Assembly (NCBI RefSeq): GCF_018408705.1
Contig: NZ_AP023420.1
Location: 1,426,001 to 1,490,000, forward strand
Direction: 5' to 3'
Length of the DNA: 64,000 bases
From: Pusillibacter faecalis
Lineage (GTDB): Bacteria; Bacillota; Clostridia; Oscillospirales; Oscillospiraceae
The notes below the pieces were generated by a model. The model searched no databases. It was not told the DNA's origin and was given only the letters and a program-made list of their open reading frames with translations. The translations under genes were made by a program, and so were the position numbers. Below are positions 1 to 64,000 of this stretch, in pieces. Position 1 is the stretch's first letter; the number at the start of each line of letters is the position of its first letter.

Positions 1-2
1 GG

Positions 3-815
3 GACGCCGACTTTGATATTTTAGGCCTCTCCGCCGCCGATTACCCGGATCTTCCGGAAGTGGAGGACGAATACTCCGTATCCCTGCCTCAAAAAACGCT
101 GCGGGCCATGATTGAAGAGGTGGCCTTCGCGGTTTCCACCAATGAGAGCCGCCCGGTGCACACCGGCGCTCTCTTTGAGATCAGCGACACGGGGCTCACC
201 ATGGTGGCGGTGGATGGATTCCGGCTTGCCATCCGGCGGGAGCCCCTGGAGAAAATGGAGGGCGGCGCGTTTTCCTTTGTGGCGCCCGGCTCCGCCCTCA
301 ACGAGGTGAAGGGCATTTGCGGGGATGTGGAAGACCTGGCTGCGGTGACCCTGGGCAAACGGCATATCCTCTTTGAGGTTGGCCAGACAGAGCTGATCTG
401 CCGCCGTCTGGAGGGGGAATTCCTGGACTATAAAAACGCCATTCCCCGCAAAAATCCCATTACGGTGATTGCGGATACCAAGGCCCTGATCGAGAGCATT
501 GACCGGGTGTCCGTGGTCATCTCCGACAAGCTGAAAAGCCCGGTCCGGTGCGTATTTGATCATGACAAGCTGATGCTCTCCGCCAGAACCGGCAACGGCG
601 AGGCGCGGGACGTCTGTTACCTCTCCGGAGACGGGGGCGGGCTGGAAATCGGCTTTAATAACCGGTATTTGATGGAGGCGTTGCGCTATGCTCCGGCGGA
701 TAGCGTGAAAATTGAGCTGAATACCGGAGTTTCTCCAGCGATTATTGTGCCGGTAGACGGCGAGGAAAACTTTCTTTACATGGTGCTGCCGGTGCGGCTG
801 AAGAGCGCGGAGTGA
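3..815 (+). CDS. dnaN: DNA polymerase III beta sliding clamp, 3' part
   Basis: The reading frame is already open at the left edge, so the true start lies upstream; about 270 C-terminal residues are visible, roughly domains II and III of a usual 365-380 residue clamp. The visible motifs include YPDLPEV at the domain boundary, the clamp-like segment [10 protein letters not shown], and the terminal MVLPVRL that closes the family. The protein forms a ring on DNA that tethers the replicative polymerase. It is followed one base later by yaaA and then recF, the standard Gram-positive order next to oriC, which supports the call strongly. Confidence 0.97.
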
Positions 816-816
816 T

Positions 817-1032
817 ATGAAGACGATTCCTATTACAACAGAGTTTATCAAGCTCCAGGATTTGATGAAGCTTGCCAATGTGGTGGAAACCGGGGGCGAG
901 GCGAAAGAGCGGATTCAGGGCGGCGAGGTTTTGGTGAACGGCGAGGTTTGCACCATGCGGGGAAAGAAAATCCGTCCCGGTGATGACGTCTGCTTTGCCG
1001 GGAAGCATTACACGGTGAAATATGCAGATTGA
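817..1032 (+). CDS. yaaA: S4-domain RNA-binding protein YaaA
   Basis: This 71-residue protein consists almost entirely of an S4 fold, with the typical stretch [18 protein letters not shown] followed by a basic turn and IRPGD. It lies between dnaN and recF, starts one base after the dnaN stop and overlaps recF by 11 bases, as in Bacillus and Clostridia, where the gene is called yaaA or rlbA. It probably binds ribosomal RNA during large-subunit assembly; that role is known for relatives and is not visible here. The three genes are most likely translated from one message. Confidence 0.92.
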
Positions 1033-2137
1033 CACCCTGTATCTGGAATCCTTTCGGAATTATGAACAGCAGTTTCTGGAATTTGACCCTGCGTGCAACG
1101 TGATTTATGGGGAGAACGCCCAGGGCAAAACCAATCTCCTGGAGGCGTTGGCGTATCTCTCCTGCGGAAAATCCCCCAGAGCCAGGACGGACCGTGACAT
1201 GATCCGCTTTGGCGGGCAGGCGGCGGTCATGACGGCCGGGGTGTTTGTCAGGGAACGGGAGTTTCAGGTGCGGGCGGAGCTGAGCCGGGAGCGGCGGAGA
1301 AAGCTTCTGATCAATCAGGTGCCGGTAAAAACCGGCGCGGAGCTGAGCCGGGTCTATAACACGGTGTTTTTCTGTCCTGAGGACCTCCTTTTGATCCGGG
1401 AGGGGGCCGCCGCCAGACGGCGCTTTCTGGATGTCACCCTCTCCCAGCTGCGGCCAAGATACGCGGAGGCGCTTGCTCAATATCATCGGACGTATGAGCA
1501 CAAGACCCGGATTCTCCGGGATGCGGAGGAGCGGCCAGACCTGCTGGACACGCTGCCGGAGTTCAATGAGCGGCTGGTGAGATACGGTGCGGTGCTGATT
1601 CACTACCGCCATCAGTTCTCCCTGCGGCTGCGGGAATACGCGGCGCTGAACCACCGGGAGTGTTCTGGAGAGCGGGAGGAGTTGGAGATTCAATATGCGA
1701 CGGTTTCTACGGTTACAGATCCTGGCGCGGACCTTTCCGTGCTGATGAATCAGCTCCGGACCCATATGGAGTCCCACAGGGAGGCGGAGCGGGCTTCCCG
1801 GCTGTGCCTGTCCGGCCCTCATAAGGATGATCTCCTGGTCACGATTGACGGCCGGGACGCCAAGCAGTATGCCTCTCAGGGACAGACCCGGACTGCGGCT
1901 CTTTCCATGAAGCTGGCGGAACGGGAAATTTATAAAAATGTGGTGGGGGAATATCCGGTGCTGCTGTTGGATGATGTGCTCAGCGAGCTGGACCCCCGCC
2001 GGCAGGAATTCGTCCTCAACCGCATCGCGGGCGGGCAGGTGTTCATCACCTGCTGTGAGGACGACCGACTGCGGGAACTGCTGAAGGGAAAAGTCTTTCA
2101 TATTGAGCATGGAAGCGTTTCGGAGATGAACACGTGA
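1022..2137 (+). CDS. recF: DNA replication and repair protein RecF
   Basis: A 371-residue SMC-like ATPase of normal length for RecF, which loads RecA at single-strand gaps with RecO and RecR. The Walker A motif GENAQGKT lies near residue 31, the ABC signature LSGPHKDD near 262 and the Walker [13 protein letters not shown] near 315. The start overlaps the end of yaaA, giving translational coupling. The position directly after dnaN-yaaA is diagnostic. Confidence 0.97.
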
Positions 2138-2233
2138 GCAAGCGGAGGCGCCGGGAACCGCGCGTAAGCGCGTATGAAATCGCCGCGCCGTGAAAGCGGC
2201 GCTGTGAATGGAAGAGAGGAAGGGAGTGAGGCT

Positions 2234-2500
2234 TTGTATCTGCATCTTGGTCAGAATGAGGTGATTGCAGAGCACAGGATCATCGGCATTTTTGATCTGG
2301 ACAAGTGCAGCACCAGTAAACGGACCCGGGATTACCTGTCCGCCGCAGAGCGGGAAGGCGTGGTGCTGGATATCTCCGGTGATCTGCCCAAATCCTTTGT
2401 GATATGCGATCACCCCTATCACCGGCAGATCGTCTATCTCAGTCAGCTGAACCCCTCCACCCTGAAAAATCGGGCGGAGAGCGGCAGGCTGGAGCTGTAA
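2234..2500 (+). CDS. remB: RemB/YaaB family regulator (DUF370)
   Basis: An 88-residue protein that begins YLHLGQNEVI and has the DUF370 core IIGIFDLDKCSTSKRTRDYL. The family contains the Bacillus matrix regulators RemA and RemB; YaaB/RemB sits at this same place between recF and gyrB. The start is placed at the TTG at 2234 because an AGGAAGGGA site precedes it and because family members start directly with the MYIHLG-like motif; an in-frame ATG at 2174 would add 20 residues unlike the family. Relatives bind DNA and control matrix genes; the target here is unknown. Confidence 0.85.
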   Translation: MYLHLGQNEVIAEHRIIGIFDLDKCSTSKRTRDYLSAAEREGVVLDISGDLPKSFVICDHPYHRQIVYLSQLNPSTLKNRAESGRLEL

Positions 2501-2566
2501 CAGCCTGGGGCTGTTTGGAAATACCGGACAGCAGGCGGAAAACCAGACTTGCAAGGGGGCGTTTCG

Positions 2567-2884
2567 ATGCTGATTCTGGATTTCTTTCATTCCATTCGGA
2601 CATTTTACGCCTGGGTGTTCCCGCTGAATATGATGGTGATTGCCAGCATGCTGGCGGGTCTGACTGTGGGACTCCTGCCACGGCGGGGGGCTTGGACTCG
2701 GCGGATCTCCGCTGGGATTTGTGCTTGTATTCTGCTGGCCGCGGAAATTGTGTCCTATCTGTACAACTCGGAAGCTTTGATGTTTGTTGCGATCTGCGGC
2801 TGGTTTGCGGAGGCCGCATTGTTGAGCTGTGCAGTGGGTACGGCGGCTCGCCTGATTTGGGAGAAGCGCAGAAACAAGTTTTGA
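2567..2884 (+). CDS. small membrane protein, function unknown
   Basis: A 105-residue protein with about three hydrophobic segments (roughly residues 15-37, 42-62 and 72-92) and a basic tail, WEKRRNKF. I do not recognise the family. The ATG at 2567 has the ribosome site AGGGGG nine bases upstream and is preferred to the TTG at 2549. It lies between remB and gyrB, probably within the same transcription unit. Confidence 0.65.
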
Positions 2885-2915
2885 CTGGACTTACGTTTTC
2901 AGGGCAAGGAGAAAC

Positions 2916-2937
2916 GGGCCGGAAAGGGCTCCGGCCC
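2916..2937 (+). terminator. GC-rich hairpin upstream of gyrB
   Basis: A perfect 7-bp stem, GGGCCGG/CCGGCCC, with an 8-base loop lies between the small membrane protein and gyrB. There is no clean T-tract after it, so it may be a weak terminator, an attenuator or an RNA-processing site in the gyrB leader. Confidence 0.35.
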
Positions 2938-2987
2938 GGCTCTTCTTGCCTTGCGCCGGGGAGGATTCCCCTGAAAGGAGAAATGAC

Positions 2988-4937
2988 ATGGCAGAAAATG
3001 AACTGTTGCATTCTACTGCGGTAGACACGCAAAATGAATATGACGCCTCGGAAATTCAGGTGCTGGAGGGGTTGGAGGCTGTCCGGAAACGGCCGGGTAT
3101 GTATATCGGCTCTACCTCCACATCGGGTCTTCACCATCTGGTCTATGAAATTGTGGACAACGCCATTGACGAGGCGCTTGCCGGCTATTGTACGGATATC
3201 CTGGTGCAGATCAACGCGGATAATACCATCACGGTGGTGGACAACGGCCGGGGCATTCCTGTGGATATTCAGGCCCAGACGGGCAAGCCCGCTCTGGAAG
3301 TGGTGTATACCGTGCTCCACGCCGGCGGAAAATTCGGCGGCGGGGGCTATAAGGTATCCGGCGGACTGCACGGCGTGGGCGCATCGGTGGTGAACGCCTT
3401 GAGCGAATGGCTGACCGTGCAGGTCCACCGGGATGGAAAGATCTATGAGATGAAATTCTCCCGGGGCCATGTCACTCAGGAGATGACTGTGGTGGGCACC
3501 ACCGACCACACCGGCACCACCGTGACTTTCAAGCCGGACTCGGAGATGTTCGAGGACACAGTCTACAACTACGAGACACTGCACACCCGGATGCGGGAGG
3601 AGGCATTCTTAAACGCGGGGCTGCGGATTCGGACTGTGGACCTGCGTCCCGGTCAGGAGCAGGAGGATGCCATGTGCTACGCCGGCGGCATCCGGGAGTT
3701 TGTCACCTGGCTGAACCGCACGAAGGACGCGCTTCATGAGAGCGTCATCTACATGGCCGGACAGCGGGAGGACTCCGTGGCGGAAGTGGCCATGCAGTAT
3801 AACTCCAGCTATAACGAGACCATTCTCTCCTTTGCCAACAACGTCCATACCCCGGAGGGCGGCATGCATGAGGAGGGCTTCAAGCGCGCGCTGACGAATG
3901 TATTGAACGCCTATGGCCGGAAAATCAAGATGCTCAAGGACGAGGACAAAATCTCCGGCGAGGACTGCCGGGAGGGCCTCACCTGCGTGATCTCCGTGAA
4001 GCTGACAGACGCCCAGTTTGAGGGACAGACAAAGGCGAAGCTTGGCAACAGCGAAATCCGGACGTTGGTGAACACGATTGTCTCGGAAAAGCTGGAGACC
4101 TTCCTGGAGGAAAATCCCCAGGTGGGGCGGATGATTCTGGACAAGGCTCTCACCGCCAGCCGCGCCCGGGAGGCGGCCAAAAAGGCACGGGAATCCATCC
4201 GGCGCAAAACCGCCCTGGGCGGGGCCGCCATGCCGGATAAGCTCCGGGACTGCAACGAGAACAACCCCGAGCTTACCGAGCTCTATATCGTCGAGGGTGA
4301 CTCCGCCGGCGGCTCCGCCACCCAGGGGCGGGACTCCCGGTTTCAGGCGATCCTCCCCCTGTGGGGCAAGATGCTGAATGTGGAAAAGGCTCGAGCGGAC
4401 AAGGTCTATGGCAACGACAAGCTTCAGCCGGTGATCACGGCTCTGGGCGCCGGCATCGGGGAGGAGTTCGACCTCTCCAAGCTCCGCTACCACAAGGTTA
4501 TCATCATGGCGGATGCGGATGTGGACGGCTCCCACATCCGGACGCTCCTTTTGACGTTCTTCTTCCGCTTTATGCGGCCTCTCATTGAGCACGGGTATGT
4601 CTACTCCGCGGTGCCGCCCCTCTATAAGCTGGTGCGGGGCAAGACCACCCGGGTGGCGTTTTCCGACGAAGAGCGGGATGCGGTCTCCGCCGAGATGCGG
4701 GGGGACAACCCCAATACCAAGGTGGTGATCAGCCGCTTCAAGGGCCTGGGCGAGATGGACTACCACGAGCTGTGGGAGACCACCATGGACCCGGAGCGCC
4801 GCACGCTGCGGCGCATTACGCTGGATGACGCTGTGGCGGCGGACGAGGTGTTCACCGTTTTAATGGGCGAAAAGGTGGAGCCCCGGAAGGAATTTATTGA
4901 AAAGAACGCCCAGTACGCCGTCAATCTGGACTATTAA
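2988..4937 (+). CDS. gyrB: DNA gyrase subunit B
   Basis: A 649-residue type II topoisomerase ATPase subunit. The GHKL ATPase motifs are [10 protein letters not shown] (near residue 54), DNGRGIPVD and GGLHGVGAS (near 124). The TOPRIM motifs are EGDSAGGSA (near 436) and DADVDGSH (near 509), followed by the C-terminal RFKGLGEM block. The start at 2988 follows GAAAGGAG; the open frame upstream has no better site. gyrA follows after 15 bases, so the two subunits are co-expressed and form the A2B2 gyrase that introduces negative supercoils. Confidence 0.98.
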
Positions 4938-4952
4938 AGGAGGGATGCCGAT

Positions 4953-7451
4953 ATGAGTAAGAAACCCCAATACGATCCTGAGGAAATCCGGTATCCCGAT
5001 CAGAAGATTGAGATCTCCCCGCTGGTTCCCGAGATGGAGAAATCCTATATTGAATACGCCATGAGCGTCATTGTGGGCCGGGCCCTGCCGGATGTGCGGG
5101 ACGGGCTGAAGCCGGTGCACCGCCGGATTCTCTACGCCATGTATGAAGACGGCCTCACGGTGGATAAGCCCTTCAAGAAATCCGCCACGTGCGTGGGCGA
5201 TGTGCTGGGCCGCTACCACCCCCACGGAGACGCCTCGGTTTACGACGCCCTGGTGCGTCTTGCCCAGGATTTTTCCATGCGCTATCCCCTGATCAACGGC
5301 CACGGTAACTTCGGCTCTGTGGACGGCGATCCCCCGGCGGCCTACCGGTACACGGAGGCCAGGCTTTCCAAGCTCTCTGACGAGATGCTCCGGGACATTG
5401 ACAAGGAAACCGTGGACTGGGACCCCAACTTTGACGAGACCCGGAAGGAGCCGCGGGTTCTTCCCTGCCGCTTCCCGAATCTGCTGGTAAACGGCTCCAG
5501 CGGCATCGCCGTGGGCATGGCCACCAATATCCCGCCTCACAACCTGCGGGAGGTGATTGGCGCGTGCATCTGCGTGCTGGACGATCCCAATGCCACCCTC
5601 TCTGACCTGATGCAGCACGTGAAAGGGCCGGACTTCCCCACCCATGGCATCATCATGGGCAGAAGCGGCATCCGGGCGGCCTATGCAACCGGCCGGGGCC
5701 GGGTGGTCATCCGGGCCCGCCACGAGTTTGAGGAATTTGGAAATAACCGTACCCGCATCATCATCACCGAGATTCCCTACCAGGTCAATAAGCGGATGCT
5801 CATTAAGAGCATGGCGGATCAGGTGGAGGACAAGCGGCTGGACGGCATCTCCGATATCCGGGACGAGTCCGACCGCAACGGCATGCGGATTGTGATCGAG
5901 CTCAAGCGGGACGCCAACCCCCAGGTGGTGCTCAACCGCCTCTTCAGCCAGACCCAGCTCCAAACGACCTTTGCCATCAACATGCTGGCCCTGGTGAACA
6001 ACCAGTCCCAGCCCCGGATTCTCTCTCTGCGGCACATCATTGACGAGTATCTCAGCTTTCAGGAGGAAGTGATCGTCCGCCGGACGAAATATGACCTGCG
6101 CAAGGCTCAGGAGCGGGCCCACCTGCTGGAAGGACTGCTGATTGCCCAGGACAACATCGACGAGGTTATCAAAATTATCCGCAGCAGCTATGACAACGCC
6201 AAGGAAAACCTGATGGCCCGCTTTGGCCTGGACGATGTGCAGGCCCAGGCGATCTGCGACATGCGCCTGATCGCCCTGCAGGGGTTGAACCGGGAGAAGC
6301 TGGAAGCGGAGTACCAGGAGCTGGAGGAGCGGATTGCCTATTACCAGCGGATTTTGTCCGACGATGGGCTGGTCCGCCAGATTTTGAAGGAAGAGCTGCA
6401 GGCCATCAGCGACAAGTACGGTGACGACCGGGTGACGGAAATTCAGGAGGTGGAGGACGAGATTGATATCGAGGACCTCATTGAGGAGGAGCAGTGCGTC
6501 TTCACCCTGACTCAGGCCGGCTACATCAAGCGCACACCGGTGAGCGAGTATACAGCCCAGTCCAAGGGCGGCATGGGGAAAAAGGGTATCACCACCCGGG
6601 AAGAGGACTATGTGGTGGATGTGTTCACCGCCTCCACCCATGACCACATCCTGTTCTTTACCGACACCGGCAAGGCGTACCGGAAGAAGGGCTATCAGAT
6701 TCCCGAGTCCGGCAAGGCTGCCAAGGGCACCAACATTGTGAACATCTTGCAGGTGGAGCAGGGCGAGCGGATTCAGGCCATGATCCATACCCGGGACATT
6801 GAGCACGACGAGAGCCGGTACCTGGTGATGGTGACTCGGAACGGAACCGTGAAGCGCCTGCCGGTTGGGACGCTGCGGAATCTCCGGAATAACGGCATCC
6901 GGGCCCTGCGGATGGACGAGGGCGATCAGCTCATCACTGTGCGGGAGACCGACGGGGCGCAGAAGATTCTCATCGCAACCCATGATGGACAGGCGGTCTG
7001 CTTTGACGAAAACGACGTGCGGCCCATGGGCCGGGAGGCTGTGGGCGTTCGGGGCATCCGCCTCCGGGACGGCGACTATGTGGTGGGCGCGGCCCGGGCA
7101 AAGCCAGGCTATCAAGTCCTCTCCATCACGGAGAAGGGCTACGGCAAGCGGACCCCTGTGGAGGAGTACCGGATCACCAACCGGGGCGGCCTTGGCATTC
7201 GGAACTACATGGTGACCGACAAAACCGGACCGGTGATCGGCATCAAGGTGGTGGACGGCAGCGAGGATTTGCTGCTGGTGACCCAGGCGGGCATCTTAAT
7301 TCGCACGCCGGTTGAAAACATCAAGGAGACCTCCAACCGGGCCACCCAGGGCGTGATCGTCATGCGGTTCAAGGAAGAGGGAGATCAAGTGATTTCCATG
7401 GCCCTGACAGACAGGGAGGATACCCAGCTCCCGGAGACCACGGAGGCATAA
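4953..7451 (+). CDS. gyrA: DNA gyrase subunit A
   Basis: An 832-residue breakage-reunion subunit. The quinolone-interaction segment [14 protein letters not shown] lies near residue 89 and the catalytic tyrosine is in RYTEARL near residue 133. The C-terminal third has the repeated blades of the DNA-wrapping propeller, with a degenerate GyrA box [10 protein letters not shown]. An AAAGGAGGG site precedes the ATG. The residue equivalent to E. coli Ser83 is Ala here, with Ser at the next position. Confidence 0.98.
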
Positions 7452-7480
7452 ATGAAGAATGAGAGCGTGACATCACGCTC

Positions 7481-7711
7481 TCATTCTTTGAATTCAAACA
7501 GCTTGTACAGGGGGATTTTCAGGGCCGCGGCAATGTCTATCAGGGTATCGAGGCTGCAAGAACTGACGCCCGTTTCTACACGCTGAATAAAGGCCCGGCT
7601 GACTCCGTTTTCACCACAGAGGTCTGCAAGCTGTTGCTGTGTCAGCCGCTGTTCTTTGCGGTAGTAGAGAATATTCAGGCCAATTTTAATCCACTCTTTG
7701 TAATGCCGCAT
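7481..7711 (-). CDS. XRE-family helix-turn-helix regulator
   Basis: A 76-residue single-domain DNA-binding protein. The HTH reads LTQQQLADLCGENGVSRAFI and then VETG, spanning about residues 23-47, followed by a short helical tail ending KLFEFKE. The ATG at 7711 is used; a TTG two codons upstream (7717) is better spaced from the GAGGTG ribosome site and could be the real start. It is divergent from the RNase HI gene and sits about 90 bases from that gene's promoter, so it may regulate it or itself. Confidence 0.8.
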   Translation of the reverse strand: MRHYKEWIKIGLNILYYRKEQRLTQQQLADLCGENGVSRAFIQRVETGVSSCSLDTLIDIAAALKIPLYKLFEFKE

Positions 7712-7798
7712 ATCCAAAACGCAACACCTCAAAGAAAGTGTAGTCAAAATCCATCTGTTCATATACACCCACATGATTTTTATTTGATAATTAATAGT

Positions 7799-7827
7799 TT
7801 GCAAATAGAGACACACAATGATAAAAT
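7799..7827 (+). promoter_or_regulatory. sigma-A-type promoter before extended RNase HI frame
   Basis: TTGCAA, a 17-base spacer, then TAAAAT. Transcription would begin near 7834, just ahead of a GAGGTGG ribosome site and the ATG at 7845, and well upstream of the canonical RNase HI start at 8040. Confidence 0.7.
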
Positions 7828-7844
7828 ACCATCTGTGAGGTGGT

Positions 7845-8477
7845 ATGATGGAGTGTGTGCTCTTGATTGCAGGGGGTCTCTTCACCGCGGCTTTGACGTA
7901 TGTGGGATTCTGCGCAGCGATCATGGCGGTGCTCCATAGCCCCGCCTGGAGTGTCCGAGGCTCAGCCGATCAAGATTTTTACGATCTTCTGTGCGCCCCT
8001 GCGCGGGGGCTGAAACTGATAAAAAGGAAACGGAAACCGATGAAACAAGTCACCATCTATACCGACGGCGCCTGCTCCGGCAATCCCGGGCCCGGCGGCT
8101 GGGGCGCCATCTTACTGTACGGCGCCCACAAAAAGGAGCTCTCCGGCGGCGCGCCGGACACCACCAACAACCGCATGGAGCTCACCGCGGTCATTGAGGC
8201 GCTCTCCATGCTGAAGGAGCCCTGCGTGGTGGAGCTGTGGTCGGACTCCAAATACGTCATTGACGGACTCTCCAAGGGCTGGGCCAAGGGGTGGAGGGCT
8301 CGGGGCTGGGTGAAAAGCGACAAAAAGCCGGCGCTGAACCCAGACCTCTGGGAGCGGCTTTTGGAGCTGGAGGAATGCCACACCCTCCGTTACCACTGGG
8401 TCAAGGGCCATGCGGAGAATCCATATAACAACCGCTGTGATGAGCTGGCGGTGGCGGAGAGCCGGAAGTACAAGTAG
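7845..8477 (+). CDS. rnhA: ribonuclease HI with N-terminal hydrophobic extension
   Basis: Residues 66-210 (from 8040) are a complete 145-residue RNase HI, which cuts the RNA of RNA-DNA hybrids. Its catalytic acidic residues are visible in [15 protein letters not shown], the Glu of NNRMELTAV, the Asp of LWSDSKYV and the Asp of NNRCDELA. In the same frame upstream is a 65-residue extension with a transmembrane-like stretch (about residues 4-30) and a basic run KLIKRKRKP at the junction. A promoter and a GAGGTGG site lie directly before the ATG at 7845, while an AAGGAAA site also precedes 8040, so both starts are plausible. The enzyme call is certain; the extended form is an inference. Confidence 0.8.
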
Positions 8478-8832
8478 ACCGCCGCAGCGCGGCGGCGTGA
8501 AGAGCGGCCTTAGCCCCGGCGGGCTCTGCCTGGCAGCTGGCCCGCATTGCGGGACATCCATATCACAACGGCAGTGACAAGCTGACGGAGATACCCCCGG
8601 AATCGATGTGTGGAATGCATCAGGACCCCGGCGCTGTGCCTGACGCGGGCAGCGGGTCCGGAGGGGCACGAATTCTGAGGAACATGAGGAGCCCGGGAAA
8701 CATTCACAAACTGTTTACATAAAAAACATAGTTTTGCAAAAATTATTGGGTATCTTAATCATCAAGCAAAGGGTCCTCCCAACCCGATGCGTTTTCTCCC
8801 TCCTAAAACACACACACAGAGAGCGGACCGCG
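8478..8832. other. intergenic region after RNase HI
   Basis: About 355 bases between convergent genes. A perfect hairpin CCGCCGC-agc-GCGGCGG (8479-8495) directly follows the RNase HI stop but lacks a T-tract. The stretch 8700-8760 is A+T rich. The rest shows no gene. Confidence 0.5.
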
Positions 8833-8853
8833 TCAGCGGTCCGCTCTCTGTGT
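8814..8853 (-). terminator. terminator hairpin overlapping the msrA stop
   Basis: A perfect 18-bp stem (8814-8831 with 8836-8853) and a four-base loop that begins two bases before the msrA stop codon. Downstream on the minus strand is a GT-rich run ending in TTTTA. It can serve both strands. Confidence 0.75.
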
Positions 8854-9405
8854 TCTCTCTAAATATTCTCGCAGGATGACCTTGGCCGGCCGGTCATAGA
8901 CGGGAACGGGGCACTGAGACAGCGCGGAAATTTTGGACAGCGAAATATGGCAGTATCCGCCTGGATGTTTTTCCAGATACCGCTGGTGCGGTTCCTCCGC
9001 CGGGTAAAAGCTGAGGAGCGGCCCGCTCTCCACCTCAAAGCAGTCCAGGGCAGCGGCCTCTATGTCAAACATTCTTCGGACCACCGCCTCCTGTTCCGGG
9101 GATGTCCAGTATACGCCGGTCTGATACTGGGTTCCAAAGTCCATCCCCTGCCGGTTGGGAGTCTCCGGGTCGATGACGGCAAAAAAGGCGAACAGCAGAT
9201 GCTCCAGCGGGACCACCGCTGGGTCATAGACAACCTGTACGGTCTCCCGAAAGCCTGTGACGCCGGTGCAGACAGCGGCGTAATGGGCGTGTTCGGGACA
9301 GTCTCCATTGGCATAGCCCGGAGTCACCTCTGCCACACCGGGCAGCTGCCGGTACAAATGCTCCATGCCCCAGAAGCAGCCGCCGGCAAAATAGATGGTT
9401 TCCAT
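8833..9405 (-). CDS. msrA: peptide-methionine (S)-S-oxide reductase
   Basis: A 190-residue MsrA that reduces methionine-S-sulfoxide in proteins. The catalytic motif GGCFWGMEH is at residues 8-16, followed by GYANGD, the HAEAV-equivalent region and the substrate-pocket segment FGTQYQTGVY. An AGGGAGGTG site precedes the ATG. It is a single-domain MsrA; no MsrB is fused or adjacent. The last codons lie inside the terminator stem. Confidence 0.95.
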   Translation of the reverse strand: METIYFAGGCFWGMEHLYRQLPGVAEVTPGYANGDCPEHAHYAAVCTGVTGFRETVQVVYDPAVVPLEHLLFAFFAVIDPETPNRQGMDFGTQYQTGVYWTSPEQEAVVRRMFDIEAAALDCFEVESGPLLSFYPAEEPHQRYLEKHPGGYCHISLSKISALSQCPVPVYDRPAKVILREYLERTQRADR

Positions 9406-9425
9406 ATAGCACCTCCCTGTTTCCG

Positions 9426-9454
9426 ATCATAACAGAGGACGGAGAAAGAAGCAA
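9426..9454 (-). promoter_or_regulatory. msrA promoter
   Basis: On the minus strand TTGCTT, 17 bases, TATGAT, ending about 20 bases before the msrA start. Confidence 0.65.
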
Positions 9455-9489
9455 GCATCAGCCTCTTTGCGGATTGGCGGGGAGGTCTC

Positions 9490-9518
9490 TTGTCAATCCG
9501 GGACGCCAGGTGTAAAAT
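9490..9518 (+). promoter_or_regulatory. nadE promoter
   Basis: TTGTCA, 17 bases, TAAAAT, about 30 bases before the nadE start and divergent from the msrA promoter. Confidence 0.7.
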
Positions 9519-9549
9519 AGGAATCATGAAAACAAAGGAGGTCCTTTTG

Positions 9550-11463
9550 ATGAAAGACGGTTTTATTTCCGTGGCCTGTGGAAGCCCGGACCTGCGTCTG
9601 GCGGACTGTCACTATAACGCTGAGCAGACCTTTACCATAATGCGCGCCGCAGAGAAGGCCGGGGTCAAGGTGCTGGTGTTGCCGGAGCTGGGGCTGACCG
9701 GTTATACCTGTGGGGACCTGTTCTTCCAGGAGACGCTGCTCCGGGGCGCGGAGGAGGCCCTGGCCACCGTGCTGGAGGCTACCCGGAATCTGGAAGTGGT
9801 GACTGCGGTGGGTTTACCGGTGCGGGTAAATAACAAATTGTATAATTGCGCGGCAGTTATACAAAAAGGTGAGATTTTAGGTCTGGTTCCCAAGACCCAT
9901 CTGCCCAACTACGGCGAATTTTACGAAAAGCGCCAGTTTGCCCCCGCGCCGGAGGAGGATGACTACATCGCTTTGTGCGGTCAGGAAGCAGTTCCCTTTG
10001 GAGCGGGACAGATCTTTCCCTGTGAAAATCTGCCGGAGCTGACGCTGGGATTTGAAATCTGTGAGGATCTCTGGGCGCCGGAGCCTCCCTCCGTCCGCAT
10101 GGCAAAGGCGGGCGCCACCGTCATCGGAAATCTATCCGCCAGCAATGAGGTGATCGGTAAGGACGCCTATCGCCGCCAGCTGGTGACGGCCCAGAGCGCA
10201 AGGCTCCTGTGCGGCTATCTCTACGCCAGCTCCGGCGAGGGAGAGTCCACTTCCGACACGGTGTTCGGCGCCCACCAGCTGATTGGGGAGCATGGCGCGC
10301 TTTTGGGTGAAAAGCGGTTTGAACACGGACTTTTGATCTCCGAGATCGACGTGCAAAAGCTCCGCTGTGAGCGCCGCCGGACCCAGGTGTTTTCTGAGAT
10401 TGTGGAGCGGAAGAATTACAAAGGCTTTACGCTGACCGTCTCCGACACGAAGCTCACCCGGTATGTGGCCCCCATGCCCTTTGTCCCGGAGGGGAAGGAG
10501 GACCGGGACGAGCGGTGCCGGGAGATTCTTCTCATCGCCTCCCTGGGCTTAAAGCAGAGGCTGCGGCACACCGGGGCCAAGACCGCTGTGGTGGGGCTCT
10601 CCGGCGGACTGGACTCCACGCTGGCGGTGCTGGTGACGGGCCTTGCCATGAAAATGCTGGACCGGCCCATGACGGACATCATTGCCGTCACGATGCCCTG
10701 CTTTGGCACCACGGACCGGACCAGGAACAATGCCGTGATCCTGGCGGAGCGGATGGGGGCGGTGCTGAAAACCGTGGATATCTCCGCCAGCGTCCGCAGC
10801 CACTTTAAGGACATCGGCCACGATATGGACGATCACTCCGTCACCTTTGAAAACGCCCAGGCCCGGGAGCGGACCCAGGTGCTGATGGATATCGCCAACC
10901 GCAGCGGCGGACTTGTCATCGGCACGGGAGACTTGAGCGAACTGGCCCTGGGCTGGTGCACGTATAACGGCGACCATATGAGCATGTACGCGGTCAACTG
11001 CTCCATTCCCAAGACCCTGGTGCGGTATCTGGTGGGTTACTTGGCCAGGGACAACGCGGAGAAGGATGAAGCCCTCCACGACGTGCTGGAGGATATCCTG
11101 GCAACACCGGTCTCCCCCGAGCTGTTGCCCGCCGTACAGGGCCAGATCAGCCAGCGGACGGAGGATTTGGTAGGCCCCTACGAGCTGCATGATTTCTTTT
11201 TGTACTATATGCTTCGTTGGGGCTTCTCCCCCGGAAAGATCTACCGGCTGGCGCTGTATGCCCTGGGCCGGCAGTACAGCCGGGAGGTCATTTTGAAATG
11301 GCTGAAGGTGTTCTATCGCCGCTTTTTCTCTCAGCAGTTTAAGCGCAGCTGTGTCCCCGATGGGCCGAAGGTCGGCACCGTGGCCCTCTCCCCCCGCGGC
11401 GACTGGCGGATGCCGAGCGACGCAAGCTGGACGCTATGGCAGGCGGAACTGGAGAAGCTGTAA
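9550..11463 (+). CDS. nadE: glutamine-dependent NAD+ synthetase
   Basis: A 637-residue two-domain enzyme that amidates deamido-NAD with ammonia drawn from glutamine. The N-terminal nitrilase-type glutaminase has its triad Glu in VLPELGLTG (near residue 45), Lys in VPKTHLPNYG (near 115) and Cys in EICEDLWAP (near 172). The C-terminal synthetase has the P-loop LSGGLDST near residue 351 and the later GTGDLSELALGW. The start at 9550 is set by AAAGGAGGT eight bases before; an upstream in-frame TTG lies in the promoter. It appears to be monocistronic. Confidence 0.97.
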   Translation: MKDGFISVACGSPDLRLADCHYNAEQTFTIMRAAEKAGVKVLVLPELGLTGYTCGDLFFQETLLRGAEEALATVLEATRNLEVVTAVGLPVRVNNKLYNCAAVIQKGEILGLVPKTHLPNYGEFYEKRQFAPAPEEDDYIALCGQEAVPFGAGQIFPCENLPELTLGFEICEDLWAPEPPSVRMAKAGATVIGNLSASNEVIGKDAYRRQLVTAQSARLLCGYLYASSGEGESTSDTVFGAHQLIGEHGALLGEKRFEHGLLISEIDVQKLRCERRRTQVFSEIVERKNYKGFTLTVSDTKLTRYVAPMPFVPEGKEDRDERCREILLIASLGLKQRLRHTGAKTAVVGLSGGLDSTLAVLVTGLAMKMLDRPMTDIIAVTMPCFGTTDRTRNNAVILAERMGAVLKTVDISASVRSHFKDIGHDMDDHSVTFENAQARERTQVLMDIANRSGGLVIGTGDLSELALGWCTYNGDHMSMYAVNCSIPKTLVRYLVGYLARDNAEKDEALHDVLEDILATPVSPELLPAVQGQISQRTEDLVGPYELHDFFLYYMLRWGFSPGKIYRLALYALGRQYSREVILKWLKVFYRRFFSQQFKRSCVPDGPKVGTVALSPRGDWRMPSDASWTLWQAELEKL

Positions 11464-11646
11464 TCACCAATTTGTGAGGAGCCAGTCGCCCTGTTTGATG
11501 GTGACAGTGGAAGGATGCAGGAGAGCATGTCTCTTTCTTAATATTGGGAAACAGTGGGTTTCGCCATTTCACAATGCGTGGATGGAAGCAAAAAAATTTG
11601 GCAAAGCAAATAGAGAAATCAATTTGAAGTTGTGGAGGGGATCACG

Positions 11647-11844
11647 ATGGATGGTATCTGGCTTGTTGTTTTGCTTGTGCTTGGTTTCTCTATGCTGTTT
11701 AAGCCAGAAGTTCTTTGGAAGATCGAGAATATTTTTTCTGTAAAAAACGGAGAACCAACGGATTTATATTTAGCTCTGATGAGAATTGGCGGAATTTTTT
11801 TCATCGGGGCTTCTATGATCGTATTCATTGTCAGTATCATATAA
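11647..11844 (+). CDS. small membrane protein, DUF6199-like
   Basis: A 65-residue protein with two hydrophobic helices (about 4-18 and 46-65) separated by a polar loop containing FKPEVLWKIE and GEPTDLYLALMRIGG. That arrangement resembles the DUF6199 family of unknown function; the match is from memory. A GGAGGGG site precedes the ATG at 11647. The gene is visibly more A+T rich than its neighbours, which may indicate transfer. Confidence 0.6.
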   Translation: MDGIWLVVLLVLGFSMLFKPEVLWKIENIFSVKNGEPTDLYLALMRIGGIFFIGASMIVFIVSII

Positions 11845-11883
11845 AGTCTGAAACTTTTAGTTGATGGAGCAATTGCTCTTTGT

Positions 11884-11923
11884 CAGGAACCTCCTTTCGT
11901 AGAAGAACGAAAGGAGGTTCCTG
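11884..11923. terminator. long perfect hairpin before the marR promoter
   Basis: A 17-bp perfect stem (11884-11900 with 11907-11923) and six-base loop, with no good T-tract. It may end transcription of the small membrane gene. Its right arm contains AAAGGAGG, a perfect ribosome-site sequence that the stem would bury. Confidence 0.5.
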
Positions 11924-11958
11924 ATATTCTGAAGCACGACAAAAGGTAAATTCTTCTC

Positions 11959-11987
11959 TTGACAGTAATCCGAAATCGTACTATACT
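11959..11987 (+). promoter_or_regulatory. marR-MATE operon promoter
   Basis: Consensus-like TTGACA, 17 bases, TATACT, followed 50 bases later by the marR start. Confidence 0.85.
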
Positions 11988-12022
11988 GCTCCTTGTGACT
12001 CATACAGTCCGAAATTGTACTA
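11969..12022 (+). promoter_or_regulatory. two operator-like repeats in the marR promoter
   Basis: TCCGAAATCGTACTA (11969-11983) and TCCGAAATTGTACTA (12008-12022) match at 14 of 15 bases. The first fills the -35/-10 spacer, the second lies just after the transcription start. This is the expected place for autorepression by the MarR protein encoded next. Confidence 0.7.
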
Positions 12023-12037
12023 AAAGGAGTGGAGCTG

Positions 12038-12463
12038 ATGACCATCCGCCAACAGATGAAGCTGCTGTGCACCTGTCTTTGCCGGCAGGACGAACTCTAT
12101 GCCGCGGTGTCCAAACGGCATGGGCTGAGCTATCACACCGCCATGACTCTTTACGCGCTGGATCAGGATGAGGGATGCACGCAAAAGGAGATTGCCAAGA
12201 CCTGGCTGATTCCCAAGCAGACCGTCAACACGGTGGTCAAGGAGCTGGAACGGCAGGGATACGTATTCTTTCAAACAGGAAAAAAGGAAAAGCAGGTTCG
12301 CTTCACCGAGGCCGGCCGGGCGTTTGCCGGCCCATGCCTTCAGGAGCTCTATGAGATTGAGGACCGGGCCGTGGCCGCCATGGGGGAAGCCCGCTTCCGG
12401 GAAATGGTGGAGGCGAATCGAGCTTTTACAGAGGCCTTTGCCCGGGAGGTTCAGCATGGATAA
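12038..12463 (+). CDS. MarR-family transcriptional repressor
   Basis: A 141-residue winged-helix protein. The recognition region reads EIAKTWLIPKQTVNTVVKEL (about residues 55-74), followed by the wing VFFQTGKKEKQVRFTEAGR. The ATG at 12038 lies eight bases after AAGGAG; a GTG three codons upstream overlaps that site and is rejected. Its end overlaps the start of the MATE pump by eight bases, so the two are translationally coupled, and repeats in the promoter suggest autoregulation relieved by a pump substrate. Confidence 0.92.
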   Translation: MTIRQQMKLLCTCLCRQDELYAAVSKRHGLSYHTAMTLYALDQDEGCTQKEIAKTWLIPKQTVNTVVKELERQGYVFFQTGKKEKQVRFTEAGRAFAGPCLQELYEIEDRAVAAMGEARFREMVEANRAFTEAFAREVQHG

Positions 12464-13808
12464 CAAGCTGGCAAGAGAATTTCATACCGGCTCTTTGATT
12501 CGATTTGCGCTGCCCAACATCGTGATGATGGTGTTTATGTCCCTTTATACCATTGTGGACGGCATGTTTATCTCCCGTCTGGTGGGGACGCTGGCACTGT
12601 CCGCTGTCAATATGTCCTATCCCCTCAGCTCCTTGCAGCTGGCCCTTGGCATCATGCTGGGTACCGGCGGCAGCGCTGTGATCGCCCGGGAGATGGGCGA
12701 GGGAAAGGATGCCCTGGCAAGAGAGGATTTCTCCTGCATTGTCGCGGTGGCTCTTGGAACCGGCGTTGTATTTGCCCTGGCGGGAAATTTCTTTCTGGGT
12801 CCTATTCTCGAGTTGCTGGGGACCAGTGAGGTCCAGATGCCCTACACTGTGGAATACACCCGGATTCTCCTGTGGTTTGCCCCGGCCATGTTTTTGCAGA
12901 CGGTCTTTCAGGTGCTTTTCGTCACGGCTGGAAAGCCCACACTGGGCCTTGGAACCACCGTGGCGGGCGGAATCAGCAATGTGGTGCTGGACTATCTCTT
13001 CATGGCGCCCCTTCACAGCGGTGTGGCAGGCGCCGCCATCGCCACCGGCATCGGCTACTGCATTCCGGCGGCGGCGGGCCTCTGGTACTTCTGCCGGCCC
13101 AGGGACAGTGCCCTCTGGTTCACCCGCTTTCATCCCCGGCGGCGGATGCTGCTGCAAACCTGTGGAAACGGCTCTTCGGAAATGGTCAGCAATATTGCAA
13201 CTGCCATAACCACATTTCTCTTCAATATTCTATTTCTCCGCTTTTGGGGAGAGGACGGCGTTGCCTCCATCACAATTGCCATGTATTTTCAGTTCGTATT
13301 CACAGCGGTGTTCTTCGGCTTTTCCATGGGGGTGGCCCCGGTGATCAGCTATAAGTATGGAGCCCAGGATGCGGATCAACTGAAAAAAATTTTCCGCATT
13401 TGCCTCTGGTTCACGATTTTCTGCTCTGTGGGGGCCTACGCCCTCTCCAGGGTGGTGATTGCGCCCAGCCTGACGCTGTTTACGGACCCGGACAGCACCG
13501 TGTTTGCCATCACCATGGACGGCTTCCCCATTTATGCTGTCAGCTTCCTTCTGATGGGGATCAGCATCTTTGCCTCCGCGCTGTTCACGGCGCTTTCCAA
13601 CGGACTGGTGTCCGCCGTGATCTCCTTTGCCAGGACATTTTTGTTCCTGGTGGGGATGCTGATGCTGCTTCCGGAGCTCTGGGGAGAGACCGGCATCTGG
13701 CTGGCCGTGCCGGCAGCGGAGGGCCTGGGCGTGCTGGTGTCCGTGGGTTTCCTCCTCTGGGGGAGGCGGGTGTATCAATATGGGGCGTCCCGCTCTGAGA
13801 AAACCTGA
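12456..13808 (+). CDS. MATE-family multidrug efflux transporter
   Basis: A 450-residue integral membrane protein of the NorM/DinF-like MATE family with about twelve hydrophobic segments in two related halves. Family-like stretches include LPNIVMMVFMSLYTIVDGMF at the first helix, the second-half start FGFSMGVAPVISYKYGA, and the loop VTAGKPTLGLG. The start at 12456 follows GGGAGGT and overlaps marR; the open frame further upstream lies inside marR. It exports cationic or hydrophobic compounds driven by Na+ or H+; the substrate cannot be read from sequence. Confidence 0.93.
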   Translation: MDNKLAREFHTGSLIRFALPNIVMMVFMSLYTIVDGMFISRLVGTLALSAVNMSYPLSSLQLALGIMLGTGGSAVIAREMGEGKDALAREDFSCIVAVALGTGVVFALAGNFFLGPILELLGTSEVQMPYTVEYTRILLWFAPAMFLQTVFQVLFVTAGKPTLGLGTTVAGGISNVVLDYLFMAPLHSGVAGAAIATGIGYCIPAAAGLWYFCRPRDSALWFTRFHPRRRMLLQTCGNGSSEMVSNIATAITTFLFNILFLRFWGEDGVASITIAMYFQFVFTAVFFGFSMGVAPVISYKYGAQDADQLKKIFRICLWFTIFCSVGAYALSRVVIAPSLTLFTDPDSTVFAITMDGFPIYAVSFLLMGISIFASALFTALSNGLVSAVISFARTFLFLVGMLMLLPELWGETGIWLAVPAAEGLGVLVSVGFLLWGRRVYQYGASRSEKT

Positions 13809-13846
13809 GCGAAGGGCCGGCCCCTTTGACCCTTGGCGGGATGATT

Positions 13847-14878
13847 TTAAGCTGCCGCCTCTGGGAGCGCCCAGGGAGAAAGAGGGAGGTCTTCATAGGG
13901 GATGCTCAGGATATAGGCGTGCTCCTGGCTGGGCAGGACACCCTGGGGAAAGGAGACCTCTAGATGCTCCGGGAAAAAGACTAGATATTCCGGCCGGAAG
14001 GCGGTTGTCATCTCCCGGCGCAGCGTGGGCTCCGTCACCTTGGAACAGTTCAGCAGGGCTGTGATCAGCGCTTCTGGAGAGCAGGTGAACAGCTCCTGGG
14101 GTTCCAGGGCCTCCCCCGTCTTCCGGTCAAAGGCCGCTCCCAGGCGGAGCTCGGTGGCGGTATTGCCGTCCAAAGGCAGCGTGACCGAGGTCAGGAAGTA
14201 CATCACTTCTTGACTGGATGCGGTGGGATAAATGCTCTGCTCCAGCATGTGGGAGTCAAAATCCTCCGGACAGCCGGTATCCACATAGGCCCGGTAGGCC
14301 CGCTCCAGCTCCGCCTGCGTGTCGTAGAGCAGGCCCTGCTCCTGATAATAGGCCGATACCCGCTGCTGGGCGGCCTCAGGCAGGTCCGCATAGCCCTCCG
14401 CACCACCTACAAGAACGTTTTCCGGCCCGGAGGACCTCCGGACCGAAAGCAGCTCCGGGCCGTTGGGGAGGCGGTAGCTGGTGGAGAAGGGCGTCAGCCA
14501 AAGCTCCACCGGCGTGCCGTCGGCCAGGAGGGTATCCTCCAGATGGGCCTGGTCGATGGAGACCCATGGAACGGTGCAGGCCGGCATCTCCCGGCCGTCC
14601 ACCAGGGTTTTGTTCAGGCGTTCGCACTCAGCGGAGACGATCAGCTCCGGCAGCTCATAGGCAAGCAGTAGATCCTGAGAAACGCCGTCCAGGTGAGAAA
14701 AGAGCATGGTTTCCCCCGTAATCAGCAGGCCCCGCTCCTCATGGGCGTCCGTCTCAATGACCAGGGCGGTCAGGGTTCCGTCAGGACCGGTGATGACCTC
14801 TGTCACCTGACCGGAGAGGGATTGTGGCGAGCAGGCGGTGAGCAGCAGGAGAAGAAGCGGCAGCAAGAAGCGTTTCAT
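13847..14878 (-). CDS. lipoprotein with DUF3298-like C-terminus
   Basis: A 343-residue exported lipoprotein with a lipobox LLLTAC at residues 11-16 after a hydrophobic signal. The C-terminal 100 residues (AAFDRKTGEALEPQELF and later VSFPQG, LSIPYEDL) resemble the DUF3298 fold found in RsiV-type anti-sigma factors. No sigma factor lies nearby, so the role is unknown. It converges with the MATE gene. Confidence 0.7.
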   Translation of the reverse strand: MKRFLLPLLLLLLTACSPQSLSGQVTEVITGPDGTLTALVIETDAHEERGLLITGETMLFSHLDGVSQDLLLAYELPELIVSAECERLNKTLVDGREMPACTVPWVSIDQAHLEDTLLADGTPVELWLTPFSTSYRLPNGPELLSVRRSSGPENVLVGGAEGYADLPEAAQQRVSAYYQEQGLLYDTQAELERAYRAYVDTGCPEDFDSHMLEQSIYPTASSQEVMYFLTSVTLPLDGNTATELRLGAAFDRKTGEALEPQELFTCSPEALITALLNCSKVTEPTLRREMTTAFRPEYLVFFPEHLEVSFPQGVLPSQEHAYILSIPYEDLPLSPWALPEAAA

Positions 14879-14971
14879 AGGAGATCTCCTTTTGGATGGG
14901 TTCTATCCACAAGATAACACGAGAGTGTGGAAAATGCCAGCAGCTTCTTGGAAAAACCGGATCAAATCCAT

Positions 14972-15011
14972 GAAAAAAACCGCCCCGCCCAGAAATATTC
15001 CGGGCGGGGCG
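14972..15011 (-). terminator. terminator of the metal-export operon
   Basis: On the minus strand a perfect 10-bp stem CGCCCCGCCC/GGGCGGGGCG is followed by G and seven T residues: a textbook factor-independent terminator 15 bases after the ATPase stop. Confidence 0.92.
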
Positions 15012-15025
15012 TGGAACTTGCTCCG

Positions 15026-16981
15026 TCAGGAGCGGAACTCCTCAGTTTTCAGACACCGGGTTGCATTGAGAATGGCGATGAAGGCAACGCCCACGTCGGC
15101 AAAGACAGCCTCCCACATGGTAGCCAGATCAAAGGCGCCCAGGATCATCACCGCAAACTTCACAATCAGGGCAAACCAGATATTCTGGTGGGCGATCCGC
15201 AGCGTCTTGCGGGAAATCCGCATGGCGGTGGCGATTTTTGAGGGCTTGTCGTCCATGAGAACGATGTCGGCGGCCTCAATCGCGGCGTCGGAGCCCAGGG
15301 CTCCCATGGCGATGCCGATATCCGCCCGGGTCAGCACCGGCGCGTCGTTGATGCCGTCTCCCACAAAGGCGGTCTTTCCACCGGAGGAGGCCAGCAGCCG
15401 CTCCATCCACTCCACCTTGTCGGCGGGCAGCAGCTCGGCGTGGTATTCATCCACCCCCAGCTCCGCGGCCACGGCCTTGGCGGCGGCCTCTGTGTCGCCG
15501 GTGAGCATCACAGTCTTTTTCACGCCATTGGCCTTCAAATCCGCGATGGCGGCTTTGGCGTCCTCCTTGGGAAGGTCGGAGATGACAATGTGACCGGCGT
15601 AAGCGCCGTCCACTGCCACGTAGACGATGGTGCCTGGCAGCTCACAGGGGGCGGCGGAAACGCCCTGGCGCTCCATGAGGCGGCGGTTGCCCACGGCCAC
15701 ACGCCTGCCGTCCACCTGGGCCAGAACGCCGTGTCCGGCAATCTCCTCCACGCCGCTCACCCGGCCGGCGTCCAGCGAAGAGGTACAGGCCGCCTGCAGG
15801 GAGAGAGAAATGGGATGGTCCGAATACCGCTCCGCAAGAGCCGCGTCCTCCAGAAGCTGTTCCCGGGTAAAGCCGCTCTCCGGGTGTACGGCGGTGACGG
15901 TAAAGGTACCCCGGGTCAGCGTGCCGGTTTTGTCGAAGATCACGGTCTCCGTTTTGGCCAGGGCTTCGAGGTAGTTGCCGCCCTTGACCAGGATACCGCA
16001 CTTGCTGGCCCCGCCGATGCCGCCGAAAAAGCTCAGCGGAACAGAGATCACCAGCGCGCAGGGACAGGAGATGACCAGGAAAATCAAGGCCCGGTGGAGC
16101 CAGTTGGACCAAGTGGTTCCCAGGAGAAAGGCGGGCTGGGATGCGGCGGGCGTCAGCGCCAGGGCCAGGGTGGGGATCAGAAACAGCGCCAGGGCCGCGA
16201 TCACCACGCAAGGGGTGTAGTACCGGGCAAAGCGGGTGATGAAGTTCTCGCTGGTGGACTTCTTCTCGCTGGCGTTTTCCACCAGGTCCAGAATCTTCGA
16301 GACTGTGGACTCCCCGCTCTCCCGGGTGACTTTCACCCGGAGAAGGCCCGTCTGGTTGACGCAGCCGCTGATGACCGCGTCGCCGGGGACTACATCCCGG
16401 GGAACGGATTCGCCGGTGAGGGCGGCAGTGTCCAGGGCGGAGGTACCCTCCACCACCACGCCGTCCAGGGGCACCCGCTGGCCGGGCTTGATCACCACAA
16501 TGGAGCCCACGGACACCTCCTCCGGGTCCACCTCCTGGATCTCGCCGTTCTCCCCTTCCAGGTTGGCGGTGTCGGGCCGGATATCCATGAGAGCGGCAAT
16601 AGACTGCCGGGACTTGCCCACGGCGTAGTCCTGGAACAGCTCTCCCACCTGGTAGAAGAGCATCACGAAGACCGCCTCCGCGTATTCCCCGGTGCCGAAG
16701 GCCCCCACTGTGGCAAGAGCCATCAGGAAATTCTCGTCAAAGACCTGGCCGTTGGCAATGTTGCGCAGGGACCGGGCCAGCACATCCCATCCGATGATGA
16801 GATAGGGCACGAGATAGAGAAGCCAGGGGGCCAGGGAAAACATCGTGCCGTTTTGGGCGGCAGGGCTGCTGATCAGCGGAAGGTGGATGGGCAGACGGAT
16901 CTCTGGCAGCAGCTTCACCACCACCAGCAGCACCGCCGCGGCCAGAATCCGGGTCAGCATCTTTTTTTGCTTCTTGCTCAT
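15026..16981 (-). CDS. cadA: heavy-metal-translocating P1B-type ATPase (Cd/Zn type)
   Basis: A 651-residue metal-exporting ATPase. The motifs in order are TGES (near residue 192), the metal-binding ISCPCALVISVPL (near 305), phosphorylation site DKTGTLTRGT (near 349), the HP dipeptide in YSDHPIS, and GDGINDAPVL (near 542). The sequence around the CPC motif and at the last helices fits the Cd/Zn/Co group better than copper pumps. The usual N-terminal HMA domain is missing and is supplied by the separate small gene upstream. The start at 16981 has GGGAGG eight bases before. Confidence 0.93.
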   Translation of the reverse strand: MSKKQKKMLTRILAAAVLLVVVKLLPEIRLPIHLPLISSPAAQNGTMFSLAPWLLYLVPYLIIGWDVLARSLRNIANGQVFDENFLMALATVGAFGTGEYAEAVFVMLFYQVGELFQDYAVGKSRQSIAALMDIRPDTANLEGENGEIQEVDPEEVSVGSIVVIKPGQRVPLDGVVVEGTSALDTAALTGESVPRDVVPGDAVISGCVNQTGLLRVKVTRESGESTVSKILDLVENASEKKSTSENFITRFARYYTPCVVIAALALFLIPTLALALTPAASQPAFLLGTTWSNWLHRALIFLVISCPCALVISVPLSFFGGIGGASKCGILVKGGNYLEALAKTETVIFDKTGTLTRGTFTVTAVHPESGFTREQLLEDAALAERYSDHPISLSLQAACTSSLDAGRVSGVEEIAGHGVLAQVDGRRVAVGNRRLMERQGVSAAPCELPGTIVYVAVDGAYAGHIVISDLPKEDAKAAIADLKANGVKKTVMLTGDTEAAAKAVAAELGVDEYHAELLPADKVEWMERLLASSGGKTAFVGDGINDAPVLTRADIGIAMGALGSDAAIEAADIVLMDDKPSKIATAMRISRKTLRIAHQNIWFALIVKFAVMILGAFDLATMWEAVFADVGVAFIAILNATRCLKTEEFRS

Positions 16982-17371
16982 GGAGATTCCTCCCAATTAC
17001 AGGTTTTTGAAGGACCGCCAGTCCCGCCGGAAGACGGCCGGGAAGGATGGTCCGCTGGACAAGCGGCCGATGAAGGCTCTCAAAAAAGCGGGGGCCCGGC
17101 AGAAGGCCGTCCACACCCCGTCAAAGCCTTCATCACGCTTGAGAAGGCAGGTTCCTCTGAGAAAAGGAAGATGGCCGATGCGGAAGCGGCCTTTTTTCAA
17201 GCCCGTTTCTGCATAGCCGAGAGAGGGTCCGTGGATGTTCTCCCCCCGCAGAAGGCGCGGCGGACAGGAAGTGCTTTCCGGTTTCCGCCGCGCGCTCCAA
17301 GCACCTGCCGCCTGAGGGGATGCGGGACCTCCTGTCTGGCCGCGCCAGACCCTACAGGCCGGATATCGGCC
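16982..17371. other. gap inside the metal-export operon
   Basis: About 390 bases between the HMA gene and the ATPase. A short stem GGCCG/CGGCC followed by six T residues (about 17175-17205) points to the plus strand and has no gene to serve there. A 67-codon minus-strand frame (16997-17200) has no ribosome site. I see no convincing gene. Confidence 0.4.
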
Positions 17372-17590
17372 TTACAGGTGGATGACGCAGTCCGGCTCCA
17401 CCTTCTTGCAAACTGCCACCACTTCCCGCATGATGCCGTCGAAGCGGGCGTCATCGGCGTCGATGCTCAGTTTCTGACTGAGGAAGTTGACGCTGGCGCT
17501 GTGAACGCCGTCAATTTTCCGAATGGCGTCCTCCATTTTTGCAGCGCAGTGGGCACAGTCCAGGTCCGAGAGATGAAAACGCTTTTTCAT
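17372..17590 (-). CDS. HMA-domain metal-binding protein
   Basis: A 72-residue stand-alone heavy-metal-associated domain. The metal-binding CxxC motif is in DLDCAHCAAKME (residues 9-20), followed by VNFLSQKLSID. The ATG at 17590 follows AAAGGAG; the longer open frame upstream lies over the repressor gene. Located between the ArsR regulator and the ATPase that lacks an HMA domain, it probably delivers metal to the pump or acts as its detached N-terminus. Confidence 0.92.
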   Translation of the reverse strand: MKKRFHLSDLDCAHCAAKMEDAIRKIDGVHSASVNFLSQKLSIDADDARFDGIMREVVAVCKKVEPDCVIHL

Positions 17591-17640
17591 AAAAAACAAC
17601 TCCTTTTTGATGTTGGTGGATGAATTCCCGCTTGGGATAC

Positions 17641-18003
17641 TTATTCCAGCACGTGCTCCAGCCCCTGGTCGATGATGGTTTTCACATGGTCGTCCGCCAG
17701 GGCGTAAAAAACGGTCTTCCCCTCCCGCCGGGCCTTGACCAGCCGGGCATTTTTCAGTGCCCGCAGCTGGTGGGAGATGGCGGACTGGGTCATTCCCAGC
17801 AGCTCCGCAATATCGCACACGCACATCTCCGACTCAAACAGAACATAGAGAATGCGCACCCGGGTGGAATCTCCGAAGATGCGGAACAGCTCTGTCAGGT
17901 CATACAGGGTATCCTCGTCCGGAATAGCCCGCTGGACACGGCTCAGGATGTCCTGATGGGGGCAGGTGTCGTCGCAGCACTCCACCGTATAACGGTCTTC
18001 CAT
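17641..18003 (-). CDS. cadC: ArsR/CadC-family metal-responsive repressor
   Basis: A 120-residue winged-helix repressor. The ELCVCD-like motif is present as EMCVCDIAELLGMTQSAISH and the wing reads ARREGKTVFYALAD; the C-terminal helix has the DDHVKTIIDQGLEH pattern typical of SmtB/CadC sensors. N-terminal Cys residues (VECCDDTCPH) could form the CadC alpha3N metal site. AAAGGAG precedes the ATG. It heads the operon and an SmtB-like operator covers its promoter, so it should repress until Cd, Zn or Pb binds. Confidence 0.92.
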   Translation of the reverse strand: MEDRYTVECCDDTCPHQDILSRVQRAIPDEDTLYDLTELFRIFGDSTRVRILYVLFESEMCVCDIAELLGMTQSAISHQLRALKNARLVKARREGKTVFYALADDHVKTIIDQGLEHVLE

Positions 18004-18023
18004 ATCAGCACTCCTTTCAACAA

Positions 18024-18039
18024 ATGAATGATTGTTCAT
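18024..18039 (-). promoter_or_regulatory. SmtB/CadC-type operator
   Basis: ATGAA-TGATTG-TTCAT, a perfect 5-6-5 inverted repeat close to the classic SmtB operator half-sites. It lies at the predicted transcription start of the repressor gene. Confidence 0.75.
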
Positions 18040-18045
18040 ATGTTC

Positions 18046-18073
18046 ATTATACGAAATAAAATCCATTTGTCAA
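18046..18073 (-). promoter_or_regulatory. metal-export operon promoter
   Basis: On the minus strand TTGACA, 16 bases, TATAAT, both hexamers perfect. The operator follows immediately. Confidence 0.88.
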
Positions 18074-18152
18074 CCCCCCATTGAGAAAAAACTCTGGAAA
18101 AAAGGAATGCTCCATGGTAAACTGATTCCAATTGAATCAAAGGAGACCAGAG

Positions 18153-18566
18153 ATGAACGAGTTGGAAGAAACCATGCGGGAGCGGCTCAAAAAGAATCAA
18201 TTCATGAGCTACAACCATATTGAGCTGGAGCATGTGGAACCGGATTACGCGGTTTTCCGCCTGGACATCCGGCCGGAGAGCAGAAATATCTTTGGAATGG
18301 TCCATGGCGGCGCGCTGTATACCATGGCGGATAATGCCGCGGGCAGCGCGGCTCACACAGATGGACGCAATTATGTCACCCAGAACGGGTCCCTGCACTT
18401 CCTCCGCAACCAGACGGAGGGAACGGTCCGGGCCACCGGACGGGTCCGGCACCGGGGCAGGTCCACAGTTTTAGTATCTGTGGATATTACAGGCCAGGAT
18501 CAGCGTCTGCTGGCCACCGGGGAATTTTCCTTTTTCTGCGTAGAGCGATCAGGAAAGTCCTCCTAA
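18153..18566 (+). CDS. PaaI-like hotdog thioesterase
   Basis: A 137-residue single hotdog-fold protein. The diagnostic segment FGMVHGGALYTMADNAAGSA (about residues 49-68) carries the HGG motif of the PaaI/YdiI acyl-CoA thioesterase family. The ATG at 18153 lies seven bases after AAAGGAGA. It stands alone between divergent and convergent neighbours, so the acyl-CoA substrate cannot be inferred. Confidence 0.9.
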   Translation: MNELEETMRERLKKNQFMSYNHIELEHVEPDYAVFRLDIRPESRNIFGMVHGGALYTMADNAAGSAAHTDGRNYVTQNGSLHFLRNQTEGTVRATGRVRHRGRSTVLVSVDITGQDQRLLATGEFSFFCVERSGKSS

Positions 18567-18573
18567 ATAGGTC

Positions 18574-18603
18574 ATGCCCTGCATCTCAATGGATGCGGGG
18601 CAT
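18574..18603 (+). terminator. hairpin after the thioesterase gene
   Basis: A 12-bp stem with one G-T pair (18574-18585 with 18592-18603) and six-base loop, just after the thioesterase stop; it has no T-tract. Confidence 0.5.
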
Positions 18604-18761
18604 CTCAGGCTGGGGACGGCAGTTTCCCCCGGCAAAAGAGACCGTATTCTCCGGTGCGCTTCAAAGCGCCGGGGAACACCGGCCGGCCTCCAGACGAGCT
18701 GCCGTGAAGCGGCAGGAAAAAGCGGCCGTTCGTGTTTCATCATTTACCGTTTCAAAGACGG

Positions 18762-18796
18762 AAAGCCCCCGCATCCACTGGATGCGGGGGCTTTTT
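18762..18796. terminator. bidirectional terminator
   Basis: A 15-bp stem that begins AAAGCCCCC and ends GGGGGCTTT, with a three-base loop and T residues on both strands. It separates the thioesterase from the convergent P1 peptidase. Confidence 0.9.
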
Positions 18797-18808
18797 CAGC
18801 TTTGGAGT

Positions 18809-19774
18809 TCAGCAAAAATCTCTTGCGGCTTTCAGGCCATAGGCCGGCTCGGCGGTGAGAGCCGCCCGGTTGATGGCCCGGCCCATGCACTCGGTGACAA
18901 GGGCTCCAACGGCGTCCACGCCTACCTCCACCTCGCCGGAGGCCATGAGGAAGATAGTGTCGCCGTCGGCGGTGGAATGAACCGGCCGGATGGCCTGGGC
19001 AAAGCCGTTATGGGCAATACTGGCCAGCTTGTTGCACTGGCTCTTGTCCAGCTTGGCGTTGGTGATGACGCAGCCGATGGTGGTGTTTCCGCCCCACAGT
19101 GCCCGGTTGCGCTCAATCTCGTCATACATCACCTTGACGGTGTCCGCCATCGCAGACTTGTCCTCCGTGAGGAGGCCCGCCATCAGGTGCTTGTCGTCAT
19201 AGTCAATGATGTCACCCAGGGCATTGACCGCCACAATCGCGGCACACTGCACTGCGCCCACCTGAGCGGCGTAGATGCCGAGGCCCGCCTTCATCATGCC
19301 GCTGGGCCCATGGAACTTGCCCACGGTAGCCCCGGTGCCGGCGCCCACGTTGCCCTCGGCGGGCTCCTGGCCGCTGTAGGCGTTGACGCAGGCGGCATAG
19401 CCCATGGCCTTGTCGGGCCGGACCTTGTTGGTCACCAGCTCCAGGTCGAAGAGGGACGCGCCGCAGACGATGGGCACCTTGCCAAAGCCGGTGTCAAAGC
19501 CAAAGCCCTTCTCCTCCAGGAACTGCATGGCGCCGTCGCCAGCCTCCAGGCCGAAGGCGCTGCCGCCGGAGAGCATCACACAGTTGATCTGCTGGACGGT
19601 GTTCACGGGACGGAGAAGCTCCGTCTCCCGGGAAGCGGGGCTTCCGCCCCGGACGTCCACGCCGGCCCAGGCGCCCTGTTCGCAGAGGATCGCGGTGCAG
19701 CCGGTGGCATGCTCCAAATCCTGGGCATGGCCAATTTTAAAGCCCTTGATTTGGGAAACGGGAATTTCTTTCAT
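18809..19774 (-). CDS. P1-family (DmpA/NylC-like) aminopeptidase
   Basis: A 321-residue member of the self-cleaving P1 (S58) Ntn-type peptidases, which remove N-terminal residues from short or D/beta-amino-acid peptides. Family hallmarks are GVDVRGGSPASRET, CVMLSGGSAFGLEAGDG, the GNVGAGTGATVGK segment, and GNTTIGCVITNA, whose Thr is the likely autocatalytic nucleophile. The start at 19774 follows CAGGAGG. It lies downstream of an OPT peptide transporter on the same strand, so it probably processes imported peptides. Confidence 0.9.
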   Translation of the reverse strand: MKEIPVSQIKGFKIGHAQDLEHATGCTAILCEQGAWAGVDVRGGSPASRETELLRPVNTVQQINCVMLSGGSAFGLEAGDGAMQFLEEKGFGFDTGFGKVPIVCGASLFDLELVTNKVRPDKAMGYAACVNAYSGQEPAEGNVGAGTGATVGKFHGPSGMMKAGLGIYAAQVGAVQCAAIVAVNALGDIIDYDDKHLMAGLLTEDKSAMADTVKVMYDEIERNRALWGGNTTIGCVITNAKLDKSQCNKLASIAHNGFAQAIRPVHSTADGDTIFLMASGEVEVGVDAVGALVTECMGRAINRAALTAEPAYGLKAARDFC

Positions 19775-19802
19775 AAATCCAACCTCCTGATATTGAAAAA
19801 CC

Positions 19803-19850
19803 CGGAGAGAAAGGGGCCGCAAATGTTCTGCTGCGGCCCCCAGCTCTCCG
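19803..19850 (-). terminator. nested hairpin between OPT transporter and P1 peptidase
   Basis: Outer stem CGGAGAG/CTCTCCG encloses an inner GGGGCCGCA/TGCGGCCCC stem. With no long T-tract it may reduce read-through or protect the upstream OPT message, lowering peptidase expression relative to the transporter. Confidence 0.55.
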
Positions 19851-19885
19851 CTGAAGCAATTGAATACAACGATGATACAGCCAAA

Positions 19886-21532
19886 TTATGCCGCTGTCAA
19901 AATCTGAATGGCCTGGACCAAGGCAATCACAACGCCGACGCAGCCTTCGCCAGCCAGCAGGCCGGAGGCAATGACGTTGCCCGTGCTGCCCTGCGCGAAC
20001 TTGGGAGCGGCCTTCTCAGTGATAAAGCGCACCAGACCGCCCAGGCATGCGGTGAAGGACAGATAGAAGGGCAGATAGATGCCCAGGCCCAGCATGGTGA
20101 AGCGGGGGGTGATGAAGTAGATGACAATGGAGGCGATCAGTCCGCCGAAGAACACGGGGACGTTGGCAATGCCGCCCACCACGGAGGCAACCGCCGCCGC
20201 CTGGGCCGCCGGGAACATCTCGCTGCCGAACACGCCGCCGCCATAGGCCTTGACCAGCACCAGCATCACGCCGGACGCCACCACGGCGCCGATGACGCCG
20301 CCGATCACCTCGCCGTACCACTGGGCCTTCGGATCGGTGTGAAGGATGCTGCCGGACTTGAAATCGTTCATCACGTCGCCGGTCAGACCCGCCGCAATCG
20401 CCACGATGCCGGCCACGAACACAGCCTGTGTAACCTCCAGATTGCAGGCCACCTTGGCGATGGCCATGACAAAGATGCCGAAGACCTCCATCGGGTTAAT
20501 GCCGGACTGGCCCACGCACTGAGAGGACATGGCGGTGGTCAGCCACACGCCCAGCAGGGTGATGATGACGGCTACAACGGGCAGATCCAGAACGAAGATA
20601 AACGAAACTGCCAGAATCAAAATCACAATCGGAGCCCAGCGCATGGGAACGATGGCGTCGCCGGCCTGCCCCTTGGAGAACATGCCGCCGAAGATGGACT
20701 TGGCGCGGGGGATGATCTCCTTGGCGGTGATGGCAAGGCCCACGCCCACCATCCAGCCGAGGCCCAAAGAGCTCTTGATGCCGGAGGCGGTGGCCGCATC
20801 CCACAGACCGGAGGCCTGCCCGCCCATGAGGATGCCGAAATCACCGATCACCGCGCCCAGGAACCAGACAAAGATGGTGGCCGGCCCGATCAGGTAGCCT
20901 ACGGCGATCATCATGGGAGACCACCAGATGCCGCCCATGGAACCAAATTTCTGCATGAAGCCAAAGTTGGTCATGGCGGGGACGGCGGCAAACCAGTCCC
21001 GCAGGGCGGTCCAGAGACCGGCGATCCCCAGGGAACCAAACAGAGCGCCGGTCTGCTTGCCGCCCTCGTCGCCAACGACAACGACCTCGGCGGCGGCCTG
21101 ACCCATGGCGTAGGGCATATCCGCCTCCACCACGAAGTGCTTACGAATGAGAGATGTAAAAATCAGGCCCAGCACCGTGCCGCCAACGGTCACCAGCATG
21201 ACCTTGAGAATGCTGAACTCCGCATCATTGTTCAAGATGAAAATGCCGGGAATGGTAAACGCCAGACCGCCCGCCACCATGGCACCGGCGGACATACAGG
21301 TATGGGCCACGTTAATCTCATTGACATTGGTGTTGCCCATGGCCTTCAGGGCAAACATGGACGCCAGGGCCACGAACATGATGGGCCAGGGCAGGGACGA
21401 CGCCTTCAGAGCCACAAACATGGAAGAGCACGTCAAAATGATGGAGCCAACGACTCCGATAATAATTGCACGCGCGGTAAACTGTTCTTTAAAAGAACTG
21501 GCGTGCTTGACCTGACTTTGATCCAAAGCCAT
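19886..21532 (-). CDS. OPT-family oligopeptide transporter
   Basis: A 548-residue, highly hydrophobic protein with at least twelve membrane segments. Typical OPT stretches are MFVALKASSLPWPIMF early, the NVNEINVAHTCMSAGAMVAGG-region, EADMPYAMGQAAAEVV and GGIWWSPMMIAVGYLIGP. OPT proteins import oligopeptides or metal chelates with protons. An AGGGAGGT site precedes the ATG. The P1 peptidase follows after 111 bases. Confidence 0.92.
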   Translation of the reverse strand: MALDQSQVKHASSFKEQFTARAIIIGVVGSIILTCSSMFVALKASSLPWPIMFVALASMFALKAMGNTNVNEINVAHTCMSAGAMVAGGLAFTIPGIFILNNDAEFSILKVMLVTVGGTVLGLIFTSLIRKHFVVEADMPYAMGQAAAEVVVVGDEGGKQTGALFGSLGIAGLWTALRDWFAAVPAMTNFGFMQKFGSMGGIWWSPMMIAVGYLIGPATIFVWFLGAVIGDFGILMGGQASGLWDAATASGIKSSLGLGWMVGVGLAITAKEIIPRAKSIFGGMFSKGQAGDAIVPMRWAPIVILILAVSFIFVLDLPVVAVIITLLGVWLTTAMSSQCVGQSGINPMEVFGIFVMAIAKVACNLEVTQAVFVAGIVAIAAGLTGDVMNDFKSGSILHTDPKAQWYGEVIGGVIGAVVASGVMLVLVKAYGGGVFGSEMFPAAQAAAVASVVGGIANVPVFFGGLIASIVIYFITPRFTMLGLGIYLPFYLSFTACLGGLVRFITEKAAPKFAQGSTGNVIASGLLAGEGCVGVVIALVQAIQILTAA

Positions 21533-22297
21533 AATTCTACCTCCCTATATCAAATACCAGACTGCCATTTTTGCTTAAAAGCTTTCAAGAAAAGTACGCT
21601 CTCGTTTCTCCGGAAAAGGTTGCGGGTTCCCCGCATGGATTGGAGTGCCTACCGCAGACTTTCAGCAAAATGATGGAACTGCTCTTTGATGCCTCCCTCC
21701 CTTAATCTTTACTTTATACCATACGCTATCAATCTTGGAAAAGCAAGCAAAATTCATAAAATATGTGAGATTATACAACTTATTATTTCTTATTTTGTTA
21801 AAAACTGATATCATTACTGTTCTTATATTTAGAACAGATGGGGCTGGAATCATTTTGCACCTCCGCCACTCGCATATTTTCAAAACACACAGTCCGCTGC
21901 CTGGCTGGAACATGATTGCCGGGCTGGGCCTGCCCCTTCTTAAAATAAATGTTGGTTTTTTAGAAAAATGGGTTCTATTTTTCTATATAGATTGATAAGA
22001 TATCAAAATCCAGTGAAATTTTTAAAGGGCGGAAATCCCTGACAATTTATCTGACGGAGGCGGTGAATTTCTGGAAATAAAGAAACCCTGTATCAATTTG
22101 ACTGCGGAAAAGCAACAAGAACCCTGTTAGAAAATTGTGCATATCAATAAAAATATAGATAAAATTGTTTTTATAATTGACAAATTTTATAAAGAGACTA
22201 TGATAAAAATGAATGAAGGCGCTGCAAGGGGGAAGATGCCGTCTTGGTGTGCCTTCTGCGATTTTACAAACAAAATAAAAAAGGGGGAAATTCAAGA
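21533..22297. other. long A+T-rich intergenic region
   Basis: About 765 bases between the divergent OPT and acid-phosphatase genes, much richer in A+T than the flanks. It should hold the OPT promoter on the minus strand, though I cannot choose one confidently; the phosphatase promoter is at 22177. Short frames here, such as 21735-21995, have no ribosome site. No gene is called. Confidence 0.5.
22177..22204 (+). promoter_or_regulatory. acid phosphatase promoter
   Basis: TTGACA, 16 bases, TATGAT, leaving a leader of about 85 bases before the ATG. Confidence 0.7.
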
Positions 22298-23584
22298 ATG
22301 ATGAAAAAACGGATCAGTTCCCTGGCTGTTATGCTGGTGATGCTCTTTGCCCTGGCGATTCCGGCAGCAGCGGCTCCGGAGGGAGCAAACACCGATGTGA
22401 AAATTGTGGTGGACGGCAAAGACCTGACCAGCCAGTTCAACGAGGACACGCTGTGGATGGAGGATGGCATTACCATGGCGGGCGTTCGGGCTCTGGGAGA
22501 GGCCGTTGGCGCTGACGTGAGGTACGACAGCGCGACGGGGAGCGTTGTTGTGGAGGGCCTGAAGCAGGCCACGGGAGTCTACTCCCCTGTGGCGGACTAT
22601 GAGTATCTGGTGGGCGCCGCGGCATGGCAGATGTCCGCTGAGGCTCATGCGCTGATGATGCAGGCATTCAACATTGCCAAGGAGAACGTGGATGAGATGG
22701 CCGCCGCCGCTGACGCCGCCAAGGATCAGACGGGTTATTACTGGCAGACGGCCAACGGCGGGAAGCAGCTGATGTACCAGGGCAAGCGGGTTGCCGTGGT
22801 GAGCGATATTGACGACACGCTGGTGGACGGCGTGCATTATACCGCCAATATTCTGGGCCGCAACGGGGAGTGGACCAACAAATCCTTTGCGGACTTTGTC
22901 ATGAGCGACGGCTGCACGGCGCTGCCCGGCGCGGTGGAGTTCATCAACCACTGTGTGGAAAACGGGATTGAGGTCTACTATGTGACCAACCGCTACGACC
23001 AGGGCTACAAGACCAGCCAGCCCCAGTACGCCGGGCAGACCGGTTACAAGGCAAAGGATGGAAGCATCATCGGCTCCTCCGTGTACGAGGTGGTGGGCAA
23101 GACCTTCTATGATATCTCCATGGAGTCCATGGAGCGTCTGGGCTTCCCCACGGATGACAAGACCAGTCCCAACTACAGCGCCAGCGTGCATCTGCTGGTG
23201 AACGACAATAAGATCAACGGCTCCAGCAAGGAGGGCATCCGTCAGATCATCGCCACCGGCGGCACCTGGGCCACCGGCGAACGTGTGGCCGAGTCCAAGG
23301 CGTATCCGGAAAAGCTGCAGCTGAGCTCCCATCATATCGCCATGGTGGTGGGCGACGACCTGAACGACATCAGCCAGATTTTCAGCGCCGAGGATGTGGA
23401 CGCGGTGTCCAGAGTGGAGCTGGCAATTGAAAACATGGATAAGTGGGGCGCGGAGTGGATTGTGCTGCCCAACGCTGTCTACGGGAGTTCTGTCAACTAC
23501 GCCACGGCCTACGGGATCACGGATTTGTTCCGGTATTTTGACTATACAAACAAGACCACGGCCGCGTGGGATATCTATCAATAA
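22298..23584 (+). CDS. secreted HAD-type acid phosphatase with stalk domain
   Basis: A 428-residue exported protein. A signal peptide (residues 1-26, ending PAAAA) is followed by a copper-amine-oxidase-N-like stalk domain (VKIVVDGKDLTSQF ... SVVVEG, about 32-86). The phosphatase part is of the class B/C (P4, 5'-nucleotidase) HAD type: nucleophile motif VVSDIDDTLVDG near residue 167, YYVTNRY as motif II and VVGDDLNDI as motif IV. An AAGGGGGAAA site precedes the ATG. It probably releases phosphate from nucleotides at the cell surface. Confidence 0.88.
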   Translation: MMKKRISSLAVMLVMLFALAIPAAAAPEGANTDVKIVVDGKDLTSQFNEDTLWMEDGITMAGVRALGEAVGADVRYDSATGSVVVEGLKQATGVYSPVADYEYLVGAAAWQMSAEAHALMMQAFNIAKENVDEMAAAADAAKDQTGYYWQTANGGKQLMYQGKRVAVVSDIDDTLVDGVHYTANILGRNGEWTNKSFADFVMSDGCTALPGAVEFINHCVENGIEVYYVTNRYDQGYKTSQPQYAGQTGYKAKDGSIIGSSVYEVVGKTFYDISMESMERLGFPTDDKTSPNYSASVHLLVNDNKINGSSKEGIRQIIATGGTWATGERVAESKAYPEKLQLSSHHIAMVVGDDLNDISQIFSAEDVDAVSRVELAIENMDKWGAEWIVLPNAVYGSSVNYATAYGITDLFRYFDYTNKTTAAWDIYQ

Positions 23585-23597
23585 GAGGTTTCTAATC

Positions 23598-23642
23598 GCT
23601 CCGGTGGACCCCCAACGCATGCTGCCGGGGGTCCACCGGAGC
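23598..23642 (+). terminator. terminator after the acid phosphatase
   Basis: A perfect 16-bp stem (23598-23613 with 23627-23642) and 13-base loop, followed by a short TGAAATTTT run. Confidence 0.8.
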
Positions 23643-23666
23643 TGAAATTTTGGGAGGGTGATGAGA

Positions 23667-24539
23667 TTGAACAAGCGCTTACTGCCTGCCGTGCTGGCGG
23701 TGGTCCTGCTGCTGGCGGGATGCAGCCAGGAGCCGGTTCCCTATGACTATGATCTCTCCGCATACATTGAGCTGGGGACTTACAGCGCGATTCCATACCT
23801 TCCCTACGGAGATACCGGGCGGGACACGGTGGAGCCCTATGACCTGGTGACGGCGGAGCTGGAAGCCGCAGTGGAGGGGGTGGAGACTCCCTTCCGGGGG
23901 ACTTATACTTTTGAAGTGGGGTACTCCAATTTCCTGGAGGGCTTTGACGACGCCCTGATCGGGCTGCGGGTGGGGGAGCCGGCCACGGTGCGGCTTGTCT
24001 TTCCGGACCCCTATGAGGAGCAGCCGGAGTTTTCCGGGCGGAATGTGGAAATAGAGGTCCTGGTAACGGCGATTGATTTCAGCCAGTATGTGGAGACCAA
24101 CAAAAACGCCCTGTGGGAAATCGCGGTGGACACCAGCACGGTCCTTCAATATCCGGAGGCGGAGCTGCGGGAGTATGAGGAGGATTTCCGGGAGTGCTAT
24201 CTGGCCTTTGCCCGGGAGTATGGAATGGAGCTGGACGACTATCTGCGGCAGTTTTTCGGAACCAATGAGGAAGGGTTGGACGCGTTGTGCCGGGAAAATG
24301 CGCAGGACTCCGTCAAGCGGGACCTGGTGATGTACGGAATTTTGCGCGCGGAAAATCTGGAGATCACCCAGGAGGATTTGGAGGCCTGCAAACCGGATTG
24401 GCTGATCACCTACGGCTATGAGAGAGAGGCGCCAAAGGGGTGGGAGGACCCGGGCGTTCAGGAGAGCTTGCGCGCCATGGCTGCCCTGCGCAAGGCGCAG
24501 GAGTTTGTCTATGAGCACGCAGAACCTCAAAGCGCATGA
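23667..24539 (+). CDS. lipoprotein with FKBP/trigger-factor-like domains
   Basis: A 290-residue exported lipoprotein; the lipobox LLLAGC lies near residue 19. Residues about 70-135 hold an FKBP-like core (FEVGYSNFLEGFDDALIGLRVGEPATVRLVFP), followed by a helical region resembling the C-terminal arm of trigger factor (YEEDFRECYLAFAREYGMELDDY). It is probably a peptidyl-prolyl isomerase or chaperone acting outside the membrane. The TTG at 23667 is chosen because the GGAGGGTGAT site is correctly spaced to it; ATG 23661 overlaps that site. Confidence 0.78.
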   Translation: MNKRLLPAVLAVVLLLAGCSQEPVPYDYDLSAYIELGTYSAIPYLPYGDTGRDTVEPYDLVTAELEAAVEGVETPFRGTYTFEVGYSNFLEGFDDALIGLRVGEPATVRLVFPDPYEEQPEFSGRNVEIEVLVTAIDFSQYVETNKNALWEIAVDTSTVLQYPEAELREYEEDFRECYLAFAREYGMELDDYLRQFFGTNEEGLDALCRENAQDSVKRDLVMYGILRAENLEITQEDLEACKPDWLITYGYEREAPKGWEDPGVQESLRAMAALRKAQEFVYEHAEPQSA

Positions 24540-24541
24540 AA

Positions 24542-24572
24542 GAAAGCGCCGCCTGCTCCAGGCGGCGCTTTC
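24542..24572 (+). terminator. terminator after the FKBP-like lipoprotein
   Basis: A perfect 14-bp stem beginning GAAAGCGCC with a three-base loop, four bases after the stop codon. Confidence 0.82.
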
Positions 24573-25009
24573 TGGGCGCCTGGATGAAGCGCGGCGGTTC
24601 CAGTACTGCCCGGCCGCCGTCCAGGTTCCGCTGGCACATGTGGAAAACCACGGGGAAATCAGCCGCTGCTCCCGGCAGGAGTCGCGCATCCGCCCCGTGA
24701 CGGCGTTGCCGTGGGGGCTGTTTACGTCGTGAGCAGCGGTGAGACCCACGGTCCGCCGCCAGGCTCTGGAACCGGGGCCCATCGCCCAGACCGTGACACG
24801 CGTCCGTGGAGATATGGAGATCGCTCGCGCGGCGCCGCTTCTCCAGAGGTTCAGGGGGAGCCAGGGCGGGAACGCCTTCCGGTTTTGAAAGATATGGCAG
24901 TCCTCCTCAAAGGGGTCCCGCCGCTCTGTTGGAATCGGGCGGGTGGGGCGCGCTCCTCTCCGGTCTCTCATGGGAGCTGATTCCGCGGAAACTTTTCACG
25001 GCTTTTTGG
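24573..25009. other. intergenic region before the ileS leader
   Basis: About 440 G+C-rich bases with no frame carrying a plausible start and ribosome site and no family I recognise on either strand. Confidence 0.4.
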
Positions 25010-25037
25010 TTGACAAACGGCGAAAACATGATATGAT
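25010..25037 (+). promoter_or_regulatory. promoter of the T-box/ileS operon
   Basis: TTGACA, 16 bases, TATGAT; transcription should start near 25044 at the beginning of the T-box leader. Confidence 0.8.
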
Positions 25038-25043
25038 AGTGCA

Positions 25044-25330
25044 GGAATTGAATCATTCTGGCGTAGATCAGGACGAGTACCCCCCGGATTCCTGCGAAGA
25101 GAGCCGCCGCATGGTGCAAGGCGGAGAGGAACGGAGGCGAATATCCCCTGGGAGCCTCCTGCTGAAAGACGACGCGAGTAAGTGTGGACGTGTGATGCCC
25201 GTTAAAGCATCGGCCCGTGACAGCGGGCATGAGGGGCCGCGTCCCGCAAGGGAGCTGGCAAGAAGAGTGGTACCGCAGAGTGTTAGCGCTTTGTCTCTTG
25301 GGGGAGACAGGGCGTTTTTCTTTTTTCGCG
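25044..25330 (+). ncRNA. T-box riboswitch (isoleucine)
   Basis: The leader has the T-box sequence AGAGTGGTACCGCAG (25264-25278), matching the family consensus around UGGNACCGCG, whose bulge binds the uncharged tRNA acceptor end. It is followed by a terminator stem CGCTTTGTCTC/GAGACAGGGCG (25287-25314) and a T-tract (25315-25326). A Stem I-like region begins near 25065 with AGGACGAGTA. The likely specifier is ATC at 25143-25145, which fits tRNA-Ile and the downstream ileS. Uncharged tRNA-Ile should favour read-through into the zinc-ribbon gene and ileS. Confidence 0.9.
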
Positions 25331-25346
25331 GAGAAAGGAGACGGAA

Positions 25347-25571
25347 ATGGGGGAGATGAAATGCCCCCTCTGCGGCGGCAGAATGCTGCGGGGGCACTTA
25401 AGCGCAGGCGCTTACAGCCGGATCATCTGGACAAAAAGTGACCTGCGGTGGACCTCCATGCTGGATGCCGGTGATCTGGTGGTGGAACCCCGCCGTCTAT
25501 CTTCCGGCGTGCTGGGGAACACGGCCGACCGGTGCCTTCAGTGCGGCGTGATCCTGGTGCGCAGAGCCTGA
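25347..25571 (+). CDS. small zinc-ribbon protein under T-box control
   Basis: A 74-residue protein with two CxxC knuckles, CPLCGGRM near the N-terminus and CLQCGVILVRR at the C-terminus, resembling the DUF6487-type putative zinc ribbons. An AAAGGAG site lies six bases before the ATG. It sits between the T-box terminator and ileS with no promoter of its own visible, so it appears to be induced by isoleucine starvation together with ileS. Function unknown. Confidence 0.8.
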   Translation: MGEMKCPLCGGRMLRGHLSAGAYSRIIWTKSDLRWTSMLDAGDLVVEPRRLSSGVLGNTADRCLQCGVILVRRA

Positions 25572-25637
25572 GCCGCCCCCTCTCCGAAAGACCATGGGCT
25601 CAATGATTTTTCTTACCATCATCACAGGAGGAACATT

Positions 25638-28406
25638 ATGGATTACAACAAGACCATCAATCTGCCAAAGACCGACTTCCCCATGCGGGCGGGCCTGCCC
25701 AAGCGGGAGCCGGAGATGCTGGCGCGCTGGAAGAAGATCGACGTCTACGGGGAGCTTTTGAAGAAGAACGAGGGCAAGCCCCGCTTCTCCCTCCACGACG
25801 GCCCTCCGTTCTCTAACGGCGCGCTGCACATGGGCCACGCCCTCAATAAGTCCATCAAGGACTTCATCACCCGCTCCTACGCCATGCGGGGCTACTACAC
25901 CCCCTATATCCCCGGCTGGGACAACCACGGCATGCCCATCGAGTCCGCCATCATCAAGGAGCAGAAGCTCAACCGCAAGGCCATGAGCGTGCCGGAGTTC
26001 CGCTCCGCCTGCCACGCCTATGCCCAGCACTATGTGGATGTACAGAGCGAGGGCTTCCAGCGGATGGGCGTTGTCGGAGACTGGGCCCACCCCTACCTCA
26101 CCATGAACCCCGGCTTTGAAGCCGAGGAGGTGAAGGTTTTCGGCGCCATGTACAACAAGGGCTATATCTACAAGGGCTTCAAGCCCGTGTACTGGTGCCC
26201 CCACGACGAGACCGCCCTGGCGGAGGCGGAGATCGAGTATCAGGACGACCCCTGCACCACGGTCTATGTGAAGTTCCCCATGCACGACGACTGCGGCAAG
26301 CTGGGGGGCTATGACAAGCTCTTTTTCGTGATCTGGACCACCACCATCTGGACCCTCCCCGGGAACCTGGCCATTGCCCTCCACCCCGACGAGAGCTATG
26401 CCCTGGTGAAGGCCCCGAACGGTGAGGTCTATATCATGGCCGAGGCCCTGACGGAGAAGGTCATGGGAGTTGGCGGCTTTGCCAGCTACGAGATCTTGGA
26501 GACCCACCCTGGCTCCTTCTTTGAGAACATGCTGGCGGATCACCCCTTCCTGCCTAAGACCTCCCGTCTGGTGGTGGCGGACTATGTCACCATGGACTCC
26601 GGCACCGGCTGCGTCCACACTGCTCCGGGCTTTGGCGCGGACGACTATGAGACCTGCCGCCGCTACGGCATCGACATGGTGGTGCCCGTGGACGATCAGG
26701 GCCGCCACACGGACTACGCCGGCAAATATGCTGGCATGAAGACGGAGGACTCCAACCCCGTCATTCTGAACGATATGAAGGAGAGCGGGGCGCTCTTCGC
26801 CCAGGAGGACATCGTCCACAGCTATCCCCACTGCTGGCGCTGCAAGCACCCCATCATCTTCCGGGCAACGCCCCAGTGGTTCTGCTCCGTGGACTCCTTC
26901 AAGGAGGAGGCTGTCGCCGCCTGCGACGACGTGCGCTGGGTCCCCGGCTGGGGCATCGACCGGATCAAGGCCATGGTCCGGGAGCGCAGCGACTGGTGCA
27001 TCTCCCGCCAGCGCCGCTGGGGCCTGCCCATCCCCGTGGTCTACTGCAAGGACTGCGGCAAGCCCGTGTGCACCGACGAGACCATTGCCGCCATCTCCGC
27101 TCTCTTTGAGAAGGAGGGTTCCAACGCCTGGTTTGCCAGGGAGGCCGAGGAGATCCTGCCCGCCGGCTTCACCTGCCCCCACTGCGGCGGCAAGAGCGGC
27201 TTCACCAAGGAGGAGGACACCCTGGACGGCTGGTTTGACTCCGGCTCCACCCACTTCGCCGCCATGAAGCGGGATCAGGGCTTCTGGCCCGCCAACGTGT
27301 ATATGGAGGGTCTGGATCAGTACCGCGGCTGGTTCCAGTCCTCCCTGCTCACCGCCGTGGGCGCCCTGGGCCAGGGCGCGCCCTTCAAGGAGTGCATCAC
27401 CCACGGCTGGACCGTGGACGGCGAGGGCAAGGCCATGCACAAGTCTCTGGGCAACGGCATGGACCCCTATGAGATTTTCGACAAGTACGGCGCGGACCTG
27501 CTGCGGCTGTGGGCGGCCAGCGCGGACTACCACGCGGACATGCGCTGCTCCGACGGCATCTTCAAGCAGCTGAGCCAGAATTATCTGAAATTCCGCAACA
27601 CCGCCCGCTACTGCCTGGGCAACCTCAACGGCTTTGACCCGGACCGCCTGGTGGCGCCGGAGGAGATGCTGGAGCTGGACCGCTGGGCCGTCACCCGGCT
27701 GAACGGCCTGATCGCCAAGTGCTTCCAGGCCTACGACGACTACGAGTTCAACGCCGTCACCCACGCCATCAACGACTTCTGCGTGGTGGAGATGAGCAAC
27801 TTCTACCTGGATATCATCAAGGACCGGCTCTACTGCGACGAGACCGACGGAGAGAAGCGCCGCAGCGCCCAGACCGCGCTGTTCCTGATTCTCGACACCA
27901 TGACGAAAATCATGGCCCCCATCCTCTGCTTTACCTGCGACGAGATCTGGCAGGTGATGCCCCACCGCTCCGGCGACGACGGGCGGAACGTAGTGTTCAA
28001 CGAGATGAACCAGCCCTTTGCCGGCTATGCCCTGGACGAGGCCGCCATGGCCCGCTGGGACCGGCTGATCGCCGTCCGGGACGCCGTCAACGGCGCGCTG
28101 GAGGCCGCCCGTGCCGAGAAGAAGATTGGCAAGGCCCTGGAGGCCAAGGTGAAGCTGACCGTCCCGGCGGAGGATGCCTTCCTTGCCGAGATGGACGCCG
28201 AAACCCTGGCGGATCTGCTGATTGTCTCCCAGGCAGAGGCGAGCGTAGGCGGCGGGCTATCTGTCAGCGTGGAGGGCGCCGAGGGCGCCAAGTGCGAACG
28301 GTGCTGGAAGCAGTCCCCCGCCGTGGGCTCCGACCCGGCCCACCCCACCCTCTGCCCCCGGTGCGCAGGCGTCATCGCAAAGTCCGCTGTGCTCGGAACT
28401 CCCTGA
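25638..28406 (+). CDS. ileS: isoleucyl-tRNA synthetase
   Basis: A 922-residue class I synthetase that charges tRNA-Ile and edits valine. The HIGH motif is HMGHALNKS near residue 63; the KMSKS loop is present in the variant form AMHKSLGN near residue 599; the C-terminal zinc site uses CERCW near 886 and CPRC near 905. AGGAGGAA precedes the ATG. Expression is controlled by the T-box leader. The last ten codons fall inside the first unit of a 109-bp tandem repeat. Confidence 0.98.
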   Translation: MDYNKTINLPKTDFPMRAGLPKREPEMLARWKKIDVYGELLKKNEGKPRFSLHDGPPFSNGALHMGHALNKSIKDFITRSYAMRGYYTPYIPGWDNHGMPIESAIIKEQKLNRKAMSVPEFRSACHAYAQHYVDVQSEGFQRMGVVGDWAHPYLTMNPGFEAEEVKVFGAMYNKGYIYKGFKPVYWCPHDETALAEAEIEYQDDPCTTVYVKFPMHDDCGKLGGYDKLFFVIWTTTIWTLPGNLAIALHPDESYALVKAPNGEVYIMAEALTEKVMGVGGFASYEILETHPGSFFENMLADHPFLPKTSRLVVADYVTMDSGTGCVHTAPGFGADDYETCRRYGIDMVVPVDDQGRHTDYAGKYAGMKTEDSNPVILNDMKESGALFAQEDIVHSYPHCWRCKHPIIFRATPQWFCSVDSFKEEAVAACDDVRWVPGWGIDRIKAMVRERSDWCISRQRRWGLPIPVVYCKDCGKPVCTDETIAAISALFEKEGSNAWFAREAEEILPAGFTCPHCGGKSGFTKEEDTLDGWFDSGSTHFAAMKRDQGFWPANVYMEGLDQYRGWFQSSLLTAVGALGQGAPFKECITHGWTVDGEGKAMHKSLGNGMDPYEIFDKYGADLLRLWAASADYHADMRCSDGIFKQLSQNYLKFRNTARYCLGNLNGFDPDRLVAPEEMLELDRWAVTRLNGLIAKCFQAYDDYEFNAVTHAINDFCVVEMSNFYLDIIKDRLYCDETDGEKRRSAQTALFLILDTMTKIMAPILCFTCDEIWQVMPHRSGDDGRNVVFNEMNQPFAGYALDEAAMARWDRLIAVRDAVNGALEAARAEKKIGKALEAKVKLTVPAEDAFLAEMDAETLADLLIVSQAEASVGGGLSVSVEGAEGAKCERCWKQSPAVGSDPAHPTLCPRCAGVIAKSAVLGTP

Positions 28407-28594
28407 CGGGAATTCCTCACCCGCTCCCTTGCGCTGACGCCTCCCCACGGAAGCCATAGGGCTTCCGCAGGGGCCCCGAGGGATCGCAAAGTCCGCTATG
28501 CTGGGAACTCCCTGACGGGAATTCCTCACCCGCTCCCTTGCGCTGACGCCTCCCCACGGAAGCCATAGGGCTTCCGCGGGGGCCCCGAGGGATC
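28377..28594. repeat. 109-bp tandem duplication at the ileS 3' end
   Basis: Unit 1 (28377-28485) and unit 2 (28486-28594) differ at only a few bases; a third, partial start (GCAAAGTCCGC) begins at 28595. Unit 1 includes the last ten codons and stop of ileS. Each unit contains a perfect CGGAAGCC-atag-GGCTTCCG hairpin (28448-28467 in unit 1). The stretch 28407-28769 holds nothing else but this repeat, a terminator and the lspA promoter. Confidence 0.92.
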
Positions 28595-28650
28595 GCAAAG
28601 TCCGCCGCGCTCGGAGCGTTCTGACCGGGGCGGAAAGATTCTGAAGAACG

Positions 28651-28683
28651 AGCCCGGAGGCCAGTTGGCCTCTGGGCTTTTTT
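28651..28683 (+). terminator. terminator of the ileS operon
   Basis: AGCCC-g-GAGGCC stem closed by GGCCTC-t-GGGCT, followed by six T residues. Confidence 0.9.
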
Positions 28684-28705
28684 CTGCGGCGTATCGGTCC
28701 GGCGG

Positions 28706-28734
28706 TTGCAATTTTCCGCGAAAGCGTGTAAACT
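28706..28734 (+). promoter_or_regulatory. lspA promoter
   Basis: TTGCAA, 17 bases, TAAACT, about 35 bases before the lspA start. Confidence 0.65.
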
Positions 28735-28769
28735 GAGCGGGAAGTCTGCGTCATAAGGAGCTATCATTC

Positions 28770-29276
28770 ATGTTCTATGCTGTCTGTTCCCTGCTGGCCC
28801 TGGGTCTGCTGGCCCTGGACCAGTGGTCCAAAGCCTGGATTACCGCCAATCTCCCTCTGGGGGAGACGATGGACTTCCTGCCGGGCGTTTTAGGGCTGCG
28901 CGCCGTCCACAACTACGGCGCGGCCTGGTCCAGCTTCTCCGGCCAGCGGTGGCTGTTGGTGGCGGTGACGGGCTGCATCGTGCTGGCGGTGGCCGTTGCC
29001 CTGGCGCGGCGGCTGATCCGGCATCCGCTGGGTGTGGCCGCGGGGATGCTGATCATCGCCGGCGGCCTTGGCAACCTCATCGACCGGGTGCGGCTGGGGT
29101 ATGTGGTGGACATGCTCTACTTCCCCTTCTGGCCCTCCTATCCCACCTTCAACGCGGCGGATGTGTGCGTGGTGTCCGGCGCCGTGCTGGGGGCGGTCTA
29201 TTATCTATGGTTCTATGAAAAACACGACAAGCGAGGCGGAACGGATGGAACGGCTGACCCTGCGGACAACGCCTGA
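28770..29276 (+). CDS. lspA: lipoprotein signal peptidase
   Basis: A 168-residue four-helix membrane aspartyl protease that cuts prolipoprotein signal peptides. The catalytic aspartates lie in NLIDRVRLGYVVDM and FNAADVCVV, and the first helix has the family DQWSKAW motif. It should process the lipoproteins seen elsewhere in this window. The pseudouridine synthase gene overlaps its 3' end, the usual lspA-rluD pairing. Confidence 0.97.
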   Translation: MFYAVCSLLALGLLALDQWSKAWITANLPLGETMDFLPGVLGLRAVHNYGAAWSSFSGQRWLLVAVTGCIVLAVAVALARRLIRHPLGVAAGMLIIAGGLGNLIDRVRLGYVVDMLYFPFWPSYPTFNAADVCVVSGAVLGAVYYLWFYEKHDKRGGTDGTADPADNA

Positions 29277-30159
29277 GGAGGGCGGCCTCCGGGCGGACGT
29301 GTGGCTGGCGGCCCGGGTGGAGGCGCTCAGCCGCTCCGCTGCCGCGCGCCTTTTGGAGGAGGGGCGCGTCACCAGGAATGGAAAGCCCCTTGCCAAGCGG
29401 GACCGCCTGACCCCCGGCGAGACGGTGGAGGTGCTGCTGCCGGACCCAACGCCAGCGGAGGTGGGGCCGGAGGACATCCCTCTGGACGTGGTGTACGAGG
29501 ATGAGGACGTGATCGTGGTGAACAAGCCCAAGGGGCTGGTGGTCCACCCGGCCCCCGGCCATCCGGACGGCACGCTGGTCAACGCCCTGCTCCACCACTG
29601 CGGGGACAGTCTCTCCGGCATCGGCGGGGAGCTGCGCCCGGGCATCGTCCACCGGATTGACCAGGACACCTCCGGACTCATCATCGCGGCGAAGAACGAC
29701 CTGGCCCACCAGCGCCTTGCCGCCCAGCTCCAGGACCACACCCTGGCCCGGGTCTACCAGTGCATTGTCGTCGGCGGGCTGCGGGAGGACGCGGGCACCG
29801 TGGACGCCCCCATCGGCCGCCACCCCACGGACCGCAAGAAAATGGCCGTCGTCGCTGGCGGCCGCAGTGCCGTGACCCACTGGCGGGTGCTGGAGCGATT
29901 CCCGGGCTTTACCTATGTGGAGTGCCGCCTGGAGACCGGCCGCACCCACCAGATCCGCGTCCATATGGCCTACATCGGCCACCCCATCCTGGGGGACACG
30001 GTGTACGGGAATAAAAGGGCGGTTCCCGGTCTCCAGGGCCAGTGCCTCCATGCGGTGGGGCTGCGGTTCCGCCACCCCCGCACCGGCGGGCTGGTGGAGC
30101 TCACCTGCCCCCTGCCGGAGGAATTTGAGGCTCGGCTCCGGAAGCTCCGGGCGACCTGA
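29245..30159 (+). CDS. rluD: RluD-type pseudouridine synthase
   Basis: A 304-residue enzyme with an N-terminal S4 RNA-binding domain (SRSAAARLLEEGRVTRNGK) and a RluA/RluD catalytic domain. The catalytic Asp lies in VHRIDQDTSGL; ETGRTHQIRVHM is the conserved C-terminal motif. It modifies uridines in 23S rRNA. The start at 29245 lies inside the lspA 3' end; another in-frame ATG about ten codons upstream is possible. Which RluD paralogue it is remains unclear. Confidence 0.9.
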   Translation: MERLTLRTTPEEGGLRADVWLAARVEALSRSAAARLLEEGRVTRNGKPLAKRDRLTPGETVEVLLPDPTPAEVGPEDIPLDVVYEDEDVIVVNKPKGLVVHPAPGHPDGTLVNALLHHCGDSLSGIGGELRPGIVHRIDQDTSGLIIAAKNDLAHQRLAAQLQDHTLARVYQCIVVGGLREDAGTVDAPIGRHPTDRKKMAVVAGGRSAVTHWRVLERFPGFTYVECRLETGRTHQIRVHMAYIGHPILGDTVYGNKRAVPGLQGQCLHAVGLRFRHPRTGGLVELTCPLPEEFEARLRKLRAT

Positions 30160-30163
30160 TGCG

Positions 30164-30196
30164 AAGCGGCCCCGTCGGGGCCGCTTTATATTTTTG
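30164..30196 (+). terminator. terminator after the pseudouridine synthase
   Basis: AAGCGGCCCC/GGGGCCGCTT stem with three-base loop, then TATATTTTTG. Confidence 0.9.
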
Positions 30197-30286
30197 TGAA
30201 AAGAAAAACGTATAAAAACAAGGTATATTTGCCATAATGTACGAAAAGAAAACGATTACTCATGATATTTATGAGAAAATTTTTGG

Positions 30287-30315
30287 TTGACGGGGCATTC
30301 CTCTCCTGTTAGAAT
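30287..30315 (+). promoter_or_regulatory. promoter of the HPr-like gene
   Basis: TTGACG, 17 bases, TAGAAT, about 50 bases before the ATG. Confidence 0.7.
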
Positions 30316-30363
30316 GGGAAGCGTTCCAGAAGAACCCAGAATTCCGGAAAAGGAGGAACAAGG

Positions 30364-30585
30364 ATGAACAGAACGATTGAGATCAAAACGCCGGAACAGG
30401 TGGAAAAGATCAACCGGCTGGCGTGCGAGGCCCCCTACGAGGTGTGGCTGAGCACGGATACGCTCATGCTGGACGCCCGCTCCCTGCTGGGGCTGATGGC
30501 GCTGGTGGGACAGCGGGTCCATGTGGTGGCTGAGGATGACGTGGACCCCAAGCGGTTTAGCCGTCTGGTGGAGAAAATGGCGTAA
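30364..30585 (+). CDS. degenerate HPr-family protein
   Basis: A 73-residue protein with the size and pattern of HPr, including the conserved second half LDARSLLGLMAL and the C-terminal acidic/helical end. The active-site region that should carry the phosphorylated His (GIHARPA) instead reads CEAPYEVWLS, so it cannot take phosphate from enzyme I at that place. Similar degenerate HPr proteins are known in Clostridia. AAAGGAGG lies before the ATG. It has its own promoter and terminator and no PTS genes nearby. Confidence 0.75.
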   Translation: MNRTIEIKTPEQVEKINRLACEAPYEVWLSTDTLMLDARSLLGLMALVGQRVHVVAEDDVDPKRFSRLVEKMA

Positions 30586-30594
30586 GGAATTTGA

Positions 30595-30623
30595 GGGCGC
30601 GGCTTTTTAAGCCGCGCCCTTTG
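30595..30623 (+). terminator. terminator after the HPr-like gene
   Basis: GGGCGCGGCTT/AAGCCGCGCCC stem with T-rich loop, followed by TTTGTC, ten bases after the stop. Confidence 0.85.
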
Positions 30624-30709
30624 TCTGCCTCCGCGCCCCGCAGGAGTACGCGGGACCTGGGCCATGCCGCCAGTTCTCCCTGTTCTAGGTTTGTGTTGAT
30701 ATGAGGATG

Positions 30710-30744
30710 CCCGGCAAATCGGTGAATGATCTGCCGGGATTTTT
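30710..30744 (+). terminator. second hairpin with T-tract, no obvious gene upstream
   Basis: CCCGGCA/TGCCGGG with a 15-base loop followed by ATTTTT. It may be a backup terminator or a remnant. Confidence 0.5.
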
Positions 30745-30780
30745 GGTTGCTGCATGATATCAGATTGTCAGCCCGCCCTA

Positions 30781-31362
30781 TCATGCCTCAATAAAATGTT
30801 TTTCCGACTCGTTCCAATATTTTTGACATACGAAATCTGTGTTGCCATCAAAATTGAGCTGATACATTCTAAATATAACAGGAAAGTCTTTCGGCTGCCA
30901 TTGCTCTTCATAGGAATAGCAGTATTTCATGCCTAGCTTTTTCATCACATTGCCGCTTCTCGGATTGTTTTTGTCGTGGGTTGCCGTGATATATGCTAAA
31001 CCGTCTTTCTTTACTTGCTCCACCACGGCTTTTCCAGCTTCGGTCGCAATTCCCCGGTGCCAAAACTCTTTACGAAGTCCATAGCCAAAATCGTGAGGCT
31101 CTTCCAGATCAACCTTGATATAACCGATTGGGAAATCATCCTCTTTCAGGCAGACAGCGTAAGCATAAGCCTGCGGCTGTGCATATTTGGCAGCATATCT
31201 TTCCTCGTAAAAGTTCTTTGCTTCTTCCAGACTTTTTAATGGATACCACGGCAGAAACTGATTCGCCTCTTCATCCTTGAGAATCAGAAACAGAGCCTGG
31301 ATATCTTTTTTTGTAAACTTTCTTAAAATTAGGCGTTTCGTTTTTAATACAGGTGTATTCAT
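30781..31362 (-). CDS. GNAT acetyltransferase, RimJ/RimL type
   Basis: A 193-residue GCN5-related N-acetyltransferase. It begins LKTKRLILRKFTKKDIQALF as in RimL-type enzymes and has the acetyl-CoA-binding region FGYGLRKEFWHRGIATEAGK followed by NNPRSGNVMKKLGM. The substrate is unknown. It is clearly more A+T rich than the surrounding genes and its ribosome site is weak, suggesting recent acquisition. Confidence 0.85.
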   Translation of the reverse strand: MNTPVLKTKRLILRKFTKKDIQALFLILKDEEANQFLPWYPLKSLEEAKNFYEERYAAKYAQPQAYAYAVCLKEDDFPIGYIKVDLEEPHDFGYGLRKEFWHRGIATEAGKAVVEQVKKDGLAYITATHDKNNPRSGNVMKKLGMKYCYSYEEQWQPKDFPVIFRMYQLNFDGNTDFVCQKYWNESEKHFIEA

Positions 31363-31493
31363 GTTGTCCAGCCCCCCTGCTTTCCATTTGTGGCATGATT
31401 GATTATCATACCGTTATGTTTATGCCCTTGCCTGGTGAGATCGCCGGAGTTGCGCCCCATCAACCCTGATTTTGAGCGCTCCGGTTTTCTTTC

Positions 31494-31522
31494 TTGTACT
31501 TTTTTGCCGTTTATGATATCAT
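31494..31522 (+). promoter_or_regulatory. miaB promoter
   Basis: TTGTAC, 17 bases, TATCAT, about 40 bases before the start codon. Confidence 0.55.
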
Positions 31523-31560
31523 GAATCAGTTAAAGTATCAAAATGTCCGGAGGAATCGGT

Positions 31561-32979
31561 TTGGAACGAGAACGCGTACTGGTCCCGGAGGCGGAGCTTG
31601 AGCGCCAGCGGGAATTTGAAGAGAGGATTCGGGCGATGTTCGCCGCCCGGCAGGCCCATCCCCTGGCCTGCGTGGACACCTTCGGCTGTCAGCAGAACGT
31701 GGCGGACGGCCAAAAGCTCATGGGGATGCTGGAATCGTGCGGCTTCACCCTCACCGCCGACCCCAAGGAGGCGGACGTGGTGATTCTTAATACCTGCGCC
31801 GTCCGGGAGCACGCGGAGGACCGGGTGTTCGGCAACCTGGGGGCGTTGACCCACACGAAGAAGGAGAACCCGGAGCAGATCATCGCCCTGTGCGGCTGCA
31901 TGGCCCAGGAGCAGCGGGTGTCGGAGCGGATCAAAAAATCCTATCCCCATGTGAACCTGGTATTCGGGCCCCACGCCCTGTGGAAATTCCCGGAGCTTCT
32001 CTGGCAGGTCTATGAGAGCCGCCGTCGGGTGTTCTCTGTCCAGGACGAGCACGGCACCATTGCCGAGGGCCTCCCCGTGGTGCGGGAGAAGGGGGTCAAG
32101 GCCTGGGTCTCCATCATGTATGGGTGCAACAACTTCTGCTCCTACTGCATTGTGCCCTATGTCCGGGGCCGGGAGCGGAGCCGGGACCCCCAGGCGGTGC
32201 TCTCAGAGGTCCGGGAGCTGGTGGAAGCCGGGTACAGGGACATCACCCTGCTGGGCCAGAACGTGAACTCCTACGGAAACGACCTGGGCAGCGGGTACGA
32301 CTTTGCGGACCTGCTCTCCGAGATCGACCGGATTCCCGGGGACTACTGGATTCGCTTCATGTCCAGCCACCCCAAGGACGCAACCAGGAAACTCTTTGAC
32401 ACCATGGCCCGCTGCTCCCATGTCGCCAAGCAGCTCCACCTCCCCTTCCAGTCCGGCAGCGATCGGGTGCTGCGGGAGATGAACCGCCGCTACACCCGGG
32501 AGCAGTACCTGGAGTTGATTGCTTACGCCCGCTCCCTCATGCCGGAGCTGGTGGTGACTTCCGATGTGATCATCGGCTTTCCCGGCGAGACGGAGGCGGA
32601 GGCCATGGAAACGGTCTCCCTGGTGGAGGAGGTGGGCTTTGACGCCCTCTTCACCTTCCTCTACTCCCCCCGCCCCGGCACGAAGGCGGCGGAGCTGCCG
32701 GACCCCTTCCCCCGGGCGGAGAAGCAGAAGTGGTTTGACAAGCTCCTGGAGGTGCAGAACGCCAAATCCGCCGCTCTCCACGCCGCGTACGTGGGTAAAA
32801 CCGTGCAGGTGCTGGTGGACGGCGAGAGCGGCGACGGGGAGTTCCCCCTCTCCTCCCGCACGGAGGGCAACCGTCTGGTGCGGCTGAAGGGCGGGAAGGA
32901 GCTGATCGGGAAGTTCATCCACGTGAGGATTACCGGCAGCAACACCTGGGCGCTGTACGGCGAGGCGGTTCAGCGGTAG
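31561..32979 (+). CDS. miaB: tRNA-2-methylthio-N6-dimethylallyladenosine synthase
   Basis: A 472-residue radical-SAM methylthiotransferase acting on i6A37 of tRNA. The N-terminal cluster domain has DTFGCQQNVADG and the VVILNTCAVREHA Cys; the radical SAM motif GCNNFCSYCIVPYVRGRERS lies near residue 190; a TRAM domain ends the protein. The TTG at 31561 is preferred because GGAGGA (31549-31554) is spaced six bases before it; ATG 31543 precedes that site. It starts the miaB-mutS-mutL-miaA-hfq block; MiaA makes its substrate. Confidence 0.96.
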   Translation: MERERVLVPEAELERQREFEERIRAMFAARQAHPLACVDTFGCQQNVADGQKLMGMLESCGFTLTADPKEADVVILNTCAVREHAEDRVFGNLGALTHTKKENPEQIIALCGCMAQEQRVSERIKKSYPHVNLVFGPHALWKFPELLWQVYESRRRVFSVQDEHGTIAEGLPVVREKGVKAWVSIMYGCNNFCSYCIVPYVRGRERSRDPQAVLSEVRELVEAGYRDITLLGQNVNSYGNDLGSGYDFADLLSEIDRIPGDYWIRFMSSHPKDATRKLFDTMARCSHVAKQLHLPFQSGSDRVLREMNRRYTREQYLELIAYARSLMPELVVTSDVIIGFPGETEAEAMETVSLVEEVGFDALFTFLYSPRPGTKAAELPDPFPRAEKQKWFDKLLEVQNAKSAALHAAYVGKTVQVLVDGESGDGEFPLSSRTEGNRLVRLKGGKELIGKFIHVRITGSNTWALYGEAVQR

Positions 32980-33215
32980 ATTTCCCGGGCCAGGAGGAAG
33001 GCCTTGCGGGCGACCCAGTCCACATAGGCGTCACTGGTGGCGTTGCGGGCGGCCTCATAGAAGAGGAAAAGATCTTTCTGCTCTGGGGAGAAGGTTTCCT
33101 CCAGTTCGCTCAGGGCCTGGGATTCTTGCCGTTCCCGGCAGCGGTATTCCGCTGTGAGTGGAGTGCATTCTCTCTGGCGGAGGGCAAAAAGCAGAGTGTC
33201 GATGTAATCGTCCAT
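32970..33215 (-). CDS. small protein, DUF6809-like
   Basis: An 81-residue soluble, charged helical protein (LRQRECTPLTAEYRCRE, then LEETFSPEQKDLFLFYEAA) resembling the DUF6809 group of unknown function. AGGAGTG precedes the ATG. Its 3' end overlaps the end of miaB by ten bases on the opposite strand. It is divergent from an XRE regulator and shares an intergenic region with twin palindromes, so that regulator probably controls it. Confidence 0.7.
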   Translation of the reverse strand: MDDYIDTLLFALRQRECTPLTAEYRCRERQESQALSELEETFSPEQKDLFLFYEAARNATSDAYVDWVARKAFLLAREIYR

Positions 33216-33238
33216 AAAAAATCACTCCTAAGTATGTA

Positions 33239-33268
33239 TTGACAGGAATATTCGTTCCTCTTTAAAAT
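33239..33268 (+). promoter_or_regulatory. promoter of the XRE gene
   Basis: TTGACA, 18 bases, TAAAAT. A palindromic operator fills the spacer. Confidence 0.75.
33244..33259. promoter_or_regulatory. operator copy 1
   Basis: AGGAATATTCGTTCCT, an inverted repeat AGGAA/TTCCT, within the plus-strand promoter. A near-identical copy lies 34 bases away (start to start). Confidence 0.75.
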
Positions 33269-33269
33269 G

Positions 33270-33298
33270 ATTGTAGCAGGAATATTTGTTCCTGTCAA
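33270..33298 (-). promoter_or_regulatory. promoter of the DUF6809-like gene
   Basis: On the minus strand TTGACA, 17 bases, TACAAT; the second operator fills the spacer. Confidence 0.78.
33278..33293. promoter_or_regulatory. operator copy 2
   Basis: AGGAATATTTGTTCCT, one base different from copy 1, placed in the minus-strand promoter. Confidence 0.75.
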
Positions 33299-33313
33299 GT
33301 GGAAGGGGCACCT

Positions 33314-33550
33314 ATGACCTTTTCTGAGCATCTTTTTTATCTGCGGGAAAGAAGAAAGTTGAAACAGTCCGATGTTGCGGACGCGATTGGGATCACTGTA
33401 CGGGGGTATCGGAACTATGAGCGGGGAACCCGGGAGCCGGCGATGTCCACGCTGATCGCTCTGGCGGATTTTTATGGGATTAGTCTCGATGAGCTGGTTT
33501 GCCGGAGGCGTGAGGGGGAGCCGTCCGATGGGACGGGGCAGGAGCCATGA
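33314..33550 (+). CDS. XRE-family regulator with element-derived C-terminus
   Basis: A 78-residue HTH_3 protein: LRERRKLKQSDVADAIGITV and YRNYERGTREPAMSTL cover the DNA-binding domain (about residues 10-55). The ATG at 33314 follows GGAAGGGG. The last nine or so codons and the stop come from repeat copy A, which begins at about 33522. It probably binds the twin palindromes between itself and the divergent DUF6809-like gene. Confidence 0.85.
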   Translation: MTFSEHLFYLRERRKLKQSDVADAIGITVRGYRNYERGTREPAMSTLIALADFYGISLDELVCRRREGEPSDGTGQEP

Positions 33551-33892
33551 TGATGGCTGGGCATTCCACCCCCCATTCTCTTTTTGTCTTGCCAAAAAGA
33601 GAATGGGCCGCACCCGCAGGGGGTATGCCGCATCCGTAAGCGGCACAGCCGCCAACGGCTGCGCAATGGACGGTCCAAGAGAAAAAACGCCGGGCGCGAT
33701 CTTGCGCGTTCGCACAAGTTCGCTTCAATACGGGGGTCTTCCGAATCAGTTCCGACCAAGTGAAGAAGTCCCCTACCGGCTCGCGCCGTCCCCTGGCAGT
33801 TGAAAGACATTCCCCCGCGAGTCTGGTGCAAAGGTAGCTTTGTTGGTACTCGTCGAGACTGCGTGCTTCTCTTTCCGCTGGCGCTACCCTGG
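33522..33892 (-). repeat. structured repeat element, copy A (long form)
   Basis: About 371 bp, running from CGTCCGATGGGA to CGCTGGCGCTACCCTGG. It is inverted relative to copy B. Conserved hairpins: 33573-33606 (14-bp perfect stem CCATTCTCTTTTTG with its complement) and 33696-33723 (12-position stem, ten paired). Strand given is the inferred sense direction. It carries the 56-nt module shared with B and C. I see no convincing coding function. Confidence 0.88.
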
Positions 33893-33922
33893 CGGTGGCT
33901 GAGAGCCAGCCGCCCTAAAGCA

Positions 33923-34295
33923 CCAGGGTAGCGCCAGCGGAAAGAGAAGGAGCAAGTATCCGGAACCACCAACGAGTTCTACTCCAAGCCCCTACACGCG
34001 GGAGCCAGCCCCCCGCGAGGGGGGAGTCCGGCGCGAGCCGGCAGAAGACCCCCGATCTTAGTCGGCACACATTCGGAAGACCCCCGTATTAAGCAAACTT
34101 GCACATACGTGCAAGTTTGCGCCCAGCGTCTTTTCTTTTGGACCGTCCATTGCGCAGCCGTTGGCGGCTGTGCCGCTTACGGATGCGGCATACCCCCTGC
34201 GGGTGCGGCCCGTTTTCTTTTCGGCAAGACGAAAAGAAAATGGGGGGTGCATTGCCAGGCTATCAACATAGCCTATACCCCGTCCCATCGGACGG
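33923..34295 (+). repeat. structured repeat element, copy B (long form)
   Basis: About 373 bp, an inverted copy of A separated from it by 30 bases that themselves fold (TGGCT-gag-AGCCA). Hairpins: 34093-34120 (perfect 12-bp stem GCAAACTTGCAC) and 34210-34243 (14-position stem with one G-T pair). It ends 56 bases before mutS and creates a spurious in-frame extension of the mutS open frame. Confidence 0.9.
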
Positions 34296-34351
34296 CCCCT
34301 CATAGAGACAGATACCGCTGCACACAGCGAAAAAGAGGTGAACCCCCTGTT

Positions 34352-36952
34352 ATGGCAGAACTAACCCCCATGATGCGCCAGTACCTGGAGATCAAAAAGG
34401 ACAACCCTGATTCGATTTTATTCTTCCGCCTGGGCGATTTCTACGAGATGTTTGACGAGGACGCCCGCACCGCCTCCCGGGAGCTGGATTTGACCCTTAC
34501 TTCCCGGGACCACGGCAAGCACGCAAAGCCCGCCGAGGAGCGGATTCCCATGTGCGGGATTCCCTATCACGCAAGCGAGGCCTATATCGCCCGCTTGATT
34601 GCCAAGGGCTACAAGGTGGCCATCTGTGAGCAGATGGAGGACCCCGCCACTGCCAAGGGTCTTGTTAAGCGGGATATCATCCGCGTCATCACCCCCGGCA
34701 CCGTCACCGACGCCGCGTGCCTGGACGACAAGTCCTCCAACTTCCTCTGCGGCATCTACCTCGACGAGCGCTCCGCGGCGGCGGCCTTCTGCGACGTCAC
34801 CACCGGCAAGGCCCACCTGACCGCCTTTTCCGGTGATGAGCGGGTGGAGCATATCATCAACGAGCTGGGCCGCTTCTCCCCCGCCGAGGCCATCTTGAAC
34901 GACGGCGCCTGGGCGGAGTCCCGGCTGCTGGAAACCCTGCGGGAGAAGTTCCACTGCCGGGTGGAGCGGGGCGGCGAGCGGCGCTTTCTCCTGGCTGACG
35001 CGGAAAAGAGCATCCGCCGCCAGTTTGGCGAGGAGGCGTTGAAGCGCCTGCCCGCCGGGAATCCGGCGGCGGCCATGGCCATAGGAGGGCTTCTCAGCTA
35101 CCTCTACGAGACCCAGAAAACGGACCTCAGCCACATCAACGACCTGGACTATTACGAACAGGGCGTGTTTTTGGAGCTGGACCTGACCGCCCGCCGGAAC
35201 CTGGAGCTGACGGAGACCTTGCGGAACAAGGAGAAGAAGGGGAGCCTCCTCTGGGTGCTGGACAAGACCAAAACCCCCATGGGTGGGCGGTGCTTAAGGA
35301 GCTGGCTGGAGCGGCCCCTGCTCTCCGTCACGGCCATCAACCGTCGTTCCAGCGCGGTTGCGGCGCTGGTGGAGGCCACCATCGCCCGGGAGGAGCTGAG
35401 CGCCGCCATGACGGGCCTGGGCGACATGGAGCGGCTTCTCGGCCGCATCGTCTACGGCACCGCCGGCGGGCGGGACATGGCGTCCCTCCGGGCGGCCATG
35501 GAACGGCTGCCGGAGATCAAGGCCCAGCTCGCCTCCGTGAAGGACCGCCGCCTGGGAGAGCTGGCGGCGGAGCTGGACGTGCTGGAAGACCTCCGGGACC
35601 GGATTGCCCGGACCATCTGCGACGAGCCGCCCTTCTCCGTCCGGGAGGGGGGCTTCATCCGGGACGGCTTTGACCAGGAGGTGGACCGTCTGCGGCACAT
35701 CCTCCAGGGGGGCAAGGGCGTCATTCCGGAGATGGAGGCCCGGGAGAAGGAGAAAACCGGCATCCGGACGCTGAAAATCGGCTATAACAAGGTCTTCGGA
35801 TACTACATCGAGGTCAGCAATTCGTTTAAAGATCAGGTGCCGGACACCTACATCCGCAAACAGACCCTGGTCAACGGCGAGCGCTTCATTACCCAAGAAC
35901 TCAAGGACTTGGAGCACGAGATTCTCACCGCCTCGGAGCGGGTGGTGGCGCTGGAGTACCAGCTCTTTACCGCCTTGCGGGAGGAGATCTCCGCCGCCGC
36001 GGTGCGCATTCAGAAAACCGCCGCCGCGGTAGCGGAACTGGACGCGCTGGTGTCCTTCGCCGCCGTGGCGGTGCGCAACAACTACTGCCGGCCGGATGTG
36101 GACGAGTCCGGGGTCATTGAGATTCAGGAGGGCCGCCACCCCGTGGTGGAGCGGGTTTTGAAGGACAGCCTCTTCGTCCCCAATCACACGTTTATGGGCG
36201 AGAAGGAGGAGCGGGTGGCCATCATCACCGGCCCCAACATGGCGGGCAAGTCCACCTATATGCGCCAGGTGGCGCTGATTGTGCTGATGGCCCAGATGGG
36301 GTCTTTCGTCCCTGCCGCCCACGCCCATATCGGCGTGGTGGACCGGATTTTCACCCGGATCGGCGCCAGCGACGACCTCTCCGCCGGGCAGTCCACCTTC
36401 ATGGTGGAGATGACGGAGGTCTCGGACATCCTGCACCACGCCACGAAGAACTCCCTGCTGATTCTCGACGAGATCGGCCGGGGCACCTCCACCTATGACG
36501 GCATGTCCATTGCCCGGGCGGTGCTGGAGTACTGCGCGGAGAAAAAGCGGGCAAAGACCCTCTTTGCCACCCACTACCACGAGCTGACGGAGCTGGAAAA
36601 CTCCCTGCCCGGGACCGTGAACTACAACATCGCGGTGAAGGCCCGGGGGGAGGAGATCATCTTCCTGCGCAAGATCGTCCCCGGCGGCGCGGACCGGAGC
36701 TATGGCATTGAGGTTGCGAGGCTTGCGGGGCTTCCGGAGAAGGTGGTGCAGCGGGCCAAGGCCATCTTAAAGGAGCTGGAGGCGGAAAACGGCGTGCAGT
36801 ACGTGGCCGCCCGGCGGGAGAGCGACCAGATGACCCTGGGCGCCCTGGGCGAGGGCGAGGTGCTGGACGCCATCCGCCGCTGCCAGCCGGACACGCTGAC
36901 GCCGATTGAGGCGATGAGCCTCATCTACGAGTGGAAACAGAAATTGCAGTAA
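34352..36952 (+). CDS. mutS: DNA mismatch repair protein MutS
   Basis: An 866-residue mismatch-recognition ATPase. The mismatch-reading Phe lies in FRLGDFYEMF near residue 25, Walker A GPNMAGKST near 627, and the later LILDEIGRGTSTYDG Walker B and FATHYHEL switch. The ATG at 34352 follows GAGGTGA by ten bases; the open frame upstream is repeat copy B read in frame and is excluded. It works with the MutL encoded at 39434. Confidence 0.98.
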   Translation: MAELTPMMRQYLEIKKDNPDSILFFRLGDFYEMFDEDARTASRELDLTLTSRDHGKHAKPAEERIPMCGIPYHASEAYIARLIAKGYKVAICEQMEDPATAKGLVKRDIIRVITPGTVTDAACLDDKSSNFLCGIYLDERSAAAAFCDVTTGKAHLTAFSGDERVEHIINELGRFSPAEAILNDGAWAESRLLETLREKFHCRVERGGERRFLLADAEKSIRRQFGEEALKRLPAGNPAAAMAIGGLLSYLYETQKTDLSHINDLDYYEQGVFLELDLTARRNLELTETLRNKEKKGSLLWVLDKTKTPMGGRCLRSWLERPLLSVTAINRRSSAVAALVEATIAREELSAAMTGLGDMERLLGRIVYGTAGGRDMASLRAAMERLPEIKAQLASVKDRRLGELAAELDVLEDLRDRIARTICDEPPFSVREGGFIRDGFDQEVDRLRHILQGGKGVIPEMEAREKEKTGIRTLKIGYNKVFGYYIEVSNSFKDQVPDTYIRKQTLVNGERFITQELKDLEHEILTASERVVALEYQLFTALREEISAAAVRIQKTAAAVAELDALVSFAAVAVRNNYCRPDVDESGVIEIQEGRHPVVERVLKDSLFVPNHTFMGEKEERVAIITGPNMAGKSTYMRQVALIVLMAQMGSFVPAAHAHIGVVDRIFTRIGASDDLSAGQSTFMVEMTEVSDILHHATKNSLLILDEIGRGTSTYDGMSIARAVLEYCAEKKRAKTLFATHYHELTELENSLPGTVNYNIAVKARGEEIIFLRKIVPGGADRSYGIEVARLAGLPEKVVQRAKAILKELEAENGVQYVAARRESDQMTLGALGEGEVLDAIRRCQPDTLTPIEAMSLIYEWKQKLQ

Positions 36953-37220
36953 AGCGGCGGACCGCGCCGGGAGGCGCGTCAAGGGTTTTGCGGGAAGCAA
37001 GCCCTTTGCCAGCCGCAGCGAGCATACAGGGCGCAACCGCCGCAAAGCGGCGGCACTTGGCGCGGAGGAGAAATCGGACGGATTGATTCCGGCCGGTTTG
37101 CGTGAAATGCGGGGTCCACGCCGCGCAGGGCGCGGTGGGGTGCGCCAGCCGCTGCCGCCGGTGCAGAGACCTGATCCGCGAGAGGCGGCGCGGAGGAAAT
37201 CAAAAGCAAAGGGCGAGAGC

Positions 37221-37928
37221 ATGCCGAGAAGAAAGACAACAACCTATATGTCGCCGGGGGAGCAGATCGGGGGAACCGTGTTCTTTATGATCTATCTGCT
37301 GGTGCTGCCCTTTGCCGCGGGGCCGCTGTTCCGTCTGGCGGGAGGGCTGCTGGGGGTCACGATCTCCGGCGCCATGCAGAGCATTTTGACCTATTATATC
37401 CTCTTTGCCGTGAGTATCATCGTGTTCCACGCCTTTCTCGCGAGAACCACCCGGCACCTGGCGGAGAATCTGGGTCTTGCCGTCAAGACGCTGGGCCTGG
37501 GCCTGGTGGGGCTGTACGGCCTGAATGAGCTGGTGTTCCGGCTCAGCAATCTGCTCATCAACAACCGGACGAACCTCAACAACAACACCATTTCCGCCCA
37601 GATCGACGACGCGCCCGCCATGACGGTGGTCATCGTGATTCTCCTGGCTCCCTTTGTGGAGGAGGTGCTCTTCCGGGGGCTGGTGTTTGGAAATTTAAAG
37701 GGGAAGAGCCGCGCGGCGGGGTACCTGGTGAGCTGTCTGCTCTTTGCCCTGCTGCACGTGTGGCAGTTTGCCCTGGTGAATCAGGATATCACCTATTTTT
37801 TGCTGATGGTGCAGTATCTGGTGCCGGGGCTGGTGCTGGCCTGGACCTATGAGCACAGCGGCACGCTGTGGACGGCCATCGCTCTGCACGCCGCGGCCAA
37901 CGCACTGAGCGTGTGGACCATGTTATGA
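37221..37928 (+). CDS. CPBP-family intramembrane metalloprotease
   Basis: A 235-residue membrane protein of the CAAX protease/bacteriocin-processing (Abi) family. The catalytic motifs are PFVEEVLFRGLVFG (EExxxR), SCLLFALLHVWQF (first His) and a final helix with HAAANAL. The ATG at 37221 follows AAGGGCGAG; the longer frame upstream lacks a site. In the 268 bases before it, a GC-rich hairpin CCGCCGC-aaa-GCGGCGG (37037-37053) may end mutS transcription. Substrate unknown. Confidence 0.88.
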   Translation: MPRRKTTTYMSPGEQIGGTVFFMIYLLVLPFAAGPLFRLAGGLLGVTISGAMQSILTYYILFAVSIIVFHAFLARTTRHLAENLGLAVKTLGLGLVGLYGLNELVFRLSNLLINNRTNLNNNTISAQIDDAPAMTVVIVILLAPFVEEVLFRGLVFGNLKGKSRAAGYLVSCLLFALLHVWQFALVNQDITYFLLMVQYLVPGLVLAWTYEHSGTLWTAIALHAAANALSVWTML

Positions 37929-37941
37929 AAGGAGAGCGCGG

Positions 37942-38439
37942 ATGTCCGGCGAAGTGAAAGTGAGAAAGAGCGACTGGCAGCGGACGCTGGCGGCGGTGCT
38001 TCTGGGGTGCCTTTTGGACGGCGTCCTCATGTATCTTTTTTTGCGCCGGGTGGAGCTGACAGGGCTTGCCCGGGGGATCGTGGCGGCGCTGGGGGCCTAT
38101 GTGCTCTTCCGGCTGTTCTACCCCATGCTGAGGGGCCTGTTTCCCGGCGGCGGAGAGCGGACGCTTCTCTGGCACGTGACGCCGGATACCCTGGTCCTGG
38201 GGCGGGAGGAAATCCCCCGCGGCGCCATCAAAGCGGTTCACTGCTGGCCCAACCGGGACGCCCTGGGGCACGCCGGGGCGGGCTGGACCGTCAATATTGA
38301 GACCACGGGGAAAAACCACCTGCTCCGCTCCCTGACCGAGGGGGAGGGGCTGGACCAGTCCGTCCGGCAGCTCCGGGCCCTGGTGGTGGCCCTGGGATAC
38401 GGCGGGCAGTGGGCGGGAAGCCCGGACGTGCCCTCCTAA
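37942..38439 (+). CDS. membrane protein of unknown function
   Basis: A 165-residue protein with two hydrophobic helices (about residues 14-35 and 43-62) followed by a soluble domain rich in beta-like segments (TLLWHVTPDTLVLGREEIP, WTVNIETTGKNHLL) that could be PH-like. AAAGGAG precedes the ATG, 13 bases after the CPBP gene, so the two are probably co-expressed. I do not recognise the family. Confidence 0.65.
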   Translation: MSGEVKVRKSDWQRTLAAVLLGCLLDGVLMYLFLRRVELTGLARGIVAALGAYVLFRLFYPMLRGLFPGGGERTLLWHVTPDTLVLGREEIPRGAIKAVHCWPNRDALGHAGAGWTVNIETTGKNHLLRSLTEGEGLDQSVRQLRALVVALGYGGQWAGSPDVPS

Positions 38440-38467
38440 AAACCCCCTGAGAAAAGAGAGAAGCAAC

Positions 38468-39388
38468 ATGGATTTTTTTGCAAGCCTTTCCAATATGAGC
38501 GTGGTGCTGGCGGGCATTGCCGCCGGGTACCTTGCCAATAAGCTGGGAATTCTGGGCGGGGAGACGGACCGGAAGCTCACCAAGCTGATTTTGACGATCA
38601 CCATGCCGGCGATGACCCTGGGAGCAGTGGCCACCAGCGAGGAGCTGCCGGACCTTGCCACGCTGGCCGGTATTTTGGAGGCCGCCGCCGCATTTTATAT
38701 CATCGGGTTTGCCCTGGCCGCTCTGCTGCCCCGGCTGTTGGGGGGCACCGCGGAACAAAAGAGCGTATGGCGCTTTGCGCTGTGCTTTTCCAATGTGGGG
38801 TTTATCGGCATCCCGGTGTGCACGGCATTTCTGGGAGAGGGGGCCATGCTCTACGCGGTGATTCTGACCCTTCCCTTCAATCTGATTTCCTACTCCATGG
38901 GTCCCGTGATCCTGACGGGAGGCATGAAGAACTTTGACGCCCGGAAAATGTTTCTGACGCCCACGGTGGTATCTTCGTTTCTGGCGCTGGTGATGACGCT
39001 GCTGCGCCTGCGCCCGCCGAGGGTGGTGGGAGAATGCCTGGAATTTGTGGGCGACATGACCGTACCGATGTCTCTTTTGATTATCGGCTCGCTGCTTACC
39101 GCTACATCCTTCCGGCAGGTGCTCTCCTCCCCGCGGCTGTGGAGCCTTGCGGCGGTGCGGCTGGTGGCGATGCCCATGCTGCTGGGCCTGGCCCTGCGTC
39201 CGCTGCATCTGGAGGCTATGGCCGTGAATGTGACGGTGCTGCAGATGGCCATGCCGGTGGCGGCTAACGGCTCCATGCTGGCCATGGAGTACGGCGGCGA
39301 TGTGGAGAGCATGGCGCAGGCCACATTTTTGACCACCGTCTGCGCCATGGTGACGGTACCTCTCATAGCCACCGTACTGCTGGTATAG
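38468..39388 (+). CDS. AEC-family (auxin efflux carrier-like) transporter
   Basis: A 306-residue membrane protein with about ten hydrophobic segments in two halves. The pattern LAGIAAGYLANKLGIL, FSNVGFIGIPVC and VTVLQMAMPVAANGSMLA is typical of AEC permeases, which transport organic acids in bacteria (for example malate, MleP-type). It lies between the unknown membrane gene and mutL with short spacing. Confidence 0.88.
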   Translation: MDFFASLSNMSVVLAGIAAGYLANKLGILGGETDRKLTKLILTITMPAMTLGAVATSEELPDLATLAGILEAAAAFYIIGFALAALLPRLLGGTAEQKSVWRFALCFSNVGFIGIPVCTAFLGEGAMLYAVILTLPFNLISYSMGPVILTGGMKNFDARKMFLTPTVVSSFLALVMTLLRLRPPRVVGECLEFVGDMTVPMSLLIIGSLLTATSFRQVLSSPRLWSLAAVRLVAMPMLLGLALRPLHLEAMAVNVTVLQMAMPVAANGSMLAMEYGGDVESMAQATFLTTVCAMVTVPLIATVLLV

Positions 39389-39433
39389 GCAGCAAAACCC
39401 AAGAGGCGCGGGACTGTGCGAAAGGAGAACAAC

Positions 39434-41359
39434 ATGCCTCACATTCAACAACTCAGCTCTCACGTTGCGGACCTGATTGCCGCCGGCGAGGTGGTGGAGC
39501 GGCCGGCCAGCGTGGTCAAGGAGCTGGTGGAAAACGCCATGGACGCCGGCGCCACCGCCGTGAGGGTGGAAATCCGCCGGGGCGGAATGGGTCTCATCCG
39601 GGTTTCAGACGACGGCTGCGGCATCGCGCCTGTGGAACTGCCCACGGCCTTTTTGCGCCACGCCACCTCTAAGCTGCGCTCGGCGGAGGACCTGGGGAGC
39701 ATCGGCACCCTGGGCTTCCGGGGTGAGGCGCTGGCGGCCATTGCCGCCGTGAGCCGGGTGGAGATCCTAACCCGGCCAAAGGGCGCCCAGAGCGGCGCGT
39801 CCCTCCATCTGGAGGGCGGCGTGCCGGGACCTGTGGAGGAGGCCGGCGCGCCGGAGGGCACCACCGTGACGGTGCGGGACCTCTTTTACAATACGCCGGC
39901 GCGGCTCAAATTTATGAAGAAGGACAGCGCCGAGACCGCCGCCGTGGCGGGGCTTTTACAACATCTGGCCATGTCCCATCCGGACATTTCCTTTCAGCTG
40001 ATCAAGGACGGCGCCGAGGCGCTCCACACCCCCGGCGACGGGAAGCTGGAGTCCGCGATCTACGCCGCTCTGGGCCGGGAGTTTGCCCGGAGCCTGCTGG
40101 CCGTGGAGGGCCGGGGCGGAGAGGTGGCGGTGGAGGGCTATGTTACCATGCCCCTCCAGAGCCGGGGCTCCCGGTCCATGCAGGTGTTCTTTGTCAACGG
40201 CCGGTTTATCAAGTCTCAGCTCCTGACGGCGGCACTGGAGGAGGGCTACCGCAACCAGATCATGAAGGGGAAATTTCCCGGGTGCGTCCTGTCGGTCACG
40301 CTGCCGGTGACGGCGGTGGATGTGAACGTCCACCCCGCCAAGACCACGGTGAAGTTTGCCCGGGAAAAGGAGGTCTTTGACGCGGTCTACCACACGGTGC
40401 TGGACTGCCTGAGCGCCCGGGGAGGCGCGGTGCAAGTCCCCAGGAGCGTGGAGCAGGTGGTGCTTCCCCGGCAGGACTTCTTCCAGTCCCTGGACGCCAA
40501 GAGCTTTCGGGAGCGGAGGGAGCAGGCGGACTCCCAGCCCCGGAGCGCGGCGAGGCCCGCCTGGGACAGCGAGCGGCGCTCCACGGCCCGTGTGGCGGAC
40601 AGCGCCCCTCCGGCCTCCGGCTATGGGAGGTTCCGGGACGCGGGCGGCGCCCTGGGAAGGCCTCCGGCATCGGCGGCCGGCCCAACAGAGGCAGAGACTT
40701 CGCCGGCCGGTAAGCCGGAAAAGCCGTTTGTCCCCGCGATTCCCCGGCAGAGCCGGGAGCTGCCGGAGCAGCAGACCATGGAGCCCCTCCGGGAGGAGGC
40801 GCCCTGGCGGATCGCCGGAGAGGTGCTGCGCACCTACATCGTGTGCGAGAGCGAGGAGGGGTGCGTGTGGCTCATTGACAAGCACGCCGCCCATGAGCGG
40901 ATCAACTTTGACCGGCTGAAGGCATCCCGGACGGCGCCCATGCGGCAGATGCTGCTGAAGCCCGCCATTGCGGAGCTGAGCCGGGAGGACGCGGCGGCGG
41001 TGCTGGACAATCTGCCGCTGTTGGAGGAGTTGGGCTTTTCCTGCGAGGATTTCGGCGGCGGCGCGGTTTTGGTCCGGGAGGTTCCGGCAGATCTGGACGC
41101 CGGGGAGACCTCCGCCGCATTGGAGGAGTTTGCCGGAACGCTGCGCGGCGGCGGGACCTTGGATGAAAAACGGGAGGAGCTTTTGCATACGATTGCCTGT
41201 AAGTCCGCCATCAAGGGCGGCTGGAAAAGCGACGTGTCGGAGCTGCGGGTGCTGGTGGAGAAGGTCCAGAGCGGCGAGGTCCGCTACTGTCCCCACGGCC
41301 GCCCGGTTGCGGTAAAGCTGAGTCGATACGAGCTGGAAAAGCTCTTCAAGCGGGCGTGA
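39434..41359 (+). CDS. mutL: DNA mismatch repair protein MutL
   Basis: A 641-residue mismatch-repair ATPase. GHKL motifs: ELVENAMDAGAT, SDDGCGI and GFRGEAL within the first 110 residues. A long low-complexity linker (about 355-460) leads to the C-terminal domain, which carries DKHAAHERI, the ACKSAIKGG stretch and CPHGRP, the metal-site motifs of nicking MutL proteins. AAAGGAG precedes the ATG. It should nick the new strand after MutS binding, as expected in a genome without MutH. Confidence 0.97.
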   Translation: MPHIQQLSSHVADLIAAGEVVERPASVVKELVENAMDAGATAVRVEIRRGGMGLIRVSDDGCGIAPVELPTAFLRHATSKLRSAEDLGSIGTLGFRGEALAAIAAVSRVEILTRPKGAQSGASLHLEGGVPGPVEEAGAPEGTTVTVRDLFYNTPARLKFMKKDSAETAAVAGLLQHLAMSHPDISFQLIKDGAEALHTPGDGKLESAIYAALGREFARSLLAVEGRGGEVAVEGYVTMPLQSRGSRSMQVFFVNGRFIKSQLLTAALEEGYRNQIMKGKFPGCVLSVTLPVTAVDVNVHPAKTTVKFAREKEVFDAVYHTVLDCLSARGGAVQVPRSVEQVVLPRQDFFQSLDAKSFRERREQADSQPRSAARPAWDSERRSTARVADSAPPASGYGRFRDAGGALGRPPASAAGPTEAETSPAGKPEKPFVPAIPRQSRELPEQQTMEPLREEAPWRIAGEVLRTYIVCESEEGCVWLIDKHAAHERINFDRLKASRTAPMRQMLLKPAIAELSREDAAAVLDNLPLLEELGFSCEDFGGGAVLVREVPADLDAGETSAALEEFAGTLRGGGTLDEKREELLHTIACKSAIKGGWKSDVSELRVLVEKVQSGEVRYCPHGRPVAVKLSRYELEKLFKRA

Positions 41360-41460
41360 GGCGCAGACGGGGCGGCGGCCGTGGGGACGAATGGGATGGA
41401 AACGTCCGCGCCTGCGGCGCGAGCGGCCGCCCGGTTGCGGTGAAGCTGAGTCGATATGAG
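41298..41460 (+). repeat. short direct duplication of the mutL 3' end
   Basis: A 36-bp segment of mutL (41298-41333, coding GRPVAVKLSRYE) recurs at 41425-41460 with only two base changes, 127 bases downstream. The sequence between does not code for anything I recognise. Confidence 0.88.
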
Positions 41461-41528
41461 CGCTCTTTGGACTTGCGGCGGGAAAGAAAACGGCCCAAAC
41501 AGGGCAGCATATCTATGGAGGAGCCGGT

Positions 41529-41703
41529 ATGGCAGAGAAACGGTTTGTGAAGACCTACACCGCCATGGACATGATGGAGATCTGGGTGGACCGGGAGCCC
41601 GGGGGGAAACGACCTGTGGTATTCCAGCGGCAACGCCGGCGGGCTGGCACCTCTGCTGGACCGGGATGGAAAGATCACAACGGTTTTTGATCAGGAGGAA
41701 TGA
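41529..41703 (+). pseudogene. DUF6440-like gene with a one-base frameshift
   Basis: The ATG at 41529, six bases after GGAGGA, opens MAEKRFVKTYTAMDMMEIWV and then DREPGG; after a GGGGGGAAA run the zero frame runs into foreign sequence, but the +1 frame continues NDLWYSSGNAGGLAPLLD and ends FDQEE at 41703. Joined, the product is about 57 residues and matches the DUF6440 pattern (RF..Y, EIWVDRETG, GLTPLLD). It is thus a frameshifted gene, a homopolymer sequencing error, or a slippery site. Confidence 0.75.
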
Positions 41704-41707
41704 AAGC

Positions 41708-42298
41708 ATGAAGCTGTTATTTGTGGATAGCTGCATCAGCCAGCGGGGAGCGGATTCCCGCACCCGGCGCCTGGCGGCGGCGTTTTTGGAGGCCTTTGCC
41801 GCCTCCCATCCGGACTGGGAGCTGGAGACGGTGGAGGTGGGAGCCCTGGAACTCAAGCCCTTTACGGCGGAGATGCTCAGTGAGCGGGACGCCCTGGCCT
41901 CCGTGGGGGCCTGGGATGCGCCGGTCTTTGACCTGGCCCGCCAGTTCCGCGCCGCAGACGCGGTGGTGGTGGCGGCGCCCTACTGGGATTTGAGCTATCC
42001 GGCGGCCCTGCGCATCTATATGGAGGATATCTCCGCCAACGGTCTTTGCTATCACTATGAGGCAGACGGCTGTCACGGGGACTGCCGGGGGCAGTGGCTG
42101 GTCTACCTCACCTCCGGCGGGGATTTTGAGCACGAGGACAGCGTGGGCGTGGTCCACTGGCGGCAGATGGCGGCCATGTTCGGAATTCCCAGGTTTGACT
42201 ACGTGTTCGCCGGGGGGATGGACATTGACCCGGCCAAGACGCCGGAGCTGCTGGCGGCAGGCTGTGATCTGGCCCGGCGCCTGGCGGAGAGCCTGTAG
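41708..42298 (+). CDS. flavodoxin-fold NAD(P)H oxidoreductase
   Basis: A 196-residue protein of the NAD(P)H-dependent FMN/quinone reductase family (flavodoxin_2 type). It begins KLLFVDSCISQRGADSRTRR as in AzoR-like enzymes, has VVVAAPYWDLSYPAALRIYMED in the flavin-binding region and a Cys-containing loop. It starts five bases after the frameshifted small gene, whose end carries AGGAGG. The substrate is unknown. Confidence 0.82.
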   Translation: MKLLFVDSCISQRGADSRTRRLAAAFLEAFAASHPDWELETVEVGALELKPFTAEMLSERDALASVGAWDAPVFDLARQFRAADAVVVAAPYWDLSYPAALRIYMEDISANGLCYHYEADGCHGDCRGQWLVYLTSGGDFEHEDSVGVVHWRQMAAMFGIPRFDYVFAGGMDIDPAKTPELLAAGCDLARRLAESL

Positions 42299-42301
42299 CC
42301 G

Positions 42302-43246
42302 GTGGCGCCGCGGATTGTCTGCGTGGTGGGGCCCACGGCCTGCGGCAAGACCACCCTGGGCGTGCTGCTTGCCAAACGGTATGGGGGCGAGGTGGTCTCC
42401 GCCGACTCCATGCAGATTTACCGGGGGATGACCATCGGCACCGCCGCGCCCACCGCGGAGGAGATGGACGGCGTCCCCCACCACATGATCGCTGTGGCGG
42501 ACCCGGCGGAGCAGTGGTCCGCCGCCCGTTACGCCCAGGCTGCCATCCCCATTGTGGATGATATTTTGAAGCGGGGAAAGCTCCCCATTCTGGTGGGGGG
42601 AACAGGGCTGTGGCTGGATGCGGTGGTCCAGGGCCGGGAGTTTGCCCCGGGTCAGGCCGGTGGCGCCGTCCGGCGGGAGCTGGAGGCGCAGCTGGCCGCG
42701 GAGGGGATGGAACCGCTGCTCCAGGAGCTGCGGCGGGTGGACCCGGAGTCCGCGGCCCGGCTTCACCCGGCGGACACGAAGCGGATTCTGCGGGCGCTGG
42801 AGGTCTACCGGGAGACCGGGGAGACCATCACCGCCCACGACGAGAGGACCCGGAGCCTCCCCCCTCGGTATGACGCGGTCTGGCTGGGTCTCCGGTTTGC
42901 CGACCGGGAGGATATGAAGGCCCTCATCGACCGGCGGGTGGACGCAATGGTTCGATCCGGGCTGGAGGAGGAGGTGCGCGCCCTGCTGCAAAGCGGCCTC
43001 CCCCCCTCGGCAACCGCATGGCAGGCCATCGGGTACAAAGAGTTTTTAGGCGTGCTGGAGGGGACGGCCACCATGGAGCAGGCCGTGGCGGAGGTGAAGC
43101 TCCGCTCCCGGCAGTACGCCAAGCGGCAGCTGACATGGCTGCGGCGGAATCCGGCCATTCATTGGATGGAATGGGAAAAAGAGCGGAATTTTGAGCAGGC
43201 CTTACAGCTTTCGACAGAAATTCTGACCGCCGCCGGGGTATGCTGA
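42302..43246 (+). CDS. miaA: tRNA dimethylallyltransferase
   Basis: A 314-residue enzyme adding dimethylallyl to A37 of tRNA, the step before MiaB. P-loop [10 protein letters not shown] at residues 9-18, then DSMQIYRGM, and [11 protein letters not shown] near residue 100; the C-terminal half has the [13 protein letters not shown] motif. The start is the GTG at 42302, two bases after the preceding stop, without a strong ribosome site, which implies coupling. hfq follows, the conserved miaA-hfq pairing. Confidence 0.96.
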
Positions 43247-43340
43247 TTGCGGGCATGGCCCGGCGGACGATCAAGACTCGTCCGACCAAAAGAACCGTCG
43301 CATGCAAGCGGCGGACCATACAGAAAAGGAGCGGACGATT

Positions 43341-43568
43341 ATGCAGACAAAAGCGAATTTACAGGACATTTTTCTTCTTCGAGCCAAACGGGACAAGGTG
43401 CCTGTCACCATGTTCCTGATGAACGGCTTTCAGATGCGGGGCATCATCACGGGCTTTGACGCCTTTGTGGTGGTCCTGGACAGTGACGGCAGACAGCAGA
43501 TCATCTATAAGCACGCGATTTCCACCATCGCGCCGGTCCGGAGCGTGGACCTGTCGACGGAGGAATGA
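43341..43568 (+). CDS. hfq: RNA chaperone Hfq
   Basis: A 75-residue Sm-like protein. Sm1 is in [20 protein letters not shown] with the [20 protein letters not shown]m2 region containing the YKH motif of the RNA-binding pore. It is of Gram-positive length, without a long disordered tail. AAAAGGAG precedes the ATG. It forms hexamers that bind sRNAs and mRNAs. Confidence 0.96.
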
Positions 43569-43611
43569 CCCCTGCTGTCCCCTCACGAAAAGGAATACAT
43601 AAGAGGGAACC

Positions 43612-44886
43612 ATGAAACGAAATTCTTTTGGCACCAAGGCCCTGCTGGCAGCGATATCGCTGGCCCTGCTGGTTTACTTCGGCGTTCAGGGCGCGCGGTA
43701 CTTCCGCGATCCCCTGACCACAACCCTGGCCTACACCTATGAGGTGGAGGAGAGCGTCCATCTCTCCGGGTATGTGGTGCGGGAGGAGCAGGTGCTTCCC
43801 GGAGAGAGCAGCGGACTGCTGCAGCTTCTGCGGGAGGAGGGGGAGCGCGTGAGCGAGGGGGGAACCGTGGCGGCGGTGTTCGCGGATCAAGCCTCTTTGG
43901 ACCTGCAAACAGAGCTTGCCAGCCTGGAAAACCGGATCGAGCAGCTCCAGTATGCGCAGGAGGCGGCCCTGGGCGTGGAGATCACGCAGAAGCTGGACGC
44001 GCAGATCAATAACAGTATTCTCACCTACCGGGCGGCTCTCGCGGCAGACCGCCTTCAGGACGCGGAAAAGCAGGGGGACGCCCTGCGGACCCAGGTGATG
44101 AAGCGGGACTTCTCCGTATCCGGCACAGAGGATCTGAAGACGCAGCTCCAGGAGCTTCAGGCACAGCGGAAAACGCTCCAGTCCCGGGCGGCGGGGTCTG
44201 TCCGGCGGATTACCGCGCCGGTGGCGGGACTCTACTCCGCGGTGGTGGACGGGTATGAGACGGTGCTGACGCCAGAGAGTCTGGAGGCGCTGACGCCCTC
44301 CTCTCTGGAGAACCTGAAGGCCGATGGGACCGTCAGCTCCAACGTGGGAAAGCTGGTGCTGGGAGATACGTGGTATTACGCGGCGGCGATGCCCGCCGCG
44401 CAGGCCCAGGAGCTGGAGGACCAGCAGGCAGACGGCGTCTCGCTCTCCCTGCGCTTTACCAAGGGGGTGGACCAGGATCTGCCGGTCACGCTTCATTCGG
44501 TGGGAGCGGAGGAGAACGGCCGTGTGGTGGCGGTTTTTCAGGGCGATACCTACCTTACCCAGCTGACGCTGCTGCGCCAGCAGAGCGCCCAGGTGATTAC
44601 CAATCGCGTGGAGGGAATCCGAGTTCCCAGAGAGGCCCTGCGGGTTGTTGCAAAGACGGTGGAGAACGAGGACGGCACCACCAGCGAGACCAAAACCACC
44701 GGCGTCTACTGTGTGATGGGCCGGGAGGCCGCCTTCAAGCCGGTGAGCGTCCTCTACAGCAACGAGAATTTTGCGCTGGTCAAGGCGGAGATCTCCTCGA
44801 ACCAGGAGCTTTTACGCCTGCGGCCCGGGGATGAAGTCATTGTGAAGGCATACGACCTGTATGATGGGAAGGTCGTTGGAGAATAG
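43612..44886 (+). CDS. HlyD-like membrane-anchored adaptor protein
   Basis: A 424-residue protein with one N-terminal membrane helix (about residues 9-25) and a HlyD/membrane-fusion-protein architecture: a lipoyl-like half (SVHLSGYVVREEQVLPGESSG), a coiled-coil hairpin (residues about 95-185) and the second lipoyl half (ITAPVAGLYSAVVDGYE). No ABC or RND transporter is adjacent. In related Firmicutes a gene of this type precedes yggS-sepF-divIVA, so a role in the cell envelope or division is possible. Confidence 0.75.
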   Translation: MKRNSFGTKALLAAISLALLVYFGVQGARYFRDPLTTTLAYTYEVEESVHLSGYVVREEQVLPGESSGLLQLLREEGERVSEGGTVAAVFADQASLDLQTELASLENRIEQLQYAQEAALGVEITQKLDAQINNSILTYRAALAADRLQDAEKQGDALRTQVMKRDFSVSGTEDLKTQLQELQAQRKTLQSRAAGSVRRITAPVAGLYSAVVDGYETVLTPESLEALTPSSLENLKADGTVSSNVGKLVLGDTWYYAAAMPAAQAQELEDQQADGVSLSLRFTKGVDQDLPVTLHSVGAEENGRVVAVFQGDTYLTQLTLLRQQSAQVITNRVEGIRVPREALRVVAKTVENEDGTTSETKTTGVYCVMGREAAFKPVSVLYSNENFALVKAEISSNQELLRLRPGDEVIVKAYDLYDGKVVGE

Positions 44887-44904
44887 CGGAAAAGGGTGGA
44901 AAAG

Positions 44905-45597
44905 ATGAGCATTGCAGAGAGAATTGCCCAGGTGCGTGCTGAGATCGCGCGGGCCGCCCGGGCCGCCGGGCGGGACCCGGGGGAGATCACGCTGGTGGGA
45001 GCCAGCAAGATGACGGACGCGGCCGCCTGCCGGGAGGCCGTGGCCGCTGGGATTGACGCCCTGGGGGAAAACCGGGTGCAGGAGATGGTGAAGAAGCTCT
45101 CGGAGCACGCCTATGACGGGGTGCCGCTGCACTTCATCGGCCATCTCCAGCGCAACAAGGTGAACAAGGTGGTGGGTCAGGCGGCGCTGATCCAGTCCGT
45201 GGGCTCCCTTGCGCTGCTGGCGGAGATTGAAAAGACGGCGGCAGCCCGGGAGCTGACCCAGGAGCTTTTGCTGGAGGTCAACATCGGCCGGGAGGCGGCC
45301 AAAAGCGGCTTTTTGCCGGAGGAGGTCTTCGCCGCGGCGGAGGCGGCGCTGGAACATCCCCATGTGCGGATTCTGGGCCTGATGACGATCCCCCCGGCAG
45401 ACGCGGATCGGGATGCCAATATGCGGTATTTTGAGCAGGTACGGACACTTTATGTTGACATCAATGCAAAATTGTTCCATAATGAATTGAAACACCTCTC
45501 CATGGGTATGAGCGGTGATTATGCCGATGCCATTGCGGCCGGAGCAACCATGGTCCGGGTGGGCACCGCGATTTTCGGCGCGCGCCACTACCTTTGA
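44905..45597 (+). CDS. yggS: YggS-family PLP homeostasis protein
   Basis: A 230-residue PLP-binding protein (PLPBP, PipY). The PLP lysine lies in LVGASKMTDA near residue 36; GENRVQEM, LHFIGHLQRNK and the C-terminal SMGMSGDYADAIAAGATMVR phosphate-binding motif are all present. The family controls pyridoxal phosphate and amino-acid pools. In Gram-positives it precedes sepF, as here. The ATG at 44905 is preferred over GTG 44896 by ribosome-site spacing. Confidence 0.95.
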   Translation: MSIAERIAQVRAEIARAARAAGRDPGEITLVGASKMTDAAACREAVAAGIDALGENRVQEMVKKLSEHAYDGVPLHFIGHLQRNKVNKVVGQAALIQSVGSLALLAEIEKTAAARELTQELLLEVNIGREAAKSGFLPEEVFAAAEAALEHPHVRILGLMTIPPADADRDANMRYFEQVRTLYVDINAKLFHNELKHLSMGMSGDYADAIAAGATMVRVGTAIFGARHYL

Positions 45598-45622
45598 AGA
45601 CACCAGATAAGGAGGCTTTGCC

Positions 45623-46057
45623 ATGAGTTTCATTGATGAGCTGAAAAAGCTGACCCACCCCTATGAGGACGAGGACGAGGAATTTGAGGACTTTGAGGAC
45701 GATCCCCGGAGGGATGCGTTTGAGGACCGCCGGTCCAAAATCGAGGACCGCCGCAACAAGGTGGTGAATATTCACGCAACAACCCAGCTCAAGGTGGTGC
45801 TGGTGAAGCCGGAGCGGTTTGAAAATGCCTCTGAAATTGCCGACCAGCTCAAGGACAAGCGCACAGTGGTGCTGAATCTGGAGTCTACCAACAAGGATGT
45901 GGCCCGGCGTCTGATTGACTTCCTCTCCGGTGTTGCCTACGCCGGCGAGGGAAAGATCAAAAAGGTGGCCGCCAACACCTATATCATCACGCCCTATCAC
46001 GTGGATATTGAGGGCGACCTGATTGACGAGCTGGAAAACAACGGTCTGTATTTTTAA
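45623..46057 (+). CDS. sepF: cell division protein SepF
   Basis: A 144-residue protein that tethers FtsZ to the membrane and shapes the septum. It has an N-terminal amphipathic start (MSFIDELKKLTHPYE), an acidic linker, and the SepF core VVLVKPERFENASEIADQLK and VVLNLESTNKDVARRLIDFL followed by the G-rich turn and YIITPYHVDIE. It lies between yggS and divIVA, the standard arrangement. Confidence 0.96.
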   Translation: MSFIDELKKLTHPYEDEDEEFEDFEDDPRRDAFEDRRSKIEDRRNKVVNIHATTQLKVVLVKPERFENASEIADQLKDKRTVVLNLESTNKDVARRLIDFLSGVAYAGEGKIKKVAANTYIITPYHVDIEGDLIDELENNGLYF

Positions 46058-46075
46058 CAGGGAGGACGAGAAACC

Positions 46076-46744
46076 ATGCTGACTCCACAGGAGGTCTCCA
46101 CCCATGCCTTCACCAAGGCGGTGATGGGAGGATACAATATGGCCGCGGTCGACGAGTTTTTGGACGAGCTGACCGACGACTACACGGCTTTATATAAGGA
46201 AAACGCCACGCTGAAGGCCAAGCTGAAGGTTCTGGTGGAGAAGGTGGAGGAATACCGCGCCACAGAGGACTCCATGCGGGCGACGCTGCTGACCGCCCAG
46301 AAGATGGCCGACTCCATCGTGCATGAGGCGGAGGCCAAGCGGGACCAGATGCTGGAGGAGGCCAGGAGCGGCGCCCAGGAGCGGATTTCCCAGTATGGCT
46401 CTGAGCTGGAGGCCGCCCAGGAGCGCCTGCGCCAGGGACAGCAGGAGCTGGCGGAGTTTATCCGCGCCAGCCGGGAGCTGTGCGAGCGGGAGCTGCGGTT
46501 TTTAGAACAGCTGCCCCAGGCAGAGGTCCCGGCAGCCGCGCCGGAGGCGGAGCCGCCGGTGGAGGAGATTGAAGAGCACGTGATGGCGGCCTTTTCCCCC
46601 CAGGAGGTGGAGCAGCCCGCCGAGCCGGAGACCCCCGATTACCCGGAGGGCGACCCCTTTGCCCCGGAGGATGACCTGGAGGCCACCCGCCGCATCAATC
46701 TGGACGAGCTGAAATTTGGCCGCAACTACAGCGGAGAAAAATGA
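46076..46744 (+). CDS. divIVA: DivIVA-family cell division/polarity protein
   Basis: A 222-residue coiled-coil protein. The membrane-curvature-binding N-terminus is FTKAVMGGYNMAAVDEFLDE, followed by a long coiled coil (about residues 30-150) and an acidic, Pro-rich tail ending in LDELKFGRNYSGEK. It targets division and cell-wall proteins to poles and septa. AGGGAGGACG precedes the ATG. Confidence 0.93.
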   Translation: MLTPQEVSTHAFTKAVMGGYNMAAVDEFLDELTDDYTALYKENATLKAKLKVLVEKVEEYRATEDSMRATLLTAQKMADSIVHEAEAKRDQMLEEARSGAQERISQYGSELEAAQERLRQGQQELAEFIRASRELCERELRFLEQLPQAEVPAAAPEAEPPVEEIEEHVMAAFSPQEVEQPAEPETPDYPEGDPFAPEDDLEATRRINLDELKFGRNYSGEK

Positions 46745-46746
46745 GG

Positions 46747-46773
46747 AAAAGCGGCTCGCAAGAGCCGCTTTTT
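46747..46773 (+). terminator. terminator of the sepF-divIVA operon
   Basis: AAAAGCGGCTC-gcaa-GAGCCGCTT stem followed by TTT, three bases after the divIVA stop. Confidence 0.85.
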
Positions 46774-46791
46774 GAAAAGGAGGCCCGCCTT

Positions 46792-47667
46792 ATGCAGCTT
46801 CCCATTGCGGCGTTTCTCTATGACTTTGACAAGACCCTCTGCACCACCGATATGCAGGACTACGCCTTTATCCCCTCTCTGGGCATGACCCCGGCGGAGT
46901 TCTGGTCGGTGGCAAACGACTTTGGCCGCCGCCACCGGATTGACAGCGTCCTGGCCTATATGTACACCATGATTCAGGAGGCGGAGCGGAGGGAATTGCC
47001 CTTTACCAGGGGAGACCTGGTGGAGAAGGGCCGGGACATTGTGCTCTTTCCCGGGGTGGAGGACTGGTTCCGCCGGGTGAACGCCTTTGGCGAGGAACAG
47101 GGCGTCTGGGTAGAGCACTACATCATCTCCTCCGGGCTGCGGGAGATCATTGAGGGCTCCTCCATCAGCGCCGCGTTCAAGGAGATCTATGCCAGCGAGT
47201 TTTATTACGACGAGACGGGACGTCCGGTCTGGCCCAAGCTGGCGGTCAATTTCACCGCCAAGACCCAGTTTGTCTACCGCATCAACAAGGGGGTGTTGGA
47301 CGTCTCCGATGACAAGACCCTCAATGACTCCATGCCGGACGACAGCAAGCGGGTCCCCTTCCACAACATGGTCTATGTGGGGGACGGCCTCTCGGACGTA
47401 CCCTGCATGAAGATGATGCGGGCCTACGGCGGTCAGGCCATCGCCGTGTACCAGGAGAGCAACCGCTTGGGCGTGGAGGATTTGCTGGCAAAGGGCCGGG
47501 TGGATTTCATCTTCCGGGCGGACTACAGCGAGGGCACCGCCCTGGATGCAACCGTGAAGGATATTATCCGCAAGATTGCCATCCTGGACCGCCTGGGCGA
47601 GGAGAATGTGCAGCAGCTGCGGAGTATCGGCGGCGATGTGCTGCAGGGGCAGGTGGGACTCTTTTGA
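46792..47667 (+). CDS. HAD-family phosphatase
   Basis: A 291-residue haloacid-dehalogenase-type hydrolase. Motif I is LYDFDKTLCTTD (residues 9-20), motif II the Ser-containing HYIISSGLRE, and motif IV VYVGDGLSDVPCMKMM. The cap region is of the phosphoserine-phosphatase kind. AAAAGGAGG precedes the ATG at 46792; the frame upstream overlaps the terminator. The substrate cannot be read from the sequence. Confidence 0.88.
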   Translation: MQLPIAAFLYDFDKTLCTTDMQDYAFIPSLGMTPAEFWSVANDFGRRHRIDSVLAYMYTMIQEAERRELPFTRGDLVEKGRDIVLFPGVEDWFRRVNAFGEEQGVWVEHYIISSGLREIIEGSSISAAFKEIYASEFYYDETGRPVWPKLAVNFTAKTQFVYRINKGVLDVSDDKTLNDSMPDDSKRVPFHNMVYVGDGLSDVPCMKMMRAYGGQAIAVYQESNRLGVEDLLAKGRVDFIFRADYSEGTALDATVKDIIRKIAILDRLGEENVQQLRSIGGDVLQGQVGLF

Positions 47668-47691
47668 AGTCCGGCCTCTTTATGGAGGGAA

Positions 47692-47721
47692 AGAGCGGCC
47701 CGCCTTTTGGCGGGCCGCTCT
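47692..47721. terminator. terminator after the HAD gene
   Basis: AGAGCGGCCCGCC-tttt-GGCGGGCCGCTCT, a perfect 13-bp stem. Confidence 0.8.
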
Positions 47722-47782
47722 CCTGCTTGCGGGGAGCCTGCCGGCGCTAAATCCGAGGGCTTCCGCGGACTGCCGCGTGAAA

Positions 47783-47805
47783 AAGGACCGCCGGAGGCGG
47801 TCCTT
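47783..47805 (-). terminator. terminator for the minus-strand permease gene
   Basis: Perfect 10-bp stem AAGGACCGCC/GGCGGTCCTT; on the minus strand it runs into TTTTTCAC. Confidence 0.75.
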
Positions 47806-47923
47806 CGAGACTGTTGAAAAAACGGAGAGGGAGATCCCTGCGAAAGAGACCGGGGCTTCCATCACCCGTTTCTCAGACGGGTTCAGTGGTTTGAAACACG
47901 GCCGCAGATTGGAGAGCGCGGCC

Positions 47924-48907
47924 TTATTTCTCGTCCATCCTCCGCAGGGCGTCCAAAACCTCCTGGAGGCCGCCTTTCGTCCTGGCGCTGGGGTTTCCGC
48001 GCAGAATCCGCAGGGACTGGCGCAGGGACTTGGCGGTGCGCTCCCGCAAGGCCGCCTGCCGGGTGCGGACCTTTTCCAGCAGTTCGTCCAGCTCATCGCT
48101 CTCCGGCAGTCTGGCACGGCAGTGCTCCAGCGTTTCAGCAATGGCGGAGAGCGCCTCCAGCTTGGCGCTGGTGCGGCGCCGGAAGGCAGCCTCAATCCGC
48201 TCCTGGCGGCGGCTGCGCCGGGCGGCCTGGGCCTCCCGCAGCCCCGCCTGAATACGCTCTTGCAGTGTATCCACCTCCGTCCGCTCCCGGAAGCGGCGCA
48301 GATCATCCTCGGCAAAGGCGGCGATGATCTCAGCGCGCCTTGCAAGGCGGCGCAGGTCTTCGTTTTCCTCGGTGAGCTTGACCAGCATTTCCCGCAGGTC
48401 CAGGGCCGCCTGTACAGAGCGGACCACATCCACGGTAAACGCCGCGGTGAGGGCCAGGGCCAGCGGGTCCACGACCCAGCTGGGCACGTCCGCCAGCAGC
48501 CGCCCCACCGGGGGATGCACAAACCGGACCAGCAAGATGGAGAAAAAGCCCCAGGCAATGGAGCTGCTCAGGCAGATATAGCCATGGAGGTTGAAGCGGT
48601 GTTTGGAATAGTCCCAGTAGCGGACCTGAAATAGCCGCTCCATGGCGGCGCCCACCACATATTCCAGCGCTGTGGCGGCCAGCATGCCCAGAAGCCACAC
48701 CAGCCGCAGATCGTTTTCCACCGGCAGCGTGACAAAGAGGATGAGAATGGCCCCGAAGCCGTAAATGGGCAGAAGCGGGCCATGGAGAAATCCCCGGTTT
48801 ACCCACCGCCGCTGGCAGAGGGAGACGTAGCAGGACTCCCATACCCAGCCGCAAAAACAGTAGAAAAAGAACAGCAGGACCCATTGGCCCGTGGAATAGA
48901 TATGCAT
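47924..48907 (-). CDS. ABC-transporter-permease-like membrane protein (CmpB type)
   Basis: A 327-residue protein. The N-terminal half has about five membrane helices with the family-typical YCFCGWVWESCY and RRWVNRGFLHGPLLPIYGFGA, seen in the putative ABC transporter permease group (PF06541-like); the C-terminal half is a long charged coiled coil (about residues 165-327). No ATPase gene is adjacent, so a transport role is doubtful. The ATG at 48907 follows GAGAGGAG. It follows hemW on the same strand after a 13-base gap. Confidence 0.75.
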   Translation of the reverse strand: MHIYSTGQWVLLFFFYCFCGWVWESCYVSLCQRRWVNRGFLHGPLLPIYGFGAILILFVTLPVENDLRLVWLLGMLAATALEYVVGAAMERLFQVRYWDYSKHRFNLHGYICLSSSIAWGFFSILLVRFVHPPVGRLLADVPSWVVDPLALALTAAFTVDVVRSVQAALDLREMLVKLTEENEDLRRLARRAEIIAAFAEDDLRRFRERTEVDTLQERIQAGLREAQAARRSRRQERIEAAFRRRTSAKLEALSAIAETLEHCRARLPESDELDELLEKVRTRQAALRERTAKSLRQSLRILRGNPSARTKGGLQEVLDALRRMDEK

Positions 48908-48920
48908 GAAACAACTCCTC

Positions 48921-50132
48921 TCAGTCCAGGCGGACCCGAAAATCTCCCCGGGCGGCGGCGTCCGCCCGCTGGCGCTTTTCCTGGGCCAGGGCATCCAGCA
49001 GCCCGCCGATGATTTGGTTGGATACGAGAAAGCCTTTGGGCGTCAAGCGCCAGCACCCCGCCTCCTCCACCGCGTAGCCGGAGCGGCGGCACTCCTCCAA
49101 AAAGGGTAAAAAGCAGGTAAAGCGCCGGCGGAAGCGGGTCTCGAACTCCTTGGGGTCCAGGCCCTGGACCGTCCTGGCGCGCAGCATTAGCCACTCGGTG
49201 TCCCGCTCCAGGGGCGGAATCCGCTCGCTCTCCGAGAGCATGGGCGTGTGGTCCCGGACGCCCCGGATGTAGCCCTCCAGATTCCGCTCGTAGGCGTAGC
49301 GGGCGCCGCCGAAGTCGGAGTGCGCCCCGGGGCCGAAGCCCGCGTACTCCCCCAGCGTCCAGTACTTGAGGTTGTGGCGGGACTCCCGTCCGGGCTTTGC
49401 GAAATTGGAGATTTCATACTGGCGGTAGCCATACTGAGCCAGGAATTCCACAGCGTAGAGGTACATCTCTGCCTGGGCGTCATCGTCCGGCAGGTCTGCG
49501 CTCTCCCGCCGGGCAAAGAGAGGGGTCCCCTCCTCCACCTTCAATCCATAGCAGCTCAGATGTTCCGGCTCCAGGTCCACGGCGGCGGAGAGAGACTCCC
49601 GCCACTGAGAAAGGGCCTGGCCGGGCAGGCCGTATATCAGATCCAGAGAGAGATTTTGAAACCCGGCTTTTCGGGCCGCCTCCACGGCGGCGCGGACCTG
49701 GCCCATGGTGTGAATCCGGCCGATCTCCCGCAGCAGCCCGTCATCGGCGGCCTGCATCCCCAGGGAGAGACGGTTGAAGCCCGCCTTGCGCAGCGCCCTG
49801 AGAGCCTTCCAGTCCCCGGCGGAGTCGGGGTTCGCCTCCAGAGTGACCTCCGGCTCCCTGGCAAGACGGTATTTCTTCTCAATGAGCTTCAGGAGCCGGG
49901 CCAGCCGCTTCTCCCCCAGGCAGCTGGGGGTGCCGCCGCCAAAGTAGACGGTGTCCACCGTGTAGCCGGAGACAAAGGGTGCCGCCTCCGCCAAATGGGC
50001 GCGGAGGGCCGCGGTATAGTCGTCCATGCGGTCCTCCCGGCCCGCCAGAGAGTAGAAATCACAGTAAGAGCACTTTTGCCGGCAGAATGGAATATGAATA
50101 TACAGGCCCAGGGGCCTGAGAGCAGGTTTCAT
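48921..50132 (-). CDS. hemW: HemW-family radical SAM protein
   Basis: A 403-residue radical SAM protein, of HemN-like type but carrying the HemW signature: YIHIPFCRQKCSYCDFYS at residues 11-28, TVYFGGGTPSCL, and NLSLDLIYGLPGQ. HemW is thought to be a haem chaperone and not a coproporphyrinogen oxidase. The ATG at 50132 follows GGGAGG. No other haem genes are adjacent. Confidence 0.92.
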   Translation of the reverse strand: MKPALRPLGLYIHIPFCRQKCSYCDFYSLAGREDRMDDYTAALRAHLAEAAPFVSGYTVDTVYFGGGTPSCLGEKRLARLLKLIEKKYRLAREPEVTLEANPDSAGDWKALRALRKAGFNRLSLGMQAADDGLLREIGRIHTMGQVRAAVEAARKAGFQNLSLDLIYGLPGQALSQWRESLSAAVDLEPEHLSCYGLKVEEGTPLFARRESADLPDDDAQAEMYLYAVEFLAQYGYRQYEISNFAKPGRESRHNLKYWTLGEYAGFGPGAHSDFGGARYAYERNLEGYIRGVRDHTPMLSESERIPPLERDTEWLMLRARTVQGLDPKEFETRFRRRFTCFLPFLEECRRSGYAVEEAGCWRLTPKGFLVSNQIIGGLLDALAQEKRQRADAAARGDFRVRLD

Positions 50133-50260
50133 TTGGTTTGCCTCCCGACCCCGCCGGGCGGCGGGGCAAATATTTATCAGTGTACCGCGTTTTGCCGTGA
50201 TTTGCAATACATACTCACGGCGGGGCTGGGGCATACTGGGCATGAAAGGAAGTGTTTCCA

Positions 50261-50698
50261 GTGGATCTCACACCCAAGGAATACCAACAGTATGTGGAGC
50301 AAAAGGCAAAAAAGTCCCCCATCGTCAAAGATACGGCGCTGGCCTTTGTGATCGGCGGGTTCATCTGCGTGCTGGGTCAGGCCATCCAGACGGCCTGGGG
50401 CGCCGCGGGCCTTGGCAAGGAGGACGCCGGTACCGCCACCTCCTGCACGCTGGTATTTCTCTCCGCCCTGCTGACGGGCCTGAATCTCTACAACAAGCTG
50501 GCGCGCTTCGGCGGCGCGGGAACTCTGGTGCCGATCACCGGTTTTGCAAATGCCGTGGTCTCCCCTGCCATCGACTTTAAAAGCGAGGGATTTGTCACCG
50601 GCATGGCGGCAAAAATGTTTACCGTGGCCGGACCGGTGATCGTGTTCGGCACACTGGCGTCCGTTATTTATGGAATTCTTCTGAAGCTGTTTGGATAA
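50261..50698 (+). CDS. spoVAC: stage V sporulation protein AC
   Basis: A 145-residue membrane protein of the SpoVAC/SpoVAE family, part of the channel that moves dipicolinic acid into the forespore. The pattern DLTPKEYQQYVEQKAKKSPI, FVIGGFICVLGQAI and GAGTLVPITGFANAVVSPAI is diagnostic. The GTG at 50261 is chosen because AAAGGA lies ten bases before it. No spoVAD or spoVAE follows: a terminator comes next, so this copy stands alone. Confidence 0.93.
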   Translation: MDLTPKEYQQYVEQKAKKSPIVKDTALAFVIGGFICVLGQAIQTAWGAAGLGKEDAGTATSCTLVFLSALLTGLNLYNKLARFGGAGTLVPITGFANAVVSPAIDFKSEGFVTGMAAKMFTVAGPVIVFGTLASVIYGILLKLFG

Positions 50699-50714
50699 CC
50701 CCCTGCAAAGCCGA

Positions 50715-50741
50715 CAATGCCGCCCAGATTGGGCGGCATTG
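50715..50741 (+). terminator. terminator after spoVAC
   Basis: CAATGCCGCCCA/TGGGCGGCATTG perfect 12-bp stem, with an additional outer GCCGAC/GTCGGC pairing. Confidence 0.75.
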
Positions 50742-50796
50742 CTGTCGGCGGCGAGGAGGCCACGGGAGGACGCCGAAGGGCGCCGCAAGCGCAAAA

Positions 50797-50823
50797 GATT
50801 GCCGCCCAGACCGGGCGGCAATC
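50797..50823 (-). terminator. terminator for the minus-strand XRE gene
   Basis: GATTGCCGCCC/GGGCGGCAATC stem that runs into TCTTTTGC on the minus strand. Confidence 0.75.
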
Positions 50824-50825
50824 CA

Positions 50826-51074
50826 TTATTCCTCAAACAATTTAGAGACGGAAATTTCCAGGGCTCTTGCAATACAAAAAAGCGTGTATAGGGAGGGTGC
50901 GTGGATGCGGTCGCCGTTATTGGCCTCCAGCTGGCTTAGGAAGCTCCAACTGCACTCCGCCCGGTCCGCAAGCTGTTCTTGGGTGTAGCCTCGTTTTTTT
51001 CGGTAGTAAGCGATTTTCAGGCCAAGGAGGCGATACTCTTCCCGAAAAGCTTCTTTTTGTTCCTCTTTCCGCAT
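50826..51074 (-). CDS. XRE-family helix-turn-helix regulator
   Basis: An 82-residue HTH_3 protein: LKIAYYRKKRGYTQEQLADR and CSWSFLSQLEANN span about residues 19-55, followed by LYTLFCIARALEISVSKLFEE. The ATG at 51074 follows GGGGAGGGG. It is most like the regulator at 7481 in domain layout. No target is obvious. Confidence 0.85.
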   Translation of the reverse strand: MRKEEQKEAFREEYRLLGLKIAYYRKKRGYTQEQLADRAECSWSFLSQLEANNGDRIHAPSLYTLFCIARALEISVSKLFEE

Positions 51075-51299
51075 GTGCGCCCCTCCCCTCTTTCCTATCA
51101 TGGTATCATTTGGGAAATCTGATTTTTATAGGTTATCCACCTGGATATATATGTAAATCGCATGTGTCTTTCAAATCGGTGCAAAATCAGATGGGAGAAG
51201 CAGACCTGCGGAACGCGCCTGACTTGGCGTTTTTCCGCAAGGACCGGAGAGGCTGAATCCAAAACAGGGGAGCGCGGGAGCCGCCGCGCTCCCCTGTCC

Positions 51300-52688
51300 T
51301 CATCCAAGCGCCACACCGACAATCAAAAACACCAGTGTCAGCACCAGAAAATATAACATCAGCTTCCAGACATATTTGACCCACCGATCGTAGGGAACGT
51401 GCCCCAGGGCCAGGGCGCCCATCACCACCGCAGCGGTGGGGGTGATGATGTTGACAAGGCCGCTGGCAGACTGGAAGGCAGTCACCACCAGGTCTCCGCC
51501 CACCCCGGCGAACTTGCCCAGGGGCGCCATGATGGGAATGGAGAGCGTGGCAAGTCCGGAGGAGGACGGGATCAGAATGGTCAGCGGCAGGTAGATGAGG
51601 AATACCAGCAGCACAAAGCTGATGGACCCGGCGCCTGCCAGGGCTTCCTCACCCCAGTGGAGCACGGTGTCGGTGATGGCGCCGTCGTTCATCAGCACCG
51701 TGATGCCCCGGCTGATGCCGATGATCAGCGCGACGCCCAGAAGATCCGCGCAGCCGGCCACAAAGGTGTCCGCGATCTCATCTTCTCTCTGGCGGTCGAT
51801 CAGACCGATGATGACGCCGCTCACCAAAAACAGGGCGCTGAGCTCCGGGAACCACCAGCCGAGAACCGGCAGCGGCAGGCCCATCTCGTCAAAGGGAATG
51901 ACGGCGTAGACCATCAGGAGGAACGTCAGGGTAAAGACCGCCATGATGACCTTCCGCTTGGGGGTAAAGGGCACCGTCTCATCCATTGCCACGTGAATGT
52001 TTCCGGAGCCCACGCCCACCACGGATTTGGAGGGATTCTTTTTCACCTTGGCCGCGTAGGCCATCACAAACCAGATGGCGGCGGACTCAAAGACAATCCA
52101 CTGAATGATCCGCAGCAAAATGCCATCCCCCAGGGACACCCCGGCAAAGCCCGCCGCGATGCCCGTTGCAAAGGGGTTCACCGTGGAGCAGATGACGCCG
52201 GCCCCGGCGCCCAGCAAAATAACGGAGATGCCCACCACCGCGTCATAGCCCGCCGCAAGAAACACCGGAATCAGCAGCGGATAAAAGGCCATGGTCTCCT
52301 CCCACATGCCGTAGGTGGTGCCGCCCAGGCCGAAGAGCAGCATCAGGATGGGGATGAGCCACTTCTCCCGGCCGCCCAGGCGCTGGATGATGCTGGCGAC
52401 GCCCGCATCCACCGCGCCGGTTTTCATCACAACGCCCAGGAACCCGCCCACCATCAGAATGAACACGCACACATCCACGGCGTCGTAAAAGCCGGAGAAG
52501 GCCGCCTTCAGCACATCGCCCACCCCCTGGGGGTTCGGGTCCACCGCGTGGTAGGTGCCCGCCACAGGCACGCCGTCCACGTAGTCATAGGCGCCTGCCG
52601 GGATCACCCAGGTGGCCGCGGCCACCAGGATGATCAGCAGAAAGAGGATGGTATAGGCGGTGGGCATGCGGAATTTGGAGTCTTTCAC
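51300..52688 (-). CDS. YfcC-family amino acid antiporter
   Basis: A 462-residue membrane protein with about twelve helices, of the YfcC/ArcD2-like group in the C4-dicarboxylate/ion-transporter superfamily. Typical stretches are MPTAYTILFLLIILVAAATW, GGTTYGMWEETMAFYPLLIP and IPSSSGLATLSIPIMAPLG. Its start overlaps the arcB stop by four bases (ATGA), so it belongs to the arginine deiminase operon and is probably the arginine/ornithine exchanger. Confidence 0.88.
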   Translation of the reverse strand: MKDSKFRMPTAYTILFLLIILVAAATWVIPAGAYDYVDGVPVAGTYHAVDPNPQGVGDVLKAAFSGFYDAVDVCVFILMVGGFLGVVMKTGAVDAGVASIIQRLGGREKWLIPILMLLFGLGGTTYGMWEETMAFYPLLIPVFLAAGYDAVVGISVILLGAGAGVICSTVNPFATGIAAGFAGVSLGDGILLRIIQWIVFESAAIWFVMAYAAKVKKNPSKSVVGVGSGNIHVAMDETVPFTPKRKVIMAVFTLTFLLMVYAVIPFDEMGLPLPVLGWWFPELSALFLVSGVIIGLIDRQREDEIADTFVAGCADLLGVALIIGISRGITVLMNDGAITDTVLHWGEEALAGAGSISFVLLVFLIYLPLTILIPSSSGLATLSIPIMAPLGKFAGVGGDLVVTAFQSASGLVNIITPTAAVVMGALALGHVPYDRWVKYVWKLMLYFLVLTLVFLIVGVALG

Positions 52689-53683
52689 TTGCCGATGGTG
52701 GCAACCATCACGGCCTTGATGGTGTGCATCCGGTTTTCCGCCTCGTCAAAGACGACGCTGTGGCGTCCGCGGAACACCTCGTCCGTGACCTCCCGGATAT
52801 CCACGCCCTTGTCGTGCCACTCCTTGGCAAGCTTGGTCTCAAAGTCGTGGAAGGAGGGCAGGCAGTGCATATAGAGGACCTCTGGATTGCCAGTGGCCTT
52901 CAGGGTTTCCTCCGTCACCCGGTAGGGGGAGAGAAGCTCTGAGCGCTTGGGGATCAGCTCTTCCTCGCCCATGGAGGCCCAGATGTCGCCGTAGATCACG
53001 TCCGCGTCCTTGATGTCGTTCATGTTGTCGGTGATCTCGATGAGGCCGCCGGTCTCCCGGGCGGTGGCAAAGGTGGACTTCACGATCTCCGGGTCCATCT
53101 GCTTAGCCAGCTCCTCCGGGCCGATGCCCACAAAGTGCATGCCCATCTTGGCCGCACCGATCATCCAGGCATAGCACATGTTGTTTCGCACGTCGCCGGG
53201 GAAAACCACCTTCACCTTGTTCAGGGGCTTGTGGACGTGCTCCTCAATGGTCAGCATGTCCGCCAGAATCTGGGTGGGGTGGTCCGCGTCGGTCAGACCG
53301 TTCCACACGGGTACGCCGGCGTACTTTGCCAAGTCCTCTACCACCTTCTGGTCAAAGCCACGGTACTCGATGCCGTCAAAGAACCGGCCCAGCACCTTGG
53401 CAGAGTCCTCCAAGGACTCCTTCTTCCCCATCTGGGAACTGCCCGCGTCCAGATAGGTCACGTGGGCGCCCTCCTGAGTGGCCGCCACCTCAAAGGAGCA
53501 CCGGGTGCGGGTGGAGGTCTTTTCAAAGAGCAGCACGATGTGCTTGCCCTGCATGGTGGGCTCGCACACGCCGCTGCGGCGCTTGGCCTTCAGATCCCGG
53601 GCCAGGTCCAGCAGGTAACGGATTTCCGCGGGGGTAAAGTCCGCCAGAGTCAGAAAGCTCCGGCCTTTCAAATTGACTGCCAT
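52685..53683 (-). CDS. arcB: ornithine carbamoyltransferase (catabolic)
   Basis: A 332-residue transcarbamylase. Carbamoyl-phosphate site FEKTSTRTRCSFE, the GLTDADHPTQILADM ornithine-side motif and the HCLPSFHD catalytic Cys motif are all present. Between arcA and the antiporter it should work in the arginine deiminase pathway, converting citrulline to ornithine and carbamoyl phosphate. The ATG at 53683 follows GAAGGAG. Confidence 0.93.
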   Translation of the reverse strand: MAVNLKGRSFLTLADFTPAEIRYLLDLARDLKAKRRSGVCEPTMQGKHIVLLFEKTSTRTRCSFEVAATQEGAHVTYLDAGSSQMGKKESLEDSAKVLGRFFDGIEYRGFDQKVVEDLAKYAGVPVWNGLTDADHPTQILADMLTIEEHVHKPLNKVKVVFPGDVRNNMCYAWMIGAAKMGMHFVGIGPEELAKQMDPEIVKSTFATARETGGLIEITDNMNDIKDADVIYGDIWASMGEEELIPKRSELLSPYRVTEETLKATGNPEVLYMHCLPSFHDFETKLAKEWHDKGVDIREVTDEVFRGRHSVVFDEAENRMHTIKAVMVATIGK

Positions 53684-53732
53684 GATGAATTTCTCCTTCA
53701 ATTCGTTGTTGGTTGACAGGGAGGTGCGCCCC

Positions 53733-54956
53733 TCAGGGGTCCTCCCTCCACAGGGGCATGCTCATGCACCGGGGGCCGCCCCGGCCCCGGCTCAGCTCCG
53801 CGCTGGGGATGGTGTGGATGCGGATGCCCGCCTCCTCCAGGGAGCGGTTGGTGACATAGTTCCGGGAGTAGACCACCACCTCGCCGGCGCCGATGGCCAG
53901 CGTGTTGCTGCCGTCGCTCCACTGCTCCCGGGCGGCGTCGATCTCGCTGCCCTCTCCGCAGGGGATGAGGGTGACGCGGTCCAGGTTCAGGTGTTCCTTC
54001 AGGATGTCCTCCAGCCGGCCGTCCTCCTGGCGGATTTTCACCCGGCGGTTCTCGTCCAGCTCCATGACAAACACGGTCAGCTGTCCGAGGATGTTGGGGT
54101 GAACGGTGAACTTGTCCCGGTCCACCATGGTAAAGACCGTGTCCAGGTGCATGAAGGAGCGGGTCTTGGGGATGTTAAAGGCCAGGATTTTCCGGAAGGT
54201 CTTGCTCTGGGAGAGCACCGTCTCCGCCAGAGCGTCAATAGAGTCCTCCTGGGTCCGCTGGGAGATGCCTACCGCCAGCACCTGGGGGGAGAGCACCAGA
54301 ATATCGCCGCCCTCCAGGGAGCTGGTCTCGCCCCGGTCGTACCAGCGGGGCGCGTTGCGGTACTCCGGGTGGTGCTCAAAGATGAATTTGCCAAAGAGGG
54401 TCTCCCGGTTTCGGGTGGCGGTGTGCATTTTGTGGATAGAGACGCCGGTGCCGATGGTGGCAAAGGGGTCCCGGGTAAAATAGAGGTTGGGCAGAGGGTC
54501 CACCGCGAAGGGGTAATCGTCCCCGGCGGCGGAGAGATAGTCCCCCAGCTTTCCGCCCGTAACGCGCAGCTGCCCTTTGCGCACGCCGGCCATCATGGCG
54601 GACACCATTTCCTTGTCCGACATGCCGCCAAAATAGTCCGCCAGCAGGCCGCGGGTCCGCTCGTCCAGGGTCCCGGCCTCGTCCAGGAACTGGCGGATCA
54701 GGTCCTGGCGCACCTCCGGCGAGGTGAGGGAGCCCACCACCAGGTCCGTGAGGTACACCACCTCCACCCCCTGGTTTCGCAGACAGTCCGCAAAGGCGTC
54801 GTGCTCCCGCTGGGCCTCCTTCAGATAGGGGATATCGTCAAACAACAGCCGTTCCAAATACTCCGGCATCAAATTCTCCAGCTCCGCGCCGGGCCGGTGC
54901 AGCAGCACCTTTTTCAGCCGCCCGATCTCGGAGGTATTATGGATTCCAGTCTCCAA
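53733..54956 (-). CDS. arcA: arginine deiminase
   Basis: A 407-residue guanidino-modifying enzyme, of normal length. Visible motifs are [18 protein letters not shown] at the N-terminus, [35 protein letters not shown] (catalytic His) and the C-terminal nucleophile [10 protein letters not shown]. The start codon is TTG, nine bases after AAAGGAG. It hydrolyses arginine to citrulline and ammonia, giving ATP and acid tolerance. Repeat copy C lies just upstream. Confidence 0.97.
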
Positions 54957-55061
54957 ATGGGTTCACTCCTTTTTTGAATCACTCCGGGATTAGGGTCTGT
55001 GAAATTTTCAGTTTCATACGTGGAAAATTGATTTTTTTGGCCGCCATGGGAGGCGGGGGGT

Positions 55062-55428
55062 CGTCCGATGGGATGGATATAGGCTATGTTGATAGCCTGG
55101 CAATCCACCCCCCATTTTCTTTTCGTCTTGCCGAAAAGAAAACGGGCCGCACCCGCAGGGGGTATGCCGCATCCGTAAGCGGCACAGCCGCCAACGGCTG
55201 CGCAATGGACGGTCCAAAAGAAAAGACGCTGGGCGCGAACTTGCACATGCGTGCAAGTTCGCTTAAAACGGGGGTATTCCGAATATGTGCCGACTGGAAT
55301 CGGGAATCTTCTACCGGCTCGCGCCATTCTCCGGCATTTGAAGTACATTTCCCCGCGGGTTTGGTTTGGCGGAGACTTCGTTGGGGGTTCCGGACACCCG
55401 TTGCTTCTCTTTCCGCTGGCGCTCCCCT
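55062..55428 (-). repeat. structured repeat element, copy C (long form)
   Basis: About 367 bp in the same orientation as copy A, ending CGCTGGCGCTCCCCT. It carries a GGCTAT-gttg-ATAGCC hairpin near its left end, the 14-position stem, the 56-nt module, and a perfect 12-bp stem GCGAACTTGCAC/GTGCAAGTTCGC (55235-55262). It lies about 105 bases upstream of arcA, divergent to it in window coordinates. Strand given is the inferred sense direction. Confidence 0.9.
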
Positions 55429-55702
55429 ATGCGTAATGGGGAGCTAGGGTGTTGGGGGGGGTGCGCAGGAGCTGGGATGCTCGCTGTTCCAGCGCGGTTT
55501 CTCTGGAATAACCGAGAAAGAGATGCAGAAAACGGCTGTCGTCGTAAGCTTCTTGCAGGAGACGGCGGGCAAGAAGGATTTGAGGCGCGGCGCCCCATGT
55601 CCGCGCCCGCTCCAGGCCCGCCACGCGCAGGCTTAGCTGCCAGCGGAGAAGCCCTAAAATGGCCCGCCATCGCTCTGGCTCAATGTTTCGATATTTCCGC
55701 AT
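55427..55702 (-). CDS. hypothetical protein between repeat copies
   Basis: A 91-residue Arg-rich, helical protein (KYRNIEPERWRAILGLLRWQ then LLARRLLQEAYDDSRFLH). I do not recognise it. A good GAAGGAGGGA ribosome site nine bases before the ATG at 55702 supports real translation; the last codons touch the end of repeat copy C. It is the only gene enclosed by the oppositely oriented copies C and D. Confidence 0.5.
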   Translation of the reverse strand: MRKYRNIEPERWRAILGLLRWQLSLRVAGLERARTWGAAPQILLARRLLQEAYDDSRFLHLFLGYSRETALEQRASQLLRTPPNTLAPHYA

Positions 55703-55808
55703 CTATCGTTCCCTCCTTCTGCCCCGATTCTATCAGGAAATTTCGTCCCAAAAGACCCGCACCGCAGGTCATTTTCAAATTTCCCGAAAATTTTCCGCCC
55801 CGCAAGCA

Positions 55809-56082
55809 CCAGGGCAGCGCCAGCGGAAAGAGAAGCAACGGGTGTCCGGAACCTCCAACGAAGTCTCCGCCAAACCGAACCCGCGGGAGCCAGTCCTCCG
55901 CGACGGAACACGTCCGGCGCGAGCCGGCAAAAGATTTCCGATTCCAGTCGGCACATATTCGGAAGACCCCCGTCTTAAGCAAACTTGCACGCACGTGCAA
56001 GTTTGCGCCCAGCGTCTTTTCTTTTGGACCGTCCACAGCCCGTTTTCTTTTCGGCAAGACGAAAAGAAAATGGGGGGTGGAT
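55809..56082 (+). repeat. structured repeat element, copy D (short, truncated)
   Basis: About 274 bp in the orientation of copy B, starting CCAGGGCAGCGCC. It lacks the 56-nt module (direct junction GTCCAC to GCCCG, as in E) and its last roughly 40 bases after the GGGGGGTGGATT block. The perfect 12-bp stem GCAAACTTGCAC is at 55979-56006. It joins directly onto a truncated XRE gene. Confidence 0.88.
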
Positions 56083-56085
56083 TCC

Positions 56086-56259
56086 TCCGACAAAGTCGGA
56101 ACCACTCAGCCAGCGGACTGGCTGCCGCTGCAAGGCATTGAGTTCAATAAGAACACGGTGCAGTGCATTGAGAGTGGAAACCGCTTTGTGACGGATTTGG
56201 AACTCAAGGCAATCGCACAGGTGCTTGGCGTTACGGCTGACGAGCTTTTATCAGAGTAA
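56086..56259 (+). pseudogene. 5'-truncated XRE-type regulator
   Basis: The frame ends GIEFNKNTVQCIESGNRFVT and DLELKAIAQVLGVTADELLSE, the second half of an XRE domain of the type with a strictly conserved R/K-FVTD segment. The first half of the domain is missing; in its place stands repeat copy D, with no plausible start codon. It is a remnant cut by insertion or recombination at the element. Confidence 0.72.
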
Positions 56260-56260
56260 A

Positions 56261-56287
56261 GGGAGAGGCATCGCCTCTCTTTTATTC
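56261..56287 (+). terminator. terminator of the truncated XRE gene
   Basis: GAGAGGC-atc-GCCTCTC followed by TTTTATT, directly after the stop codon. Confidence 0.85.
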
Positions 56288-56334
56288 ATATTTGCCCAGG
56301 TGCGCCTTTTCCGCTCCTTCGTTTTCCACACGCA

Positions 56335-56644
56335 CCAAGGCAGCGCCAGCGGAAAGAGAAACAAAGGGTGTCCGGAACCTCCAACGAAGTCTCCGCCAAA
56401 CCAAACCCGCGGGGAAATGTACTTCAAATGCCGGAGAATGGCGCGAGCCGGCAGAAGATTCCCGATTCCAGTCGGCACATATTCGGAAGACCCCCGTTTT
56501 AAGCGAACTTGCACGCACGTGCAAGTTTGCGCCCAGAGTCTTTTCTTTTGGACCGTCCACGGCCCGTTTTCTTTTCGGCAAGACGAAAAGAAAATGGGGG
56601 TGGATTGCCAGACTATCAACATAGCCTATATCCATCCCATCGGA
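56335..56644 (+). repeat. structured repeat element, copy E (short form)
   Basis: About 310 bp, orientation of copies B and D. It lacks the 56-nt module but keeps both ends, including ATCAACATAGCCTAT and CCCATCGGA. Its 12-position stem (56503-56530) has a single G-T pair, halfway between the A-T of B/D and the G-C of C. The middle part is closest to copy C. Confidence 0.9.
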
Positions 56645-56666
56645 AAGCTCCCCGCCAGCGCGCAAA

Positions 56667-56697
56667 AAAAGAGAGAGGCACATGCCTCTCTCTTTTT
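56667..56697 (+). terminator. terminator after repeat copy E
   Basis: AAAGAGAGAGGC/GCCTCTCTCTTT stem running into TTTTTATC. Confidence 0.8.
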
Positions 56698-56718
56698 ATC
56701 CGCTCTCTTAGGCGCTTC

Positions 56719-56765
56719 AAAGCCATTCAAACAGACTCCGGTTCTGTCTGAATGGCTTTCTTTTT
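56719..56765. terminator. bidirectional terminator at the gntR 3' end
   Basis: AAAGCCATTCA-a-ACAGA pairs with TCTGT-c-TGAATGGCTTT; CTTTTT follows on the plus strand. It touches the stop of the minus-strand GntR gene. Confidence 0.8.
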
Positions 56766-57459
56766 AGGGCGAAATGGTTCCCGTCGTCCGGCCGGTGTTA
56801 ACCAGCCAGTTCAGCATATTCAGCGGCAGCTGGATGTGCTTTTCCAGCAGGGCCTTGACGCCCGCCTGGTTTCCCGCTTCCAGCAGTTCGACAATGCGCA
56901 CATGCTCTTGATAGGCGTTTTGGACGGTGGCCAGCTCCATATTGGCCATCCGGTACATCTGATAGGTGGTCTCAATGCAGCGGCTGCTCTGATACACCCG
57001 CAGAATTTCCGCGTTTTGCGCCAGGCGAATAATAATCGAGTGAAAATTGGCCTCGGTTTTCATGGCCTTGTCGTAATCTCGGGGGCCGATGTCCTGATAG
57101 CCCTCCACGGCGCTGCGCAGCTCCTGGACTGCATCGGAGTCAAACACCATGTTCCGGATGACCGCATCCACAGAAAACAGCTCGATCATCAGCCGCAGTT
57201 CCAGAGTATCACGAATCATTTTCACCGATAATTTCTTCACGAAAATTCCGTGCTGGGGAACTGCGTCCGCATATCCCTCCGCGGTCAGGCGGTTGACTGC
57301 CGCCACAACAGGCGTGCGGCTGATGCCAAGCCGGTCGGCAATCTCCTGCGTGATCAGTTTCGCGCCTGGTGGATAGACGCCTCGTTCAATGGCGTGCTTG
57401 ATCTCTTCATAGGCATATTCCGACAGAGACGGCGCTTTTTTAATGGTTTCTTGAGCCAT
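56764..57459 (-). CDS. GntR/FadR-family regulator with FCD domain
   Basis: A 231-residue regulator: winged helix LITQEIADRLGISRTPVVAA at about residues 36-55 with the wing VPQHGIFVKKL, then an all-helical FCD ligand domain (LRLMIELFSVDAVIR ... HSIIIRLAQNAEI ... EHVRIVELLEAGN). FCD regulators usually sense organic acids. It is divergent from the TRAP transporter operon across 345 bases and probably controls it. The ATG at 57459 follows a GGAAGGGGG site. Confidence 0.92.
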   Translation of the reverse strand: MAQETIKKAPSLSEYAYEEIKHAIERGVYPPGAKLITQEIADRLGISRTPVVAAVNRLTAEGYADAVPQHGIFVKKLSVKMIRDTLELRLMIELFSVDAVIRNMVFDSDAVQELRSAVEGYQDIGPRDYDKAMKTEANFHSIIIRLAQNAEILRVYQSSRCIETTYQMYRMANMELATVQNAYQEHVRIVELLEAGNQAGVKALLEKHIQLPLNMLNWLVNTGRTTGTISP

Positions 57460-57535
57460 AGCAGCCCCCTTCCGCATCTCTTGATATCCCCGTGGAGAAA
57501 TCAAACTGCTCAAAAAAATAAATTCATTTTTTACA

Positions 57536-57564
57536 ATTATAAACTAGAAAAAATTCTATTTCAA
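57536..57564 (-). promoter_or_regulatory. gntR promoter with internal palindrome
   Basis: On the minus strand TTGAAA, 17 bases, TATAAT. The spacer contains TAGAA-aaaa-TTCTA (57545-57558); TTCTA/TAGAA half-sites recur near the dctP promoter at 57727 and 57776-57790, so this may be the GntR operator. Confidence 0.65.
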
Positions 57565-57706
57565 GGGCAAAATCAATTTTTTTAAATTGCACTTCTGTAT
57601 GATCCAAAAAAATTTGCGCACAAATACATTTTATTTGTGAGTTTAACGAAATAAAAAACGGATTTTGTGCATTTGGCTAAAGATCATCCTGAAAAGAAAT
57701 TTTCCG

Positions 57707-57735
57707 TTGACAAACGACAAAATAAATTCTATTAT
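57707..57735 (+). promoter_or_regulatory. TRAP operon promoter
   Basis: TTGACA, 17 bases, TATTAT, 70 bases before dctP. Confidence 0.78.
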
Positions 57736-57804
57736 AAAAATAAAGAATTCGTTTTGATAAAAAATGAATTCAAAATAGAATTCCATAGAAGAAAGGAAAC
57801 GAGT

Positions 57805-58869
57805 ATGAAAAGGATTACGAGTCTGATTCTTGCGCTTGTCATGACAGCCGCCCTGCTGGCTGGCTGCGGTGGGGACAGCAGCACCGCCGACACCGGCAGC
57901 ACCGGTGACGCCGGCGCGGCGGAGGACGGCGGCTACACCGCCAACTGGATTGTGGCAGTCAATACCTCGGAGGGCGACCTGCTGTATGAGGCCACCAACA
58001 AGTTCTGTGAACTGGTGGAGGAGTACTCCGACGGCCGCATCACCTGCGATCTGTATGGCGGCACACAGCTGGGCTCCGGACAGACGCTGCTGGAGAGCAT
58101 GGCCTACGGCGTCTGCAATGTGTATGCGGAGAGCATCGGCACCCTGGCCCCCTTCACGGAGCTGGCCAATATCGACGCCGCTCCCTATCTGTACACTGGC
58201 TACGACCACTTCATCAATGTGTGGCAGAGTGATCTGGGCAAGGAGATCAAGGCGGAGATCGGTGATGCCGCCGGCTTTGCGATTTTGGGCGGCATGTACC
58301 GCGGCGCCCGCATCACCACCGCCACTAAGGAGATGGTGCATCCTGCGGACTTCGCCGGCTTCAAGCTGCGCGCCCCCGGCATTGACATGTATGTGAAGAC
58401 CTGGGAGTGGCTGGGCGCCAGCCCCACCCCGCTGGCGATCACCGAGACCTACACCGCCATTCAGCAGGGCACTGTGGAGGGCCAGGAGAACCCCATCAGC
58501 GAGTGCTGGAACTACGGCTTCTATGACGTGAACCCCTACTGGATCAAGAGCAACCATGTGTACAGCCAGGACTGCTTCTTCATGGACAAGACCTTCTTTG
58601 ACGGCCTGCCCGCTGACATCCAGGAGCTTGCCGCCAAAGCTGCTGACGAGGCCTCTTCCTGGCGGAATGAGCAGATGGTGGAGTTTGAGGCTGAGGTGGA
58701 GCAGAAGGCCCTTGACGCCGGCGTGACCATCGTGGACGTAGACGTGCAGGAGTTCATTGATGCGTTCGACGGCTTCATGCAGAGCGAATTCCCCGATCTG
58801 GTGGATTGGGCGGACCAGATTGCCGCCATGGCAGACACTGCCGCGGTGGACCCCGCTGAGGCGGCCTGA
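57805..58869 (+). CDS. dctP: TRAP transporter substrate-binding protein (DctP type)
   Basis: A 354-residue extracytoplasmic lipoprotein with a signal and lipobox LLAGC (residues 17-21), a Ser/Thr/Asp-rich linker, and the DctP fold: YEATNKFCELVEEYSDGRI, YGGTQLGSGQTLLE, and the ligand-contact segment FAGFKLRAPGIDMYVKTWEW (Arg binds a carboxylate in relatives). TQGTVEGQENP-type motif is present as QQGTVEGQENP. It delivers an organic acid to DctQM. GAAAGGA precedes the ATG. Confidence 0.94.
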   Translation: MKRITSLILALVMTAALLAGCGGDSSTADTGSTGDAGAAEDGGYTANWIVAVNTSEGDLLYEATNKFCELVEEYSDGRITCDLYGGTQLGSGQTLLESMAYGVCNVYAESIGTLAPFTELANIDAAPYLYTGYDHFINVWQSDLGKEIKAEIGDAAGFAILGGMYRGARITTATKEMVHPADFAGFKLRAPGIDMYVKTWEWLGASPTPLAITETYTAIQQGTVEGQENPISECWNYGFYDVNPYWIKSNHVYSQDCFFMDKTFFDGLPADIQELAAKAADEASSWRNEQMVEFEAEVEQKALDAGVTIVDVDVQEFIDAFDGFMQSEFPDLVDWADQIAAMADTAAVDPAEAA

Positions 58870-58921
58870 TCTTTCACAGTGTGTCGCTCCGGAGAGGAGC
58901 AGGTGAAGAGAAAACAATGCG

Positions 58922-58958
58922 TCTCGGGAGATGCGGGGGACGCATCTCCCGAGATTTC
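58922..58958 (+). terminator. hairpin between dctP and dctQ
   Basis: A perfect 14-bp stem (58922-58935 with 58941-58954) followed by TTTCT. Such hairpins often let more binding protein than permease be made. Confidence 0.75.
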
Positions 58959-58974
58959 TGATTGAGGAGTTTTT

Positions 58975-59496
58975 ATGAAAGCTTTGCTGAACGTCTATTC
59001 CAAGATCATGGACGTCATCGACAAGATTCTGAGAGTGATTGTCGGGATTGCCATGGTCGTCATGGTCATCGTGATCTTCTATCAGGTCATCCTGCGCTAT
59101 GTGTTCAACGCCTCCAATATCTGGAGCGAAGAGCTGGCCCGTTATCTGATGTGCTACTCGGTCCTGCTTGGCGCGGCAATTGCCGTCCGTAAGTATTCCC
59201 ACCTGCAGGTGGACTTTGTCATTAACATGCTGCCCGCCCGGGGCCGCTGCATTGCGGTTTCCCTCTGCACTCTGGTGGGCATCGGGTTCTTGGGATTTTT
59301 CTGCCAGTATGGGATTACGCTTTGCGCCACCACCGGCCACAGTATCTCGGCCGGCACAGGGCTTCCCATGAGTGTTGCGTACGCCTGTCTGCCAATCGGC
59401 AGCGTATTGATGATTTTGATGTCGGTTGAGGTCATTTTAAGGGAATTGGTGAAGTTCCAGGAGCTGGGCCATAAGAAGAAGGGGGTGCAGGCATGA
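58975..59496 (+). CDS. dctQ: TRAP transporter small permease (DctQ type)
   Basis: A 173-residue, four-helix membrane protein. Helix 2 region IFYQVILRYVFNASNIWSEE and the following LARYLMCYSVLLGAAIAVRK are typical of DctQ. Its stop overlaps the dctM start (ATGA), giving coupled translation. Confidence 0.93.
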   Translation: MKALLNVYSKIMDVIDKILRVIVGIAMVVMVIVIFYQVILRYVFNASNIWSEELARYLMCYSVLLGAAIAVRKYSHLQVDFVINMLPARGRCIAVSLCTLVGIGFLGFFCQYGITLCATTGHSISAGTGLPMSVAYACLPIGSVLMILMSVEVILRELVKFQELGHKKKGVQA

Positions 59497-60770
59497 GCGT
59501 CGGTCTTGTCACAATTGTTGGGCTGCTGGTTCTCTCGATCTGCGGCGTGCCCATCTTCCTGGCCCTGGGCACCGCAACGCTGGCGGCCATGGCCCTGGGC
59601 GGCATGCCCCTGATTGTCATTCCCCAGCAGACCTTTGCGGGCATCAACTCCACGGCCATGCTGGCGATCCCCTTCTTCATGCTGGCGGGCAACATCATGT
59701 CCCGCAGCATCACGATGAAGCTGGTGGATGTGTCCAACGCGCTGTTCGGGTGGGTGAAGGGCAGTCTGGCCGTAGTGACTGTGGTGGCCTCGGCGCTGTT
59801 CGGCGCCATCTCCGGCTCTGCCACTGCCACCTGCTCCGCCATCGGCGGCATGACGATCCCCGCCATGAAAAAGGAGGGCTACAGCGACTCCTTCGCGGCG
59901 GCCACCGCCTCCATGGCGTCTATTCTGGGGCCCATGATTCCCCCCTCCATCACCTTGATCGTGTATGCCAGCGCCACGGAGACCTCCATCTCCGCGCTGT
60001 TCCAGGCCACGGTGATTCCGGGCGTGCTGCTGGCGCTGTTCCTGGTGGGCTACAGCCTCTGGTACGGCAAGAAGAAGGATTTGCCCTCCCGCCCCAAGCA
60101 GAACGCCCAGCAGATCTTCCGCACCTTCCGCAGCAGCATCTGGGCCCTGCTCATGCCCGTCATCATCCTGGGCGGCATTTTCGGCGGAATCTTCACCGCC
60201 ACGGAGGCCGCCGCGGTCTCCGTGATCTATGCGCTCTTGATCAGCCTCTTTGTTTATCGGGACATGAGCTGGAAGGAGATTCTGCCCTCCATGGCGGAGG
60301 CCGGCGTCTCCGCCGCGGCGATCATGATTCTGGTGGGCGTGTCCAAGTCCTCCAGCTATGTGATCACCACCTCAGGCCTGCCTGCCGCGGTGCTGGACCT
60401 CTTTGCGAACCTGACGGACAATAAATATATCATCCTCCTGCTGGTGAACCTGCTGTTCCTGGTCATCGGCATGCTGATGGAGGCCAACGCCGCTGTGGTG
60501 ATGATGACCCCGCTGCTGCGTCCCCTGATGCTGTCTCTGGGACTGTCAGACATTCACTTCTGCATGATGATGTGCGTGAACCTGTACATTGGCCTGATGA
60601 CGCCGCCGGTGGGCGTGTGCCTGCTGCTGGGCAACCAGATCGCCGGTGCCCGCCTGGAGCGGACCCTGAAGGATGCCCTGCCCATGTTGGGCCTGGGACT
60701 GATTGTCCTGCTGCTTGTGACTTATGTGCCTGCCGTGACCGAGTGGATTCCCTCCGTGTTAGGCAGCTGA
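59493..60770 (+). CDS. dctM: TRAP transporter large permease (DctM type)
   Basis: A 425-residue integral membrane subunit with about twelve helices. Diagnostic stretches: LLVLSICGVPIFLALG, IPFFMLAGNIMSRS, ISGSATATCSAIGGMTIPAM, and GLMTPPVGVCLLLGNQIA near the C-terminus. Together with DctP and DctQ it forms a Na+-driven high-affinity uptake system. Confidence 0.95.
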   Translation: MSVGLVTIVGLLVLSICGVPIFLALGTATLAAMALGGMPLIVIPQQTFAGINSTAMLAIPFFMLAGNIMSRSITMKLVDVSNALFGWVKGSLAVVTVVASALFGAISGSATATCSAIGGMTIPAMKKEGYSDSFAAATASMASILGPMIPPSITLIVYASATETSISALFQATVIPGVLLALFLVGYSLWYGKKKDLPSRPKQNAQQIFRTFRSSIWALLMPVIILGGIFGGIFTATEAAAVSVIYALLISLFVYRDMSWKEILPSMAEAGVSAAAIMILVGVSKSSSYVITTSGLPAAVLDLFANLTDNKYIILLLVNLLFLVIGMLMEANAAVVMMTPLLRPLMLSLGLSDIHFCMMMCVNLYIGLMTPPVGVCLLLGNQIAGARLERTLKDALPMLGLGLIVLLLVTYVPAVTEWIPSVLGS

Positions 60771-60795
60771 TTTCCCGTTGCCGTTTTCAACCATG

Positions 60796-60848
60796 ACCCC
60801 GGGCCGCCGATGCCTCCGCCACCCGGCAGGATTCTGGCGGTCCGGGGT
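60796..60848 (+). terminator. hairpin between dctM and the SDR gene
   Basis: ACCCCGG-g-CCGCC pairs with GGCGG-t-CCGGGGT, followed by TTC. The weak T-tract suggests partial termination inside the operon. Confidence 0.6.
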
Positions 60849-60895
60849 TTCAACAGCAAGATTGACGAATTTTTGACATAAAGGAGTTTTAAACG

Positions 60896-61648
60896 ATGGT
60901 TTCCATGGATTACAGCGGTAAGAACTACATTGTGACAGGCGGTGCCGGCGGCATTGGCGGCGCCGTGGTGGACGGCATTGTATCCGGCGGCGGCCACGCC
61001 GTCATTGTGGACATCAATGAGGCCGGGGCCCGGAAGTACCAGGAGAAGTACGGTGAGGACAAAGTCACGGTGGCCGCCGTGGACCTGAGCAATCCCGCAG
61101 AGATTCGGGAGAAGTTCGGCGCCCTGGTGCAGAAGTTCGGGCAGATTCACGGCCTGATCTGCGTGGCCGGCATTGTCAGCACCTCCAAGTTTGAGGATGT
61201 GACCCAGGCGGAGTGGGACCGCGTGGTTGCCATCAACCTCACCGGCGTGTTTGCCAGCATCCAGAGCGTGTTCACCAACATGAAAGAGCACAGCTACGGC
61301 CGGATCGTGGTGGTCTCCTCCGTGGCGGCCCAGGTGGGCGGCGGACTGCTGGGCACCAGCGTGTACGCGGCCTCCAAGGGCGGCGTCAACAGCCTCATCA
61401 AGGCGGTTGCCAAGGAGGGCGGCCCCTACAACGTGGCCTGCTGCGGCGTGTGCCCCGCCTACACCAAGACGGCCATCACCGCCGGCATGGATCAGGACCG
61501 GCACAACCGGATTCTCAGCCAGATTCCCCTGGGCCGGCCCGCCGACCCGCAGGAGATTGCCAACCTCATTTTGTTCTATGCCTCCGACCTTGCAAGCTTT
61601 GTAACCGGCGAGATTGGAAACGCCGACGGCGGCCTGCGGATGGACTGA
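60896..61648 (+). CDS. SDR-family oxidoreductase
   Basis: A 250-residue classical short-chain dehydrogenase. Cofactor motif TGGAGGIGG at residues 14-22; VDIN after beta-2 suggests NAD rather than NADP; VVVSSVAAQ supplies the catalytic Ser and SVYAASKGG the Tyr-x-x-x-Lys. AAAGGAG precedes the ATG. Between the TRAP transporter and the 2-oxoacid dehydrogenase-like genes, it probably oxidises the imported compound to a keto product. Confidence 0.93.
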   Translation: MVSMDYSGKNYIVTGGAGGIGGAVVDGIVSGGGHAVIVDINEAGARKYQEKYGEDKVTVAAVDLSNPAEIREKFGALVQKFGQIHGLICVAGIVSTSKFEDVTQAEWDRVVAINLTGVFASIQSVFTNMKEHSYGRIVVVSSVAAQVGGGLLGTSVYAASKGGVNSLIKAVAKEGGPYNVACCGVCPAYTKTAITAGMDQDRHNRILSQIPLGRPADPQEIANLILFYASDLASFVTGEIGNADGGLRMD

Positions 61649-61690
61649 CAGGCGCGGCCCTGTGAATTTCGACTGCGTTGATAGGAGAGT

Positions 61691-62656
61691 ATGATGAAAT
61701 ATTCCAAAGAATTGGTGACAGAGCTGTATCAGGAGCTTCTCAGCGTCCGCATGGCGGAGGAGAAGCTGGTGGAGATTTACGCGCTGGGCAAGGTGCCCGG
61801 CCACATCCACAGCGGGGTTGGCGAGGAGGCCGCCTATGTGGCGCCGCTGATGACCCGCCGCGAGGGGGACTACTATAAGCATACACACCGGGTGGTTGCC
61901 GCCGCCCATGCCGTGGGCGTTACCTTCAACGAAATGTTTGCAGAGATCCTGGGCAAGCAGACCGGCACCTCCCATGGGCGGGGCGGCGTGAACCACATCG
62001 CCCGTCTGGACAAGGGCTGCATCGGCACCGCCGGCTCCCTGGGCGTAGACACCGAGGTGGCAATCGGCGCAGGGCTCTCTGCCAAGTACTTAGAAAACGG
62101 CCGTATCGTTTACTGCTACAACGGCGACGGCACCCACAGCCGCGGCAACGTCCACGAGGCCATGAACCTGGCCGCCATTTGGAAGCTGCCGGTTCTGTTC
62201 ATCTGCGATGACAACCAGTACGCCATCTCCGCCAACCACGCCAACACGATCCCGGTTCCGAATCCCGCTGCGGACCGCGCCGCCGGCTATGGCATGCCCG
62301 CCAGGGTTGTCCAGGGCGACGATCCCCTGGCGATCTATGAGGCGGCCAAAGAGCTGACCGACGATATCCGCGCCGGAAAGGGACCCGCCGTCCTGGAGAT
62401 CAAGTGTTACCGCTGGCGGGGCCACTTTGAGGGCGACCAGTGCGCCTACCGGGACAAGGCCGTGACGGAAGAGGAGGTCAAAAAGGACTGCCTGGCCAAT
62501 CTGGAGAAGTATGTGCTGGACAACGGCGTTTTGACCCAGGAGGACATCGAGCTTATGCGCAAAGAGATTGCTCTAGAGCTGGAGCAGGCGGTGGAATTCG
62601 CGGAAAACAGCCCCGAACCGGACCCCGACCACATTTTTGACGGTCTGTACGCCTGA
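61691..62656 (+). CDS. thiamine-diphosphate dehydrogenase E1 alpha (acetoin/pyruvate type)
   Basis: A 321-residue E1 alpha subunit. The ThDP motif starts GDGTHSRGNVHEAMNLAA and ends LFICDDNQYA; HIHSGVGEEAAYVAP and the phosphorylation-loop-like RWRGHFEGD are typical. Its length and sequence resemble AcoA (acetoin dehydrogenase) as much as PdhA, and I cannot separate them by eye. AGGAGAG precedes the ATG. E1 beta and E2 follow. Confidence 0.9.
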   Translation: MMKYSKELVTELYQELLSVRMAEEKLVEIYALGKVPGHIHSGVGEEAAYVAPLMTRREGDYYKHTHRVVAAAHAVGVTFNEMFAEILGKQTGTSHGRGGVNHIARLDKGCIGTAGSLGVDTEVAIGAGLSAKYLENGRIVYCYNGDGTHSRGNVHEAMNLAAIWKLPVLFICDDNQYAISANHANTIPVPNPAADRAAGYGMPARVVQGDDPLAIYEAAKELTDDIRAGKGPAVLEIKCYRWRGHFEGDQCAYRDKAVTEEEVKKDCLANLEKYVLDNGVLTQEDIELMRKEIALELEQAVEFAENSPEPDPDHIFDGLYA

Positions 62657-62693
62657 TGTGGACATTCACAATCATATAACGGAGGAACTCTTC

Positions 62694-63662
62694 ATGAAAG
62701 AAAGTTTTGCACAGGCCATCAGCGCTGCCATCAGCGAGGAGATGCGCCGTGATGATACGGTCCTGGTCTACGGCGAGGATGTTGCGGAGATGGGCGGTAT
62801 CTTCTGCGCCACCAAGGGGATTCTGGAGGAGTTTGGCCCCAAGCGCTGCATCAGCACCCCCATTTCCGAGGGCGCCATTGTGGGCAGCGCCATCGGCGCG
62901 GCCATGACGGGCCTGCGGCCCTGCGTGGAGCTGATGTATTCGGACTTCCAGCTGGTGGCCTTCAACGAGCTGTTCCACTCCTGCGGAAAGTGGCGGTATC
63001 TGCATGGCGAGGATTACAAGCTGCCCCTGGTGGTGCGCTGCGCCGGCGGCTACTCCTTCGGCGCGGGCGCCGAGCACTCCAATATCTTTGAGTGCCTTTT
63101 CAACCACGCGCCCGGCCTGACCATCATCACCCCCTCCAACGTCTATGACGCCAAGGGCCTTTTGAAGGCCGCGATCCGCAGCGACAACCCGGTTTTGTTC
63201 TTTGAGCACAAGCAGCTCTATAAGACGAAGATGGAGATTCCCGACGAGGAGTATGTGCTGCCCATCGGCAAGGCCGACATCAAGCGGGAGGGCGGCGATG
63301 TGACGATCCTCGCCGTGGGCCTGATGGTTCAAAAGGCGCTGGAGGCCGCGCAGAAGCTGGCGGCGGAGGGCATCAGCTGTGAGGTCGTGGACCCCAGGAC
63401 CCTGCTGCCCTTTGACAAGGAGACGGCCTATCAGTCCATTTCCAAGACCCACCGCTGCGTCATTGTGGAGGAGAGCAACCTCCGCGGGGGCCTTGGCGCG
63501 GAGTGGGCGGCCATGATTCAGGAGGAGCTTTTTGACGAGCTGGACGCCCCCATCAAGCGCGTTGCCTCTTTGGATGTGCCCCTGCCCTATAACCTGGGCC
63601 TGGAGGCCCGGGCGGTTCCGAATCCGGAGAAGATTGCGGCGGCTGTAAAGGCGCTCTTCTGA
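62694..63662 (+). CDS. thiamine-diphosphate dehydrogenase E1 beta (acetoin/pyruvate type)
   Basis: A 322-residue E1 beta (transketolase-like) subunit: VYGEDVAEMGGIFCATKGIL, STPISEGAIVGSAIGAAMTG, and the C-terminal LAVGLMVQKALEAAQKL domain with DPRTLLPFD. It pairs with the upstream E1 alpha. GGAGGAA precedes the ATG at 62694; the frame before it overlaps the E1 alpha end. Confidence 0.92.
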   Translation: MKESFAQAISAAISEEMRRDDTVLVYGEDVAEMGGIFCATKGILEEFGPKRCISTPISEGAIVGSAIGAAMTGLRPCVELMYSDFQLVAFNELFHSCGKWRYLHGEDYKLPLVVRCAGGYSFGAGAEHSNIFECLFNHAPGLTIITPSNVYDAKGLLKAAIRSDNPVLFFEHKQLYKTKMEIPDEEYVLPIGKADIKREGGDVTILAVGLMVQKALEAAQKLAAEGISCEVVDPRTLLPFDKETAYQSISKTHRCVIVEESNLRGGLGAEWAAMIQEELFDELDAPIKRVASLDVPLPYNLGLEARAVPNPEKIAAAVKALF

Positions 63663-63688
63663 GTGATGATCAAAAAGTGAGGAGGCAT

Positions 63689-63727
63689 ATGCCAAAGGCT
63701 GTTTCGGCCGGAGGCAAAGAGATATGA
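63689..63727 (+). CDS. 12-codon leader frame coupled to E2
   Basis: A tiny frame, MPKAVSAGGKEI, with a strong GAGGAGG site. Its stop overlaps the E2 start (ATGA at 63724). It may serve only to couple translation or be chance. Confidence 0.35.
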   Translation: MPKAVSAGGKEI

Positions 63728-64000
63728 GTATGGAAATTGTCATGCCAAAGACCGGCCTGACTAACACGGAGAACGCCCTGGACAAGTGGCAGGTCTCCGA
63801 GGGAGAGCAGGTAAAAAAGGGTCAGGTTCTGGCGGAAATTGAGAGCGAGAAAACCACCATGCCCTTTGAGAGCCCGGAGGACGGCATCATCCATCTGGTG
63901 GCCGGGGAGGGCGACACGGTGCCCGTGGGCGGCGTGATCGCGCACCTTGCCGCAGACCAGGCGGAGTATGAGAGCCTCTGTGCCGCCGCCGCGCCTGCCG
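63724..64000 (+). CDS. dihydrolipoamide acyltransferase E2, 5' part
   Basis: The first 92 residues of an E2 are visible; the gene runs past the right edge. They form a lipoyl domain with the lipoylated Lys in AEIESEKTTMPFES (near residue 43) and the closing EGDTVPVGGVIAHLA, followed by an Ala-rich hinge. GGAGG lies nine bases before the ATG. With the E1 subunits it forms a 2-oxoacid or acetoin dehydrogenase complex that makes an acyl-CoA. Confidence 0.9.
   Translation, partial: MSMEIVMPKTGLTNTENALDKWQVSEGEQVKKGQVLAEIESEKTTMPFESPEDGIIHLVAGEGDTVPVGGVIAHLAADQAEYESLCAAAAPA

What the first reader, a model, noticed from the sequence alone, without database searches (positions are those of the whole stretch)
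33522..56644. Five-copy family of a roughly 270-373 bp structured non-coding repeat
Copies A (33522-33892), B (33923-34295), C (55062-55428), D (55809-56082) and E (56335-56644) share both ends (TCCGATGGGA at one, AGCGCCAGCGGAAAGAGAA at the other) and an ordered set of conserved blocks with variable stretches between. They have no transposase, no terminal inverted repeats and no consistent protein frame. I know of no named element with this layout. It could be a non-autonomous mobile element or a repeated structured RNA.
Basis: seen in the sequence. Interest (0 to 1): 0.85.

Follow-up and report, generated by a model that had tools for sequence, protein, structure and literature searches.

The report
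Mobile inverted repeat with triplex hairpins
The five repeats are arms of an apparently mobile, gene-less element scattered through one family of bacteria, and each arm carries a hairpin followed by a mirror-image third strand that changes letter for letter with it, which is what a three-stranded nucleic-acid helix would need.

Summary
The five copies are real, but they are arms. A and B are the convergent arms of one 774-bp inverted-repeat element; C and E look like the arms of a second, with D an extra arm between. The unit (mostly 420-775 bp, sometimes enclosing an XRE regulator and a small DUF6809-like gene) was found in 63 of 86 genomes searched in the genus and 54 of 400 in the family (28 of 106 genera). 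An empty site in a sister genome and arm-by-arm comparison support an old, dispersing, non-autonomous unit. Rfam and ten full-text searches gave no name for it; Y1 transposases are missing from several carriers. The surprise lies inside each arm. A pyrimidine/purine hairpin (Y-R) is followed, usually after 17 nt, by a purine tract S, the mirror image of R. S follows Y letter by letter in parallel: of 44 asymmetric types 24 are perfect parallel, none antiparallel; own arm 86 of 100, other arm of the same element 3 of 100. A triple helix would explain this; no Watson-Crick partner does. Known intrastrand triplex motifs (BoxC/TM_ECO) share the order of tracts only. Triplex formation, the mobilising enzyme and DNA-versus-RNA form are inferred.

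The parts
33522..34295 (.). Complete inverted-repeat element: arms A(+) and B(-) with a 30-nt centre
   Evidence: inverted repeats of 209, 62 and 51 nt; alignment
33522..33892 (+). arm A
33923..34295 (-). arm B
33522..33535 (+). terminal palindrome CGTCCGATGGGACG of A
34281..34294 (-). terminal palindrome of B
33576..33603 (+). hp2 hairpin of A (Y TTCTCTTTTT, then R)
33677..33686 (+). third tract S of A (AAGAGAAAAA), parallel complement of Y
34213..34240 (-). hp2 hairpin of B (Y TTTTCTTTTC)
34130..34139 (-). third tract S of B (AAAAGAAAAG)
33609..33666 (+). optional REP-like module in A
34150..34207 (-). optional REP-like module in B
55062..55428 (+). arm C (left arm of the second element)
55115..55142 (+). 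hp2 of C
55216..55225 (+). S of C
55148..55205 (+). optional REP-like module in C
55427..55702 (-). small ORF between C and D (91 aa, no Pfam or NCBIfam match at E 0.1); putative enclosed gene
55809..56082 (-). arm D, an extra arm between the small ORF and the HTH-like remnant; lacks the TCCGATGGGA end and the module
56043..56070 (-). hp2 of D
56016..56025 (-). S of D
56083..56259 (+). C-terminal part of an XRE/HTH-like reading frame between D and E (recognised by eye only; the XRE profile did not find it)
   Evidence: translation; no hit
56335..56644 (-). arm E, 96% complementary to C over 221 nt
56567..56594 (-). hp2 of E
56540..56549 (-). S of E
33299..33550 (+). XRE-family regulator (HTH_3, E 1.2e-16) whose 3' end runs into arm A
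32970..33215 (-). divergent small ORF (weak DUF6809 match, E 0.037, below cut-off)

Best explanation
The repeats are the two convergent arms of a non-autonomous, foldback (MITE-like) mobile element. SHOWN: the unit is arm(+)-centre-arm(-); both arms spread together; it sits between genes at many different sites; it can enclose or lie beside an XRE/small-ORF gene pair; each arm contains hairpin hp1, hairpin hp2 (Y-R) closed by a further stem, in part of the genus a terminal palindrome, and a tract S that is the mirror image of R and co-varies with Y and R letter by letter. INFERRED: hp2 and S form a triple helix (read on one strand as purine motif, T-A.A and C-G.G; on the other as pyrimidine motif, T.A-T and C+.G-C). 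INFERRED: the structure acts on DNA that is single-stranded or under torsion, as the end-recognition signal for a transposase supplied in trans, which was not found.
For: Convergent pairs: 110 pairs and 60 single arms among fetched loci, repeats of one place included; 64 unique pairs. Arms of one element are 0.59 identical on average, yet each finds on average a 0.85 match in another element; 7 of 82 arms match their own partner best (41 of 57 pairs could be aligned). Distribution: 63 of 86 genus genomes; 54 of 400 family genomes, 28 of 106 genera. Element 2 of L137 (G024) is missing in G038 (left flank 97% over 423 bp, right flank 91% over 70 bp, then 71%) and in G046, G057 and G059, but present in G018. 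Watson-Crick covariation: 95.9% of cells paired against 86.3% shuffled, 15 of 24 pairs changed on both sides against 9.4. Mirror covariation: mean parallel identity 0.843 against 0.681 shuffled (maximum 0.743 of 5000) and 0.545 antiparallel over 50 types; 24 of 44 asymmetric types perfect parallel, 0 antiparallel; 15 of the 24 remain if prefixes of longer tracts are dropped, and 174 of 206 parsed arms are perfect over the run. In 50 elements whose two S tracts differ, own-arm Y||S is exact in 86 of 100 arms, cross-arm in 3 of 100. In seven genomes of six other genera 17 of 22 parsed arms match over the whole run, two of them with symmetric tracts. 2 of 167 arms hold an exact Watson-Crick partner for S between 250 nt outward and 400 nt inward. 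Wobble pairs: 1 of 350 cells in hp2, none in its closing stem.
Against: No transposase or autonomous relative was found; only Y1 was searched for by family. No target-site duplication is evident at the cleanest empty site, and the G038 site for element 3 keeps a terminal-palindrome-like scar, so some 'empty' sites may be losses. Several insertions are shared between species and hence old. The tracts are A/T-rich, for which a purine-motif triplex would be weak (general knowledge). 20 of 44 asymmetric types are not perfect: most miss one to four letters or a register, and three have no relation. Types and arms are not phylogenetically independent. One position (A.C in 89 of 132 arms, never G.T) reads as G.U on the other strand, a hint of RNA.
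Confidence: 0.6

Rival explanations
1. The arms are selected as RNA: in the strand read from the element's centre outwards, the U-rich S' lies in the groove of hp2 as U.A-U / C.G-C triples and protects or regulates transcripts, for instance as a 3' UTR of enclosed XRE and small-ORF genes.
For: [quoted passage not shown] the pair below the tract is A.C in 89 of 132 arms, G.U on the other strand; enclosed genes read into the arms in that orientation; 47 of 59 pairs with both flanks called lie between co-directional genes (crude gene calls); the hp1-bearing arm is downstream in 26 and upstream in 13, p 0.053, orthologues not removed.
Against: No excess of G.U over A.C in hp1 (7 against 9) or hp3 (38 against 35, in 71 of 203 arms), almost no wobble in hp2 or its closing stem; no Rfam match; both orientations occur on each strand because the unit is an inverted repeat.
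Confidence: 0.2
2. The arms are the ends of a larger selfish cassette made of a divergent small ORF (DUF6809-like) and an XRE regulator; arm-only pairs are its deletion derivatives.
For: 28 of 97 unique elements adjoin or enclose an XRE gene: 21 adjoining with the 3' end toward the arm (4 of them on the inner side of single arms), 3 pointing away, 3 enclosed, 1 further inner case; XRE density 0.26/kb within 500 bp against 0.023/kb beyond 1 kb; enclosed pairs in L106, L119, L145.
Against: 69 of 97 elements have no XRE nearby, and where one is found it more often lies outside the arms. At miaB-mutS 11 of 37 parsed genomes have XRE genes without arms and one (G060) has arms without XRE. The XRE profile was trained on element-linked genes, which may inflate the contrast.
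Confidence: 0.12
3. A REP/BIME-type element moved by a RAYT/Y1 transposase.
For: Inverted hairpin pairs between genes; Y1 genes in 7 of 14 genomes searched.
Against: No Y1 match in the carriers G000, G046, G059 and G040 (18, 43 or more, 29 and 36 matches of R1; G059 and G040 are only 67% and 73% complete); size and anatomy differ.
Confidence: 0.03
4. The mirror relation is an accident of low-complexity tracts in a few subfamilies inherited together.
For: Tracts are short and T/A-rich; the commonest types are nearly symmetric; shuffled identity is already 0.68.
Against: 24 perfect parallel and no antiparallel among 44 asymmetric types, 15 after dropping prefixes; 86 of 100 own-arm against 3 of 100 cross-arm; 12-16-nt matches such as TCCTCTTCTTCTC/AGGAGAAGAAGAG, some in other genera.
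Confidence: 0.05

Closest known systems
Intrastrand triplex motifs of bacteria (BoxC / PIT / TM_ECO, class II; Holder et al. 2015, PMC4666352; abstract, sections 10, 15, 16 and passages seen)
   Same: Order pyrimidine stem - purine stem - second purine tract on one strand; between genes, many copies; class II reading.
MITEs / foldback elements of prokaryotes (review PMC10969869; listing, start of abstract and one term search seen)
   Same: Short, non-coding, inverted repeats, dispersed between genes, mobilised in trans (assumed).
   Different: Arms of about 200-370 bp filled with hairpins; no transposase with matching ends found; no target duplication seen; can enclose genes.
REP / BIME elements with RAYT (recalled)
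   Same: Hairpins in inverted pairs, between genes, mosaic; a REP-like module is nested inside.
   Different: Much larger; no Y1 transposase match in several carriers. REP head tetranucleotides were not looked for.
Modular intergenic repeats such as pneumococcal BOX or Neisseria NIMEs (recalled, not looked up)
   Same: Optional internal modules.
   Different: No covarying triplex tract known to me; no sequence comparison made.

Membership tests
Class II intrastrand triplex motif | Y stem, purine stem and mirror purine tract in this order on one strand | tested here: met
   174 of 206 parsed arms perfect over the pyrimidine run; all five window copies
Class II intrastrand triplex motif | short loops (1-6 nt, or 0-10 nt in the older search) | tested here: not met
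   R-to-S linker is 17 nt in 182 of 206 parsed arms, 12 nt or more in the rest
Class II intrastrand triplex motif | forms a triplex in vitro | not testable with these tools
   needs CD, NMR or footprinting
MITE | terminal inverted repeats | tested here: met
   convergent arms; outermost ends differ between the two arms in many elements
MITE | target-site duplication | tested here: inconclusive
   none evident at G024 element 2 against G038, where 10 bp differ
MITE | ends shared with an autonomous transposon | tested here: inconclusive
   none seen in the loci looked at; only Y1 transposases were searched for by family
MITE | dispersed, non-coding, polymorphic presence | tested here: met
REP/RAYT | Y1 (RAYT) transposase in the carrier genome | tested here: not met
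   no match in carriers G000, G046, G059, G040; two of these assemblies are incomplete
Known structured RNA (Rfam 15) | match above gathering score | tested here: not met
   0 in window; Gut-1 and ssnA hits in ten relative loci lie outside the element pairs

The most novel reading that the evidence does not exclude
A mobile element whose two ends are specified by a three-stranded nucleic-acid structure that evolution maintains base triple by base triple: the first case known to me (nothing of the kind was listed) in which letter-by-letter covariation across genera points to selection on an extended triple helix of 9-16 triplets in bacteria.
Probability: 0.5. Interest if true: 0.92.

Novelty: new variant of a known kind. 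Interest (0 to 1): 0.8.

Why it matters
Whether triplex DNA or long nucleic-acid triple helices do anything in living bacteria is a long-standing open question, because a sequence motif alone cannot show selection on the triplex. Here nature supplies many compensatory triples, so the structure can be tested by single-letter changes. It also adds a widespread class of repeats, undescribed as far as my ten searches reach, tied to XRE regulators and found beside genes that I recognised by eye as mutS, uvrA and glmM.

Tried and rejected
Rejected: Rfam families; RAYT/Y1; a free-standing target palindrome (the 3 places with CGTCCNATNGGACG in G000 are all at arm ends; the 57 in five other genomes were only looked over, most lie beside R1 matches); an inter-arm duplex S1:S2' as the reason for S (S differs between the arms in 50 of 66 pairs); a Watson-Crick partner inside the arm (2 of 167; a looser 9-nt version gave 42 of 90 exact and 60 with one mismatch against 11% for shuffled queries, which I put down to nearly symmetric tracts that match hp2 itself, and replaced). 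A first anchoring rule for S gave parallel identity 0.82 over 81 types and was replaced by a fixed rule without a purine requirement. An earlier regular-expression pass gave 183 parallel, 13 ties, 0 antiparallel, many of them nearly symmetric. Arms fetched from G128 and G330 were not parsed by the fixed rule and are in no count or later. For one search I aligned 35 of the 40 arms selected. The stem-a counts printed were out of register and are not used. RNA-strand wobble test: inconclusive, leaning DNA. Orientation bias 26 to 13, p 0.053. Collections: no plasmid match; no exact viral-contig match; 7 phage records matched, the four partial rows listed at 60 bp over the REP-like module. Of 24 genome contigs matches to the inner-end 19-mer, 9 are in one uncultured Oscillibacter assembly; the other 15 were not examined. 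Papers: (listings; PMC10969869 and PMC4666352 opened as stated) gave no description of this element.

Full report
1. What is there. The five stated copies are real but paired: A(+) and B(-) converge on a 30-nt centre and form one inverted repeat; C(+) and E(-) are 96% complementary over 221 nt. D lacks the TCCGATGGGA end; D and E lack an internal module. That module occurs alone at many sites of the genus, so it is a separate REP-like repeat nested in arms. The genome has further pairs near 880 kb and 1849 kb and a half near 2355 kb. The gene names miaB, mutS, uvrA and glmM used below were recognised by eye from translations, not assigned by a call.

2. Distribution. A covariance model of the outer arm core (R1, 103 positions, 27 sequences) matches 63 of 86 genomes of the genus (several reach the limit of 43 scored candidates), 54 of 400 of the family in 28 of 106 genera, and at E<=1e-5 5 of 394 in the order, own genome included, two of them outside the family. 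The searches used Infernal's stricter filters, so these are lower bounds. G024, G046 and G018 have 56, 69 and 70 matches, the single-contig genome G038 22, some of them the two strands of one hairpin. By BLAST with copy C, 47 of 99 genomes searched (own included) matched, all of one genus, none of the 38 outside it. Record titles name uncultured Oscillibacter for one carrier assembly; the taxonomic name of the window's genus was not given by any search.

3. The unit. Matches come as +/- pairs: 110 pairs and 60 single arms among fetched loci, repeats of one place included; 64 unique pairs, mostly 420-775 bp. Some larger ones enclose genes: a small ORF and an XRE regulator in L106, L119 and L145. 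Identity between the two arms of one element averages 0.59 (41 of 57 pairs could be aligned), while the best match in another element averages 0.85; 7 of 82 arms match their own partner best. In many elements of G018, G046, G024 and G038 one arm carries hp1 and the terminal palindrome next to hp2 and the other does not. So both arms disperse together as one unit. In the window genome itself the two arms of an element are unusually alike (A/B 0.80; C/E 96%).

4. Mobility. At miaB-mutS, 41 genomes were fetched and 37 had both genes in the stretch: 6 have no insert (gap 13-100 bp), 11 have XRE genes but no arms, 5 have another insert with neither, 14 have XRE genes and arms, and G060 has arms only; in G052 and G006 the arms lie on both sides of the XRE gene. 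In G024 (L137), element 2 is missing in G038 (left flank 97% over 423 bp; right flank 91% over 70 bp, then 71%), and no element lies at that place in G046, G057 or G059, whose sequence there differs; G018 has it. Element 3 is missing in G038, where a palindrome-like scar remains, and in G046; G057 has it. I saw no target duplication. Several other insertions are shared by two or more species.

5. XRE association. In a sample without the loci found through mutS, 28 of 97 unique elements adjoin or enclose an XRE gene: 21 adjoin it with the gene's 3' end toward the arm (4 of them on the inner side of single arms), 3 point away, 3 enclose it, 1 is a further inner case; 69 have none. XRE genes are about eleven times denser within 500 bp (24 genes) than beyond 1 kb (4 genes). 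The profile was trained on such genes, so this is suggestive, not proof. In the window genome 4 of 5 loci show it; the fifth has an HTH-like remnant recognised by eye.

6. Watson-Crick structure. On 35 of the 40 arms selected at under 90% similarity, hp1, hp2 and the stem closing hp2 are 95.9% paired (shuffled 86.3%), with 15 of 24 pairs changed on both sides somewhere (shuffled 9.4); slid versions fall to about 50%. The structure was taken from the same sequences, which favours it over the slid versions.

7. The mirror tract. After hp2 (Y, loop, R) comes a linker, 17 nt in 182 of 206 parsed arms and longer mainly where the module is inserted, then tract S. S is the complement of Y read in the same direction, that is, the mirror image of R. 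Over 50 distinct types mean parallel identity is 0.843, antiparallel 0.545, shuffled 0.681 with a maximum of 0.743 in 5000; slides of 1-3 reach at most 0.63 parallel and 0.65 antiparallel. Of 44 asymmetric types of 9 nt or more, 24 are perfect parallel and none perfect antiparallel; 15 of the 24 are left when prefixes of longer tracts are dropped. The 20 imperfect types include last-letter differences, register shifts, one arm with the S of another type, and three with no relation. In all, 174 of 206 parsed arms are perfect over the run. Within 66 elements with both arms parsed (orthologous copies in related genomes included), 50 have different S tracts: own-arm agreement over 9 nt is exact in 86 of 100 arms, cross-arm in 3 of 100. 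In seven genomes of six other genera 17 of 22 parsed arms match over the whole pyrimidine run, two of them with symmetric, uninformative tracts; the other five (four of G192, one of G184) match 6 to 10 letters. Of 167 arms with an asymmetric perfect tract, 2 have an exact Watson-Crick partner for S between 250 nt outward and 400 nt inward, both near +390, about where the other arm lies.

8. Reading of it. Watson-Crick pairing cannot produce a parallel complement. A triple helix can: on the strand as written, T-A.A and C-G.G triples with S antiparallel to R (purine motif, class II); on the other strand, T.A-T and C+.G-C with S' parallel to R (pyrimidine motif). The linker starts and ends at the base of hp2, which fits S running along it, and long stems go with long S tracts (up to 16 nt). 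A/T-richness favours the pyrimidine reading (general knowledge, not tested). DNA or RNA is open: wobbles are nearly absent in hp2 (1 of 350 cells) and its closing stem and balanced between strands in hp1 and hp3, which speaks for DNA; one pair below the tract (A.C in 89 of 132, never G.T) and a weak orientation bias (26 to 13, p 0.053) speak for RNA.

9. Known kinds. Bacterial intrastrand triplex motifs (BoxC/PIT/TM_ECO; PMC4666352, of which I saw the abstract, sections 10, 15, 16 and passages) share the order of tracts. That paper reports no link of TM_ECO with mobile elements and allows loops of 1-6 nt; a term search for 'covar' found nothing in its main text. My ten paper searches listed no description of this element or of a covarying triplex in a mobile unit; most subscription papers are not held there.

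10. Verdict. A real, widespread, non-autonomous inverted-repeat element, MITE-like in behaviour, with a new internal feature. The covariation is shown; triplex formation, its role in mobility and the enzyme are inferred.

Noticed in passing
window 33609-33666, 34150-34207, 55148-55205; L031-L050: A REP-like double-hairpin module of about 56-60 bp is dispersed on its own through the genus, in several of the 12 loci viewed inside longer hairpins and once directly beside a tRNA-like gene end (L044); 60-bp stretches of it also match unannotated faecal phage records.
   Followed up: partly
window 32970-34345; L183-L222: The region between miaB and mutS (names by eye) holds nothing, XRE/small-ORF pairs, other inserted genes, these elements, or combinations, in different species.
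   Followed up: partly
window 32970-33215 and 55427-55702; L106:2721-2966; L119:2531-2776; L145:1962-2186: Small ORFs (74-91 aa) next to XRE genes; L119's matches DUF6809 at E 2.8e-5 just under the cut-off, the window's at E 0.037, the others not.
   Followed up: partly
L115, L027, L202: A second repeat-like stretch (CTGCGGGAGC...GGCCGCC type) lies between hp2 and hp1 in one arm of several elements (seen by eye).
   Followed up: no
L271 (G038:C1:3520700-3521700): The element-free site keeps a terminal-palindrome-like sequence, suggesting loss by internal deletion.
   Followed up: no
L149:61-138, L127:785-832: Rfam matches Gut-1 and ssnA in relative loci, outside the elements.
   Followed up: no
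G750 (another family of the order): Eight R1 matches, five with the same score, outside the family; possible transfer or contamination.
   Followed up: no
L126 and L131 (G046, G018): Arms 1.5-1.9 kb apart enclose other small genes of unknown function between genes that look like frr and uppS (names by eye).
   Followed up: no
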